The notes beneath the pieces were generated by a model, which was given only the letters and a program-made list of their open reading frames with translations, made no database searches and had not been told where the DNA came from. Both the position numbers and the translations under genes were made by a program. A stretch of DNA of 64,000 nt from Heloderma charlesbogerti. Its lineage: Eukaryota; Chordata; Lepidosauria; Squamata; Helodermatidae. Below are positions 1 to 64,000 of this stretch, in pieces. The stretch's first letter is position 1, and each line of letters opens with the position of its first letter. The stretch covers positions 806,001 through 870,000 of the forward strand of contig JANEZZ010002205.1 of assembly GCA_026122225.1 (NCBI GenBank). The letters are read 5' to 3'.

Positions 1-100
1 TGGATGAGCCCTGTGACCTGCCCCAGGCCACATAGCGGAGAAGCAAGACTTAAACCAGGGACTTTGTGATTCATAGACACAATTGTCACCATCATCTCAC
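1..100 (-). mobile_element. MIR-like core-SINE fragment
   Basis: Read on the minus strand this stretch has the order expected of a tRNA-derived core-SINE: a degenerate box B (TGGTTTAAGTC), then a segment like the MIR core (GTGGCCT, GGGCAGGTCACAG). It is old, and the left end is cut by the window edge. Other copies of this general type are at 2812-3224, 5725-5916, 9720-9938 and 35600-35822. Confidence 0.4.
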
Positions 101-299
101 TGTTGAATGCAAAAACAGAGTGTGACTGCATCATCTTGCACACAAACACACAAACAGACACATCTGCTGTCCAGATCACAGGAAGTAATCGTTCTATCCC
201 ACAGATGTCAGAGTGCATCTGGAGGACCAGGTCCAGTTCTGGGTGCTATATTTTAAGAAGGACATCGACAAAGTGGAGAATGCCCAGAGCGGGCAACCT

Positions 300-1090
300 G
301 GATGGTGAAGAGTCTGCAAGCCAAGTCCTATGAGGAGCAGTTGAAAGAGCTGGGCATATTTAGCCCAGAGAAGAGAAGATTAAGAGGAGACGTGATAGTG
401 GTCTTCAAATACCTGAAGGAGTGTCATACAGAAGGAGACTTGCGTGCTTGTGCATTGGTTCTAGTCCTGTCCAGAAGGCGGGACCAAAACCAATGAGAAG
501 AAATAGCAGGGAAACAGATTTCGGCTGAACATTAAAAAGGAATATCCTTAACAGTAAGAGCTATTTGACACTGGAATAGATTGGCTTGGGAGACTGTCGG
601 TGTCCTTCATTGGAAGTATTGAAATAGAGGCTAGACTGCCAACTGTCAAGGATGCTGTTGTTGCAAGGTTCTACACTGAACAGGCGGCTGAGTAGATGAC
701 CTCTAAAAAGGTAAAAAGGTAAAGGTGTCCCCAACCAGTTGTGTCCGACTCTAGGGTGCGGTGCTCATCCCTTTTTCTAAGCCGAAGAGCCAGCACTGTC
801 CGAGGACGCTTCCGTGGTCATGTGGCCGGCATGACTGAACACCGAGGTGCACGGAACGCTGTTCCCTTTCCCGCCGAGGCGGTACCTATTTATCTACTTG
901 CAATTTCTTGCTTTCGAACTGCTAGGTTGGCAGGAGCTGGGACTGAAGACGGGAGCTCACTCCGTCACGCGGCACTCGGGTCTCGAACTGCTGACCTGCC
1001 GACCTTCCGGTCTGCAGTTCAGCGTCTTAACCACTAAGCCACCGCGACCTCTAGGGTACCTCTAAACTCTAATATTCCATTATTCTATAA
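300..1090 (+). mobile_element. CR1 LINE 3' end, interrupted by a SINE
   Basis: In frame, 302-440 reads like the C-terminal end of CR1 reverse transcriptase ([26 protein letters not shown]), also seen in the copies at 25.9 kb and 43.9 kb. It continues through the CR1 3' UTR to the terminal ATTCTAT motif near 1078. A SINE at 706-1045 splits it, and the CR1 text resumes after the duplicated GACCTCTA. It is 5'-truncated and non-functional. Confidence 0.75.
706..1045 (-). mobile_element. Sauria-type SINE, full length
   Basis: This is a tRNA-derived SINE read leftwards from 1045. It has a pol III box A (TGGCTTAGTGG, complement of 1031-1041) and a box B (CAGTTCGAGACCC, complement of 978-990). The tail AGAGTCGGACACAACTGG (complement of 735-752) closely matches the 3' end of the BovB LINEs in this window, such as 3106-3123. 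An 8-bp target duplication GACCTCTA flanks it at 698-705 and 1046-1053. Sauria SINEs are known to borrow BovB 3' tails, so they use the BovB reverse transcriptase in trans. The insertion lies inside a CR1 copy and is therefore younger than that copy. Confidence 0.85.
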
Positions 1091-1214
1091 GTTGCAAGGT
1101 GTTTGAACGCGAAGTAGTTGTGTGGAGCAGAAAGGATCTAAACCAAAAATCAGCATGGCATTGCACAGACTTCCAGTCCGTTTCTGGGCCCAGTTTAAAG
1201 AAAGTGGTGGTATT

Positions 1215-1345
1215 AACTTTTAAAGCCCCAATTGGCTTGGGGCCAGGTTACCGGAAGGACCATCTCCTCCCATAGATATCCTCAGGTCACCTTCAGAGAC
1301 CCCCTTCTGGGTGGCAATCATGTTGGTGCTACAATGAAGACATAT
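1215..1345 (+). mobile_element. L2-type LINE fragment
   Basis: The text resembles the C-terminal/3' UTR part of L2-type LINEs in reptiles (TGGCTTGGGGCCAGG, then GGAAGGACCATCTCCTCCC). It is short and diverged, with no intact reading frame. Confidence 0.35.
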
Positions 1346-2811
1346 TTTAAAACTGAAAGGGGAGGGGGATATTGGCTCTCAGCTTCTCACTAGCCCACAG
1401 AGTTCTAGCAATTCGGGCTTTTAATGCCAGATGCATCAACCCAGAATTGACTGCCAACCTGTTTCTATGCTGAAATAACTAACACAGATCAGTGAGTCAC
1501 TCGGGCCTGATTTACACATGCAGGGAAATGAGTGAGAGCGAGCTGGGAGAAATGACTGCACCCCTTCAAATCGAAGGAGCCTTTTTCTTCAGGGTTTGCA
1601 TGCTTCTCCATGCTCCCAGAAAAATGTCTCCCTGTGCAAACAGAACATTGGTACATGAGAGAGTTTCTAGAACAATCCCTCTATTTTCAGGGAGTTTTTA
1701 AACATAAATATGATTCAAAAATGTGATTGTGCAGCTACAGTGTAAAGCGATGCCATCTGTCACCACAGCACTAGAAGCTTCCTTCCTGAGGTGCTAGCTT
1801 TCTAGGTGCAAGGATGTATTTATTTTTTCAAGTAAGAGGAGCATTCAAAAGCCCACATATAATATCAACAGAGATGGCCCATTCTGCTTCCTCATTTTGC
1901 TGCATTCTGTTTCAGACTGCTTTTAATTTAGAGGGTACGTTAGGGTTTTATTACGTTCCCCTCATTGTTCTGTTTCTAGACTGCATGCTAAATTGGCTGA
2001 TTATACTGAAACTACTTTATTGCCTTTTTACTGCTTTGTTTTTTAAAAAGTTCTTGCTGCCTGTTTTGTAATTTTTAATGTTGATATGGGTTTAAGTTGA
2101 TTTTTATCATCATTTTTGTATGCGGCCTTAAGAAAATTTGTATTTTTAAAGGTAGCTTATATATGTGTAACATAATTTTTTTTAAAAAAATCACAAACGA
2201 GATGGAATTTGAACTGCAACTTCCCATCCCAGAGCTCTCACCTCTAAGCACTACAAGATACTAGTTATTAAGGCACAGACTTTCCCATGAGAAAACCTGG
2301 AATGTTACCCTTGGTCTTGACTCTGCGCCCTTGAACAGAATAGGTCAAGAAGAAATGAAGTATTAAAACACATAATGAAAGCACATGGTTGGCACACAGG
2401 GTAAGCATAAAGACTCGTCAATTGGAACACCCAACACCTTCCCAACTATAAGTAGGGATGTTCCAGGATTTTTTTCAGTCCTTATTTTTTAGCATGCTGA
2501 CCTGATTCACACTTTTAATGGACTAATAAGTTGCCATTTTTTTTTTCGTTCTCTGAATGTTGCTATATAGATTTGGCTCAAAAAACATACCAAAATGCAC
2601 GTGCCCATATACACACTAAAAAGTGTTCAGAAATGAGCATTTTAGCATAAAATGCATGCAAAAACAAGTATTTTGTGAAAAGGTAAGTTTAAAAATAATG
2701 TGAACTTTCATGTGTGTGTGTGTGTGTTTAAATTGCAGATTGATGTAGAAATAGGATGGACTAGACTTATGAATGAATACGTATGAAACTAACAAAGACC
2801 TATCTGTCCAA
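1346..2811. other. AT-rich intergenic stretch, no gene seen
   Basis: I recognise no exon, RNA gene or clear repeat here. The part from about 1900 to 2170 is T-rich and may be an eroded LINE 3' UTR. A short (TG)n tract lies near 2710-2727. Confidence 0.5.
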
Positions 2812-3224
2812 AGGTGAAGTGGTTAGTGTCATGCTAGGACTGGGAAGACCTGGGTTCAAATCTCCACTCAGCCATGAAACTCACCAGGTGACTTGGAGCC
2901 CACAGCTATATCTTTTAGCCTAATCTAAAACTCACTGGAAAAGACCCTGATGCTGGGAAAGATTGAAGGCAAAAGGAGAAGGGGACGGCAGAGGATGAGA
3001 TGGCTAGATAGCATCACCGATGCAATGAATATGAACTTGAGCACGCTCCGGGAGAGAGCGCAGGACAGGAAGGCCTGGCGTGCGATGGTCCATGGGGTCA
3101 CGAAGAGTCGGACACGACTGAACGACTGAACAACAACCTCTCGCAGGGTTGTGAAGATAAAAGAGGGGGGACACCCTGTATGCCCCCCTGAACTCCTTGG
3201 AAGAAAGGTGGGATATAAATGTAA
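2812..3224 (+). mobile_element. tRNA-derived core-SINE, interrupted by BovB
   Basis: The left part (2812-2928) has a tRNA-like head with box B GGGTTCAAATCTCC at 2852-2865, followed by a MIR-like core (CAGCCATGAAACTCAC, GGTGACTTGG). The right part (3138-3224) supplies the remainder (CTCGCAGGGTTGTGAAGATAAAA, then GGTGGGATATAAATGTAA). The two halves match the uninterrupted copy at 35600-35822, so the BovB fragment at 2928-3137 is a later insertion. Confidence 0.65.
2928..3137 (+). mobile_element. RTE-BovB LINE, 3' terminal fragment
   Basis: This is about 210 bp of the extreme 3' end of BovB. It includes the codons for the RT C-terminus (RRRGRQRMRWLDSITDAMNM, then a KSRTRLND-like end) and the short AACAACAA tail. 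It is severely 5'-truncated, as is typical for RTE insertions. The end matches the copies at 31800-32030 and, inverted, 41935-42120. Confidence 0.85.
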
Positions 3225-3757
3225 CAGGCAAGACATTTATAGACATGGAAGTGAAAGACACCCACAAAAAGTGGTGCAGGTATTATGTGTGCTTTGCTCC
3301 CTAATAAACCCACCACACTTGGGTTTTTATGCTGCATTATATTTTTATATTACTGTTTCTCTGTTTGACAGTAACTGAATTTGATTCTATCCTGCAAGTC
3401 CCCCTGGACACTGTGCATGAATACTGATAACAAAGAATAAAATAGTATCTAGCAGGTAAATCTGCTCCAGGTTGTCAGGAAATTGCACGCAGATCACCGT
3501 TCAAGCACGCACACCTTATTTTTGTACAAGTTGAGACAAGAATCGTGCTCTGTACATCATGGCACCGGGCGGCATCTCTCTGTCATCTGAAGGCGTGGAA
3601 AGATTTCCTCACAGCTACACTTACACACACCCCTGCAGGCTCCTCCTCTTTGGAACCTTTGCCACCAATCAAAATCGAAGGACTCTGCCCTGTTCCCCTG
3701 CCGAATGGCCTCCCATTCAGTTTTTTTGAAATACACTTCCCAAATGCAGCTCATTCT
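3225..3757. other. Unassigned intergenic stretch
   Basis: No gene or recognised repeat is visible. Open frames here carry no known domain and lack context as exons. Confidence 0.5.
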
Positions 3758-3945
3758 GCAGCACAAGTAAATCCCTGCAGCACAAGTAAACCCCTGCCTT
3801 CGCTCCTTAAAGGGTCTTTTGGAGCACAAGTAAACCCCTGCCTTCGCTCCTTAAAGGGTCTTTTGCAACAGAAGTAAACCCCTGCCTTCGCTTCTCTTTT
3901 GCAGCACAAGTAAATCCCTGCCTTTGCACCTTAAAGGGTCTTGGG
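3758..3945. repeat. Minisatellite, about 45-bp unit
   Basis: About four imperfect tandem copies share the cores GCACAAGTAAACCCCTGCC and CTTAAAGGGTCTTTTG. One copy is internally shortened. It has no coding potential. Confidence 0.8.
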
Positions 3946-4607
3946 TAACTTGGCTGGGAAAGACCAGCTGCCAGCTAGAATAGCTGCATGGACTAGTGGG
4001 CAGAGTTAGGGTGCTTCCAGACAAAGCTTTTAAGGTGCAATCCCTCTGCCTCATTCATGGGATTTTATGGGGGTTCCAGACTGAGCGGTCATCTGCTTGT
4101 AACTCTGTGTTTTCTCACCCCTTCTTCGGTCTTTTCTCATACAGTGGAAAACCCATTAAGGAAGAAAAGGCAGAAGGGCTGCACAGTACCTTCTGATGGT
4201 TAGCGCTAGGACCCCTTGGCGTGGAAGCACCCTTAGCAGAAAGCAAATCTTTTGAGAGGGTCTCAGCTTGGGCAGAAATGAACCAGCCCTGCAGACTCCA
4301 GGAGGTAGAAATGGACTCAGCTAGCCCTTCTGCAGTCCTTCATGTAATAATGCATAATTTAATGCAAGATGTGGCAATGCACACAGGCATAGATGCCTTT
4401 AAAGGGGGAATTAGACGGATTGATGGAGGATATGGCTATTGATGGCTGCAAGTCATGATGAGTAAGTAGAACCTCCATGCTCAAAGCCAGTCTATCTCCA
4501 AATACCAGTTACTTGGGAACAACAGTGTGGGTGGGGGAGACGGTTGACTTCACCCCTGCTTGTGTGCTTTCCTATGGTAGCTGGCCACTGTGGGAGAACC
4601 AGACTAA

Positions 4608-4740
4608 GGGTGCAATCCTATGCATGTTTAGACAGAAGAAAGGCCTGCAACTCCCAGCATGCCCCAGCTAGCCATGCTGGCTGGGAAATGCTGGGAGTCG
4701 CAGGCCTTTCTTCTGTCTAAACATGCATAGGATCGCACCT
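4608..4740. mobile_element. Palindromic MITE with TAA flanks
   Basis: The left arm (from GGGTGCAATCCTATGCATG at 4608) and the right arm (ending CATGCATAGGATCGCACCT at 4740) are near-perfect inverted copies about 57 bp long around a short centre. Both ends are followed outward by TAA (4605-4607 and 4741-4743), which would fit a 3-bp duplication of the PIF/Harbinger type. Related ends appear near 17396-17580, 24320-24771 and, interrupted, 22960-23985. Confidence 0.6.
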
Positions 4741-5232
4741 TAAATGACCTTTGGTATGACCCAACAGGGGACTCCTTCCTCTCTTCTGGGTCTCTGCACC
4801 GTCCATTCTGACAGGGGACAGGCCCGAATTGAATCCCACAGCATCCAACAGAGCCAGAAGGGAGTCATGACTAACTTAAGTCCCATTCATTTCTATGGGT
4901 CTACTCTAGGTGGGACAAAGATTGGATACTACCCCATCTCTGTGCCTGCAGGCTATCTTTTCATCGTTCCCCAGAAAGAACAGCTCCCCAGAATAGACAG
5001 GAGCTGTCTGGATTGGGAAGGGGCTGGGATGAGGTTTTTAGGTCCACAGGAAGGAAGATATATCACCAGGTAGCTTTGCAGGCTGGAGCGCCTCTCAGTT
5101 TAAAGCCAATTCACTCGCCCATCAAGGGCTGAATGCCTTCCAATAACCGGTCAGGTGTCACTCCGTTCAATCAGGGCGTTGGAGATCAACCCCTCCCTGG
5201 GTGTGATAATTGCTCCCTTTTCATTTGCATAC

Positions 5233-5234
<2 letters not shown>

Positions 5235-5303
<69 letters not shown>
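5235..5303. repeat. (GT)n(AT)n microsatellite
   Basis: A GT run passes directly into an AT run. The long peptide frames over it are artefacts. Confidence 0.95.
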
Positions 5304-5313
<10 letters not shown>

Positions 5314-5344
5314 ATACACGCAAGATGAACGCCTCGTTCAGAAA

Positions 5345-5430
5345 GGTGCAGTTGCCTCCAGTTCTTTTGCACAAGTATGGGCAGGCTTAAGTTGCCTCCA
5401 GTTCTTTTGCACAAGTATGGGCAGGCTTAA
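5345..5430. repeat. Tandem duplication, 43-bp unit
   Basis: Two adjacent, essentially identical copies share AGTTGCCTCCAGTTCTTTTG and GTATGGGCAGGCTTAAGT. They appear recent because no mismatch is visible. Confidence 0.85.
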
Positions 5431-5503
5431 GTCCCCTCTAGGGAAAGCGGGGGGGGGGGGGGAGGAATCAAGCCGATGGAGCTCAGAGCAGTGAAGGCTG
5501 GTG

Positions 5504-5684
5504 CTCCGATTTCGGTGGGGCTGTGCTTCCATCCTGGATGTCTATCACAACCAGCCAGGACTCTGAAGGAGCTCTCCGAGGTGCTGAACCCTACCCCCCA
5601 AACGGGTCCAGCACTTTGGATCGCTCCTTTAGAGTTCTGCCCGAAACCCAGAACGGAATCACAGCCCCACCGAAATCGAAGCCA
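5504..5684. mobile_element. Foldback element with about 20-bp inverted ends
   Basis: CGATTTCGGTGGGGCTGTG near 5507 and its exact complement near 5662 form inverted termini around about 140 bp. A diverged relative of the interior (CTCCTTTAGAGTTCTG) lies at about 16017-16032, so this is a dispersed family. The superfamily is unknown. Confidence 0.5.
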
Positions 5685-5724
5685 CCAGCCTCCGCTGACA
5701 ATCGGGCCATGGAGTTCCATTGCT

Positions 5725-5916
5725 TCACGCGCACGATCTAGCAGATCTCCTTACGACAACCCTGAAAGGTCGGACAGTATTGCCTCCCCCTCTCCCTTAT
5801 TGCAGATGGGAGGCAGAGAGTTGCTTAAAGGCCACCGAGAGAGCGAGCTCATGACCAGGCAGGGGCGAGATTCGAACCGGGGACTTCCCGGACGGTACGT
5901 CGGCTTTCAGCCCCGA
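5725..5916 (-). mobile_element. MIR-like core-SINE
   Basis: On the minus strand it has a good box B (GGTTCGAATCTCGCC, complement near 5870-5884) and then a core region ending TTTCAGGGTTGTCGTAAGG. It lies just outside the DHRS3 first exon, on the intron side. Confidence 0.5.
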
Positions 5917-5976
5917 TGATGCTCCAGTCACCAGCTCAACGGAGTTGGTTTGCCCTGCTGCAAGGGCAGGGGTAGG

Positions 5977-6006
5977 AGTGTGTGTGTGTGTGTGTGAGAG
6001 AGAAAG

Positions 6007-6058
<52 letters not shown>
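5977..6058. repeat. (GT)n(GA)n microsatellite in DHRS3 intron 1
   Basis: A GT run is followed by GAAA and GA runs, about 110 bp inside the intron from the DHRS3 exon 1 donor. Confidence 0.95.
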
Positions 6059-6059
<1 letters not shown>

Positions 6060-6168
6060 AAGGCAGCTAGATGACAATTTCAGGTGTGACCCCCCCACCG
6101 GACTTCCCAGTCTTTTCTCTACAGACTCCCGCCCCCCCCCCAGTTCCAATCCATCCCGGAGAGCTCAC

Positions 6169-6363
6169 CTTTCGAGACCCTCGTTTAGCAAACTCCATGG
6201 CCAGGTGGCGTCCGATGCCTCTGCCCCCTCCGGTGATCAGCACGCTGTCTCCGGCCAAGTCCCGGAGTCTGGCGGGCAGCACCGTGCACACGAGCGCCTT
6301 CACCACCGAGCAGAACATTTGGACCAGGAAAAGCAGCAAAGCGCCCAGCCATTTCCAGACCAT
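6169..6363 (-). CDS. DHRS3: DHRS3 (retSDR1) coding exon 1
   Basis: This exon encodes the first 65 residues of dehydrogenase/reductase 3, an NADPH-dependent short-chain dehydrogenase/reductase that reduces all-trans-retinaldehyde to retinol at ER and lipid-droplet membranes and so limits retinoic acid formation. The ATG is at 6363-6361. Residues 1-30 form a hydrophobic N-terminal anchor starting [10 protein letters not shown]. Residues 42-52 carry [11 protein letters not shown], the beta1 strand and Rossmann TGxxxGIG cofactor loop. The start of the first helix follows (residues 53-65, ending FAKRGSRK). The residues align closely with the human DHRS3 N-terminus as I remember it. The exon ends at codon 65 in phase 0, with the splice donor GTGAGC at 6168-6163. 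Later exons are not found in 1-6168 and should lie left of the window. The catalytic Ser/Tyr/Lys residues are therefore not visible here. Confidence 0.93.
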
Positions 6364-6584
6364 CCTCTTCCGCCCGGGAGAAGAAGCACAATGGATCGCG
6401 GTTCGCCCCTTGAGAAGACAGAAGGAAGGGGTGTCTTCCCCCCGAAAGGGGGTTCGAATCCTCTGCAGACACCGCCTCTGCACGCGCACCCCGCGCAAAA
6501 AAGAGTCGAGTGGAGCAAGCCTGCGCAAAGTGCCGCAGGAGGCGAAAGACGCTCCTCCGGTTTCTCCTCGCCTGTTTGTGTGTC

Positions 6585-6654
<70 letters not shown>
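6585..6654. repeat. (AAT)n microsatellite upstream of the DHRS3 ATG
   Basis: About 23 uninterrupted AAT units lie 222 bp upstream of the DHRS3 start codon. They would be inside the 5' UTR if the TATA candidate at 7309-7315 is used. In the mRNA they would read as an ATT/UUA-type repeat. Confidence 0.95.
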
Positions 6655-6655
<1 letters not shown>

Positions 6656-7308
6656 AGTTAAAGGTGGTTGGGAACTGGCTTGAAAGAGAGAGCTCCGAAT
6701 CTGGAAGGTGCCAAGAGAAAAAGAGAAGTCACCATTTGGAGAAGAAGCAAAAAGGCGCCCCGACCAGCTGCAGGCAGCAAAGAAGTTTGCAGACCAGCCC
6801 GAAGATTGAAATCCGGAGCGTTCCCCGACCCGGTCTGCAGAGGGCTTCCCCCGCCGCCTTTCTTTGCTTCTGCTTCTCCTCCTCCTCCTCCTCCTACGCC
6901 AAAACCGGAGTCACGCCGGGAGCCCCGGAGGCAGGTCTGCAGGGGAAGCCGGCCGCTCGTTCCAGACAGCTCGCGGCTCTCTTCTGGGGAGTTCGGGAAA
7001 TCGCTCGCGGAAAGGGAGACTTTGGGAAGGAGCTTGGGGGGGGGGGGAGAAGGGGAAAAAAAAGCAAAAGCGACGCAGGTCCCTCCCCCTTCTATACATA
7101 AAGATCTGCAGACTTCGCTCTCGCTCTCTCCCCCCCGGGCTTGCGCAGAGAGGGAGGGGGGAGCCCCCTTCGCCTCTGCTCTCTCGCTCCGGATTCTCCC
7201 CTCCAAGGGAACGAGTCCTGCCCGGCGTTTCGAGCGGCCTGTGGCCGGCCGGCCCTTCCGGGACGCTCCCTTATCTGCCTTCCGCGGCTCTTTCGCACTC
7301 CGGGCAGG

Positions 7309-7315
7309 TTTTATA
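7309..7315 (-). promoter_or_regulatory. TATA-box candidate for DHRS3
   Basis: The minus strand reads GGGGGTATAAAACCTG. It is the clearest TATAAAA in the GC-rich island and points toward DHRS3 exon 1, about 950 bp upstream of the ATG. That implies a long 5' UTR or an upstream non-coding exon, so the real start could be closer to the ATG. This is inference only. Confidence 0.35.
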
Positions 7316-7874
7316 CCCCCATTGAGCCTGATGGACAGCTAAAGTGTCGTGGGGGGGGAGGAGGGGGGAGGAATAAGATCGCCCTTCTGGGTCCGTCAGT
7401 GGCTGCCTGGGCTGCCCCCGCCCGCCCCCGGCTTCGCATCCACAAAACACACAACTCCCAGAGAGAGAGGCTCGCTCGCTCCTCCAGCTTGCAAGCCCGG
7501 ACTCGCCGCATGCCACCGCCGGGCCTGCACAGCTGTAATTCAAGCACTTTGTAACTTTGCAACACGGGGGAGCCCCTCTCCCGTTGGAAGCGGCAGCGTG
7601 AGGCCGATGAGCGGCAGCCCCGCTACTCCCAGACCCGCTTCGCGAGCTGAGGGCAGAGACGGGCTGGGGGAGAGCAGCGGTGGTCCCGAAGTCCCGCTGG
7701 GCGTTCCCGGCCCCTCCGCTGCCTGCTGCGACCGGCCCAGTGCCCAAGGCTGCCCCCCGGCTCCGTTCCTTCGGAGGCAACTTCGCCGTGAAAGGCGGGC
7801 TGCAGGACACCTCCATAGCAAAATCAGCAGGTTGACCCTCTCAGGGAGACGTGGCCCATTCAGCAAACCGGCCT

Positions 7875-7959
7875 TCTCCCAACCCTGTGCCCTCCAGATG
7901 TTTTGGATGGCAATTCCCAGCATCCCCCAGCACATCTGGAGGGTGCCAGGTTGGGGGAG
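7875..7959. mobile_element. Small palindromic MITE
   Basis: The ends CCTCCAGATGTTTTGG and ACATCTGGAGGGTGCCAGG are inverted copies. The same family recurs at 18077-18188 and 25326-25451. Confidence 0.6.
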
Positions 7960-7982
7960 GCTGCAGTAAACATCCCCCTACC

Positions 7983-9276
7983 TGCTGTGCTTCTACTTGG
8001 CTACCTGTGCTTCTACTTGTGCTTCTACCTGGCTACCTGTGCCTCTACCTGGCTACCTGTGCTTCTACCTCTGCCTCTACCTGGCTTCTACCTGGCTACC
8101 TGTGCTTCTGCCTGTGCTTCTACTTGGCTACCTGTGCTTCTACCTGGCTACCTGTGCTTCTACCTAGCTTCTACCTGGCTACCTGTGCTTCTACCTGTGC
8201 TTTTACCTGGCTACCTGTGCTTCTACCTGTGCTTCTACCTGGCTATCTGTGCTTCTACCTGTGCCTCTACCTGGCTTCTACCTGGCTACTTGTGCTTCTA
8301 TCTGTGCTTCTACCTGTGCCTCTACCTGTGCTTCTACTTGGCTACCTGTGCCTCTACCTGTGCTTCTACTTGGCTACCTGTGCCTCTACCTGTGCTTCTA
8401 CCTGGCTACCTGTGCCTCTACCTGGCTTCTACCTGGCTACCTGTGCTTCTACCTGTGCCTCTACCTGGCTTCTACCTGGCTACCTGTGCTTCTGTCTGTG
8501 CTTCTACCTGGCTACCTGTGCTTCTACCTGTGCCTCTACCTGGCTTCTACCTGGCTACCTGTGCTTCTATCTGTGCTTCTACCTGGCTACCTGTGCCTCT
8601 CCCTGTGCTTCTACTTGGCTACCTGTGCTTCTACCTGGCTACCTGTGCTTCTACCTAGCTTCTACCTGGCTACCTGTGCTTCTACCTAGCTTCTACCTGG
8701 CTACCTGTGCTTCTACCTGGCTACCTGTGCTTCTACCTGTGCTTTTACCTGGCTACCTGTGATTCTACCTAGCTTCTACCTGGCTACCTGTGCTTCTACC
8801 TGGCTATCTGTGCTTCTACCTGTGCTTCTACCTGGCTACCTGTGCTTCTATCTGTGGTTCTACCTGGCTACCTGTGCCTCTACCTGTGCCTCTACCCAGC
8901 TACCTGTGCTTCTATCTGTGCTTCTACCTGGCTACCTGTGCCTCTACCTGTGCCTCTACCTGTGCCTCTACCTGGCTTCTGCCTGGCTACCTGTGCCTCT
9001 ACCTGGCTTCTACTTAGCTACCTGTGCGTCTACCTGTGCTTCTACCTGGCTACCTGTGCCTCTACCTGTGCCTCTACCTGGCTTCTACCTGGCTACCTGT
9101 GCTTCTACCTGTGCTTCTACCTGTGCCTCTACCTGGCTTCTACCTGGCTACCTGTGCTTCTACCTGGCTACCTGTGCTTCTACCTGTGCCTCTACCTGGC
9201 TTCTACCTGGCTATCTGTGCTTCTACCTGGCTTCTACCTGGCTACCTGTGCTTCTATCTGTGCTTCTACCTGGCAG
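7983..9276. repeat. 1.3-kb minisatellite upstream of DHRS3
   Basis: This is a continuous array of short variable blocks built from two cores, CTACCTGGCTACCTGTGCTT (20 bp) and CTACCTGTGCTT/CTACCTGTGCCT (12 bp), with occasional TTCTACCTAGC variants. Higher-order groups (GGCTTCTACCTGGCTACCTG) recur irregularly. All three plus-strand frames are open over long stretches (STWLPVLL-type repeats) simply because no stop codon occurs in the unit. I do not regard any as coding. The array starts about 1.6 kb upstream of the DHRS3 ATG. Confidence 0.95.
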
Positions 9277-9719
9277 AATCCTTGCCCATTGATCTGCTTG
9301 ATCCCAGAGGTGGGCAGGTAAGAGCCTCAGGATAAAGGGTTTGCCCCTTTCTTCCTTATAGGGCGATGACTAAATTGGGTTTTGTGGCTCAGAAAAGCCT
9401 GTCCCATGTCAGACCAACGGAGGCTATGAAAAAGGGGCTGCTTTATGCCACAGAGCGGCCTTTCCAAATCGCACATATTGCCTTGCTGGATCAGGCCCAA
9501 GGCTCATCCAGCTCAGCTTCCTGTCACCAGCAGTGGCCTCTGGAAGCCGTGGAGGCAACAACGGTCTCCTTTGTGCCCCAGCATCGGGAAAACACAGCTA
9601 TACTGCCACGGGACATGGGGGTTCCATTCTGAGTGGCTCCAACTCATAGCTGCCACCCTGAAGACAAGATGGATAAAACTGCTTTGTCCCGGTGATGGTG
9701 AGTCAATGCACACACATTT
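9277..9719. other. Unassigned intergenic stretch
   Basis: No gene is seen. It contains the phrase GTCCCATGTCAGACC followed by GCTGGATCAGGCCCAAGG, which looks like part of another dispersed repeat, but I cannot name it. Confidence 0.45.
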
Positions 9720-9938
9720 CTTTTGTGTGCAACACCGAGTTCCTCTGAGGAACTCGAGGTAGTGTGTGAGTGATTCGCCTCTCCTGCCACCCTGTTTTGT
9801 CCTCACAGCCCCGTCAAGTCGGTTAGGCTGAAGGAAAGTGGCTTGATCAAGGCTATGCAGTGAGCTTCATGGCTGAGGGGGGACTTGGACCCAGGTCTCC
9901 CCAATCCGAGTCTGGCCCTCTAACCGTGACATGACAGC
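9720..9938 (-). mobile_element. MIR-like core-SINE
   Basis: Read leftwards it has GGTTAGAGGGCCAGACT, a box-B-like ACCTGGGTCCAAGTCCCC, the core CAGCCATGAAGCTCACTG and a 3' part with CTCGAGTTCCTCAGAGG. The arrangement is the same as at 35600-35822, but more diverged. Confidence 0.55.
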
Positions 9939-9978
9939 AGCCACCTGAACGGACTTGCTGTGGCAGTTGCGTGAATTT

Positions 9979-10665
9979 TAGCACTGCGCTGAAAATGTGT
10001 GTGTGTGTGTGTTTTACCTTTCTCATTCCATTTGATAGAACAGAAATGGCTTTCAAAAAGAAATTCAAAGGAGGAGAAATTTTGGAGACATTCTCCAGGG
10101 TTGGGTTTGGGGTTCTTGGGCTTACCTTACTCATGAGGTGTCTGAGGAGTGCACATGACTGTCCTGTCTGTCATTGTACAATAATCTCTGTGGCCCCCTG
10201 CAGCCTCCCTGGCTTCCCACACTTCAGTTCAAACCATCATGTGGCCATTCCTCCCATGGGGCTTTTTCAGTTCAGGAAGTGCAGGTGGCCTGGGAGGCTG
10301 CAGAGCCGTGGGAACATGTGTCAGAGAGAGAGAGAGAGAAAACACACACAGCACCCTCAGCCACCTCGCAGTGACTAGGTAAACTCAAAAAGACCACCCA
10401 AAGAAATTCAAAACTGCCTCAGAAAAGTGGAAGCTTCAACACAGCGGATGCTGTTGCCACCTACAGAAGCAGCAAATTAAACTCAAAACCCTCAGGAAAA
10501 AAAGAACAAACCTGTGCTATAACACCTGCCAATAGTGAGCCCTCTCTGTGAGAAACTGTTGGAGAATTTCTCCTCCCCTAGGAGAAATTCAGTGAAATTG
10601 TCCCCAGCATTTCTCTGCCACAAATAGGCTGGAGAATTTTGAGAGGCCCTTTGCACACAGCTCTG
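9979..10665 (-). mobile_element. hAT-like non-autonomous element, family 2
   Basis: The ends read TAGCACTG...CAGCTCTG and are flanked by a perfect 8-bp duplication GTGAATTT (9971-9978 and 10666-10673). The interior matches, inverted, the elements at 54717-55382 and 55707-57054 (shared TCATTGTACAATAATCTCTG, GTGCAGGTGGCCTGGGAGG). It encodes no transposase. The 8-bp duplication and short TAGNGCTG ends point to hAT. Confidence 0.85.
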
Positions 10666-10790
10666 GTGAATTTACAGGTTCTTTTCTCAGCCCAAAGGGC
10701 TGTATAATCCCTGTTACATCCACTGGTAGAGTGCCCTTCTGTGGCTGGCAGCTTAGACCCAATAACAGTTGGCTTTCTCTGCAGATCTTA

Positions 10791-11172
10791 AGAATCATAG
10801 ACTCGTAGGGATGGAAGGGGCCTATAAGACCATCGAGTCCAACCCCCTTATCAATGCAGGAATCCAAGTCAGAGCATCCCTGACAGATGGCTGTCCAGCC
10901 TCATCTTGAATGCCTCCAATGTGAGAGAGCCCACCACCTCCCAAGGGAATGGGCTCCATTGTCATATTGCTCTAACAGTCAGGAAAGGTTTTCCTGGTGT
11001 TCAACTGGAAACTGACTTCCTGTCACTTGAGCCCATTATTCCGTGTCCTGCTCTCTGGGATGATTGAGAAGAGGTCCTGGCCTTCCTCTCTGTGACAACC
11101 TTTCAGGTACTTGAAGAGCGCTCTCCTATCTCCCCTCCATCTTCTCTTCTCAAAGCTAAACATACCCAATTC
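10791..11172 (-). mobile_element. CR1 LINE 3' end
   Basis: This is the CR1 3' UTR and the end of its RT frame, inverted. It begins with the terminal AATCATAGA repeat and GGAAGGGGCCTATAAG and continues into complement of the KLRGD/ LF..IIP region. It is 5'-truncated and adjacent to a second CR1 copy. Confidence 0.85.
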
Positions 11173-11175
11173 ATA

Positions 11176-12092
11176 GAATCATAGAATAGTAGGGTTAGAC
11201 CATCGAGTCCAACCCCCTGTTCAATGCAGGAATCCAAGTCAGAGCTAGGGATGGCAGAGAATTCCTCCATGGATCTCGGGGAGGCTGAATGCCAGTGCAT
11301 TTGGCCCCCTAAAATCTGTGGTGGAATGGCCTGGCCCCCCTGCCCCCCCTGCAGATCCCCCCAGGACGAGACTTACCTGGGGCGGATCTTCCGGGTGGCG
11401 GCAGCTCTGGCGGCGGCTTCGGCAGCGGCGGCGGCAGCTGGTCTTCCAACCAGCTGCCACTGCCGCCATTTGCAGTTTTTGTGGCGGCTATGGCCGCCGC
11501 CATTTGCATTCCTTATTTTGGGCTGTCTTACTCTACGTAAATAATTACGTAGACGAAGACGATGAAAATAAGGGGAACGCAAATAGCGTCCGCTATGCTA
11601 TTTGCATTCCCCTTATTTTCGCCGTCATAGTCTACGTAAATATTTACGTAGATTAAGACGGCCAAAAAGAAGGAACGCAAATGGCGGTGGCCGTAGCCGC
11701 TGCCATTTGCGTACGCGGGGTTTTTTTTGGTTTTTTTTTACCCAGAGCCCTCCACAGCCAGAAATCCGGCTGCGGACGGCTCTGGCCTGGCTGGGCTGGG
11801 CCTGGCCGGCTGCTCCGCGGAGCTGCCGCGGAGCACAGCTGGCCACGGAGGATTCCGGGGGGGAGGCACGGAGTGCCTCCCCCCCGGCCAGGATTCCAGG
11901 GGGAGGGACGGAACGCCTCTCTCCCCATCAGCATAATCCACGAAAGGTAAGTGGTTTTCGTACTTCCCTAGTCAGAGCATCCCTGACAAGTGTCTGTCCA
12001 TTCTTGTCTTGAATGCCTCCAGCGTGGGAGAGCCGACCACCTCCCTAGGTAACTGGTCCCATTGTTGTATTGCTCCAACAGTCAGGAAGTTG
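11176..12092 (-). mobile_element. CR1 LINE 3' end, split by a hAT element
   Basis: The CR1 3' UTR (ATAGAATCATAGAATAGTAGG at the terminus) runs to 11245, is interrupted by the hAT element 11246-11970, and resumes with the duplicated GTCAGAGC at 11971 (ATCCCTGACAAGTG, CTTGAATGCCTCCAG). It is non-coding. Confidence 0.85.
11246..11970 (+). mobile_element. hAT-like palindrome-module element, family 1
   Basis: The 725-bp element is flanked by a perfect 8-bp duplication GTCAGAGC (11238-11245 and 11971-11978) and has ends TAGGGATGG...TTCCCTA. The left end carries module A (AGAATTCC..ATGGATCTCGGGGAGGC). The right end carries module C (complement of TACGAAAACCACTTACC..). The core is a chain of short palindromes: CTACGTAAATAATTACGTAG, TACGTAAATATTTACGTA and flanking AAATGGCG/CGCCATTT arms. 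No open frame resembles a transposase. Confidence 0.9.
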
Positions 12093-13194
12093 TCTCAGGA
12101 TCCTCCTCTCATGCATTGAAAGAGCACATGAGGAGGGCCACGGAGCCATGTAGACTAGAAACACCCCCACCCCCGTTGCGTGCCAGCCCGGGCCATTTCT
12201 CTAGCCATCATTCCTCGTAGCAGAAACACATCCATACCATCTACATCTTCACATTCTGTGGGAAAGGGCTTTCCATGTGCGCTGAGGTGCTTGATTCACA
12301 TGGAGAGCTCTTTCCCATTTGCTTCTGAATATACAGATGGCAGGGAAGCTTTTCTGCGGTGGGTATCTGGGGGCGTGGTGATGGTGGTGTTGTGTGTAGG
12401 TGTGTGTATGAGGGTGGCTAGTCTGCATGGCCCCATGACACCCCTCACAAATTCTCTCAATGCATGGGGGTGGGCATGCTCATGTGAATCTCCCTCATCA
12501 GATCAATATGTGGAGGTCAGGGGAAGGACCATCAGACATAATCCCTCCTCTGTGTGTTGATCTAGCCATCTGTATAGGCAAGGACAAACTTCCCTGGTGT
12601 TGGGGTGGGGCGTGTCCACCCATGCTTGGGTCTTATCCAGCAGCCGCCCCTCAAATCTTAGCTGAAGTGTGAACAAAGGCATTCAGGGGCAGTCCTAAGC
12701 TTTCCAAGTATGGGCTGAGCTTTTGGGGGTGGGGAACACAAAGAGTGCATTATCACCGGGTTTATGCTCTTAGCAGCATGAACGCGGCGATTATTTTAAG
12801 TGACAAACTTCTAAAGTCCTAATGGAGAGAGCCGTCCACTAATCTCCTGCTCAGGTCAAGGCTTTAGTGAGCAGGGTTACAACACAATGATTTCTTTTGC
12901 AATCTCTGAATTACATCTGGGTGAAGGGGAAGTGATGTTGTAATCAGGTCTTGTTCGTTTCGCTGCGTTAGGCAGGTCTTTAACAAGGGCTATTCCTCCC
13001 TCCTCCTAAAGCTACTTTTTCTGCCAAGCATTCCTCTGATTCCCTTTTCTAGCATTTCTCACCAAGGACTGGACATCTGGACAATTGCACAAGGTATAAC
13101 GAAGAAAACAAGTTCTACAAGTCCCCCTGCCTCTCTCTCTTGACCCCAGAGGTGTGGGCAAAGTGGAGGTTGTGGCATCCAATTTTACATGAGG
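12093..13194. other. Unassigned intergenic stretch
   Basis: No gene, RNA or confidently named repeat was recognised in this 1.1 kb. Confidence 0.45.
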
Positions 13195-13316
13195 AAAAAA
13201 AAGGGCTTTTTAAGGTGTGCAGCTTGCTCTTTAGACCTTACGGTTTTAAAACATTGTGAACCGCCCAGAGAGCTTCGGCTATTGGGTGGTATAGAAATGA
13301 AATAAATAAATAAAAC
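13195..13316 (+). mobile_element. L2-type LINE 3' terminus
   Basis: The text CATTGTGAACCGCCCAGAG followed by CTTCGGCTATTGGGTGG and an AAATAAATAAATAAA tail is a recurring LINE 3' end in this window (also 24129-24225, 58137-58187 and, inverted, 57538-57600, where it caps an L2 copy). Confidence 0.65.
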
Positions 13317-14186
13317 ATTCATGTTTTTTGGCATGGTAAAACCATGCTGCATCACATCTATTTGAATCCCCTGGTATCAGATGTACAGCTGCAGTTGGGA
13401 TGAATTGGAGGCCATTATGGTCAGAAAAGCAACCTATAAATCAACAACAGCGCAGTAATCTCAAAGTAATAATAAAATCATCTCAAACTGGCCTTGAGTC
13501 GCCATAAACAGTAACATCCTTTTCAAGGTTGTGGCTGTCTGCTTCGATGCCGCACAAGGAGAGCATGGAAGCCCAACTGGGCATCTTCCATCACACTATG
13601 TGTAGACTGCTAGATAGTTGCAAGACTGAATCCTACCATTCCCCCCACCCTCCAAAAAAATAATACTGTGGGGACCATTTCAATGTAGCTGTTGGGAGGG
13701 AACCCGGTGTGTTTTATTTCAGCAAATGTTGAGAAGCAAAGATTACCCCAAATCTCTTGCAATCCACCATACTGGGGATCCCTCTAGTGGTGACTGGTGG
13801 CTTGTGCTGCAATTGTAGCTTTGATCACTACGGGCCTGTTTCCAACATTACATTTCTTTCTAGGTTGGGAGCTGCTTTATTCCTGGTCATACTATTTCTC
13901 CATCTAGCCTAGGATTGTTTACTCTGATTGACAGTAGCTCTCTGGCATTTCAGGCAGAGATCTTTGCTATCACCTGCTACCTGACCCCTTTTAAACTGGA
14001 GATACCATGGACTGAGCAAAGGATATTCTGCATATGAAGCATTAGCTCCACCACGGACCTATGCTCGCTCCTGAGAAGATGCCTTATATTGAATCCAATC
14101 ATTAGGATATTTAGCTCACTACTATGTACTCTTTGGGAGCAGTTCTCCAGTCTCCAGGGCAGGGTTGGAGACTTTTGGGAGTTGTG
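13317..14186. other. Unassigned intergenic stretch
   Basis: Nothing recognisable apart from possible eroded repeats. It contains no exon with plausible splice sites and homology. Confidence 0.4.
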
Positions 14187-14230
14187 CATATGTGGTGTGT
14201 GTGTGTGTGTGTGTGTATGCGTGTGTGCGT
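14187..14230. repeat. (GT)n microsatellite
   Basis: A GT run with GC interruptions. Confidence 0.9.
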
Positions 14231-14278
14231 GCGTGCATTCACCCCCTGGAACATCCTGGGGGCCACGCACTGGCCTTG

Positions 14279-14690
14279 TAGGGATGTCGGAGAAATCTGC
14301 AGCAAAATCAAATGAGTTTACATTCTATGAATCTGACCCACGGATTCCACAGCAGTCCAGCTTTTCCTGCGCTGCATGGAATTTTTTTTTAAAAAAAAAA
14401 ACTTTCCGGAATTTGACACAAACTTAGTCGTAAAAAAAGACGTGAAATTAAAAAGCACTGGCCCTAAAATGCACATTTTCCCCCTAGGCTAAAGCATGAA
14501 AAATGAGCATTTGGGGGAGATTTGTGGAGGGGTGGGGGGATTTGCACATTTCCATGAGTGCAAATTTGCGCAAATGTGAATTTGTGCAAATTTGGGAAAT
14601 TGGGAAAACATCTGTTCCTGCCAATGAGCGGGATGATGGAATGAAAGGCTTCTGGCAATCTTTTTTGTTCCAGCAGGCCTTTGTGAATAG
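14279..14690. mobile_element. MITE with TAGGGATGTCGGAGAA end
   Basis: The left end TAGGGATGTCGGAGAAATC and the interior (AAAATGCACATTTTCCCC, AAATGTGAATTTGTGCAAA) match the repeat at 48306-48716 and, partly inverted, 29045-29387. I could not confirm a target duplication, so the right border is approximate. Confidence 0.55.
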
Positions 14691-14925
14691 ATAGTATGGA
14701 CCGGTGAGAGAATGTGATGGATTGGTACTATTGTTTATATTTTTTTTTAAAAAGTGATATTTTATACAATTCTAATATTATTGATGATTTAACTATATTT
14801 TTTAACTCCTGTCTATTTTGATTTATATGTTTTAACTGTATAAGTTTTTAATGATGTAAAGCCACCTTGAGTCCCAGTATTGGGGGAAAAGGCGGGATAT
14901 TATCATCATGATATCCCGCTGGAAG

Positions 14926-15716
14926 AAATATTAACAATCTCAGATATGCAGATGATACCACTTCGATGGCTGAAAGCGAGGAGGAGCTGAGGAACCTCAT
15001 GACGAAGGTGAAAGAAGAAAGTGCAAAAGCCGGGTGGCAGTTAAACCTCAAGAAACCAAGATTATGGCAACCAGCTTGATTGATAACTGGCAAATAGAGG
15101 GAGAAAACGTGGAGGCAGGTGCAGACTTTGTCTTTCTAGGCGCAAAGATTATTGCAGATGCTGACTGCAGCCAGGAAATCAGAAGACGTTTAGTTCTTGG
15201 GAGGAGAGCAATGACAAATCTTGATAAAATAGTTAAGAGCAGAGACATCACACTGACAACAAAGGTCCGCATAGTTCAAGCAATGGTATTCCCCGTAGTA
15301 ACCTATGGCTGCGAGAGCTGGACCATAAGGAAGGCTGAGCGAAGGAAGATCGATGCTTGTGAACTGTGGTGCTGGAGGAAAATTCTGAGAGTGCCTTGGA
15401 CTGCAAGAAGATCCAACCAGTCCACACTCCAGGAAATAAAGCCAGACTGCTCACTTGAGGGAATGATCTTAAAGGCAAAGCTGAAGTACTTTGGCCACAT
15501 CATGAGAAGACAGGACACCCTGGAGAAGATGCCAAGGCTAGGGAAAGTGGAAGGCCAAAGGAAGAGGGGCCGACCAAGGGCAAGATGGATGGATGATATT
15601 CTGGAGGTGACGGACTCGACCTTGGGGGAGCTGAGGGTGGCAACGGCCAACAGGAAGCTCTGGTGTGGGCTGGTCCATGAAGTCACAAAGAGTCGGAAGC
15701 GACTGAATGAATAAAC
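14926..15716 (+). pseudogene. RTE-type LINE, 3' part of reverse transcriptase
   Basis: The frame encodes RT motif YADDT (about 14943-14957) and then, after a frameshift near 15040-15055, a 226-codon frame with DADCSQEIRRRL, RDITLTTKVRIVQAMVF, TYGCESW and WTARRSNQ to the natural end KSRKRLNE and an AACAACAAC tail. It is a BovB-related RTE subfamily distinct from the BovB copies at 30 kb and 42 kb, and the same subfamily as 20798-21928. It lacks the endonuclease and N-terminal RT. Confidence 0.85.
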
Positions 15717-15720
15717 AACA

Positions 15721-16474
15721 ACAATCGTCATCATCAAAATGAAGATGGAATGGATTTTACAGATTCCATACATCCCTTCTCCCCTCCCACCAAATTTGCT
15801 GCAGCACCAGCGACAATGCTCCCAACTATTTTAGAAGGAAACAAGGCGTGTGGAGAGCTGTTCAATTCGGTATCACAAACATTCCACATGGACTCAGTGT
15901 CCACTGCCGACAAAAAGATTTCTGCAGTCTTGGTGGTATCACTTAAAGATGGATTTGGGAAATGAAAACCATTCTCGCCCACTTTGTATGGTGCTACCCT
16001 TCGCACCTTGGAGAGCTCCTTTAGAGTTCTGACTGAAACCTGGAGCAGATTCGCCACCCCACTGACATTGCAGCTACCAGCCTCCACTGGTAAAATGGTT
16101 TGTGTCGGGCTCAGGCTCAACACCCCTAGAGCTGGTGCATGAGGTGTAAGCATGCACACTGTGCAAATGATGCCTACAAAAATTCTGTCTTTACTCAAAA
16201 TAATTCTGGCATCCAGGCTAAATGTCTGCCTTTTCCACAAACAATTCCAGAAACAGGCCCAGAATTTGAAACGCCACTTTCATCCAGAGTATCTGGTCTC
16301 GTATTTTTCACTCTCTCTCTCTAGGACTTATGTGGCTGGTAACTCTGCATGCAACAATGGTGCATTGGTGGGGCTCTTGTGTCAGAGAGTCATGGAGTAT
16401 GAATGTAACGTATATTGTTGATAAGAAGTCACTGTATTTATAAGAGTGCTATTCATAACAATCTGTGTATTTTA
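15721..16474. other. Unassigned stretch with a repeat related to 5504-5684
   Basis: 15790-16105 shares CTCCTTTAGAGTTCTG and CAGCTACCAGCCTCC-type text with the foldback element at 5504-5684. Nothing else is recognised. Confidence 0.4.
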
Positions 16475-16838
16475 AGAAGAGAAGACTGAGGGGAGATATG
16501 ATAGCGCTCTTCACATACTTGAAAGGTTGTCGCAGTGAGGAAGGCCAGGATCTCTTCTCGATCATCCCACAGTGCAGGACATGGAATCATGGGCTCAAGT
16601 GACAGGAAGCCAGGTTCCGGCTGAACATCAGGAAAAACTTCCTGACTGTAAGAGCAATACGACATTGGAACCCATTACCTAGGGAGGCGGTGGGCTCTCC
16701 CTCACTGGAGGCATTCAAGATGAGGCTGGACGGCCATTTGTCAGGGATGCTCTGACTTGGATTCCTGCATTGAGCAGGGGGTTGGACCCGATGGCCTTGT
16801 AGGCCCCTTCCAACCCTACTATTCTATGATTCTATGAG
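16475..16838 (+). mobile_element. CR1 LINE 3' end
   Basis: This is the last RT codons plus the 3' UTR of CR1 (AAGAGAAGACTGAGGGGAGA, then GATGGCCTTGTAGGCCCC, ending CTATTCTATGATTCTATGA). It is 5'-truncated. Confidence 0.88.
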
Positions 16839-17395
16839 ATTTGTAACAGATGTGATTCATTCTGTGTGTGTTGTGAGATAACTGGAGACCTGGAAAGAGG
16901 TCACATTCATTATCTCACATTCTGTTCTTCAGAATGAGGAACAAATGCTTGCACAAGTAGGTCGGTTAATTCTTAGAAGTAAAAAACCCATTATGTCACG
17001 GGGAGACATCTTCCTTAAGGTGCTTCTGAAGTCAGTCGTAAACCTGGCTGCATTAAAAAGAGGCCCTTTCAATGTCATGAGCAGAAGCCACGACTAAGTC
17101 CCAAAAGGCCAAGATGCACAGATGTGCATTTCAGATAAAAGAAACAGCTATCCTAGCTGTTGCTAGGATAGAGGGAACAGCTAGGAGTGCTGGTATGAGC
17201 AGGTCTGACACTTAGGATGAGGTTATCAACATTGGGGTTAGAAAAGGCAAGGGTTTGGTCTGTTTAGGAGGGAGTTCCTGGGAGAATGAGGAGCCCCCCA
17301 AACATGGTTACCTAAGCTCTGCTAACTATGTTTGCCAGACAGGTAACTATAAGATCTTAATGATGATGGCTTTGTTGGTTGGAAGAGAACTTGGA

Positions 17396-17580
17396 GGGAG
17401 CAATCCTACGGCCGCTACTCAGCAGCTTCCCCTGCTCCGAGGTCCCACAGCTAGACAGCCAATTTTGGCTGTCTAGCTGTAAATGCAGGGTGGCTGAAGC
17501 GCGGAGGGGATGATCCTCTCTGCGCTTCTCCTGCCCTGTGTTGGATAGGCGGCCGCCTACCCCAATAGGATTGCGCCCTA
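17396..17580. mobile_element. MITE-like inverted-end repeat
   Basis: The left end GGGAGCAATCCTACGGCCGC and right end GCGGCCGCCTA..AATAGGATTGCGCCC are inverted copies. An internal palindrome AGCTAGACAGCCAA/TTGGCTGTCTAGCT lies at about 17450-17480. The ends resemble those at 4608-4740 and 24320-24771. Confidence 0.5.
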
Positions 17581-18076
17581 ATTTTACTAAGAAATATGCT
17601 GGCTACACTTTCTGTTATGCACCTCATAATCCTAATTGCATTATAGGTAGTAATGTGTTTTGCTTGTTTTATCCTTCCAGAGTTTTGTTATTCTCTAATA
17701 CTGTTTGAGCAATAAATGTATATTTTGTGGTGCCACGTCATGCTATTTGGCTTGAGAAGTGTTTCAGGGACCACAGCTCATATAAATTAATTCGTGGAGC
17801 CCCAAACACTCAGCTGAGATTTACACATCTGTCCCTATAGCCGCTGTTTTCTTTCTTGGTCAGGTGAGTCACGGACACACTTGTTCAAGGGAGAGAAGCG
17901 AGCTAGTCGGATGGAGGGGGAATGGGTCTGCCATCTCAGGAGTCGGGCATTTCTGCCTTCCACGCCCAATGATGGCTAATATGGACCACTGCAGCTGTGG
18001 ACCAGCCGTAGGTTTAGTTTGGCAGCATGCTGGATATTCCTTCAGTCTTTAAAGTGAGGGGCGAGCCATTTGCGGC

Positions 18077-18188
18077 CTTCTAGTGTTTGGGCCTGCAATT
18101 CACACTGTCCCTCACCACTGGCTATGCTGGCTAGGGCTGATGGGAGTTGTAGTCCAAAACATCTGGAAGGACACAAGTAACCTACCCA
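18077..18188. mobile_element. Small palindromic MITE, degraded
   Basis: It contains GATGGGAGTTGTAGTCC and AAAACATCTGGAAGG, the right arm of the family seen intact at 25326-25451. Confidence 0.5.
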
Positions 18189-18254
18189 GACTTTAGGACG
18201 TTCCTTCAGCCTTCAGGGGTGGGCAGCCTTTTTGCTCATCCCCCCTTCACACAT

Positions 18255-18347
18255 TCTCTCTCTCTCTCACACACACACACACCACCACCACCACCACCAC
18301 CACCACCACCTCCCCCCCTCTCTCTCACACACACACCTCTTCACCTG

Positions 18348-18391
<44 letters not shown>

Positions 18392-18403
18392 ACTTCACCC
18401 CCC

Positions 18404-18446
<43 letters not shown>
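18255..18446. repeat. Compound CT/CA/CCA microsatellite
   Basis: Runs of (TC)n, (CA)n and (CCA)n alternate over about 190 bp. Open frames here are artefacts. Confidence 0.95.
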
Positions 18447-18447
<1 letters not shown>

Positions 18448-19936
18448 CACCTCCCATTTCCTCATAGGAGGATGGGAATGCACCTCCCCCTACTACACAG
18501 CTGATTGGTGTTGGGGACAGCCGGAATCAACCGGGGAGCAGAGATGTCCGTGGGTTGTCCACACACATTTTAAGCGATATAAGAGGTTTTAAGGATTACG
18601 ACTTAATGACGTGGCAACAAAGTATGGTTTGTTTTCCAACACGGTGTACCCAGTACTCAGCAAAGCTCTTTATTTCTGTACAACGGATCCAGTCCTGTGA
18701 TCTCCATTGCAGCATTTCCCTGAAGAGTACCGGAGTGTCATGAGCACACCAGGAGGTTTTTTGTTGGTTTGTTTGTTTGTTTGGAAATACCTTCTGTGTT
18801 CTTCTTCCCCAACCAGCCTTCTCGACAAAAGATCAGTCATTATGGCATCATCTGATTTCTGCCTGCTTGAATAATTGTCTGTTACTTCTCCTTTTTGGGT
18901 GGGTGGGGGCGTTATTAGCAGGACTTATTGCCTTAGGGAACACTGGCGTGTTTGACGCTGCTCCCTAAACCAAGTGGTCCTTGTTCAGACCAAACACTAG
19001 GCCTGCTGTGCAGTTTCTCCCACCTCCTTGGGACAATTAGCCTGAGGTGAAAATTGTGGTGCCGGGTGGCCTTGCATGGCTCCAGTTCTAAAAAAAACAT
19101 CACAGGGAAACACACAGAAGGGGCTCTGAAGTGCTGCCAGGGCTGCAAAGCCCTCTTTGGCTATAACAGTTGGCCATCCGATCCCCCCAATAATCCGTAT
19201 TCCTTGCGTTCTTGTTTACCTAACCAGCGTTGGCAACTTTGTCCCCAGCCATGGCAGCTGGGCGAACATCTGAGTATAGTGAAAAGGATTCTGGGTATTG
19301 CCAGTTCTGGACAAGCCTGAGTCATGAATGACCTCTTTGTCTTTATCTATCAAGCTCACACCATCCATTTCAAACATTTCCCAGCATTTACCTCACAGTA
19401 AGTTGTGGATGAAATGTAATAAGGCCCTTAACTCCCCCCTGCCCAAACCCCCTATATTGCAGGACCAAGAATCAGTCTGGAAACAGGAGTTATTTCTTGC
19501 AAAGGTATTCAGGGGACAATGTTTACAATACCACAGTTCCATGTTCTCCACCTCTGCTACAAAAAAACTTCCATAGGTTAATTCATTAGTTTAAAATGTC
19601 CAGTTTCTATTTTTGTAGCAATTGTTTTTTATCCATTGCCGGAAGCCGCCTTGCCAAGACATTATTGTTAAATGTGGGATATAAATATTTAAAATAAATA
19701 AACTTGTGTAATGTGTTAGTGCAACTTAGTTCCCCCTGCCCCCATCTGTTCGGATTGTGCAGAGGAACTGGAAAAATCTTTTGTTAGATTTTAAAGGCAC
19801 ACCTAACTCGCTGTGTGATCCCTTTGAATCCCATAGCTGCTCTGGTAGGGTGTTTGCAAATTTCGTCTAAAAATTGAGCATAGGCAATGTTGACTCTGGG
19901 TAGGGTTTCCCTTGCAATATGTTGGAAATGAGGTCA
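18447..19936. other. Unassigned intergenic stretch
   Basis: No exon is recognised. A LINE-type 3' terminus (GAAGCCGCCTTGCCAAGAC, then GTGGGATATAAATATT) lies at about 19640-19703. Confidence 0.4.
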
Positions 19937-19944
19937 CTTACCAT

Positions 19945-20354
19945 TAGGAGTGGATGAATCATTAGTTCCATTTGAATATTTTTAACTGCAAATTCTTTCC
20001 ATCCCATCTAAAATTTCTGAACACACACACACATACACACACAATTGGACTAAAATGCATAAGCCTTTTGATGCAGACTTCTAATGTGTGTATTTTTGCA
20101 TGCAATTTCCCCAAATATATGCATTTGTTTTCTTCTCACAAACTCCCCCCCCCCATACATGCATTTAGAAGTGCTATTTCCCCTTTGGTATACAGTTTCC
20201 CCCAATGTGTGCATTTTTTTAAATACAGAGAACTGCATCACACAATTCTCAGAAGTGCAAACACCAAAGAATAATTGTGTCTGGACATGCAAATTTGGTA
20301 TATTGTTGTTGTTTTTTTTTTAAATGAACTAAACAAAATTCTCACCCATCTGTA
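19945..20354. mobile_element. hAT-like MITE, 410 bp
   Basis: A perfect 8-bp duplication CTTACCAT (19937-19944 and 20355-20362) flanks ends TAGGAGTGGATG and CACCCATCTGTA. The interior is rich in ATGCA/TGCAT motifs and has no coding capacity. Confidence 0.8.
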
Positions 20355-20797
20355 CTTACCATCACTGAAGCTTTGCAAGTGTAGAACATGGATGAATATG
20401 TTAATGTACCCGTTGATTTATTTCAAATATATTTGAGATGCGAAAACCAAGCTGAATGAAAACAGCACTGATTGAATGGATCTCTACAGAGTAGAGTTGT
20501 TGGATGTTGTAGGAAGAAGATCATGCTTGCGTATTAACACACTTGAAAAGAAAACTGGGAGCCTTTCTGTATGAGGCATTGCTTGTGTGCTCGAAATTCC
20601 TCACTCACAGTAGTTTGTGGGTGCTTTGCATGACGTCGTCAGTCTCTAGGGCCTCTCCCATGCTTTACAGGCATTATAGTGTCTTTCTTTTTCCGAATGA
20701 GGAAAGTCTCGTATTTCTGTGAATGGCGGCGTGAAACTCTGGTGTGTTTGTGCAATTCTGTGATACCACAGCACCACCTAGGGTTGGATAATGGAAT

Positions 20798-21928
20798 GTA
20801 TTGGAAGACAGAGAAAGAAAAACCCTGTTTCAGAAAAACATCTATTTCTGTTTTATTGACTATTCTAAAGCCTTTGACTGTGTGGATCATCACAAATTGT
20901 GGCACGTTCTTGGTGGTATGGGGTTACCAAGTCATCTTGTCTGCCTCCTGAGGAATCTATATAATGACCAAGTAGCAACGGTAAGAACAGACCACAGAAC
21001 AACGGGCTGGTTTAAGATTGGGAAAGGAGTACGGCAGGGTTGTATACTCTCACCCTACCTATTCAACCTGTACGCAGAACACATCATGCGATGTGCTGGG
21101 CTTGATGAAGCCAAAGCTGGAGTGAAAATCGCTGGAAGAAACATTAACAATCTCAGATATGCAGACGATACCACTTTGATGGCTGAAAGCGAGGAGGAGC
21201 TGAGGAACCTCATGACGAAGGTGAAAGGAGAAAGTGCAAAAGCTGGGTTGCGGTTAAACCTAAAAAAAACCAAGATTATGGCAACCAGCATGATTGATAA
21301 CTGGCAAATAGAGGGAGAAAATGTGGAGGCAGTGACAGACTTTGTCTTTGTAGGCGCAAAGATTACTGCAGATGCTGACTGCAGCCAGGAAATCAGAAGA
21401 CGTTTACTTCTTGGGAGGAGAGCAATGACGAATCTTGATAAAATAGTTAAGAGCAGAGACATCACACTGACAACAAAGGTCCGCATAGTTCAAGCAATGG
21501 TATTCCCCGTAGTAACCTATGGCTGCGAGAGCTGGACCACAAGGAAGGCTGAGCGAAGGAAGATCGATGCTTGTGAACTGCGGTGCTGGAGGAAAATTCT
21601 GAGAGTGCCTTGGACTGCAAGAAGATCAAACCAGTCAATACTCCAGGAAATAAAGCCAGACTGCTCACTTGAGGGAATGATCTTAAAGGCAAAACTGAAG
21701 TACTTTGGCCACATCATGAGAAGACAGGACACCCTGGAGAAGATGCCGAGGCTAGGGAAAGTGGAAGGCCAAAGGAAGAGGGGCCGACCAAGGACAAGAT
21801 GGATGGATGATATTCTGGAGGTGACGGACTCGACCTAGGGGGAGCTGGGGGTGGCGACGGCCGACAGGGAGCTCTGGCATGGGCTGGTCCATGAAGTCAC
21901 GAAGAGTCGGAAGCGACTGACCAAATAA
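20798..21928 (+). pseudogene. RTE-type LINE, C-terminal RT half
   Basis: One frame runs from about 20801 with FIDYSKAFDCVDHHKLW (palm), RQGCILSPYLFNLYAE, RYADDTTLMAESEEEL (catalytic YADD at 21157-21172) and TYGCESW to a nonsense TAG at 21836-21838. In the same frame it continues past that stop to a natural end KSRKRLTK with TAA near 21928 and an AACAACAACAA tail. Apart from that one stop the half-RT is intact, so the insertion is fairly young. Endonuclease and N-terminal RT are missing. Confidence 0.9.
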
Positions 21929-21946
21929 ACAACAACAACAATTGGC

Positions 21947-22052
21947 AATTCGGTCTCTAGTTCCTCTGCCTTTTCTAAACCCAGCTTGTACATCTGGCAA
22001 TTCTTGTTCCATGAATTGCTGGAGTCTACCTTGCAAGATCTTGAGCATTACC
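21947..22052 (-). pseudogene. Inverted RTE fragment abutting the RTE tail
   Basis: The minus strand encodes VMLKILQGRLQQFMEQELPD and then GFRKGRGTRDRIAN, the RT segment lying just upstream of where the plus-strand copy 20798-21928 begins. It starts about 16 bp beyond that copy's tail, in opposite orientation. Confidence 0.75.
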
Positions 22053-22092
22053 TAACTGGCATGTGAAATAAAGGAAACAAATTGCCCACCCC

Positions 22093-22388
22093 CAATATAT
22101 TTGCTGGGCACAACTCCAGTTGGCTTAAACCTGTGTCACCAAATACTCCCCTCCACCTACACACCTCATTCGAGCAGATTTGCAGCTTGTAAGAACAGCC
22201 ACCACCTACAAATTAATGTTGGAATTGGGGGAGGAAACAAGTTGCCCACCCCCAATTCCAACGTTGATTGATAGGTGGTGGCTGTTCTTACAGGCTGCAA
22301 ATCTGCTCTAATGAGGAGTGTAGGTGGAGGGGAGTATTTGGTGACACAGGTTTAAGCCAACTGGAGTTGTGCACAGCAAATATTTTCT
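22093..22388. repeat. Long palindrome, about 140-bp arms
   Basis: The left arm (ATATTTGCTGGGCACAACTC...) and right arm (...GAGTTGTGCACAGCAAATAT) pair almost base for base across a centre of roughly 17-20 bp. The centre repeats a GGAAACAA.TTGCCCACCCCC motif that also sits just outside the left arm. It is probably a foldback DNA element. Confidence 0.8.
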
Positions 22389-22430
22389 CCGGACCAGCAG
22401 AACTAGTCTTCCCTGAGCCTAGGAGAGGTC

Positions 22431-22873
22431 TAGGGGTGGACGAAAGTCACTTACCTGTCCTCGAAGGACGTTCGCGGTGGGGGGGAGGCGCTTCGCTGGT
22501 CCCCCCGCGAAGTTCAGGCCGGGGGGGGAGGCTTCCTGCCTCGGCCCGGCCGAAATTCAGGCCGGGGGGAAGGCTTCCCGCCTCGGCCCGGCCGAAATTC
22601 AGGCCGGGGAGGAGGCTTCCCGCCTCGCCCGGCCGCGAACGCGAAAGTTTTTTGTTTTTTTTTAAACGCCCCCTGATAGGCTACGTGACGATTCACGTAG
22701 CCTATCACGGCTAGATCTGCAAAGTCAGCCGTGATAGGCTACGTCAATCGTCACGTAGCCTATCATGGGTGACTTAAAAAAAAAAAAAAAAGCGCGTACG
22801 CTAATGGTGGCCCCCATAGGGAGCCGCCATTCGCGTTCCTTATTTAGTCGCTGTAGTCTACGTAAATGTTTAC
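22431..22873 (+). mobile_element. hAT-like palindrome-module element, truncated
   Basis: It begins TAGGGGTGGACGAAAGTCAC (module B) and carries GC-rich AAATTCAGGCCGGGG repeats and the palindrome TACGTGACGATTCACGTA. It stops abruptly in CTACGTAAATGTTTAC near 22873. It is almost identical to the first half of 23045-23934. Confidence 0.75.
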
Positions 22874-23044
22874 CAAGCAGGCCAAGCAGTGCATTTTTTT
22901 TTCAGTCTTTATGCTGTGGCTCGCTTTTACTCTGTTTCTGTTCTCTTTTAAACTCTTCAGGGTGCTATCCTATGCATGTTCAAACAGAAAAGAGTCCTGC
23001 AAACTCCCAGCATCCCCAGCCAGCCTACAACTGGTGGTCGTAGG

Positions 23045-23934
23045 TAGGAGTGCACGAAAGCCACTTACCTGGTCTCACAGCTTTTTGCGGTGGGGGGGAG
23101 GCGCTTCGCTGCTCTCCCCCCGAAGTTCAGGCCGGGGGGGGGAGGCGCCTCGCCTTGCCCGGCTGCGAAATAAAAAGTAAAAAAAAAAAACGAAATGCCC
23201 CCGTTATAGGCTACGTGACGATTAACGTAGCCTATCACGGCTAGATCTGCAAAGTCAGCCGTGATAGGCTACGTCAATCGTCACATAGCCTATCACGGGT
23301 GACTTTAAAAAAAAAAAAAAAGCGCGTACGCTAATGGCGGCCCCCATAGGGAGCCGCCATTCGCGTTCCTTATTTAGTTGCTGTAGTCTACGTAAATGTT
23401 TACGTAGACTACGGCGAAAATAAGGGCAACGCAAATAGCGTTGCCCTTATTTTCGCCGTAGTCTACGTAATCTTTATGTAGACTACAGCGACCAAATAAG
23501 GAACGGGAATGGCGACTCCCTATGGGGGCCGCCATTATCCGTACACACTTTTTTTTTTTTTTTAAAGTCACCCGTGATAGGCTACATGACGATTCACGTA
23601 GCCTATCATGGCTGACTTTGCAAATCTAGCCGTGATAGGCTACGTTAATCGTCACGTAGCCTATCACGGGGGCGTTTTTTTTTTTACTTTTATTGGAATG
23701 GCGGTGGCGGCAGCCGGTCGAAAGACCGGCTGCCGCCCCTGCCCCTGACGAAGACCCGACGAACCGCCGCCGGGACCCGCCGCCGGGAGGGACATTCGGG
23801 AAAGGTAAGTCCCGTCCGGGGGGGGGGCGGGGGGCGGGGGGGCGGAGAATTTCTCTACGAAACTTCTTCGGGGGGCCAAACACGTTGGCGCTCGGCCCCC
23901 CGAAGTTTCGGGGAGAAATTCTCCGCCAACCCTA
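23045..23934 (+). mobile_element. hAT-like palindrome-module element, 890 bp
   Basis: Module B is at the left end (TAGGAGTGCACGAAAGCC) and module A inverted at the right (GAGAAATTCTCCGCCAACCCTA). The 8-bp duplication GTCGTAGG/GTTGTAGG (23037-23044 and 23935-23942) has one mismatch. The core has at least five palindromes, including CTACGTAAATGTTTACGTAG, and two copies of TGATAGGCTACGT..ACGTAGCCTATCA. It is inserted in a repeat related to 4608-4740. Confidence 0.85.
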
Positions 23935-24128
23935 GTTGTAGGACCGGTTTTCTGTTTAAACATGAATAAGATTGCCCCCTAAAGGTTAGTATCGTATTAT
24001 GTTGTGGTTTGGGGTTTTAACTTCCATGAACTGCCTAGAAAGCTTTGGTGATTGGGCAATATAGAAATGTGGTAAGGAAAACAAATGAATGGATACATAA
24101 AATATCCATTCTTTTTTTTTTTTTTTTT

Positions 24129-24225
24129 TGTGAACTGCCCAGAGAGCTTCGGCTATTGGGCGTTATAGAAATGAAATGAATGAATGAATGAATGAATAAA
24201 TAAATAAATAAATAAAATAAAAAAT
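24129..24225 (+). mobile_element. L2-type LINE 3' terminus
   Basis: GTGAACTGCCCAGAGAGC, then CTTCGGCTATTGGGCG and a GAATGAATAAATAAAT tail. A more diverged copy precedes it at about 24000-24070. Confidence 0.65.
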
Positions 24226-24319
24226 AATTGGAGAGGGGGACACTGATGGCATCTGAGCACAGAGGTTTCATTTAGCTGTCATGGTTAATAGCTGTTGAAC
24301 TGTCCATCATGCAGTTGTT

Positions 24320-24771
24320 TAGGGGTGCAATTCTATGGCCACTGGACAGCAGCTAGATGGCCATAGGATTGGTTGTTTCCCGGAGAACTGCCTTCCCACC
24401 CTCTCCCTTCCACCTCTTAGGTGGGGCAGATCATCCCCGCACTTGGCGCTCATAAGAGAGGTGCGGATCCTCCCCATGCTTGTAAGAGCAGCGTGGAGCG
24501 GGGGGAAAGGGGCGTTCCCGGGGGTGGGGTGGGGCAGGGAGTTTGTAAGTGCCGGGAGAGCACTTTTCATGTGTCGTCCGGCCTCCCCACCCCCGTGCTC
24601 CAACGTCCTGCAGCCAGACTGCCAAAACTGGCTGTCTAGCTGCAAATGCAAGCTGGGTGGAGTGCGGAAGAGATGATCCCATCTGCGCTCCTCCTGCTGT
24701 GCATTGGATAGGCGTAGGCGGTCACCTCCGAGTTCAGAGGCGGCCATCTATCCGCATGTGAGCACTCCCTA
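24320..24771. mobile_element. MITE-like repeat related to 17396-17580
   Basis: It starts TTAGGGGTGCAATTCTATGG and ends GAGCACTCCCTAA. The interior shares GCTGTCTAGCTGCAAATGCA with the element at 17396-17580. Borders are approximate. Confidence 0.45.
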
Positions 24772-25325
24772 AAAACTTTTTTTAAAAAAACAACTTCTAA
24801 GGGCCAATCTCCTGTCAATTTTAATTTATGTTGAAAGCAGGCACAGAGGTCCTTAATTACATCAGACTGCAGTCCGGGGGGGCAGGGGAAATTAATCTGT
24901 CTCTCTCACACCATTTTCTAGATCTGGGTCTAGATCTCTTCTAAGCTGCTGTTTGGCCCCCTGTGTGTTTGTGTCAAACTAAACTTAGGAGTTTTCCTCC
25001 GCAGATCAACTTGCAGGTTCAGGAGGGGATGATTTTAATCAGGAAAATGAAGTGAGGGGACGGGGGTTAACTTTTCCCCCCAGCATCATGATCCAGGTCT
25101 CATTTGCCCCTCCCACACCACTGCTACAGATATTATTTTAAAAGCAAACAAATTTGGGAGAGCCTATTCATGGAGCCTGTCATGTCATGTCTGGTTGTGT
25201 ACTGAGTGTCTTTCCTTCTCTAGAGCAGGGTAAAAAAAGGACCTTTTTCTTGTCGAGGTCCATAACTGGTAACTGGCAATGATCTAGGCAGTGGAGTATT
25301 TTATTTTTAACAAGCGAGTTCAGTG
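24772..25325. other. Unassigned stretch
   Basis: No gene or named repeat was recognised. Confidence 0.4.
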
Positions 25326-25451
25326 TTCCCCAACCTGGTGTCCTCCAGATGTTTTGGACTGTAGCTGCCAGCATTCCTGACCATTGCCCATGCTGGCTGA
25401 GGTTGATGGGGATTGAAGTCCAAAATGCCTGGAGGGTACCAGGTTGGGGAA
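25326..25451. mobile_element. Small palindromic MITE
   Basis: TTCCCCAACCTGGTGTCCTC and its near-complement GGAGGGTACCAGGTTGGGGAA form the ends, and the whole 126 bp folds back on itself. The family also occurs at 7875-7959 and 18077-18188. Confidence 0.75.
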
Positions 25452-25532
25452 AGGTTGTTCTAGGTCCACTAATAGTGCAGTACTATGTATCTCTTCTCAG
25501 AAGTAAGTCGTATTGAGTACAACAGTACTTAG

Positions 25533-27860
25533 AATCATAGAATCATAGGGTTGGAAGGGGCCTACAAGACCATCGAATCCAACCTCCTGCTCGGTGCAGG
25601 AATCCAAGTCAGAGCATCCCTGACAGATGGCTTTCCAGCCTCGTCTTGAATGCCTTCAGTGTGGGAGAGCCCACCACCTCCCTAGGTCATGGGTTCCATT
25701 GTTGTATTGCTCCAAGAGTCAGGAAGTTTTTTCCTGATGTTCAGCCGGAATCTGGCTTCCTGTCACTTGAGCCCATGAGTCTGTGTCCTGCACTCTGGGA
25801 TGATCGAGAAGAGATCCTGGCCTTCCTCTCTGTGACAACCTTTCAAGTACTTGAAGAGCGCTATCCTGTCTCCCCCCAGTCTTCTCTTCTCAAGGCTAAA
25901 CATGCCCAGTTCTTTCAGCCTCTACTCACAGGGCTTTGTTTCCAGTCCCCTGATCATCTTCGTTATCCTCCACTGAACCCTCTCCAGTTTGTCTGCCTCC
26001 TTCTTCAAGTGTGGCGCCCAGAACTGGACACAGTACTCAAGATGAGGCCTAACCAGTGCTGAGTAGAGGGGGACTAGTACTTCATGTGATTTGGAAGCTA
26101 TACTTCTATTAATGTAGCCCAAAAGAGCATTTGCCTTTTTTGCAGCCACATCACATGGTTGGCTCATATTCAGCTTGTGATCGACAACAATTCCAAGATC
26201 CTTCTCACTTGTAGTATTGTTGAGCCAGGTATCCCCCATCTTGTAACTATGCATTTGGTTTCTTTTTCCTAGGTGCAGAACTTGGCATTTATCCCTATTA
26301 AATTTCATTCTGTTATTTTATGGCCAGCGCTCCAGTCTATCAAGATCGCTTTGAATTTTGTTTCCGTCTTCCAAAGTATTAGCTATCCTGCCCAATTTTG
26401 TGTCATCTGCAAATTTGATCAGCATTCCCTGCACCTCCTCATCCAAGTCATTAATAAAAATGTTGATGAGCAGTGACCCCAGGACTGAGCCCTGCGGTAC
26501 CCTGCTTGTTACCTCTCCCCAGTTTGAGAAGATCCCATTGATAAGCATTCTTTGAGTCTGATTCTGTAGCCAACTGTGGATCTACCCGATCGTTGTTTCA
26601 TCTAGCCCACTTTGAGCCAGTTTGCTCATCAGGATATCATGGGGCACTTTGTCGAAAGCTTTGCTGAAGTCGAGGTATATGATGTCTACAGCGTTACCAC
26701 AGTCCACAAGAGAGGTGACTTGATCAAAAAATGAGATCAGATTCATCTGGCAGGACTTGTTTTTGACAAATCCATGTTGGCTTCGAGTAATCACGGCATT
26801 GTTTTCAAGGTGCTTACAGATGGATTGCTTTATCATCTGCTCCAGAATTTTCCCAGGGATTGATGTCAGACTGTCTGGTCTGTAGTTCCCAGGTTCCTCC
26901 TTTTTACCTTTGTTGAAGATAGGGACCACATTAGCCCTCCTCCAGTCATCTGGCACTTCCCCCGTCCTCCATGATTTCTCAAAGAGAATAGACAGCGGTT
27001 CTGAGAGTTCTTCTGCCAGTTCCTTTATTACTCTAGGGTGCAGTTCATCTGGCCCTGGAGATTTTTACTCATTCAAAGTCGTTAGGTGTTCCTTGACCAT
27101 ATGGCTATTGATCTCAAGCTGCAATCCTGCCCCTTCAGCCTGTACTTCGCCTTTGCCAGGGGGGCCATAGACCCTCTTTTGGGAGAAGACTGAGCCAAAG
27201 TAGGAATTGAGCACCTCTGCCTTTTCTTTGTCATCTGTTATCATTTTGCCATCCTTATTTAATAGCTGAACAACCATTTCTTTCCTCTGCCTTTTACTAT
27301 GCACGAATCTGAAGAAAGCCTTTTTGTTGCTTTTAGCCTCCCTCGCTAACCTCAGCTCGATCTCAGCTTTAGCCTTCCTGACGCCATCCCTGCAATTCTG
27401 TGCTACCTGCCTGTATTCTTCCTTTGTTGCTTGGCCTTCCTTCCACTTCCTGTATGTGTCCTTTTTTGTTTTCAGGTCATCTCTAAGCTTTTTATGAAGC
27501 CACGTTGGCTTCTTCTGTTGTCTTCCACCTTTTCTTCTTGTTGGAATTGTTTGTAATTGTGCCTTGAGAATTGTTTGTAATTGTGCCTTTTCTAAAAGCT
27601 TCCACCCATCTTGGATTCCTTTTCTCGTTAGGGTTGCTTGCCATGGGACATTGCATTGTCCTTGAACACCGATCATTGTTCTGAGTTTATTAAAATCAGC
27701 TTTCCTAAAATCCTGGGTACCGGTTTGACTACACTCGGCTTTTGCTTTCTTTAGAACCAAGAACTCAAATACAACATGGTCACTTTCCCCCCAAGTTGTG
27801 GGAGACTCCTTGCTGCATGGGACTGAAACCCAAGTATATTGCAAAAACCCTTGGACTTGC
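25533..27860 (-). pseudogene. CR1 LINE: C-terminal EN, linker, RT and 3' UTR
   Basis: Read leftwards, a single frame holds an EN-end motif (WGESDHV), a lysine-rich linker (KKPTWLHKKLRDDLKTKK), and RT with PDDWRRANVVPIF, FSKAFDKVPH, VPQGSVLG and FADDTKLG, then the C-terminal SALVRPHLEYCVQFWAPH and EKRRLRGD. That frame stays the same from 27.8 to 25.9 kb, broken only by stops at 27065-27067, 26582-26584, 26318-26320 and 25922-25924. The 3' UTR ends at the CR1 terminal repeat at 25533. The 5' endonuclease is largely missing and the 5' border is uncertain. It cannot encode an active protein. Confidence 0.88.
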
Positions 27861-28619
27861 CAGGTATGCTGTATCCCAGGAGGATGGATTAGAGATGTTA
27901 GTGAAGGGTTGCCTACAGTCATAAAACCCTGGGTGGTCTCAGACAGTATATGTGCCAGGTTGAGCTCTTCATCTGAGGAGTCATTCCGGCTGCTGTCAGG
28001 GACAGACATGACACAGAATTTCCATGGAGCCTGTGAGGGTTTTTCAGTCTCCAGCCGTATCTCTAAGGAGTGTCGTAACATCTCCATTTCTTCAGGAAAA
28101 GCCTCTGCCGCCCCAGCAGTAGGGAGGAAATGGGGTGCGTTGGCACATCTTTCTTCCTTGCATCCCTCCTTGTCGCCATCAGGTGACAACTGATTAAAAT
28201 AAAATCCAGAAGCACAAAGAAAGGGAGAATAGTTTCCCAGGAGTGAGAACAAGAAAGTCAGGCAATTACTATCATAATGAGGCAGAAGATGCAAGAGCAG
28301 GCCAAGACCTGTCTGACTATGTTGCCATTTTAACCTTTACATCAGCTCCTTAACATACTTGAACCCTATTCCCAAGGTGGAAAAAAGTAGCGCCACAAGT
28401 TACACCACTAGCAGGATCAAAGATGCTCTAATGCATTGGATGACCATGTGGAGGTGTATCTAATACAAAAGAATATTTTCATCAACCAGCTTGCAATCTC
28501 AGGGAGGGATCTACAGAAGGCAGGCTATAGAAAACTAAGCAGACACCTCTGTTCAGTCACCTAGCAAGCAGTGTTGTCTGCATCTTCCACCTTTGGCTTC
28601 TTCCTTTTGGAAAGGTGAA
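27861..28619. other. Upstream region of the AADACL gene
   Basis: No clear repeat is identified. The minus-strand frame extends to 28294 but I see no known domain beyond the CR1 part. The promoter and 5' UTR of the AADACL gene should lie in the right part of this interval, but no TATA or other element is obvious. Confidence 0.35.
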
Positions 28620-28796
28620 ATGGAGCTTCTTTATGCCATCTTTCTCGGAGCAGCAAGAGTTATTGCCCTCGCTTCTTTCTTGCTGCTCTCCTGGGCCTTT
28701 TATTATGATCTCTCCAGGACAACTATTCCCTCTGGATTTGACCAGCCATTAAAGCTTCGAGTTCTTCACTGGGGATGTGTTATGATGTTCACTTTG
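28620..28796 (+). CDS. AADACL4: AADACL4-like hydrolase, exon 1
   Basis: This exon encodes residues 1-59 of an arylacetamide deacetylase-family serine hydrolase (HSL clan, ER type II membrane protein). The ATG at 28620 is preceded by GTGAA and followed by G. Residues 3-30 are a hydrophobic signal anchor, followed by DLSRTTIPSG and QPLKLRVLH, which correspond to the family's D.P..L.HP.KLR.LH segment. The exon ends at TTG|GTAAGT in phase 0. Together with 35048-35264, 41469-41532 and 50093-50867 it gives a continuous 1233-nt CDS (410 residues plus stop), close to the usual size of about 400-407. AADACL3 and AADACL4 are similar, and a squamate lineage-specific copy is possible, so the family is firmer than the exact symbol. 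Confidence 0.85.
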
Positions 28797-29044
28797 GTAA
28801 GTTTGCCATCCCTAGCTTGAGGGAAATCGGGGTGTTTGGGTTGAAACTTGGAAAAGCCAAAATGGAAGCTTCTTTGTGACTTATTTGAACCAATCACATG
28901 CACTTCACTCCATTCATATCAATAAGGATGAGAGGGATGAGCATTTCGTAGTTTATCGAGGATAAAAGGGAATAAAGGATAAAAGGGCAGGAATCAGGAA
29001 AGCAAAGATCATGAAACAGGAAGATGGAGTAATATCCATTCCAT

Positions 29045-29387
29045 CTGTCTTTCTCAGCTTGTCAGGTAGCTTTCATTCCATTGTCTGTCCATTGACAGAG
29101 TTGGACATTTTTTTTTTCGCATTTGCGCAAAGTCACACATGCAAAAATGTGTAAATCCCACCCCCCAGTGTGCAAATTCCCCCAAATGTGCATTTTCATG
29201 CTTTAGCCTATCGGGGAAATGCACATTTTTAGCTTTTAAAAAAATTTTGGGCGTATTTTTCTATGAGGAAATTTGCACACAATTTAGGAAAGTTAGAAAA
29301 CCAGTCTGCTGTGCAATCCATGGGTCTGATTCATGAAAATCTGAACTCATTTTGTTCCATTGTGGATTTCTTCAACATCCCTAGTTA
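29045..29387. mobile_element. MITE ending CATCCCTA, AADACL intron 1
   Basis: The right end TTCAACATCCCTA and interior (AAATGTGCATTTTCATGC, AAATGCACATTTTTAGC) correspond, inverted, to the elements at 14279 and 48306. The left border is approximate and no target duplication was confirmed. Confidence 0.5.
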
Positions 29388-29559
29388 AGAGGCCATCTAG
29401 GCCTGTGCTATCAAATTTTATTAGTTCCTGAAGATGGATCCCCCCACCCCCTTAACATTTTGGGCTCAAATAATATTTAGGCACTCTCTGAAAATTTTGT
29501 CTCTCATGTTTGTTTGCCATTATCAAAGACAATGGAGGCATTATTTTCATTCTATAGAG

Positions 29560-29563
<4 letters not shown>

Positions 29564-29590
<27 letters not shown>
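29564..29590. repeat. (CA)n microsatellite
   Basis: An uninterrupted CA run. Confidence 0.95.
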
Positions 29591-29593
<3 letters not shown>

Positions 29594-29639
29594 AAGTCTT
29601 TGGACCAGCTCTCTTCATACGTTTTTGGGGCTGGGATAG

Positions 29640-29775
29640 GGCAAAACAACCATGGTAAAGACCCGTTGTAAACCTCCATCCAAAGTAGTTGGTTTCCCAA
29701 CCCACAGTATCACCATCTCGTCTGGATTAAGTTTCAGTTTATTCATCCTCATCCATCCCGAAACAGCCTCCAGAC
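29640..29775 (-). mobile_element. L2 LINE RT fragment
   Basis: The minus strand encodes WMRMNKLKLNPDE followed by VGKPTT, the conserved L2 segment after the RT catalytic motif (compare the 58.5-kb copy). It abuts a family-1 hAT element at 29776. Confidence 0.7.
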
Positions 29776-30213
29776 TAGGGATGTCAGAGAATTTCGCCAC
29801 GAATCTCGGGGAGGCCGAATGCCAGTGCATTCGGGCCCCTGAAATCAGTGGTGGAACGGTCTGCCACCCCACTCCCCTGGGATGGGACTTACCTTGGGCG
29901 GATCTTCCTGGCAACGGTGGCTCTGGTGGCGGTTTGGCCGCCGCCGCCATTTCCAGTTAAAAAAAACAAAAAACAAAAAAACGTGATAGGCTACGTAAAG
30001 ATTTACATAGCCTATCATGGCTAGATTTTCAAAAAACACTGTGATAGGCTACATAAATGTTTACGTAGCCTATCACGGCTGATTTAAAAGAAAAAAAAAC
30101 ACGCGTGTACGCAAATGGCGGCGCCCATGGGCACCGCCATTTGCGTTCCTTATTTTGGCATGTCTTAGTCTACGTAAACATTTACGTAGACTAAGACAGC
30201 GAAAATAAGGGGA
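29776..30213 (+). mobile_element. hAT-like palindrome-module element, right-truncated
   Basis: It starts TAGGGATGTCAGAGAATTTC with module A. Inside are palindromes TACGTAAAGATTTACATA, TACATAAATGTTTACGTA and CTACGTAAACATTTACGTAG. It ends at the BovB insertion near 30214, so its right terminus is lost or displaced. Confidence 0.8.
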
Positions 30214-32029
30214 AGATATACCCAAATGAATGCAGATTTCTAGAGAATAGCAAGGAGAGACAAGAAGGCCTTCTTAAATGAACAATGCAAAGAAATCAAG
30301 GGAAACAATAGAATGGGAAAGACTAGAGATCTCTTCAAGAAAATCGGAGATATCAAGGGAACGTTTTGTGCAAAGATGGGCACGATAAAGGACAAAGAAG
30401 GCAGGGACCTAACAGAAGCAGATGAGATTAAGAAGAGGTGGCAAGAATACACAGAAGAACTATACAGGAAAGCTCTGAATGTCCCTGATAGCCATGATAG
30501 TGCGGTCACTGAACTTGAGCCGGACATCCTCGAGAGTGAAGTCAAGTGGGCCTTAGGAAGCATTACTAACAACAAAGCTAGCGGAGATGACCGTATTCCA
30601 GCTGAGCTATTGAAGATCCTAAAAGATGATGCTATTAAAGTGCTGCATTCAATATGCCAACAAATTTGGAACACTCAACAATGGCCACAAGACTGGAAAA
30701 GGTCAGTTTACATTCCAATTCCAAAGAAGGGCAACGCCAAAGAGTGTTCGAACTACCGTACAATTGCGCTCATTTCACATGCCAGCAAGGTGATGCTCAA
30801 AATCCTACAAGCTAGGCTTCAGCAGTATGTGAACCGGGAACTACCGGAAGTACAAGCTGGGTTCCGAAGAGGCAGAGGAACTAGAGATCAAATCGCCAAC
30901 ATTTGCTGGATCATGGAGAAAGCAAGAGAATTCCAGAAAAAATGTATATTTCTGCTTCATTGGCTACGCTAAAGCCTTTGATTGTGTGGATCACAACAAA
31001 CTGTGGAAAATTCTTAAAGAGATGGGAGTACCAGACCACCTTACCTGTCTCCTGAGAAACCTGTACGAGGGACAAGAAGCAACAGTAATAACTGGACATG
31101 GAACAACCGATTGGTTCAAATTTGGGAAAGGAGTACAACAAGGCTGTATATTGTTGCCCTGCTTATTTAATTTATATGCAGAGTACATCATGAGAAACGC
31201 CGGGTTGGATGAATCACAGGTTGGAATTAAGATTGCCGGGAGAATTATCAACCTCATATACACAGATGATACCACCCTAATGGCAGAAAGCGAAGAGGAT
31301 CTAAAGAGCCTCTTGTTGAGGGTGAAAGTGGAGAATGCAAAAGCTGGTTTGAAACTCAACATTCAAAAAACGAAGATCATGGCATCTGGCCCCATCACTT
31401 CCTGGCATGTAGAAGGGGAAGAAGTGGAAGCAGTGACAGATTTTACTTTCTTGGGCTCCAAGATCACCGCAGACGGTGACTGTAGCCATGAAATTAAAAG
31501 ACGCTTGCTCCTTGGGAGGAAAGCTATGGCAAACCTAGACAGCATAGTAAGAAGCAGAGACATCACCTTGCCGACAAAGGTCCATCTAATCAAAGCTATG
31601 GTTTTCCCAGTGGCAACATATGGCTGTGAGAGCTGGACTACAAGGAAGGCTGAGTGCCGAAGAATTGATGCTTTCGAACTGTGGTGTTGGAGAAGACCCT
31701 TACAAGTCCCCTGGACTGCAAGGAGGTCAAATCAGTCAATCCTAAAGGAAATCAACCCTGAGTGCTCATTGGAAGGACAGATACTGAAGCTCAAATATTT
31801 GGCCACCTAATGCGAAGAGAAGACTCACTGGAAAAGCCCCTGATGCTGGGAAAGATTGAAGGCAAAAGGAGAAGGGGACGGTAGAGGATGAGATGGCTAG
31901 ATAGCATCACCGATGCAATGAATATGAACTGGAGCATGCTCTGGGAGAGAGTGGAGGACAGGAAGGCCTGGTGTGCTCTGGTCCATGGGGTCACGAAGAG
32001 TTGGACACGACTTAATGACTGAACAACAA
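30214..32029 (+). pseudogene. RTE-BovB LINE, RT and 3' end, AADACL intron 1
   Basis: About 1.8 kb of BovB. The first frame (to about 30960) has NNKASGDDRIPAELLK and SNYRTIALISH. After a frameshift at about 30955-30985 the second frame holds AKAFDCVDHNKLWKI, the RT catalytic region, GDCSHEIKRRLLLGRKA and WTARRSNQSILKEINP. A small deletion near 31800 ends that frame. The catalytic motif reads YTDDTT (about 31257-31274) rather than the usual YADDT, as in the 42-kb copy. It ends in the BovB tail with AACAACAAC at 32029. It lacks endonuclease and is inactive. RTE-BovB is well known for transfer between squamates and ruminants. Confidence 0.92.
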
Positions 32030-32550
32030 CAACGTGTTTTCTTATTGCTGTGAGCTGCCTTGGGAGGGCTTCTGTCCTGAAAGGCGGCCAAGGAATATTT
32101 TTAAATAAATAAATAAATATAACCATGTGGATAAATGTGCATCCCCCAAGAATGACCATAATCTTATGAGTCATGAAAAAGAAGTTTGCATTTTAATCCT
32201 GAAATTGCATTTTTTCACTTCTGAAATTATTCCACAGTCCACACTTGGGCTTTTCTGCAATGCCCCAATCCCAACTCCTTTTTGCTTTTTTTTGGTTTTT
32301 GTTTAATGCAACATCCAACCTGAAGAAGAGTCCTACAAAGCTTGCTGACTATTTTGTAACTTTTTGGTTGGTCCTGATAAAGGTGTTATCCTATTGATGT
32401 TTTGATTCTTTTATTCTAATGGACCAGCGTGACTGCCAAGTGTTTCATAGGCACTTTAACATTTTATTTTTTGGCTTTTTTCACTGCAAACTCATGAACA
32501 GTCTTCCGAAAGTCCATTTCTCTTCCAAGTTAATACTCAGTAGATAAAAC

Positions 32551-33168
32551 TGTTAGGTGGCGTAACTGTTCCTGCGCCCCTGTGAAGGTCTGAGGCCTAC
32601 AGAGGCAAAGGGGAAAAGGTCAGGGTTAGAGGCCTGGAGTTTTCTGTTGGGAAGGGCTAACCCTGAGAGGAGTAGTTTCATTTCTCCGTTTAAGTGTCAG
32701 TTTCATTTCTCCACTTAAGTTTCATTTCTTCAGGTTTGAAGCAGTACTTTTGGTTTTGAGGGAGGAGGGTATATAAAGAAAGCAAGAGAGCCAGTAAAAG
32801 CAGAGACAGTCAGATCCTGAAGTGAGAGCAGAGTTTGAAGAGTGAGAAGGAAGAAGCTGCCTAGAAAAGTCCAAGGACAGCTAGGGTAAAGGAACTTGCA
32901 TTTTGCAACTTTTATTTTCTTTTAATGCCTCAACTGTATTGTGTAAATACTTTTTGTTGTGATCGGCTTGTTTTAATTCACCAGTAAACTGTTGTGGTTA
33001 AACCCTGTGTCTAGAGTGTCAGTCACCCCCCAGTCTACAGCCTAAACCCCATGTTACTGGGAAGGGGAAGGTAAAAGAAGGAAAGTGGGACTCTTAAGGA
33101 GGCAAGAGATCCTTAAGGAGTTGCTCAGGGGGTCCAGGTCATAGGTAGAACTGTGACACCCCCTAACA
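32551..33168 (+). mobile_element. Solo LTR (retrotransposon), AADACL intron 1
   Basis: The 618-bp unit begins TGTTAGG and ends CCTAACA (TG...CA with short inverted ends). It has a TATA box GGGTATATAAAG at 32770-32777 and a plausible R/U5 region (CAGTAAACTGTTGTGG). No internal coding region is attached, so it is a solo LTR. I could not see a matching 5-bp duplication, and the superfamily (Gypsy or ERV) is undecided. Confidence 0.65.
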
Positions 33169-33411
33169 GAATGCCTGCAGTTGTTGATGTGTGCGGAAAC
33201 TTGTTTCCTACAGTAACTGGCAGTGTGGAAAAAAGAAGTATGGCAATGCACACTTCATAGAAAGTTACTTGGAGTTTTTTTTTTAAAAAAATCTCATTTA
33301 ATAATGCAAGTAGGGCTAGTTCATACTTTCTTCAAAAGTAGACTTGATTTTTTCCATCAGACACAACCTTTCACATGGCAGTACGGTATGTGTGTGTGAA
33401 CAAGACAGATA

Positions 33412-33877
33412 TTTGTGCTTCCCGATGTGACGTGTTCTCTCAAGAACTACCAGTCCCAGGGAGTCTCTACATGAGCGATTTATTGCACGCTCCTGATTGG
33501 CCTCTCACGGAAGTGTGTGGGTGATTTACACAGCGGCATCAACCCCTAGGATGTCTCCTGTGCTTTCCCCTGTTTATCCCACTTTCAAAAAGATCAGAGG
33601 AAAGTTGCACTAAAAAAGCTGGAATATAATTTGGCCACTAGAAGGCGCTGTTTCATTGAAAATAGAGAAAGCCCCAGTAAGGATGCTGAGAAAGGGTGTT
33701 TTCAGTTCCACGTGGGCCTCTAAATCCTACCAGCAGTACTGGCTCCCACTGTTCCTGGGATCAAAGTCCCTTATTTTTATGGTGCTTTGCCCCTCCCACC
33801 AGCTGATTCTTCTTTCTGTTTATGCACAAGGAACTCTGGGACTGGTAGTTCTTGAGAGAGCATGCCACATACGGAAG

Positions 33878-33883
<6 letters not shown>
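33412..33883. mobile_element. DNA element with about 50-bp inverted ends
   Basis: TTTGTGCTTCC..TCTCAAGAACTACCAG at the left and its complement (CTGGTAGTTCTTGAGA..GGAAGCACAAA) at the right enclose about 370 bp. Interior text (TTTATTGCACGCTCCTGATT, GGAAGTGTGTGGGTGATTT) recurs at 35925-36170 and 48897-49096. The family is not recognised. Confidence 0.65.
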
Positions 33884-33910
<27 letters not shown>

Positions 33911-33912
33911 AA
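33884..33912. repeat. (TC)n microsatellite
   Basis: An uninterrupted TC run immediately at the edge of the preceding element. Confidence 0.95.
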
Positions 33913-34096
33913 CTGTAAACTCTAGTATGACTGCACAAGCACATTTGCTGTGTTCTAGAGAAGGGTCTCGGCCATCTACTCCTTGTTCAGAATGCTGCTC
34001 ATTCTGCTCTAGTTCTGCTTCTACCTGGCTCCAGCAAATCTGGACCACATAGGTAAATAGAAATTAAGTTTCCATCTATATCCTCAAGTAGGGATG

Positions 34097-34489
34097 TACC
34101 GACTGTGTAAAGTCTGCTCTGTCTGTGTTTCGCGGATTGTCAGGTGCTTTTCGTTCCACCATCCGCTCACAGACAGATTCGATTTTTTTTTCCTGTTAGG
34201 TGGAAAAATATACATATTATTCCATAAGAGGGTTCACAACCATTTACATAATTTAACATTTAGCATATTGTCCCCATTCCATTCAGCTTTCCCCCACGTA
34301 TACTTACCAGTCTCAGCAGAAACTGTTTGTATTTCCCCATGAATAAATATGCATAAAATTTGGGAGAAGATCCGAAAGTCCATGGACTCCATGCAGCCTG
34401 AGGCAGTAAGTCACAGAGGATTCTGCAGGTCACATTCTTAGAAAACTGAGTTCATTTTAGTCCACCTCGAACTTCTCCAGCATCCCTAC
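34097..34489. mobile_element. MITE with TAGGGATG/CATCCCTA ends
   Basis: It starts TAGGGATGTACCGACTG and ends CCAGCATCCCTA. The interior matches the longer, interrupted copy at 46214-47978 (GATTGTCAGG.GC, TTTACCAGTCTCAGCAGAAAC-type text). No 8-bp duplication is evident. Confidence 0.6.
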
Positions 34490-34738
34490 TGTCCAGTACG
34501 ATCTACAATTTAGCCCCCATTTTTTAAAATTATGGTCACAGGCTTGCAGCCTAGGTTGAACCCCCCTGGATCTCTGTGCCCTTTAAGTTCTTATTAAAAC
34601 ATACTTTGGGGCATGAAAAATGTTCCTTTTGGGTGTGGGGTGGGGTGGGAGAAGCATGGAGCTTCAGTGTTCAAATGCTGGTGTAGACAGAGGAAGAGGG
34701 TAGAACCTGACTTCACAGCTGGGAGTAAATGCAAGTCA

Positions 34739-34918
34739 TGGAATCTTAGAATAGTAGGGTTGGAAGGGGCCTACAAGGCCATCGAGTCCAACCCCCTGCT
34801 CAATGCAGGAATCCAAGTCAGAGCATCCCTGACAGGTGGCTGTCCAGCCTCATCTTGAATGCCTCCAGTGTGGGAGAGCCCACCGCCTCCCTAGGTAATT
34901 GGTTCCATTGTAGTGTGG
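34739..34918 (-). mobile_element. CR1 LINE 3' UTR fragment
   Basis: It has the AATAGTAGGGTTGGAAGGGG terminus and CCATCGAGTCCAACCCCC. It is about 130 bp upstream of AADACL exon 2. Confidence 0.85.
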
Positions 34919-35047
34919 CACTGGGGCGGGAAGAACTGCACCAAGACCCCCTACCCACCCCTCAGCCACCTTTGGCTATTGTGAAATAATGCATTTGAGG
35001 CAAAAGGGTGCACCATTATATTCGACTTCTTTTCCTTCTCCAAACAG

Positions 35048-35264
35048 GGGAAGATTCTGGAACTGCTGGGCCTCTGCAGGCAGATTGTCTTTCTCCGCTG
35101 CCTGCTGGATCTCAGGAGGCCCACGCTGGACCCCAGCCTCTCTTCCAAAGACCTGCATTTTGATGGGGTGCCTGTCAGGGTTTACCAGCCCAAAACGCCA
35201 TCTGCCGGGCCAAGGAGAGGATTTGTTTTCTTCCACGGAGGAGCTGGAATGTTTGGAAGCATCG
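35048..35264 (+). CDS. AADACL4: AADACL4-like hydrolase, exon 2
   Basis: This exon encodes residues 60-131 plus the first base of codon 132. The acceptor is TTCTCCAAACAG|GGG and the donor ATCG|GTAAGT (phase 0 in, phase 1 out). Residues 94-107 (DLHFDGVPVRVYQP) are the beta-strand pair seen before the active-site region in this family. Residues 115-131 carry RRGFVFFHGGAGMFGSI, and HGG at 122-124 is the oxyanion-hole signature of the HSL clan. Phase and position agree with the human AADAC-family exon pattern as I know it. Confidence 0.9.
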
Positions 35265-35599
35265 GTAAGTGATTAAGGCTGCAGTCCTGGGGGACTTCCA
35301 GATGGAGAGCTCCTAACGTTACCAGTTGAAGGCACTGGGCAACTATTCCACCTTTTTCTTCTTAAGGGGTGTGTGTGTGTTGTAAGAAAAAGGATGGAAG
35401 AAGCAGTGGGAAAACATGGGAGGCTTACAAGTGGAAAGCAATGGCTAGACCCCCTGCACAATTCTGTAAATGAGGTAGGGTAATGGCGTGATAAAAGTCT
35501 AATCTGGAATCTCTCTTAAACACACTTACCTGGTAATAAACACCACTGAACTCAATGGCATTTGCTTCTAAGTAGACAATATAAAATTGCATGGTAAGA

Positions 35600-35822
35600 G
35601 AGATTTATTTATTTATTACATTTATACCCTGCCTTTTTTCCTCTTGCAAGGAACCCAAGGCGGCTTACATTATCCTCCTCCTCTCCATTTTATCCTCACC
35701 ACAACAACCTTGTGAGGTAGGTTGGGCTGAGAGGCAGTGACTGGCCCAAAGTCACCCAGTGAGCTCCCATGGCCGAGTGGGGACTAGAACCCGGATCTCC
35801 TGACTCCCAGTACAACACTTTA
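35600..35822 (-). mobile_element. tRNA-derived core-SINE, AADACL intron 2
   Basis: Read leftwards: a box-B-like GATCCGGGTTCTAGTCCCC, the core CGGCCATGGGAGCTCACTGG, ACCTACCTCACAAGGTTGTT and a 3' end with AAGGCAGGGTATAAATGTAA. It is the best-preserved copy of this SINE here. Confidence 0.7.
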
Positions 35823-35924
35823 AAGTTATGTACAGTTTTGCCAGATTGTTTTGTAAGTGGGTTTTGAAAGAGAATGCCCATGGATGTCTTAAGACATTTT
35901 GCTGCTTCAGGCAAAGAACAAAGG

Positions 35925-36170
35925 GCGTTTTTACACGAGGCATTTATCGTGCGTTCATGACTGTTCACTCATGGAAATTCACGGGTCATTTTCATGACGT
36001 TGTCAACCTCCGGTGCCTCTTTTGTCATTTTCTAGGTTTATTCCGCCATTTTAAAAACCACCAAAAATGTAGTAACAAAAAGAACCCTGCCAAAAACTGC
36101 ATCAAAGAGGGGGTGTAATTCAAGCATCACACTATATTTTAGAAATCTTGCAGCGCCATCTACTGGCTAT
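35925..36170. mobile_element. Dispersed repeat related to 33412-33883
   Basis: It shares the TTTTTACACGAGGCATTTAT, TCATGACGTTGTCAACCTCC and GCGCCATCTACTGG signatures with copies near 20560-20760 and 48897-49096. It is probably a non-autonomous DNA element of unknown family. Confidence 0.45.
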
Positions 36171-36846
36171 ACAAATGAAAGTGCCCACAAAGGGACCGGG
36201 AAAAACAAGGAGTGGGGAGGCACATGTACTGTGTCCATTGCAAACCCACAAAGACTTTGGATGACAAAGCACTGGTAAGATTGCGGGATTTTCCCTTAAC
36301 GTAGAGAGGCTCAAAATGGTGCCCTGACCAAATTTCATGTATTGAAGCAGATCGGACTGGCAGCTGAATCTGATTTCAACACTGGTAATGAGACAATGTC
36401 CTTCACTGCATCAGAGAGTAGCAGGTTAGTTTGGGGGGGGGGTGACATGCACGGCTTCTTCCTCCAACATCTCAGTGCAGCTCACTCACTCTTCCAACTG
36501 GTGCCCACCCAAGCCAATGCTGTAATGCACCAGTGATGGTGCGACCTGTGTGAGTCACATGAGCAAAGCTGTGCTAGCGCATGCACGGTGCTTGCTGCTG
36601 TGTGGGGCCTGGGTTGGCTGTTGGCTCAGTCAGGGCTTTTTCTCAAGCCATTGGGAGAAAGCAACTAAGGAAGAAGCCGGCCAGCTCAGGTCAGCATCAA
36701 GCAAGCATTGCGGCCACCAGCTAAGGAGACTGGAAACGGGTGAGGTGAGGATGAGGGCATGTGGAGCACATGGGGGAACGTCTGCTGCTCCATGAGCATC
36801 CCCTGAACCTAAGATAGCAGCCTCACTGTGCCTAATGGTAAGGCTG

Positions 36847-36850
36847 TATC

Positions 36851-36889
<39 letters not shown>

Positions 36890-36908
36890 CATCCATCTCT
36901 CAATCATC

Positions 36909-36941
<33 letters not shown>

Positions 36942-37052
36942 CATCCATCCATCCATCCATCCATCCATCCATCCATCTCTCAATCATCCTATCTATCCAT
37001 CCATCCATCCATCCATCCATCCATCCATCCATCCATCCATCTCTCAATCATC

Positions 37053-37089
<37 letters not shown>

Positions 37090-37124
37090 CATCCATCCAT
37101 CCATCCATCCATCTCTCAATCATC

Positions 37125-37169
<45 letters not shown>

Positions 37170-37235
37170 CATCCATCCATCCATCCATCCATCCATCCAT
37201 CCATCCATCTCTCAATCATCCTATCTATCTATCTG

Positions 37236-37285
<50 letters not shown>

Positions 37286-37324
37286 CATCCATCCATCCAT
37301 CCATCCATCCATCTCTCAATCATC

Positions 37325-37357
<33 letters not shown>

Positions 37358-37478
37358 CATCCATCTCTCAATCATCCTATCTATCTATCTATCTATCTAT
37401 CTATCCATCCATCCATCCATCCATCCATCCACCTATCATCTATCTATCCATCCATCCATCCATCCATCCATCCATCTA
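36847..37478. repeat. (TATC)n/(CATC)n microsatellite
   Basis: About 630 bp alternate (ATCT)n and (ATCC)n blocks separated by a recurrent TCTCAATCATCCTATC spacer, giving a higher-order repeat. It continues on the far side of the Tc1 insertion (39131-39420). The SIYLSIYL frames are artefacts. Confidence 0.97.
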
Positions 37479-39130
37479 CAGTCAGGGCCAGAAATATTGG
37501 AACAAGGATAACTGTTTTGGCAGTTGGCCTCTGTACACCACCACATTGAAGTTGAAAGGAAACACACCCAGATGGGAGCGAAGTCAGGACGTTCAGCTGT
37601 AATTCAAGGTGTTTGACAAAAGTGGGGCACTAACCATTCAGGAAGGACAGCCAGTGGCACACACACACACCCATCGTTGGTGGCTCAGAAGTAATGGAAC
37701 GAATGGCTGGCAAGCAGCTGCATGGCCAGGTGTGGCCTGCTTCCTGGGTGCCCCATGACCAATCAAGCAGAGAAAAGGCCTGGAGGTGGTTCTGAGTGTT
37801 ACATTGGCGTTTGGTAGCTGTTCACTGGAACTCCCAACATGAGGTCCAAAGAGGTGTCCATGCGAGTGAAGGAGGCCATCATTAGGCTGAGGAAACAAAA
37901 TAAACCCATCAGAGAGATCGCAAAAACAGTGGGAGTGGCCAATTCAACAGCTTGGAACGTCCTGAAAAAGAAGGAAATAACTGGCAAGCTCAGCAACAGC
38001 AAAAGGCCTGGAAGACCACGGAAGACAACTAAAGTGGATGACCACAGAATTCTACTCATGGTGAGGAGGAGCCCTTTCACAACATCTAACCAGGTCAAGA
38101 ACCCTCTTGAGGAGGTAGGCATGTCATTGTCAACATCTACAGTCAAGAGACGGCTTTATGAATGTAAATACAGAGGCTTCACAACAAGGTGCAAACCACT
38201 GGTAACGTGCAAGAACCGAAAGGTCAGATTAGCTTTTGCCAGCAAACACCTAAAAAAGCCTGCCCAGTTCTGGAATAAGATTCTTTGGACTGATGAAACC
38301 AAGATTAACTTGTGCCAGAATGATGGGAAGAGAAAAGTATGGCGAAGAAAAGGAACAGCTCATGATCCAAAGCATACCACAGCATCTGTCAAACATGGTG
38401 GGGGCAGTGTTATGGCATGGGCATGTATGGTTGCCAATGGCACCGGGTCACTGGTGTTTATTGATGACCTGACTGATAAAAGCAGTAGGACGAATTCTGA
38501 AGTGTATAGGGCTATACTTTCTGCTCAGATTTAGCCGAATGCTGCCAAACTGATAGGACGCCGCTTCATATTGCAGATGGATAATGACCCAAAACATACA
38601 GCAAAAGCTGCCCAAGAGTTTCTGAAGGCAAAGAAGTGGGATGTTCTTCAATGGCCAAGTCAATCACCTGATCTCAGCCCAATAGAGCATGATTTTCACT
38701 TACTGAAGACAAGACTGAGGGCAGAAAGACCCACAAACAAGCAGCAGCTGAAGGCAGCTGCAGTGAAGGCCTGGCAAAGCATCTCGAGGGAGGAAATTCA
38801 GCTTTTGGTCATGTCCATGGGTTCCAGACTTCAGGCAGTCATTGACTGCAAAAGATTTTCATCCAGGTATTAAAGGCGATCCTTAAGTTTGAAATGATGT
38901 TGGTTTGTTCCATTACTTATGACCCCCAATGATGGAGGGGGGGGCTGTATGCCACTGGCTGTACTTCCCAAATGGTTAGTGCCCCACTTTTGTCAAACCC
39001 CTTTAATTACAGCTGAAAGTCCTGACTTCACTCCCATCTGGGTGTATTTTCTTTCAACTTCAATGTGGTGGTGTACAGAGGCCAACTACCAAAACACTTA
39101 TCCTTGTTCCAATATTTCTGGTGCTGACTG
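37479..39130 (+). mobile_element. Tc1-like transposon, nearly intact (1652 bp)
   Basis: The element is flanked by TA on both sides (37477-37478 and 39131-39132), the Tc1/mariner target duplication. Terminal inverted repeats are about 224 bp (37479-37702 and 38907-39130), beginning CAGTCAG and clearly alike across their length. A single transposase frame fills the interior. It landed in the tetranucleotide array, whose repeats continue on both sides. Confidence 0.96.
37839..38873 (+). pseudogene. Tc1-like DD34E transposase, one nonsense codon
   Basis: The frame from ATG 37839 to TAA 38871-38873 is 344 codons, the usual Tc1 transposase length. It is broken only by TAG at codon 232 (38532-38534). 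Residues 10-46 form the first helix-turn-helix (REIAKTVGVANSTAWNVL). GRPRK at 58-62 is the AT-hook-like linker, followed by the second HTH (SLSTSTVKRRL). The DDE triad is D152 (WTDETK), D248 (DNDPKHT) and E283 (SPDLSPIE), with 34 residues between the last two, which is the DD34E class. It binds the inverted repeats and cuts and pastes at TA sites. As it stands it would make a protein lacking the last two catalytic residues. Confidence 0.95.
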
Positions 39131-39132
39131 TA

Positions 39133-39165
<33 letters not shown>

Positions 39166-39219
39166 ATCATCCATCCATCTACCATTCATCTATCATGCAT
39201 CCGTCCGTCCATCCGTCCG

Positions 39220-39269
<50 letters not shown>

Positions 39270-39279
39270 CATCCATCAT

Positions 39280-39314
<35 letters not shown>

Positions 39315-39317
39315 CGC

Positions 39318-39354
<37 letters not shown>

Positions 39355-39425
39355 CATCCATCCATCCATCCATCCATCCATCCATCCATCTATCTATCTA
39401 TCTATCTATCTATCTAATCAATCAT
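39133..39425. repeat. (TCTG)n(TATC)n(TGCC)n microsatellite
   Basis: This is the right-hand continuation of the array split by the Tc1 element, with additional TCTG and TGCC blocks. Confidence 0.95.
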
Positions 39426-39540
39426 CTATCTGATGTAATTCTCAGCAGGATGTAATTGCAACTAGCCTTGAGTGGGTTGTGTCCTTTTAATTTGAAGAGG
39501 GCTGGGGCAGGGTGGGCATAGGTGTGGATGTATATAACTT

Positions 39541-39676
39541 CATATATATATATATATATATATATACACGTATATACACATACATACATACACACACACA
39601 TACACATACATACATATATATACACACACATATACATATACATATACATACACACACACACACACACACACACACT
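39541..39676. repeat. (TA)n(CA)n microsatellite
   Basis: Mixed TA, CATA and CA runs over about 135 bp. Confidence 0.95.
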
Positions 39677-39679
39677 TAC

Positions 39680-40112
39680 TTACTTATTTGATTTATTAGC
39701 TGCCCATTTGGCTGGCTACCTGGCCACTCTAGGTGGTGTACACTACAAATAACAACACAAAATATAACAAATCAACTGAACAAAACAACATTACTCTAAA
39801 AAAACCCTAACCTGCCCCAAATGCTTGCCTGAACAGCCAGGTTTTCAAAGCCCGGAGGAAGCTCATCAAAGAGGGGACATGATTGGGGTCACTAGGGAGG
39901 GAATTGCACAGAGTGGGGGCCACCACAGAAAAGGCCCTCTCCCTAGTCCTCCCCAGCCTAGCCGTCCTGGCTGATGAGACAGACAGAAGGCCTTCCGGGG
40001 CCGAACTTGTTGAGCAGCATACCTGGTGTTGCTGGAGGTGCTCCTTAAGATAGACTGGGCCAGAACCATATAGGGTTTTAAAGGTCAATGCCAACACCCG
40101 GAATTGGGTCTG
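39680..40112 (-). pseudogene. L2 LINE, C-terminal RT end and 3' UTR
   Basis: The minus strand encodes TFKTLYGSGPVYLKEHL and RAFSVVAPTLCNSLPSD, then FLRALKTWLFRQAF, the conserved C-terminal end of L2-clade RT. The 3' UTR follows leftwards. A hAT element interrupts it at its right edge (40121), just past the duplicated GAAAACAA. Confidence 0.8.
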
Positions 40113-40120
40113 GAAAACAA

Positions 40121-40802
40121 TAAGGATGGACGAAAGTCCCTTACCTGGTCCCGCAGATTGCTTCGCGGTGGGGGGGAGGCGCTTCGGTTCTCCCCCCGAA
40201 GTTCAGGCCGGGGGGGAGGCGCCCCATACCTCGCTGCCGAAATTCAGGCTGGGGAGAAGCGCCCCGTCTCCTCGGCCGCGAAATAAAAAAGTAATAGCGT
40301 TACCCTTATTTATTTATAAATAGTGTTGCCCTTATTTTTGCTGTAGTCTACGTAAATCTTTACGTAGACTACCCGGGCCCAAATAAGGAACGCAAATGGT
40401 GGCACCCATGGGCGGCGCTTTTTTTTCCCCCCCAAAGTCACCCGTGATAGGCTACGTAACGATTTACGTAGCCTATCATGGCTGACTTTGGAAATCTAGC
40501 CGTGATAGGCTATGTAAATTGTTACGTAGCCTATCATGTGTGTGTGTGTTTTTACATTTACTTTGTAATGGCAGTGGCGGCAGCCGGTCGGAAGACTGCC
40601 GCCGCCCCCGCCCCCGCCGAACTGCCGCCGAACCGCCGCCGGGACCCACTGCCGAGAGGGACATTCGAGGGAGATAAGTCCCATCCTGGGTGGGGTGGGG
40701 TGGTGGTGGGGTGACGGAGAATTTCACCGCCAATTTTGGGGGGCCGAATGCGTTGGCATTTGGCCTCCCCGAGATGCGTGGAGAAATTCTCTGCCATCCC
40801 TA
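40121..40802 (+). mobile_element. hAT-like palindrome-module element, 682 bp
   Basis: A perfect 8-bp duplication GAAAACAA (40113-40120 and 40803-40810) flanks ends TAAGGATGG and CCATCCCTA. The left end is module B (GACGAAAGTCCCTTACCTGG) and the right is module A inverted (CCTCCCCGAGATGCGTGG). The core has CTACGTAAATCTTTACGTAG and paired TGATAGGCTACGTAA.. palindromes. The only frames are GC-rich artefacts. Confidence 0.93.
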
Positions 40803-41129
40803 GAAAACAAGTGGTAAATTCAAGAAAATCTGAACATTTGTCATAAAGCAGACTCAGGTCTTGGATTTATATATTGCATAATAGAGTCATACATCCAGTG
40901 GTTTGCTATTAAGGATTTTGTTTCAAGTCTTTTTGTAACACTTTCTGCAGCACTCATAATTCTTCTGTTTTAAAAAAATCCTTGAGGTTTTTCTTCACAT
41001 AACATTGAAAGAAGAAAAACAACTTTCGAAAGATTACCTGATTACACACACAGACTTGTTCAAAGATTTTTATTTTGTTAAGAGCATCCTCTGGGTTCTT
41101 GTTACGAAGTTCTTCATGTTGGAATATCG

Positions 41130-41452
41130 CTGTGAAATACCCCGATGGCTAGCTTTCTCTGTGGCGGCACCCACCCTCTGGGAAACCTTCCTTTGCGTAT
41201 TTCGGGAGGCAGAAAATGTGACATTTTTCAAATGCCTCCTGAAAACACCTTTGTTCACTGAGGCTTTCCCTGGGCTGTAAGTATATTTATTATGCCACTC
41301 CATTTTCCTTCTCCTGGATTTTTTTTTTTTACTGTAGTTGGACGTCTTTTTAATGTTGTGTTTTTAAGATTGCATTTCAATATTGTGAACCACTGAGAGA
41401 TTGTATTATGTTCAGCAGTATATAAATGCCTCAAATAAAAAATAAATAAATA
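41130..41452 (+). mobile_element. L2 LINE 3' end next to AADACL exon 3
   Basis: RWLAFSVAAPTLWETFL and FFKCLLKTPLFTEAF (about 41135-41275) are the L2 RT C-terminus. A 3' UTR follows with ATTGTGAACCACTGAGAG and an AAATAAAAAATAAATAAAT tail ending at about 41452. That is 16 bp from the first base of exon 3, so it supplies the sequence just upstream of the polypyrimidine tract. Confidence 0.8.
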
Positions 41453-41468
41453 TGTTCCCCCCCCACAG

Positions 41469-41532
41469 CTTACTATCAAGGTATTTGCAATAAAATTGCC
41501 AAGGAGAGTGATTCAGTCCTTGTGTCTGTTGG
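41469..41532 (+). CDS. AADACL4: AADACL4-like hydrolase, exon 3
   Basis: This 64-nt exon completes codon 132, encodes residues 133-152 (YYQGICNKIAKESDSVLVSV) and gives two bases of Gly153. The acceptor is CCCCCCCCACAG|CT and the donor GTTGG|GTAAGT. It aligns with the short third exon of AADAC-family genes (human AADACL4: YHGLCNYLARETESVLL). This helix and beta-strand pair links the HGG oxyanion loop to the YR motif at the start of exon 4. Confidence 0.9.
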
Positions 41533-41934
41533 GTAAGTGGACTCCAAATTGTGCCAGTGCCTGAAAAACATGTTTGTTTAGTTCATGTATGAGTCGCCCT
41601 ATAGCCAAAGCTCTCAGGGCAACGTACATAATAGAGACAAACACAATAAAATTGATGCTGTCAATTAAAAAAAGAAATTGAAAGCAGCAGTAGTGACATT
41701 TTAAAACCAGAAGTCACAATGTTTGTTTTTTTTGCACCAGTTTCTTGCTCTACCTGTTGAAGGATTTGTTTGCTGGAAGAATGAAAGCCCCAAAGCACCC
41801 ACTTTTTTACTCCTTGCTTCCAAAGCGGGTTCATATATGGCACTATTGTGTGAACGTGCTTCTGCTCTCCCTTCAGCAGGGAGACCATGCCCATCATGTC
41901 ATTGCAGTGCTGCTGTTCTCCACCCTCAAAGACT

Positions 41935-43232
41935 TGTTGTTGTTCAGTCGTTCAGTCGTGTCCGACTCTTCGTGACCCCATGGACCATAGCACGCCAGGC
42001 CTTCCTGTCCTGCGCTCCCTCCCGGAGTGTGCTCAAGTCCATATTCATTGCATCGGTGATGCTATCTAGCCATCTCATCCTCTGCCATCCCCTTCTCCTT
42101 TTGCCTTCAGTCTTTCCCAGCATCAGGGTCTTTTCCAGAGAGTTTTCTCTTCGCATTAGGTGGCCAATATATTTGAGCTTCAGCTTCAGTATCTGTCCTT
42201 CCAATGAGCACTCAGGGTTGATTTCCTTTAGGATTGACTGATTTGACCTCCTTGCAGTCCAGGGGACTCGTAAGAGTCTTCTCCAGCACCACAGTTCGAA
42301 AGCATCGATTCTTCGGCGCTCAGCCTTCCTTATAGTCCAGCTCTCACAGCCATACATTACTACTGGGAAAACCATAGCTTTGGTTAGACGGACCTTTGTC
42401 GGCAAGGTGATGTCTCTGCTTCTTACTATGTTGTCTAGGTTTGCCATAGCTTTCCTCCCAAGGAGCAAGCGTCTTTTAATTTCATGGCTACAGTCACCAT
42501 CTGCGGTGATCTTGGAGCTCAAGAAAGTAAAATCTGTCACTGCTTCCATTTCTTCCCCTTCTATATGCCAGGAAGTGATGGGGCCAGATGCCATGATCTT
42601 CGTTTTTTTAATGTTGAGTTTCAAACCAGCTTTTGCACTCTCCTCTTTCACCCTCAACAAGAGGCTCTTGAGATCCTCTTCGCTTTCTGCCATTAGGGTG
42701 GTATCGTCTGCATATCGGAGGTTGTTGATAATTCTCCCGGCAATCTTAATTCCGACCTGTGATTCATCCAACCCGGCGTTTCTCATGATGTACTCTGCAT
42801 ATAAGTTAAATAAGCAGGGTGACAATATGCAGCCTTGTCGTACTCCTTTCCCAATTTTGAACCACTTGGTTGTTCCATGTCTGGTTCTTACTGTTGCTTC
42901 TTGACCCTCGTACAGGTTTCTCAGGAGACAGGTAAGGTGGTCTGGTACTCCCATCACTTTAAGAATTTGCCACAGTTTGTTGTGATCCACACAATCAAAG
43001 GCTTTAGCCTAGTCAATGAAGCAGAAATAGACGTTTTTTCTGGAATTCTCTTGCTTTCTCCATGATCCAGCGAACGTTGGCGATTTGATCTCTAGTTCTT
43101 CTGCCTCTTCGAAGCCCAGCTTGTACTTCCGGTAGTTCTCGGTCCGCATACTGCTGAAGCCTAGCTTGTAGGATTTTGAGCATCACCTTGCTGGGATGTG
43201 AAATGAGCGCAATTGTGCGGTAGTTTGAACAT
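41935..43232 (-). pseudogene. RTE-BovB LINE, most intact copy, AADACL intron 3
   Basis: The minus strand has 347 uninterrupted codons downstream of DHNKLW, through RQGCILSPCLFNLYAEYIM, RYADDTTLMAE (catalytic YADD at about 42698-42717), GDCSHEIKRRL, WTARRSNQSILKEINP and RMRWLDSITDAM to the natural end KSRTRLND at 41944. Upstream (43013-43232) a second frame holds SNYRTIALISHPSKVMLKIL. The two are separated by one frameshift and a stop in the FIDYAKAF region (about 43005-43040). It is 5'-truncated with no endonuclease. The long open C-terminal half suggests a relatively recent insertion. Confidence 0.93.
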
Positions 43233-43526
43233 GCAAACAATAGGTTTTATACAAGTTGAACTGCTCTTAAAGCTATCCATTTTAAAAATGTAGGGGGGAA
43301 AAAAAACTGCTTTGGGGACAAGGTGAGCAAGCGGGTTAGTGTTCTACCGGTCCTTTCTAATCAGTGCTGTGCACAAGCTGCTTCCGTTGTATCACATGCA
43401 AATAATTGCTGGATGTGGATGATGGGTAGTACTCAAGCAGCATTGATCAAGCCTATGTGCAGAGCCCTGCCTACTGCATTCAGTACTTCCATTTCATGAA
43501 AGAAATGGGAAGTCTTTTTGCACACA

Positions 43527-43592
43527 GGGCTCTGTGGGTTGGACGCAATGGTCTTATAGGCCCCTTCCAACCCTACTGTTCTATTCTATGAT
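43527..43592 (+). mobile_element. CR1 3' terminal scrap
   Basis: About 65 bp: GGGTTGGACGCAATGGTCTT, GGCCCCTTCCAACCC and a CTATTCTATGA end. Confidence 0.75.
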
Positions 43593-43687
43593 CAGGACCA
43601 CAGAGTGTAGATTAGGACTGACTTAAACCACCAATAGAAGAATTCAGTGAGGTTGAAAACCAACAACCTCTCTTGGGGTCCATTTTC

Positions 43688-45352
43688 ATAGAATCATAGA
43701 ATAGTAGGGTTGGAAGGGGCCTACAAGGCCATCGAGTCCAACCCCCTGCTCAATGCAGGAATCCAAGTCAGACATCCCTGACAGATGGCGGTCCAGCCTC
43801 ATCTTGAACACCTTCAGTGAGGGAGAGCCCACCACCTCCCTAGGTAACTGGTTCCACTGTTGTATTGCTCTAACAGTCAGGACGTTTTTCCTGATGTTCA
43901 GCCAGAATCTGGCTTCCTGTCACTTCAGCCCATTATTCCGTGACCTGCACTCTGGGATGATCGAGAAGAGATCCTGGCCTTCCTCTCTGTGACAACCTTT
44001 CAAGTACTGGAAGAGCGCTATCCTATCTCCCCTCAGTCTTCTCTTCTCAAGGCTAAACATGCCCAGTTCTTTCAGTCTCTCTTCATAGGGCTTTGTTTCC
44101 AGTCCCCTGATCATCTTTGTTGCCCTCCTCTGAACCCTCTCCAGTTTGTCTGCATCCTTCTTAAAGCGTGGTGCCCAGAACTGGATACAGTACTCCAGAT
44201 GAGGCCTAACCAGTGCTGAGTAGAGGGGAACTAGTACTTCCCAGGGTTTGGAAGCTATGCTTCTATGAATGCAGCCCAAAAGAGCATTTGCCTTTTTTGC
44301 AGCCACCTCACATTGTTGGCTCATATTCAGCTTGTGATCGACAACAATTCCAAGATCCTTCTCGCTTGTAGTGTTGTTGAGCCACGTATCCCCCATCTTG
44401 TAAATGTGCATTTGGTTTCTTTTTCCTAGGTGCAGAACTTGGCATTTCTCCTATTAAATGTCATTCTGTTGTTTTCTGCCCAGCGCTCCAGTCTATCAAG
44501 ATCACTCTGAATTTTGTTTCTGTCTTCCAAAGTATTAGCTATCCTGCCCAATTTGGTGTCATCTGCAAATGTGATCAGCATTCCCTGCACCTCCTCATCC
44601 AAGTCATTAATACAAATGTTGAAGAGCACTGGGCTCAGGACTGAGCCCTGCGGTACCCCACTCTTTACCTCTCCCCAGTTTGAGAAGGTCCCATTGATAA
44701 GCACTCTTTGAGTCCGATTCTGTAGCCAACTGTGGATCCACTGGATCATTGTTTCATCTAGCCCACTTTGAGCTAGTTTGCTCATCAGGATATCATGGGG
44801 CACTTTGTCGAAAGCTTTGCTGAAGTCGAGGTATATGATGTCTACAGCATTACCACAGTCCACAAGGGAGGTGACTTGATCAAAAAATGAGATCAGATTC
44901 ATCTGGCAGGATTTGTTCTTGACAAATCCATGTTGGCTTCGAGTCATCACTGCATTGTTTTCAAGGTGCTTACAGATGGATTGCTTTATCATCTGCTCCA
45001 GAATTTTCCCCAGGATTGATGTCAGACTAACTGGTCTGTAGTTCCCAGGTTCCTCCTTTTTACCCTTTTTGAAGATAGGGACAACATTAGCCCTCCTCCA
45101 GTCATCTGGCACTTCGCCCGTCCTCCATGATTTCTCAAAGAGAATAGACAGCGGTTCTGAGAGTTCTTCTGCCAGTTCCTTTCTTACTCTAGGATGCAGT
45201 TCATCTGGCCCTGGAGATTTGAACTCATTCAAAGTCATTAGGTGTTCCTTGACCATATGCCTGTCGATCTCAAGCTGCAATCCTGCCCCTTCAGCCTGTA
45301 CTTCGCCTTTGCCAGGGGGGCCATAGACCCTCTTTTGGGAGAAGACTGAGCC
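43688..45352 (-). pseudogene. CR1 LINE, RT domain nearly intact
   Basis: Read leftwards, 45280-44428 is open for 284 codons with LHPRVRKELAEELSEPL, PDDWRRANVVPIFKKG, YLDFSKAFDKVPHDIL, GVPQGSVLSPVLFN and the catalytic FADDTKLG. A single-base deletion near 44445-44455 shifts to a second frame (44411-43922) with KMGDTWLN, SALVRPHLEYCIQFWAP and [16 protein letters not shown]. The 3' UTR ends at the ATAGAATCATAG terminus (43688). It lacks EN. It is less decayed than the 25.5-27.9 kb copy. Confidence 0.9.
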
Positions 45353-46213
45353 AGTACCTCTCTTTAATTTTTGCGTTCACGCATGGCGATGCAGTTCCTG
45401 GGCCATCCCGAAAGCCCCCTGTGGCTGTGTTTTCTTTCCTAGATGGAGTTAAAGAGAAGCCCACTCCCCCCACCCCTGGCTGTGCACACCGCTGATTGGC
45501 TGTAACTGGTGACATCAATTGGCCACTGCTCTCCAACTTTCAGACGCAGTTCTTCGGTGGTTTTAAAACAGGGAGATTGATGTAAATTGATTGTAATGAA
45601 TATTCCCATGGTTCTTCAAAGCAAAAATGAAAGACTACGCAGCCTGCTTGAAGGGCAGAGCGGGGAGCAGCAGGGCAGGTCGCTCAGTTTGCCTTTGGCT
45701 TGCTGGCTAGTTTATCTGCCAGAAGAACTGTATAGGCAGCAGCAGTGAGGGAGCTGTGCTCAAGCGGAGGGGAGGGGGAAAGCGGGTCATTCCAGTTTGC
45801 TGTGAGGCCTTTGTCATGCAAAATGCAGATGTGGGCACTGATCCAAATCAGGCCCAAAGTGGGGGAGAAAGGGCTAAACCCCTCCCTCCACCAGAATCCT
45901 GATCTGTGCACCCCCCACCCCTAGCACGCTGGTTATCTGTCAAATAAACACCAAACCCTGCCCTTAAGGGTATAGCTACTGGGCCAATGTCATGTGTAGT
46001 TTGGCCCATAGTGCCAGTTAGATCCTTCCCCAGAGGAGGCAGAAGGAGGGATTATGCTATAACGACGTTTCGCCCTTTTCATCACAATTTCTATTTGATC
46101 TGGAAGAAATCACAACTCAATGGGTATATGGCCCTTTCCCCCTGTGTCTAACTTCTGATGAACTTCCTAAGGTCCGATTTGCATCCAGCTTTGCATTATT
46201 TAGAGCTCGGTCT
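45353..46213. other. Unassigned part of AADACL intron 3
   Basis: No exon or named repeat was recognised. Confidence 0.4.
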
Positions 46214-46411
46214 GTACGGATGTACAGATGGTGTAACATCCGCTCCGTCTGTGTTCCATGGATTGTCAGGCACCTTCTGCGTCATCATCTATTTGCAGCT
46301 GGATTCGAGGCTCCCCCCCCCATTATGCGGAAAAAATAATTCCATGAGAAGGTCCGCAACGATTTGCATAATTTACCTTAGTACAGAGCCTTTAGCATAG
46401 TGACCCCTAAT

Positions 46412-47167
46412 TAGTGATGTATGAAAGTCACTTACCTGGTCCCGCAGCTTGCTTCGCTGTGGGGAGGAGGCGCTTCGGTTCTCCCCCCGAAGTTCAGGCT
46501 GGGGGGGGAGGCGCCCCGCCTCGCCAAAATTCAGGCCGGGGGGGAGGCGCCCCGCCTCGCCCAGCCGAAATTCAGGCCAGGGAGAAGCGCCCCGTCTCCC
46601 CGGCCGCGAAATAAAAAGTGAATGGGGAAAAAAAAACCCACCCGTGATAGGCTACGTAACGATTAACATAGCCTATCACGGCTAGATTTCCAAAGTCAGC
46701 CGTGATAGGCTATGTTAATCGTTACGTAGCCTATCACGGGTGACGTTGGAAAAAAAAAAAAAGTGTGTACGCAAATGGCGGCGCCCATGGGCGCCGCCAT
46801 TTGCATTCCTTATTTGGTCCCAGGTAGTCTACGTAAAGATTTACATAGACTACCGCGAAAATAAGGGCAACGCTATTATTAATCATTACGTAGCCTATCA
46901 TGGGTGTTTTTTGTTTTTTGTTTTACTTTATTTTGTAATGGCAGTGGCGGCAGCCGGTCGGAAGACCGGCCGCCACGCCTGCCCCCGCCGAAGCGCCGCC
47001 GAAACACCGCCGGGACCCGCCGCCAAGAGGGACATTTGCAGGAGGTGAGTCCCATCCCGGGGTGGTGGTGGTGGGGTGGCGGAGAATTTCACCAACAATT
47101 TCGGGGGGCTGAATGCGTTGGCATTCGGCCTCCCCGCGATTCGTGGAGAAATTCACGGCCATCCCTA
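46412..47167 (+). mobile_element. hAT-like palindrome-module element, 756 bp
   Basis: Ends are TAGTGATG and CATCCCTA. The 8-bp duplication CCCCTAAT/CCCCCAAT (46404-46411 and 47168-47175) has one mismatch. Module B is at the left and module A inverted at the right, as at 40121-40802. Core palindromes include TACGTAAAGATTTACATA and the GC-rich GGCGGCGCCCATGGGCGCCG. Confidence 0.9.
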
Positions 47168-47347
47168 CCCCCAATCCAGTCAACTTTTCCCTGCGTATAT
47201 TTACCAGTCTCAGCAGAAACTTGCATATTTTCCTATGAATAAATATGTGTATATTTCTGGAAAGTTAATCATCATCATCATCACCACCATCATCATCACC
47301 ACCATCATCCAGAAGTCCACAGGCTCCATACGGCCTGAGGAGGTCAG

Positions 47348-47879
47348 TGTCAGGAGCGCCCTGGCGGCCTCTTTCAGTAGACTCCAATAGCCAGCTCAAG
47401 ACACAGACGAAGGATTCTTTTCAAAGCTTTAATCCTTTTACAACTTAATGACTCTTTCAGATGCTAATCACCAGCGACTACAGAAAGGAACAGCAGAGTG
47501 GCCTAAGCTTCGAATAGGCAGTTGATCTCCATTTGAAAGAGCGTCACTTGAAGACCCAGAACTTATGGCCTAGGGAGAGATCCTCCCTCTTTCCCTTGGG
47601 TCCACGGGAGGCGGCCATTGCTTGCGTGCCAAACGGGTGCTACGCCTCCTTTCTGCACCCTCCATCGCTCGTCGCTATCTGCGTCGAGCATCTAGCAAGC
47701 CTCATTCCCGCACTTTCTCACTGCTAGGATCACTATCTATCTCAGGAATGCCGGCAGGAGGAATCTCTGCCAGCTGCTGTGCCTGTGAGGGATGAGTTGG
47801 CTCCTCTCCCATGGATAGCTGTTCCTCCTCAGAATCAGAACTGCTCTGGGGCTCTATGGGCTCAGTTTCCATCCTGACA
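47348..47879 (-). mobile_element. Solo LTR candidate
   Basis: The 532-bp unit has TGTCAGGA...TCCTGACA ends. In minus orientation the right part has a TAAAAGGATTAAAGC region like an R/U5 polyadenylation signal. No clear 5-bp duplication (GTCAG versus GTTGG) and no internal genes were seen. Confidence 0.5.
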
Positions 47880-48305
47880 GTTGGTCTGCGGCAGATTCCA
47901 CAAGTCAGAAATCTGAACGTAGTACTTGGAAATCTGAGCTGATTTTAGCTCGCATTGAATTTCTACAGCATCCCTACCAGTCCTATTCATATCTACTCAG
48001 AAGTAAGTCCCACTGACTTCACTGGGATGTCCTCCAAGATGAGTGTGTATCAAACTAAGGCAGGCTTAGTTTAACCTCCATTATCCTAAAAGGAAAGCAT
48101 AGAATTACACAGTAGAAAAGGGGCCCTGAGCAAGGAAATAAGTTGCCATTGTCCAAGAGGAGAACAATTTAGGGGAATCATGGGTAGCAGGAAGAGGAAA
48201 CTCATCAGCCACAGATTTGAAGATGGCAGTGAAGCAAAACTAATGTGAACAGAGAACAATGGTGGGTTTGCTAAGTGCACAATAACAGCATAGTAGTAGT
48301 TGTGT

Positions 48306-48716
48306 GGATGTCGGAGAAATTCGCAATGGAATCAAAATGAGTTCAGATTTCTATAAATCCCATCCATGGATTCTGCAGTGGACTGACTTCTCCTGAGTCA
48401 CACAGATTCTGAGGACTTGTGGACTTGTTTTTTGTTTTTTTTTTTACTTTCCAGAATTTTACGCAAATGTAGTCATAGAAAAATATGTAATTTTTTAAAA
48501 AAAATTCTGGTTGAAAATGTGAATTTCCCACATAGGCCAAGGCATGAAAATGCACATTTTGTGGGTTTGTGCATTTTCACAAATGTGAATTTGCATAAAT
48601 TTGGGAAACTGGGAAAAATCCAGTTCCATCAATGAGCGGATGACAAAATGAAAGGCACCTGACAATCTGCAAAATGCGGAAGAAAAGGTTTTTACAAGAT
48701 CTGTACATCCCTAAGT
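48306..48716. mobile_element. MITE of the 14279 family
   Basis: It starts TGTGGATGTCGGAGAAATTC and ends CTGTACATCCCTA. The interior has TTTCACAAATGTGAATTTGC. It shares long text with 14279-14690. Confidence 0.6.
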
Positions 48717-48896
48717 ACTCCTACTCCTATAATACCAGCAATGTGCATTGGCAGAATACCCATGCAGAATGATCAGATCAGGGAAGGAGAGAAGCCTTGC
48801 TTAAAACTAGCAAGGAAGGACATGGCATTGTACTTGATGTGAAGGATACCAACTCCCCCCACCAAAAAAAATCAGGGAGAGGGGAGACAAAGAGCA

Positions 48897-49096
48897 TTAA
48901 TACACAAGGCTTTTATTGCATGCTTGTGATTAGTCACTCATGGAAGTTTGTGGGTCCTTTACATGACGTCGTCGACCTCCAGAGCATCTCCTGTGTTTTT
49001 TGAGCTTTATCCTGCTTTTTAAAAGATTGGGGATAAGCCAATAACTTAATATTGTGTAATGATGGCATTGTGTGATAATACAGCCACTAGATGGTG
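48897..49096. mobile_element. Dispersed repeat related to 33412-33883
   Basis: It contains AGGCTTTTATTGCATGC, CATGACGTCGTCGACCTCC and a CCACTAGATGG end, shared with 20560-20760 and 35925-36170. Confidence 0.5.
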
Positions 49097-49110
49097 AGGT
49101 ATAATGAAAC

Positions 49111-49795
49111 TAGAGATGTTGGAGAATTCTGCCATGGACTCCAGTGAGGCTGGATTCGAACGAATCCGTGGCAGAACGGGGCAATCCCCCCTGCCACCCC
49201 GCAGAATCCCCCCAGGAGGGAGCCTACTTGGCTCTGGCGGCGGCTCCGGTGGCAGTGGCGGCTCTGGGGGATCTTCCGGCTGCTGCTGAGCTGCGGCTGC
49301 AAATGGTGGCCACTACGCTGGCCGCCATTTGTGTCCCTGCCAAGCTGTGATAGGCTACGTAAGTATCTACGTAGCCTATCACGGCAAAAGGCAGGGACGC
49401 AAATGGCGGCCGCTATGCCATTTGTGTCCCTGCCTTTTGCCATGATAGACTACGTAGATACTTACGTAGCCTATCATGGCTTGGAAGGGACGCAAATGGT
49501 GTAGTGGCCGCCATTTGCGTTCCTGCCTTTTGCCGTGGTAGGCTACGTAAATATATATGTAGCCTATCATGGCCTCCGCAAGGACGCAAATGGCGGCTGC
49601 TACAGTGGCCGCCGTTTGCAGCTGGTGCAGCCCAGCAGCAGACAGAAGTCCAGCTGCGGGCGGCCGTGGGTGGCCCTGGCCGGCGGCTCCATGAAGTTGC
49701 CGTGGAGCGGAGCCGGCCGGGGAGGATTCTGGCAGGAGGGACGGAGCGCCTCCCCCCCACTGCGGATGCCCCCACCTGGAATGAGTACATCCCTA
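49111..49795 (+). mobile_element. hAT-like palindrome-module element, 685 bp
   Basis: A perfect 8-bp duplication AATGAAAC (49103-49110 and 49796-49803) flanks ends TAGAGATG and CATCCCTA. Module A is at the left (GAGAATTCTGCCATGGACTC) and module C inverted at the right. The core is a chain of TACGTAAGTATCTACGTA, TACGTAGATACTTACGTA and TACGTAAATATATATGTA palindromes alternating with AAATGGCGGC/GCCGCCATTT arms. Confidence 0.93.
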
Positions 49796-50092
49796 AATGA
49801 AACATACAGAACATTTCTAAGAAAGGAAGTTCTTAATTCAAATCACATTTCCGCTGTGTGAAGGAGCCCATTTTAATTCCCCAAATAACTGGAAGCAGAA
49901 AGCCTCAATAAGAATGTGGGATTTCAGCTTCATGTGAAACAGTCCTATTGGCCTACTGTCGTAGGGCAGTGGTTGTTGGTTGGACAGCGGTTGGGAGCAA
50001 CGGAGGGGACGATTTAAGTTCTGAGATCACAGTTGTGTTGAAAGTGCATGGTATAAATTGAGAAATTTAGAAATCAATACAATTCTCTCCAG

Positions 50093-50867
50093 ATATCGCC
50101 TGTCTCCCGAGTACCTCTATCCCACACAGTGGAAGGACTGCTTCACTGCTACTGTGCACTTTGTGCAAAATGCAGAGCTCTACGGGGTGGATCCTTCTCA
50201 GATCATCATCAGTGGGGACAGCATTGGGGGCACTATTGCTAATGTGATTGCCCAAAACCTGGTAGAGAGATCAGACCTCCCAAAGCTACGGGCTCAAGTG
50301 CTGATCTATCCTGGGCTGCAAGGAATGGACTTCAACCTGCCTTCCTATCAGCAGAACTGCTCAATGCCGCTCTTGTTCCGGGAGAATCTTATTCTTTTTG
50401 GTCTGCAGTATTTTAGAAAGGACCCTTCTCTGAAGGAGGATGTGTTGAAGGGATCTCATGTGCCAGGTGAAATGAGGCTGAAATATAGGAAGTGGGTGAA
50501 TCCAGACAACGTTCCAGAGGAATTTAAGCGCCAAGGCTGTGAAAGAGTGCCCCTCGCGCCTTATAAGCCTGATGTGTACAGGCAGTGGCCAGAGCTGCTG
50601 GACCCCTCCCTTTCTTCACTTTTTGCTGAAGACTCCATCATCCAGCAGCTCCCGGAGACTTTAATTGTGAGTTGCGAGTACGATGTACTTCGAGATGACT
50701 CCCTGTTGTACAAGAAACGGCTGGAAGACAACGGTGTGAAAGTCAGCTGGTTCCACGCTGAAAATGGGTTCCACGGTGTGCTGAACCTCTCTGACTGTGG
50801 CATTTTGACATTTGCTGCTGCAATAGAAATATTGGACAGCATTGTTGACTTTGTCAAACATTTATGA
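50093..50867 (+). CDS. AADACL4: AADACL4-like hydrolase, exon 4 (terminal)
   Basis: This exon encodes residues 153-410 and TGA (50865-50867). The acceptor is TTCTCTCCAG|A, completing Gly153. It carries the YR motif (154-155) and the nucleophile elbow GDSIGG with Ser196 (family GxSxG). Asp350 of CEYDVLRDDSLLY and His380 of NGFHGV complete the catalytic triad. RAQVLIYP (219-226) and LLYKKRLEDNGVKVSW (357-372) are strongly conserved in AADACL3/4. All catalytic positions are present, so an active ER-lumen lipid/ester hydrolase is predicted; the substrate is unknown. A family-1-like hAT and other repeats lie just upstream, and a TAGGGATGG repeat starts 24 bp after the stop. Confidence 0.92.
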
Positions 50868-50891
50868 CAGGCGGCATTCTCCTAAAATGAG

Positions 50892-51165
50892 TAGGGATGG
50901 TGCAGGCACTTGATTCCATCTGGGAATCCGGAGGAACTGCCCCTTCTCACACCCCTGAGCCCCGCCCGCTGAGCTTCTGCCCCTGCTTGCCGCCTGCCTG
51001 CGCTTCGCAAATGGCCTGCACTCACCCCAGTAGCTTCATCAAGCTTCGCAGTCGCCATTTATTCGAGAAATAAAATGGCGATTGCAAAAATGCGCATATT
51101 TGTCTACGTGAAAATGCGCATTTTCCTTTTCCATTGTTTATATCAGGATCTGATATAAACAATGG
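50892..51165 (+). mobile_element. TAGGGATGG repeat in the AADACL 3' UTR region
   Basis: It begins TAGGGATGGTGCAGGC and contains TTCGAGAAATAAAATGGCGA and AAAAATGCGCAT, shared with the repeat at 63456-64000 (GAGAAATAAAATGGTGATC). The right border is approximate. Confidence 0.55.
51069..51074 (+). terminator. Candidate polyadenylation signal AATAAA
   Basis: This is the first AATAAA after the AADACL stop codon, 202 bp downstream. It lies inside the repeat at 50892-51165, so the 3' UTR end would be transposon-derived if it is used. The signal is inferred from position only. Confidence 0.4.
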
Positions 51166-51169
51166 AAGG

Positions 51170-51304
51170 CTGGACAGGCTGGAGAGCCATTTGTCAGGGA
51201 TGCTCTGACTTGGATTCCTGCATTGAGCAGGGGGTTGGACTCGATGGCCTTGTAGGCCCCTTCCAACCCTACTATTCTATGATTCTATAATTCTGTGATT
51301 CTAT
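51170..51304 (+). mobile_element. CR1 3' UTR fragment
   Basis: GTCAGGGATGCTCTGACTTG, then GGACTCGATGGCCTTG and the terminal CTATGATTCTATAATTC repeats. Confidence 0.88.
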
Positions 51305-53243
51305 CTCCTCGATGGCACTTTGGCCTGGATTAATTGAGGGTGCTGTTAATGGATTGATCTATGATCATCTTCAAACAGAAATTACATCCCCAAAAATCCT
51401 TCAGGAAGGCAAATTTCTCACCGAGCAACATCACTATATGAGCATTGACTAATCAGCCACTCCTGCATCTAGGACTTGATATTCTAAAATGCTTGGGAAG
51501 CCTGTTCTGAAAGAAAAGGAAAGTTGGCAAAATAATTCAGATAAGGCATGTTTGGAATCCCAGCAGTGGCAGAGATGAAGGTAAGATTTGAAGTGATTGG
51601 GCAAAGAGCATTGGAGATATTAAGGACTATGTCCTACAGATTATGAGACTGAATAATTACTCCTGCTGGTAATTAAAAAAAAATCTTTTGAAGGGCGTGG
51701 TAAGATATTGGGCTATATAATTATTTGCTCCTTGGCCCAGAAAATGATTGCCCCAACACTGATCCAAAGCTGGAGTTCACAACACCATGCATCCTCCACG
51801 CTCAATGTCCTGTCCATTTTCTCGCTTACAACATAATCTTACATACGTCTATGCAAAAGTAAGTCCCATTAAGTTTAATCAGTCAGCTATCCACGAACAC
51901 AGCTCACAGAGAAAAATCAAATCTAATGAAAGCTTTAACTCAGCTAACTGCGTTTATTGAACCATTCAATGAGTTACATCTTTGATCTTTACAAAACGTC
52001 CTTGAATACAATGTTCTTGGTGTAAACTCCACAGTGGCCACCATAATGTCCTTCTTGTGATCCATTGGCAACTTGAGTCTTGAGATTTGCCAGTGTGCAG
52101 ACATGACTCATGCCAACATGGATCCTTTCATGCTTTGTTTATGGGCCATATGCTACTGGCATATCATTGTACTTTGGCCTGCACCTGGATTTATAAAAGT
52201 GTACAGATACTTTTTAATGTTATTTTTGTTAAATTTAACAGTAGAGACCTCCTTTCTGAGCAACTGGGTTACTTTTAACTGTAGGTGTCTCTTCATCCCT
52301 TCATGATTTGTTTACAGGCCATATGTTACAGGCATATCATGGCACTTTGTTACAGGCATATCATTGCACTTTGGCCTGCACCTGAGTATATAATGGTGTA
52401 CGGAGCCTTTTTTGGGGGTGTTCATTTTCCACTTTGCTCCACTTTGCAATTAATTAAGATTGTTTAATTGTAATTGACATGTTCTTGATATTAAAAAATA
52501 AATAACATTGTTATAGAAGATAGCCTAATTCTTACCAAAAGAGAGAGAGAAAAAAGCTTTATGGACATACCCCCCCGACTTTGAATTATAGGGAAAAGTG
52601 TTATTTTTTGTGGAATCTGCATGTCACAAGCTGTCGAATGAAGTGTGTTTCCTGAGAATTGTTCAATGTGAAGGGAGTCAAAAAGGGATGACCAGCTAAC
52701 TCCAGACTGTGAATTATATATATAAGATAGGCTATGCTCCCAGGAAGCTGGGTATAGGATTTCAGCTTTAATTAGCTAAAAGAAAAGATGTTTTAAAATG
52801 ATTTACCAGTGGGAGGTTACAATCCTATACTCTACTGCAGCCTATGGGTTCTGAATGGCTTGTTAACCACAGCAACAAGTCAGCCTCGCTGGGTTTGCAC
52901 TACACAAGCCCCCCGGCATGCGACAGGCATATGTGGAGGGGGAAATAAGCCACCCCTTCCATGGCCGTGCAAACCCAGCCTAAACGTTGACAAAAACATG
53001 GAACCTGCATGTTTGGGGCAGCGAAGTACACCTCTCCCTCACCTGCCAGTGACATCAAACAGAGTGGGCTTGGGTAGCTGGAACTCACTCAGCTGTGACA
53101 GAGGAGGAAAAAGTCATCATTATCATCATTATTGGATGTGTTCTAAAAAACATTTCCCCACAGGCTTTCCCCTTCAGTCCCCAGGTGCTAAGCTGGCATG
53201 TCAATATCTACCTCTCTCCTTTGACAGAAAAATACAGAAGACG
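51305..53243. other. Unassigned intergenic stretch
   Basis: No exon was recognised. A diverged tandem duplication (GGCCATATG.TAC.GGCATATCAT and ACTTTGGCCTGCACCTG) occurs at about 52143-52190 and 52317-52385. Confidence 0.45.
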
Positions 53244-54382
53244 TCTCTCTCTCTCTCTCTCCCTCCCCCTCCCTCCCTCCCTCCCTCCCCCTCCCTCCCT
53301 CCCTCTCTCCCCTTCCTTCCTTCCTTCCCCTTCCTCCCTCCCTCCTCCTCCCTCCCTCCCTCCCTCCCTCCCTCCCCCTTCCTTCCTTCCTTCCTTCCTT
53401 CCTCTCCCTCCCTCTCTCCCCTTCCTTCCTTCCTTCCTTCCTTCCTCTCCCTCCCTCTCTCCCCTTCCTTCCTTCCTTCCTTCCTTCCTTCCTTCCTTCC
53501 TTCCCCTCCCTCCCCCTTCCTTCCTTCCTTTCCCTCCCCCTCCCTCCCTCTCTCCCTCCCCCTTCCTCCCTCCCCTTCCTTCCCTCCTTCCTCTCCCTCC
53601 CCCTCCCTCCCCCTTCCTTCCTTCCTTCCTTCCTTCCTTCCTTCCTTCCTTCCTTCCTTCCTTCCCCTTCCTCCCTCCCTCCTCCTCCCTCCCTCCCCCT
53701 TCCTTCCTTCCTTCCTTCCTTCCTCTCCCTCCCTCTCTCCCCTTCCTTCCTTCCTTCCTTCCTTCCTTCCTTCCCCTCCCTCCCCCTTCCTTCCTTCCTT
53801 TCCCTCCCCCTCCCTCCCTCTCTCCCTCCCCCTTCCTCCCTCCCTCCCCTTCCTTCCCTCCTTCCTCTCCCTCCCTCCCCCTCCCTCCCCCTTCCTTCCT
53901 TCCTTCCTTCCTTCCTTCCCCTTCCTCCCTCCCTCCTCCTCCCTCCCTCCCCCTTCCTTCCTTCCTTCCTTCCTTCCTTCCTTCCTTCCTTCCTCTCCCT
54001 CCCTCTCTCCCCTTCCTTCCTTCCTTCCTTCCCCTCCCTCCCTCCCTCCCTCCCTCCCTTCCTTCCTTCCTTCCCTCCTTCCTCTCTCTCACACTTCCTT
54101 CCTTCCTTCCCCTCCCCCTCCCCCTCCCTCCCCCTTCCTCCCTCTCCTTCCTTCCTTCCTTCCTTCCTCTCCCTCCCTCTCACCCTTCCTTCCTTCCTTC
54201 CTTCCTTCCATCCTCCCTCCCTCTCCTTCCTTCCTTCCTTCCTTCCTTCCTTCCTTCCTTCCTTCCTTCCCCTCCCTCCCTCCCTCTCTCTCACCCTTCC
54301 TTCCTTCCTTCCTTCCTTCCTTCCTTCCTCTCTCTCTCTCTCTCTCTTCCTTCCCCTCCCTCCCTCCCTCCCTCCCTCCCTC
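53244..54382. repeat. 1.1-kb polypyrimidine tract (CCTT/CCCT)n
   Basis: The plus strand is almost purely C and T for about 1.14 kb, mostly CCTT and CCCT blocks in irregular higher-order groups. It is followed by (AC)n at 54388-54412. Long open frames on both strands (LPPSLPSF and EGRKEGRK) are compositional. Confidence 0.98.
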
Positions 54383-54716
54383 GTACAAACACACACACAC
54401 ACACACACACCAGTGATGTCAAACTGAATGAAAGTCTTTGGTGTGTGTGTGTCTTTTTGGACAAGTGTGTGGCTACTGTACAGGAAAGTACTTGCTGGCT
54501 TTGTAGAAGCAAGACCCATCGACCTGGGTCCTGGGAGGGGAGTGCCATGGGCATTTGATGGTGCTCCTCCTTCCACTCCTGTAGCAACAGAATGTCCAGG
54601 ATGGGTGGTGGGTGGGGGGGTCTAGAGATAATTGGACAGTTGGATATCTGTCCATGCTAGATGGGAAGGTCACATCTTATCAGTAACAGCTGGACAAGTG
54701 GAAGTGTACTATAGAT

Positions 54717-55382
54717 TAGAGAATGCTCAAAATGCTCAAAATTCTCCAGCCAATTTGTGGGTAGAGAAATTAGGGGACAATTTCTCCTAGGGGAAGGGAA
54801 ATTCTCCTACTTCTCACAGAGGGGGCTCACTATTGGCAGGGGTCGTAGCACAGGTCCTTTCTTTTTCCCTCAGCATTTTTGGTTCCTTGCACTGCTTCTG
54901 TAGGTGGCAACAGCATCCGCTGTGTTGAGGCTTCCACTTTTCTGAGGCAGAATTTTGAATTTCTTTTTCTTCTTACTTAATCCCTGCGAGGTGGCCGAGG
55001 GTGCTGTGTGTTTTCTCTCTCTGTCACACATCTTCCCATGGCTCTGCATCCTCCCAGGCCACCTGCACTTCCTGACCTGAAAAAGCCCCATGGGAGGAAT
55101 GGCCTCATGACATCTTCCTCATGATGGCTTTAACTGAAATGGGGGAAGCCAGGGAGGCTGCAGGCTGCCACAGAGATTATTGTACAATGACAGACAGGAC
55201 AGTCATGAGCACTCCTCAGCCACCTCATGAGTAAGGTAAGCCCAAGAATCCCAAACCCAATCCAGGAGAATGTATCCAAAATTTCTTCTCCTTTGAATTT
55301 CTTTTCGAAAGCCATTTCTTTTCTATCAAATGGCATGAGAAGGGTGAAAAAAAGTGTGGGAGAAATTTTCGGCACAGCCCTA
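54717..55382 (+). mobile_element. hAT-like non-autonomous element, family 2
   Basis: Ends are TAGAGAATG and CACAGCCCTA. The 8-bp duplication CTATAGAT/CTGTAGAT (54709-54716 and 55383-55390) has one mismatch. The interior matches 9979-10665 in opposite orientation. Confidence 0.87.
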
Positions 55383-55421
55383 CTGTAGATATCAGCAGTT
55401 CTTATCTTTCATTCATTTTAT

Positions 55422-55505
55422 TTTTTGTTGTTCACTGCTCTGGAATCTTTTTAGATGTGGAGTGGTATACAAATGTTCTAAATAATAAATATATAAATAA
55501 TAAAG
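55422..55505 (+). mobile_element. LINE 3' terminus scrap
   Basis: TTGTTCACTGCTCTGGAATC, GTGGTATACAAATGTTC and an AATAAATATATAAATAATAA tail. Confidence 0.45.
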
Positions 55506-55706
55506 TGGCGGGACTTGTGCAGACAACCACTGTTCGAAATGGAAGATCGCTGCCTACCGCCAATGGGAAATGCTTTCTAATGGCTGGTGCTGCAACACGA
55601 AATGCTCTAGAAGCCCTGAGGTGAATGTCGGGCGAACCCCTGAGATGAACGTCAGCAATTCAGGGTCCAAACTGAATCTCTTTGCCAAATCCAGAACAGT
55701 TTTAAT

Positions 55707-57054
55707 TAGAGCTGTCTGCAAATGACCTCTCAAGGTTCTCCACCCTCTTTGTGGGCAGAGAAACAGGCGGGACAATTATATCGAATTTCTGCAGAGGGAG
55801 GAGAAATTCTCAAAAGTTCCTCACCGGTAGGTCTCAGCATGGGTAGGGGCTGCAGCACAGCTTCTTCCTTTCTTCGTACATGTTTGGGGTTTGTTTGTAT
55901 TTGGCATTGCCACTGCAAGTGGCAACAGCTTCAACTGTGTTGGCCGACACACCCACCATTTCCATCCGCCATATTGTGGGTGTGATGGGGGCAGTGTTGT
56001 GTCCAGCTCCAGGAAAGGGGTGGAATTAATGCTCTGCCAAAATCTGTCCTCCAATTTCCTGAAGATAGCCTTCCCCCATGAAAGAGGCTTCCATTCTTCC
56101 ACCTCCTTCTCAGGGTGTTTCATCATTTATTTCATCCTGGTTTTGAGCTTGCCTAATCAGTGTGAGGCGGCACTGTGTAGTGTGGGTGTTCTCCTTCTCT
56201 TACACATTTCTCCATTGCTCTGCAGCCTCCCAGGCTGCCTGTGCTTCCTGACCTGAAAAAGCCCTATGGGAGGGATTACCTCATGATGTCCTCCCCTGGG
56301 TTTTAATTGAAGTGCAAGAAACTGAGGAAGCTACAGGCTGCCAGAGTGTACAATAGAATCATAGAATCGTAGAATCATAGAATTGTAGAATCATAGAATC
56401 ATAGAATCATAGAATCATAGAATCATAGAATAGTAGGGTTGGAAGGGGCCTACAAGGCCATCGAGTCCAACCCCCTGCTCAATGCAGGAATCCAAGTCAG
56501 AGCATCCCTGACAAATGGCTGTCCAGCCTCGTCTTGAAGGCCTCCAGTGTGGGAGAGCCCCCTACCTCCCCAGGTAATTGGTTCCATTGTCATATTGCTC
56601 TTACAGTCAGGAAGTTTTTCCGGATGTTCAGCTGGAATCTGGCTTCCTGTAACTTGAGCCCATTATTCCGTGTCCTGCACTCTGGGATGATCAAGAAGAG
56701 ATCCTGGCCTTCTTCTCTGTGACAACCGTTCAAGTACTTGAAGAGCACTATCATATCTCCCCTCAGTCTTCTCTTCTCAAGGCTAAACATGCCCAGTTCT
56801 TTCAGTCTCTCTTCATAGGGCTTTGTTTAAAAAACAAGACACTCTCACAAACCAATAAAAAACAATAAAAAACAAGACACTCTCACAAACCCCTTGGCCA
56901 CCTCCCAAGTAAGCTAAGCACAAGAAAACCCAACCCATGAGAATTTCTCCAAAAGTTTCTTCACCATTGAATTTCTTTTCGAAAACAATTTATTTTCTAT
57001 CAAATTGAACGAGAATGGTAAAAAAATATGGGAGAAATTTTCAGCACAGCACTA
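55707..57054 (+). mobile_element. hAT-like family-2 element, split by CR1
   Basis: Ends are TAGAGCTG and CAGCACTA. The 8-bp duplication GTTTTAAT/GTTTTAAC (55699-55706 and 57055-57062) has one mismatch. The interior matches 54717-55382, interrupted by the CR1 copy 56353-56827. Confidence 0.85.
56353..56827 (-). mobile_element. CR1 LINE 3' end with expanded terminal repeat
   Basis: CR1 3' UTR and RT end inverted ([16 protein letters not shown] on the minus strand). At its 3' terminus the usual two ATAGAATC-type units have expanded to about eight (56353-56420). Confidence 0.9.
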
Positions 57055-57062
57055 GTTTTAAC

Positions 57063-57472
57063 TAGGGATGTTGGAGGAATCCATGGGGGCGGGGGGTAGA
57101 GCTTGGCAAGTTTTCGCCAGCTCAGTCCCCAGATTCCATCTCGCTCATCTGCGAGATGGCCTGACTTGTTGCGTGATAAGTTGGGCCAGTTCACAGTTTT
57201 TCATTTAAAAAAAAATAAATGTGTAAATTGCAATTTGCAGAAAATATTGGCTCTAAACAGCACAATGGTGTAATTTGCACTATTTAGGTCACAATTTTGC
57301 ACGAATTGTGATTTTCTTAAATATTTACAGTTGTGGGTTTGTGCAATTTGTGACTCACAAATAAATATATGTTTTTAAAAAGTTGGCGAATTTCTCGAGT
57401 GCAAGCTGATCCGGGTCTGTCGTGGGCATCTGTCAGACCCAAAATGGCTGGATTTCCCCGTGACAGAAAACC
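57063..57472. mobile_element. Possible hAT-like MITE at the same target site
   Basis: It begins TAGGGATGTTGGAGGAATCC immediately after GTTTTAAC, the right duplication of the preceding element. The octamer GTTTTAAT recurs at about 57473-57480, which could be its own right duplication. The right end (ACCATG) does not match the expected CATCCCTA, so the border is uncertain. Confidence 0.4.
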
Positions 57473-57537
57473 ATGGTTTTAATAAACCAAATTAATTTTA
57501 TGAACATTTAGAACTTTCAAGGCTTATAATTCTTATT

Positions 57538-59010
57538 ATTCATTACATTTCTATACCACCCAATAGCTGAAGCTTTCTGGGCAGTTTACAAAGATTAAAA
57601 ACATCAAAGTACAATATACAGAGCTTTAAAATAATTTACATAAAAACACATGAACAGACAATATACACAAAAGAAGCATATATCTAAAACAACTTCAAAC
57701 AATCTCAGAAGCAAACAATCATAACCATAAGACATTCCAGGATCGATTAAAACTTATCATATGCTGCCAAATCCCTGGGAGAAGAGAAAGGTCTTAACCT
57801 GGTGCCAAAAGGATAATAATGTTGGCTCCAGGTGGGCCTTGTTGGGAAGATCATTGCATAATTTGGTGGCCACCACCGAGAAGGCCCTCTCCCTTCTTGT
57901 TGTCTTCTGAGCTTCCCTCAGTGTAGGCAGCTGGAGGAGGGCCTTAGATGTCAAGCGTAGTATATAGGTAGGTTCATGATAGGAGAGATGCTCTGTCAGG
58001 TAGTGTGGTCCCAAGCCATGTAAGGTTTTACAGGTTAAAACCAGCACCTTGAATTGGGCTCAGAAACATACAGGCAGCCAGTGAAAGCTGTCCAGAGTTG
58101 GTCTTATATGTTCAGACCTTCTGGTCCCCATTATCAGAGAGCTTCAGCTATTGGGCGGTATAGAAATTAATTAATTAATTAATTAATTCAATCTGGCTGC
58201 TGCATTTTGCACAAGCTGCAGCTTCTGAACAGTCTTCAGAGGCAGCCCCACATAGAGCGCATTGCAGTAATCTAACTTGGAGATTACCAGAGCACAGACA
58301 ACTGAAGTCAGGTTATCCCTGTCCAGATAGGGGTGTAGCTGCCTAGCTGGGCCACCAGCCAAAGTTAGTAGAAGGCAATCTGTGCCACTGAGGCCACCTG
58401 AGCCTCAAGTGACAAAGATGGCTCCAGGAGGACCCCCAAGCTACGGACCTGCTTCTTCACGGGGAGTAAACCCCATCAAGAACAGGTTGAGCACCCTCCA
58501 TCCAGTCAGAAGAACCACCAACCAACAGCATCTCAGTCTCGTCTGGATTGAGTGTCAGTTTATTAGCCATCATCCAGTCCATTGGTGCAGCCAGGCACCA
58601 ATTTAGCACATCCACAGCCGCTCATGAAGATGATGAAAAGGAGAAATAGAGCTGCATGTCATCAGCATACTGATGGCAATGCACCCCAAAACTCCGGATG
58701 ACCACACTCAACAGTCTCATGCAGATGTTAAATAGAATGGGGGACAGAACTGACCCCTGCAGAACCCCCTACTGGAGAATCCATGGGGCCGAGCAACATT
58801 CCCCAAGCACCACCTTCTGGAGCTGACCCTCCAAGTAGGAGTGAAACCACTGTGATGCAGTGCCTCCCACTCCCAGCTCAGACAATCATCCCAGAAGGAT
58901 ACCATGGTCAATGGTACTGAAACCCGCTGAGAGATCAAGAAGAATCAACCAGGTCACACACCCTCTGTCTTTCTCCTGACATAGGTCTCGGGAGACAGGT
59001 GATACCTGGA
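57538..59010 (-). pseudogene. L2 LINE, decayed RT and 3' UTR
   Basis: Read leftwards: LILLDLSAGFSTIDHGIL (about 58960-58890), an RT catalytic HQYADD near 58670, ANKLTLNPDETEMLLVG (about 58575-58520) and the C-terminal TCKTLHGLGPHYLTEHL with RAFSVVATKLCNDLP (58040-57860). The 3' terminus at 57538 is the same end seen at 13195 and 24129. Many frameshifts and stops are present. A plus-strand L2 3' end is nested at 58137-58187. Confidence 0.8.
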
Positions 59011-59050
59011 GAGGCAGAATACAGAAGCAAAATGTTAACTTTCCAGAATC

Positions 59051-59053
<3 letters not shown>

Positions 59054-59108
<55 letters not shown>
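59054..59108. repeat. (GA)n microsatellite
   Basis: An uninterrupted AG run of about 55 bp. Confidence 0.97.
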
Positions 59109-59111
<3 letters not shown>

Positions 59112-59611
59112 TGGTACAAATTTGGGCAGTACGATTCAAATTCAAATGCATATGCAGCTTGCATGATTTCAATCCGAAATTCGAAATAACTTCTAAACCT
59201 CAAGATTCAAAATGAAATGTTTAGTGTAAATTTTAGACCTGAGGACTCATTTTGGACTGGACCTATTGGCCCTTGTAGAACTATTTGCATGTGAGAGAGA
59301 GTGAGCGTGTATGTGTTTACTTATCAGTGCCTTGTGACAGCAGACTACTGCTGTTGCGTGCCTGGCTGACTCTTCTCCCAGGTTACACTTTCAGGTTGGG
59401 AGACAACTTTTCTTGCCTTTTTTGGGGTGGGGTGGGGGTGAGGCCTTTTCACTTCCCCCTGATATGACCTTTCTTTCTGGCTATTCTCACCATGCATGTT
59501 CTTGTTCTTGTTCTAAATTCTAATTACTTTACAATTCGCAAATCCACCCTTGTTCTCTGCTTTATACTAGTGTTACTTCAATGTCACTTCAGCACTTCAA
59601 TGGGAGAATTT

Positions 59612-59651
<40 letters not shown>

Positions 59652-60205
59652 TCAAAATGGACCCGTGTAATTTCTGCCAAGAAAGCTTGGTTTCCTTCCT
59701 TGCACGTGGCAGACATAGTACAGCTATGGATTTTTTTTTTAAAATCTCACCCGTGAATCCCCCTTTTTTAACCTCTTCCTATCCTGCCTAGCTCAGGATG
59801 GCGTCTTCAGCCTCTCTGTATATAAAGAGGACTGGCCCTTCTAATATCGGTTTATCTTGCCACATCAAACTGCAAGGGTGTGAAGGGTCTGATCTACAAA
59901 TATTTCTTCCACATTTGAGGAAAGGGACACTGGGGAGATACTGAAGACAAACCTGATTTCAGAACTGGAGAGAAATTGGAGAGAATGCTGATGTTGCAAG
60001 AAAGCTGGCGTGGTGTAAACGGCTTGGTAGGGTCATATCTGCAAGTCAACCTTTCGGTGACTTGCCATAGATCAACAAGGCTTTCTGACTTCCAGTTGGT
60101 TTAACAGTTGCTAAACACAAAACAGTGGCTTGGAAAACAAAGAAAGCTTGGGGGGAAATCAGGAATGGATTTGTGTGTAGAAGGGCCCAGAATTCTAGTC
60201 TGTGG
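59109..60205. other. Unassigned stretch with a (TTTC)n microsatellite
   Basis: The TTTC run lies at about 59609-59654. No gene or named repeat was recognised elsewhere here. Confidence 0.45.
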
Positions 60206-60213
60206 GGGAAAAC

Positions 60214-60673
60214 TAGGGATGGGCAGATTCCCTACCTGTCGATCTGTGGGGGAGGCGATCCGTCCCTCCTCTGGAATCCGTCCAGGCTGGCTCTGCTCCA
60301 CGTCGATCCTGCAGGGCTGGCCGCCAGCTCTGCATTGCTGGTGAAGGTCGATATGGCCAGCAGCCATTGCCGTGCTGTATTGCTGTCTAAGTAAGTCTCC
60401 AGAAGCAAATGGCATAGTGGCTGCAAATGGCACCCACTCCGCCATTTGCATCCGGAGACTTACTTAGCACAGCGATACAGCACAGCTGCTAGCCATATCA
60501 ACATCTGCCAGTGATGTGGAGCAGGTGGCCGGCTCTGCAGGATCGACGCAGAGACAGATCCGACCCAGATGGATTCCGGGGTGAGTGCTCTGTTCTGCCA
60601 TGGGCCCCAATGGGGCCGGATTCTTGGAAACCGGCCTCATTGGGGTCTGTGGCGGAATTCTCCCCCATCCCTA
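60214..60673 (+). mobile_element. hAT-like element, family 1 relative (460 bp)
   Basis: A perfect 8-bp duplication GGGAAAAC (60206-60213 and 60674-60681) flanks ends TAGGGATGG and CCATCCCTA. The left end is module C (GCAGATTCCCTACCTGTC). The core is one large palindrome around AAATGGCA/TGCCATTT and CTTACTTAG-type arms, without the TACGTA units of other copies. Confidence 0.9.
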
Positions 60674-61219
60674 GGGAAAACAAATCCTGGACTGAGCATG
60701 TGTACAGAAGGCACGCTGGTCCTTGCTTCTAATATCCACCCACTGGAGCTGTTTTGCACCTGGCACCTGTTTGTGGACGTTAGTATTCTAATAAAAAAAG
60801 AAAACAGAGACTGCAAGGTTGACATCTTCCCATCCATGGGATATGGCTGGGGTGGGGAACGTATTTGGATATGGGGTCCAGATTTCCATGCCCTCCATGG
60901 AGCCCCTCTGGGCAGGATGATGTCAGTTGGTGGAGTCCCATCTGTAAGGTCTCAGGTGGGCCCCTGCCATCACTGGTTCCCTAGCTGAAATGCCAGATGG
61001 AGCTCCTGCAGATGGTGCCTTGGTTGGGGAGCACAGGGAATGCGACAGAGGAGCAAAATGGACTCACTGGTTTCACTCCTCCTTCACTTTCCTCATGTGG
61101 GGAAAGTGACGGAGGTGCAAAGCAACTGAGCCATGGCTTAATTGCTCTCCCAGCCCTTCTCCCTTCTGAGGGATGGGGCTTAGCAGGCTCCTGAATGCCT
61201 ATTGGAGAGGGCAATGTCA

Positions 61220-61340
61220 CATTTTATTTTATTTTTATTTATTTTATTGCATTTATACCCCGCCTTTTTTCCTCTTGCAAGGAACCCAAGGCGGCTTACA
61301 TTATCCTCCTCCTCTCCATTTTATCCTCACAACAACATTC
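61220..61340 (-). mobile_element. Core-SINE 3' half
   Basis: ATTTATACCCCGCC, CTTGCAAGGAACCCAAGGCG and TTATCCTCACAACAAC match the 3' part of the SINE at 35600-35822. Confidence 0.65.
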
Positions 61341-61599
61341 AGAAAGAACTGCTGGGCTGGAGAAAAGTCCCGGGGCTCCTGCAAGTGCAGGAGGGGTGTG
61401 TGTGTGTTTTTAAAAAACCCACCAGAAAGAAGACCCCTCCAGAACTGCCTACACTTAAAAAAGGTATGTGGAAACCCTGTCCCAATCCCCAAGGAGAAAA
61501 TCCCCTGAAATCTCACCCCGCAAGCCTCTTTTGTCAGAGTTTTCTCTCCCTCCCCCAAATGCTGCAAATGGAAGAATCGGAATTTTCGGCACAGCATTA
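61341..61599 (+). mobile_element. hAT-like family-2 fragment
   Basis: The right end TTTTCGGCACAGCATTA matches the family-2 terminus. The left part is missing or replaced by the SINE. Confidence 0.5.
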
Positions 61600-61872
61600 G
61601 TTCCACATCCCTCCGCTAAGGCGTTAGACTAAGACCAAAGAACCAGCTTAGCTTTGAAGATCCCTAAGAGACTTTTGGCCTGTCTTTCAGCCTGCCCTAA
61701 TCCACAGGATTGTTGTGAGGATAATATTGGTCATTGGGCAAGGAGAAACACATATCTGAACCTCTTGGTGGATATAAATATTATATTTGTCTGGAAAAGA
61801 TGAGCAGTTTTGTATCACTCCTACCCTAAAAAGCATTCTTCCCTGAAAAACAAGTGCTGACTGGTTCGCTAA

Positions 61873-61933
61873 TCGTAGAGTTGGAAATCACATTAGAGGG
61901 CATCTAGTCCAACACCCTGCTCAATGCAGGGAT
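61873..61933 (-). mobile_element. CR1 3' terminal scrap
   Basis: AATCGTAGAGTTGG, CATCTAGTCCAACACCC and TCAATGCAGGGA. It is diverged. Confidence 0.65.
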
Positions 61934-61943
61934 ATAATGGAAC

Positions 61944-62515
61944 TAGGGATGGTGGGGAATTCCACCACGGACTCCAATGAGGCCAGATTCTAAAGAATCC
62001 AGCCCCCCAGAGTCCGTGGCAGAATGGAAGGCTTACCTCCGCCTCCCCTCAGAATCTTCTTTGGCCGGTTCCTCCTGCTCCAGATTTCCGGCAATATGGC
62101 CACCATGCCGTATCGCTAGCTGAAGGGACTGACTGCGGACGCAAATGGCGTCCAGGATGCCATTTGCGGCTGTAAAGGCCGTAGTTAAAGGTAAATGCAG
62201 CTGTAAATTTGCGTCTGTGCTTTTCATTCACGCGATAGGCTACGCAAATATTTGGGTAGCCTATCACGTAAAACAGGGATAAAAACGGCCATGTACGGCT
62301 GCATTTACCTTAAACTAAGGCCTTTACTGCCACAAATGGTGTCCTGGATGCCATTTGCGTCTGCAGTCAGTCCCTTCAGCCAGCGATATGGCATGGCGGC
62401 CGTATCGCTGGAAATTTAGAGCTGGCCTGCGGCTCTGTGGAATCGTGGCAGAGCGGAGCTGGCTGAAGAGGATTCCGGGGGAGGAACGGATCACCTCCTT
62501 GTCGTGGGCAGATTC
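61944..62515 (+). mobile_element. hAT-like family-1 element, right end altered
   Basis: It begins TAGGGATGGTGGGGAATTCC (module A) after AATGGAAC. It has the palindrome GCGATAGGCTACGCAAATAT..TAGCCTATCACG and ends in a module-C-like AACGGATCACCTCC..GGGCAGATTC without the terminal CATCCCTA. The next element starts directly at 62516, so the right terminus seems lost at the junction. Confidence 0.75.
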
Positions 62516-63168
62516 TAGGGATGTCAGAGAATTCCGCCACGGATCTCGGTGAGGCCAAATGCCAGTGCATTTGGCCCTCCGAAATCTGTGGTGGAACGGC
62601 CTGCCCCCCACCCCCCGCCCCCCCCCCCACGGATCCCCCCCGGATGAGACTTAACTGGGGCGGATATTCCAGGCTGTGGCGGCTGCGGTGGCTGGTCTTC
62701 TGACCGGCTGCCACCGCCATTTGTCTTGTAAAAAAAAAACAACCCCCCCCCCGACGTGATAGGCTACGTAAAGATTTACATAGCCTATCATGGCTAGGTT
62801 TAAAAAAAAAGAAAAAAAAGACGTGATAGGCTACGTAAATCTTTACGTAGCCTATCATGGTTGGTTGGGTTAAAAAAAAACAAAAAAACCTCGTACGCCA
62901 ATGGTGGCGGCTATGGCCGCCGCCATTTGCGTTCCTTCTTTTTACCGTCTTAAGCTACATAAATATTTACGTAGATTATGACAGCGAAAATAAAGGGGAA
63001 CACAAATAGCATAGCGGGCGCAATTTGCGTCCCCTTTTGATTCGCCATTTTACCCTACGTAAAGATTTACGTAGGCTAAAACGGTGAATCAAAAAGGGAC
63101 ACAAATAAGGGGCAGGGGCTGGGCGGGAGTCTGGAGAACCCAGACAGGGATGAGTTTGCACATCCCTA
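62516..63168 (+). mobile_element. hAT-like palindrome-module element, 653 bp
   Basis: Ends are TAGGGATGTCAGAGAATTCC (module A) and GCACATCCCTA. The core holds TACGTAAAGATTTACATA, TACGTAAATCTTTACGTA and TACGTAAAGATTTACGTA palindromes. A clean 8-bp duplication was not found, probably because the left flank is another element. Confidence 0.8.
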
Positions 63169-63455
63169 ATTCAGGGACCCTGAGCATTACAAGAATTGAG
63201 AATTTCCCATCTGTTTGACAGAGAGTAGGAAATCTCATTGCAAACAGGGCTGCACATCCAGGCTTGATCAAACCTGCTGAATTAAGCACTGTCATCTCCA
63301 TTAAATGATTATGTGTAGGTGATGCAACAAAAGCTGGGTGTGCACAGCACTGATTGCCAGGTTTAACAGGTATGAAACCTCCTGTTTGCATATGCTCCTT
63401 GGAAGAGGGTCGGTATCATGCCGTCGGTATGATATAAAGTGCATAGTCTCCCCAC

Positions 63456-64000
63456 TAGGGATGGCGCGGGTGCATCAGAAATAAATAATATTTTTGAGAA
63501 ATAAAATGGTGATCACAAAAATGCAAAAATGACATATTTGTGTGTGCATGAACATATTTGCAAAAAATATGCATTTTCACACATACAGAAAGAAGGCTGT
63601 GCAGGGACCCCCTGATCCGATGCGGAAGCTGTTTTGTGGCTTCCGAGGCAGGCCCAATCCAGCTTCGGAAGATCTGGGGGGCCCCTGACCTGCCTCGGTC
63701 CCGAACCTGAAGCCCCCCAGCTCCTTACCTGGGCTTCCTCCTCCTCTGCTGCCGCCTTTTCCGTTGCACTGCCTTCACCGCCATTGCCTTTGCCGCCACC
63801 CACTGCTGCTGCCTTCGCTGCCATCTTTGCCGCCTCCACCGCCTCCTGGATGCATGGCAACTCTTCTTCCAGGGAGTTGCCATTTTTAAAATGGCGACTG
63901 CCTGCAAGAAGGAGTCACTCCCTGCAAGAAGTATCACTAAGTCCAGGCCTCAGGAGGTGGCGGGGCGGTGGGATGGGGTAGCGAGGAGAAGGCAGCTCAG
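63456..64000 (+). mobile_element. TAGGGATGG repeat running off the window
   Basis: It starts TAGGGATGGCGCGGGTGC and shares GAGAAATAAAATGG with 50892-51165. It contains a hairpin GGCAACTC..GAGTTGCC at about 63857-63884 and GCC-rich trinucleotide stretches. The right end lies beyond the window. Confidence 0.5.

Follow-up and report, generated by a model that had tools for sequence, protein, structure and literature searches.

Outward-facing splice-donor-like sites near both ends of an abundant hAT-type foldback element in Heloderma charlesbogerti

Copies in the window and the polarity of their ends

The window analysed here, 64,000 nucleotides of Heloderma charlesbogerti DNA (assembly GCA_026122225.1, contig JANEZZ010002205.1, positions 806,001 to 870,000, forward strand), contains ten copies of a repeated element (Table 1). 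Our scan recovered the six complete copies of the initial annotation at the same coordinates, with TAGGGATG/CATCCCTA-type termini, and its tally of 8-bp target duplications stands, four being perfect and two having one mismatch; a second, stricter duplication scan recovered five of the six and missed E2. The copies at 22431, 29776, 61944 and 62516 are indeed truncated or fused, as had been proposed.

Table 1. Element copies in the window and the donor-like 9-mers found in them by the donor-like scan (TSD, target duplication; a slash within a 9-mer separates its first three letters from the last six)
Feature	Positions	Strand	Remarks
E1, complete copy	11246..11970	+	A end left, B end right; TSD GTCAGAGC, perfect
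E1 CAG/GTAAGT	11371..11379	-	A-end side, outward
E1 AAG/GTAAGT	11944..11952	+	24 bp from B end, outward
Truncated copy 22431	22431..22873	-	retains B end
22431 CAG/GTAAGT	22449..22457	-	B end, outward
E2, complete copy	23045..23934	-	B left, A right; TSD with 1 mismatch; core is a nested foldback of ~515 bp
E2 CAG/GTAAGT	23063..23071	-	B end, outward
E2 AAG/GTAAGT	23802..23810	+	A end, outward
Truncated copy 29776	29776..30214	+	retains A end
29776 AAG/GTAAGT	29887..29895	-	A end, outward
E3, complete copy	40121..40802	-	B left, A right; TSD GAAAACAA, perfect
E3 CAG/GTAAGG	40139..40147	-	B end, outward; A-end site of E3 decayed
E4, complete copy	46412..47167	-	B left, A right; TSD with 1 mismatch
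E4 CAG/GTAAGT	46430..46438	-	B end, outward
E4 GAG/GTGAGT	47042..47050	+	A end, outward
E5, complete copy	49111..49795	+	A left, B right; TSD AATGAAAC, perfect
E6, complete short copy	60214..60673	-	B variant ('C') left, A right; TSD GGGAAAAC, perfect
E6 CAG/GTAGGG	60230..60238	-	B end, outward
E6 GGG/GTGAGT	60578..60586	+	A end, outward
Copy 61944	61944..62515	+	A end; fused to copy 62516; TSD looked for, not found
61944 GAG/GTAAGC	62031..62039	-	A end, outward
Copy 62516	62516..63168	+	A end, degenerate right end; TSD looked for, not found

The larger sample was picked around matches to a core 16-mer on one contig and gave 36 copies, with an 8-bp target duplication as selection criterion, and 34 oriented copies (656-1231 bp). 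Since copies are related by descent, counts over them are not independent. The complete copies examined have one long hairpin A end, formed by an 8-bp terminus and a hairpin of ~90 bp, and one short B end with a terminus of 8-15 bp, and this polarity is fixed throughout the sample. After re-orientation, A was paired with B in 27/27 profile-paired copies, and the profile-paired copies on contig C1 mostly carry an 8-bp duplication as well (up to two mismatches allowed). The A profile matched exactly one end in 34 of the 36 duplication-defined copies, the other two being A-type by eye; neither set contained an A-A or B-B copy.

The initial annotation had instead described three end modules (A, B and C) in varied left/right pairings, as if the elements were chimeras whose ends are freely swapped by template switching during gap repair. 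Once re-oriented, all six complete window copies consist of one A and one B end; the apparent interchange is mostly an artefact of orientation, because E1 and E5 run from A to B on the plus strand and E2, E3, E4 and E6 on the minus strand. Module C is not a third type of end: end-alignment scores make it a variant of B, with means of 19.2 against B ends and 12.1 against A ends for the left end of E6, and of 23.2 and 5.0 for the right end of E5 (the right end of copy 62516 scored 8.0 and 8.5, favouring neither). The end subtypes proved linked: with A2 and B2 set against all others, 34/36 copies were concordant (Fisher p 1.3e-7, kinship of copies ignored). What survives of the swapping proposal is that the outermost ~15 bp have sometimes been exchanged, which follows from the two discordant copies among 36 and from eight hybrid ends among the 100 matches listed, with A-type sub-terminal sequence behind a B-type 15-bp terminus. 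An A-type hairpin end is also common to other families, as swapping would allow; given the subtype linkage and the lack of A-A and B-B pairs among the copies examined, however, free swapping of end modules is very improbable. The annotation was correct that the sub-terminal sequence does not form an inverted repeat, agreement between the two ends falling from 94% at bases 1-8 to 48% at 9-15 and 30% at 16-40 (n=34). The termini start TAGGG, and the perfect terminal inverted repeat (TIR) measures 8-9 bp in 19/34 copies, 15 bp in one and less in 14.

Foldback core, base composition and abundance

All six complete copies fold on themselves far above chance, as expected of the palindromic core described initially. 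The fold z-scores were -19.1 (E1), -34.0 (E2), -11.3 (E3), -11.2 (E4), -22.2 (E5) and -14.6 (E6), and 0/20 shuffles per copy (0/100 for E6) folded as well as the real sequence. The small palindromes of which the core was said to be a run are present; that they are separate did not hold, since in E2 arm pairs of 153 bp and 65 bp form one foldback of ~515 bp that encloses them, and a core of separate short palindromes only is thereby ruled out. The longest self-complementary stretch is internal to the copy, with a mean span of 41% of copy length. Concerted homogenisation of the two arms found no support: arm-arm identity averages 80.0, the best other copy gives 81.2, and the arms are closer to each other than to the best other copy in 20/33. 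A scan of the window against 4227 Rfam families gave no match at or above a family's gathering score.

The family is genome-wide and its copy number is of the order of 10^5, the core 16-mer having 225,408 exact matches across the 2.3 Gb genome and the B-type 15-bp end 45,100. The exact core pattern had 0 matches in the viral contig and 0 in the genome contig collections. No publication announcing such a structure appeared in the literature searched at title and abstract level, and a named repeat-database entry may exist; in passages of PMC6050309 the whole word 'hAT' occurs 0 times.

The copies are rich in CpG. Among the 34, CpG observed/expected is 0.65-1.20 and whole-copy GC 0.50-0.61, and 33 qualify as CpG islands by sequence (GC>0.5, CpG observed/expected>0.6, length >200); the window outside the copies has an observed/expected ratio of 0.31. 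Among the ten window copies, E6 has a CpG observed/expected of 0.51 and copy T2 a GC of 0.478. High CpG may merely mean that the copies are young and GC-rich. The sequence ATGGCGGC, which we take to be a YY1-like motif, is present in 32/34 copies. Within 260 bp of an end, A[AT]TAAA occurs once on the outward strand and 12 times on the inward strand (occurrences not independent). A coding first exon starting at the ATG of the YY1-like motif was considered and found no support, the frame being open to the donor in 18/45.

Outward donor-like sites near the two ends

Near each end there is usually a 9-mer resembling a 5' splice site, mostly AAG/GTAAGT or CAG/GTAAGT, that points out of the element; this is a new feature. 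Sites were called donor-like at >=8.5 bits with unfitted splice-site weights, and B ends in the 34-copy count were defined solely by the target duplication and the 8-bp terminus. An outward site is present in 29/34 B ends, 22-25 bp from the end (24 bp in 25/29), and in 26/34 A ends, 94-134 bp from the end, so that a strong donor is absent from 5/34 and 8/34, respectively; inward sites were found in 1/34 at each end. The two outward positions hold 55 of the 64 donor-grade 9-mers found in these copies. In the window, 6/9 A ends and 6/8 B ends carry an outward site, for an expectation of 0.41/9 and 0.16/8 in dinucleotide shuffles; neither end of E5 or of copy 62516 has a strong outward donor. When B ends were picked by their outer 15 bp alone (100 matches listed), an outward donor was present in 79/92 and an inward one in 0, compared with 1.3% of shuffled tails, at 20-28 bp from the end (24 bp in 65/79); after dropping the 21/100 places that overlap earlier 34-copy sample stretches, the count by hand was 61/72.

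The donor columns are conserved at 92.9% (B) and 87.9% (A), the first 15 columns at 94.1% and 91.4% and the remainder at 77.0%. This conservation close to that of the terminus, the inverted placement at the two ends and the almost constant B-end spacing would also be produced by a transposase-binding site, and ACTTACCT could thus be a sub-terminal binding site of a hAT transposase or host factor whose likeness to a donor is coincidental. Several observations speak against this. The motif fits the U1 consensus and is identical to the top-scoring donor 9-mers of the matrix used; exact AAG/GTAAGT or CAG/GTAAGT occurs in 37/72 ends of 36 copies. Splice sites tolerate changes at positions -3 and +6, and 20/35 changes in ends with one or two changes fall there (7 ends with 3-4 changes excluded). 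The A-end distance, moreover, ranges over 94-134 bp, and the site is present in only 3/12 A-profile matches with <2 TACGTA, E6 among the three; A-type ends can therefore dispense with it, although those families may have a different transposase. We regard the binding-site reading as unlikely, and the donor-like motif is, judging from its sequence, probably a real 5' splice site.

Acceptor-like sites also face mainly outward (44 versus 18 inward at >=10 bits, 28 versus 8 at >=12), and the exons implied by acceptor-like/donor-like pairs are mostly about 100-310 nt. Both observations would suit a cassette in which an outward T-tract/AG serves as acceptor, the GC-rich flank makes up an internal exon and the outward donor ends it, so that the element would be exonised within introns in either orientation. 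However, the frequencies after a T-tract, per 1000, are 44.9 for AG, 58.7 for GT, 47.3 for CA and 42.6 for AC. AG is thus no commoner there than GT or CA and about equal to AC; the bias in orientation is therefore confined to the T-tract, and the two arms are coupled by palindromy. This dinucleotide control rules out the acceptor-like sites as independent evidence; such sites derived from oriented T-tracts are as compatible with a cassette exon as with a first exon, and the internal-exon cassette seems to us improbable.

Classification and proposed role

The TIRs of hAT elements start YARNG, and the Ac group prefers target duplications of the form nTnnnnAn; here, position 2 is T in 19/34 and position 7 is A in 15/34. 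In foldback elements of the FB/Galileo type, long inverted repeats extend to the termini; here, by contrast, they lie inside the copy, whose two ends are unlike past base 8. The long internal self-complementarity itself is shared with Galileo-type elements (PMC4168063). Reported hAT TIRs span 5-27 bp, and the Buster-group target duplication nnnTAnnn (PMC3517528) is not matched, with T at position 4 in 8/34 and A at 5 in 13/34. The copies are short and numerous and have conserved termini, and appear to be without genes, as in miniature inverted-repeat transposable elements (MITEs); their GC content is at odds with the typically AT-rich MITE interior (PMC3942097). The 8-bp duplications and short termini support the non-autonomous hAT-like identity first suggested, and the element is almost certainly a hAT-type foldback MITE of fixed polarity.

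It resembles the hAT MITE Mar and the BuT2-derived MITEs in its 8-bp duplication, short termini, apparent lack of coding sequence and many copies; unlike in those, which are said to come from internal deletion of a parent, the interior is palindromic and GC/CpG-rich and no parent was found in the hAT loci sampled (PMC3517528, PMC3942097). No hAT transposase was found among the 20 ORFs scanned of 91 listed in the window. A genome search with the hAT dimerisation domain gave 871 candidates, of which 150 were scored, with frames up to 908 aa; none of ten transposase copies viewed downstream (eight aligned, two followed further out) has A/B ends of its own. A family with ~879-aa frames was rejected as parent: its downstream TACATCCCTA is internal, because the sequence beyond continues alike in other copies, and the fetched stretches hold no A/B ends apart from those of a copy that has inserted into L058 and, where L053 stops, a weak partial match to A (E 0.093).

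Because an outward donor-like signal usually lies near each end, the element may serve as a mobile promoter active in both directions, or as an exon. In the former case, the nested foldback core with its CpG and YY1-like motifs would drive transcription both ways and each flank would form a first exon with its donor near the element edge, so that transcripts would leave on both sides and splice into host sequence. Outward transcription would benefit the element, the outward-donor property would have been retained in the lineages that amplified, and a hAT transposase would mobilise the copies in trans. On the sequence evidence, whether a single large clade of non-autonomous elements of hAT type acts as such a mobile bidirectional first-exon/promoter cassette appears evenly balanced, and the first-exon/promoter role as such is put forward tentatively. 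More doubtful is the further suggestion that ~10^5 strand-symmetric CpG-island promoters launch spliced transcripts both ways and were selected as an anti-silencing device keeping copies accessible to transposase.

There are partial precedents. The L1 antisense promoter and the YY1-dependent L1 promoter are element-borne, with a YY1 site and outward chimeric transcripts. These promoters are one-sided and lie within autonomous retroelements; the proposed cassette would be symmetric and borne by a DNA transposon. Ds1 of maize has three donors and two acceptors, all in reverse pattern and <=35 bp from the termini, and Ds preferentially uses donors at the start of the insertion (PMC5432752). The present element is like Ac/Ds and Ds1 in being hAT-type and non-autonomous, in having donor-like sites tens of bp from the termini and, if these are used, in a capacity to enter host transcripts; it is unlike Ds1 in having typically one donor-like site per end, outward on opposite strands, and a CpG-rich nested foldback core (PMC5432752).

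If the donors work, ~10^5 insertions would each supply a splice-competent first exon, or exon, in both directions, and the family would contribute new promoters and chimeric transcripts on a large scale. It would then also provide a natural experiment on whether U1 sites and CpG content suffice for a productive two-way transposon promoter. If the motifs are not splice sites, a 9-bp site kept for transposition and identical to the best donors would itself be worth knowing, because collateral exonisation would be predicted.

Copies, abundance and palindromic core

All six complete copies in the window bear out the initial annotation, with 8-bp target duplications that are perfect in four and carry one mismatch in two, and four more pieces, truncated or fused, were also found there. 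In the assembly surveyed (2.302 Gb in 3246 contigs, of which the window is 64 kb), a core-palindrome 16-mer gave 225,408 matches compared with 0 and 1 for its reversed control, and a 15-bp end of the short (B) type gave 45,100 compared with 3 and 3. Since 16 of 34 oriented sample copies carry exactly this end, the family would by rough extrapolation number on the order of 10^5 copies, an estimate based on a sample picked around core matches and on a count in which 8 of 100 listed B-type ends prove A-type behind the terminus.

Folded as single strands, the six complete copies all lie far below shuffles. The folding is nested: small palindromes (TGATAGGCTACGT...) pair by twos into palindromes of ~100 bp and, in copy E2, two such blocks sit in the arms of a single ~515-bp foldback. 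Each of the 34 sampled copies matches itself in inverted orientation over 60 bp or more, the match spanning on average 41% of the copy. Recent arm-to-arm conversion found no support, since the arms are only about as similar (mean identity 80.0%) as nearest copies are (81.2%). The window also contains six frames with reverse-transcriptase matches.

Features of the window (complete copies by start or span)
Feature	Position	Strand	Remarks
E1, complete copy	11246		
E2, complete copy	23045-23934		
E3, complete copy	40121		
E4, complete copy	46412		
E5, complete copy	49111-49795		
E6, complete copy	60214-60673		
Joined copies	61944-63168		Two, head to tail, no target duplication; first without its terminal 8 bp
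Other TAGGGATG family	14279	+	A-type hairpin end, different interior
Other TAGGGATG family	29383	-	As above
Other TAGGGATG family	34488	-	As above
Other TAGGGATG family	47976	-	As above
Other TAGGGATG family	48306	+	As above
Tc1/mariner-type transposase frame	37818-38534	+	HTH_Tnp_Tc3_2
Abhydrolase_3 stop-to-stop frame	50025-50867	+	E 8e-34; ~230 bp after E5; likely a host gene exon

Two unlike ends

A single architecture appears once every copy is read from its hairpin end. This long A end runs from TAGGGATG through a ~90-bp hairpin and a C-rich run to, typically, GACTTACCT; the B end runs from TAGGGATG through, typically, nACGAAA to CACTTACCT. Interchangeable end modules had been proposed initially; instead, 27/27 profile-found pairs (20 fetched 9.9-kb stretches and the window) were A-B or B-A, a few of which, having two mismatches or a shift, may be chance pairings (a common flank at no more than two mismatches was required, one-base shifts allowed). 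The proposed third module, C, turned out to be a variant of B; the right end at 62516 was assigned to neither type.

Because the B profile contains a 5' splice-site-like 9-mer (donor), the end search was redone without that profile on 41 sequences (307,339 bp), with two criteria alone defining the ends: termini resembling TAGGGATG (no more than two mismatches in either and three over both) and a target duplication (one mismatch allowed). This yielded 40 elements, 36 with at least two TACGTA; among these 36 the A profile matched exactly one end in 34, and none had two A ends. The unmatched pair (L019 3914 and L031 672, in stretches fetched elsewhere from the genome) yet start with A-type GAGAATTCC, and were excluded from donor counts. 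The 34-copy set retains one other-family element (L026 4050-5257) with a copy nested within and a donor at neither end; E2 (excess terminal mismatches) and E6 (no TACGTA) are not among the 34. With these two added, A and B subtypes are linked in 34 of 36. Eight of the 100 listed 15-bp B-end matches, L012 4575 being one, are hybrids in which A-type sub-terminal sequence follows a B-type outer 15 bp; they are sequence evidence of terminal exchange.

Outward donor-like sites

Donors (usually AAG or CAG followed by GTAAGT) were 9-mers of at least 8.5 bits under a matrix reflecting general knowledge of vertebrate splice sites; in the window, the terminal 140 bp (A) or 40 bp (B) was scanned. Donors pointing outward, away from the element centre, were present at 6/9 A and 6/8 B ends, where shuffles predict 0.41 and 0.16, and inward donors at 0/9 and 1/8. 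Outward donors were absent from all 7 ends scanned that belong to other TAGGGATG families in the window, and none at this threshold occurred in those with an A-type hairpin end. The 34 oriented copies had outward donors at 26 A and 29 B ends and inward donors at one of each; of the 12 A-profile matches in the larger sample that have fewer than two TACGTA, 3 had an outward donor, E6 among them.

B ends were also chosen by their outer 15 bases only, among the 100 places at the head of the listing (contigs C1-C3); eight A-type places were set aside. An outward donor was found in 79 of the remaining 92 and an inward donor in none; by distinct tails the count was 49/60, compared with 1.3% of shuffled tails. 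As 21 of the 100 places fall in stretches already sampled for the 34 copies, the overlap was removed by hand count, leaving 61/72. GT changes, weaker variants just below the cut-off and short deletions are among the 13 ends lacking a donor.

The main rival reading is that the block is a transposase-binding site. Its conservation nearly to terminus level in the alignment of the 34 copies, and its almost constant distance from the B end (20-28 bp; 24 bp in 65/79), would suit such a site, but the block is identical to the best donor 9-mers, its changes cluster at -3 and +6 (20/35), and its spacing at the A end varies. It is also possible that the element is a cassette exon; the acceptor signal, however, does not pass its control.

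Affinities and a possible divergent promoter

The element is of non-autonomous hAT type. The foldback class was rejected on the long repeats, which do not reach the ends, and the Buster group on target preference. The nearest precedent is Ds/Ds1, with splice sites at hAT termini, although its layout as described there differs from that of this family (PMC5432752). Judged by titles and abstract openings, and outside Dfam/Repbase, none of the publications listed in the literature searches announces such a structure. Frames for hAT transposases are plentiful in the genome (up to 908 aa), and the elements are probably mobilised in trans by one, because target duplication and termini fit. Within the fetched stretches, no A or B ends of the family surrounded the transposase copies followed, which belong to a longer repeat. 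Several of the transposase copies, in stretches L049-L062, are ~95% or more alike, within a long repeat extending past those stretches.

CpG observed/expected was 0.51-1.22 across ten window copies compared with 0.31 outside; AAATGGCGGC occurs 11 times inside window copies and 0 times outside, and a YY1-like ATGGCGGC is present in 32/34 copies. We infer from these sequence features that the two donors facing away from the CpG-rich centre match what would be expected of a divergent promoter driving a first exon on either side, each of which would be closed by an outward donor.
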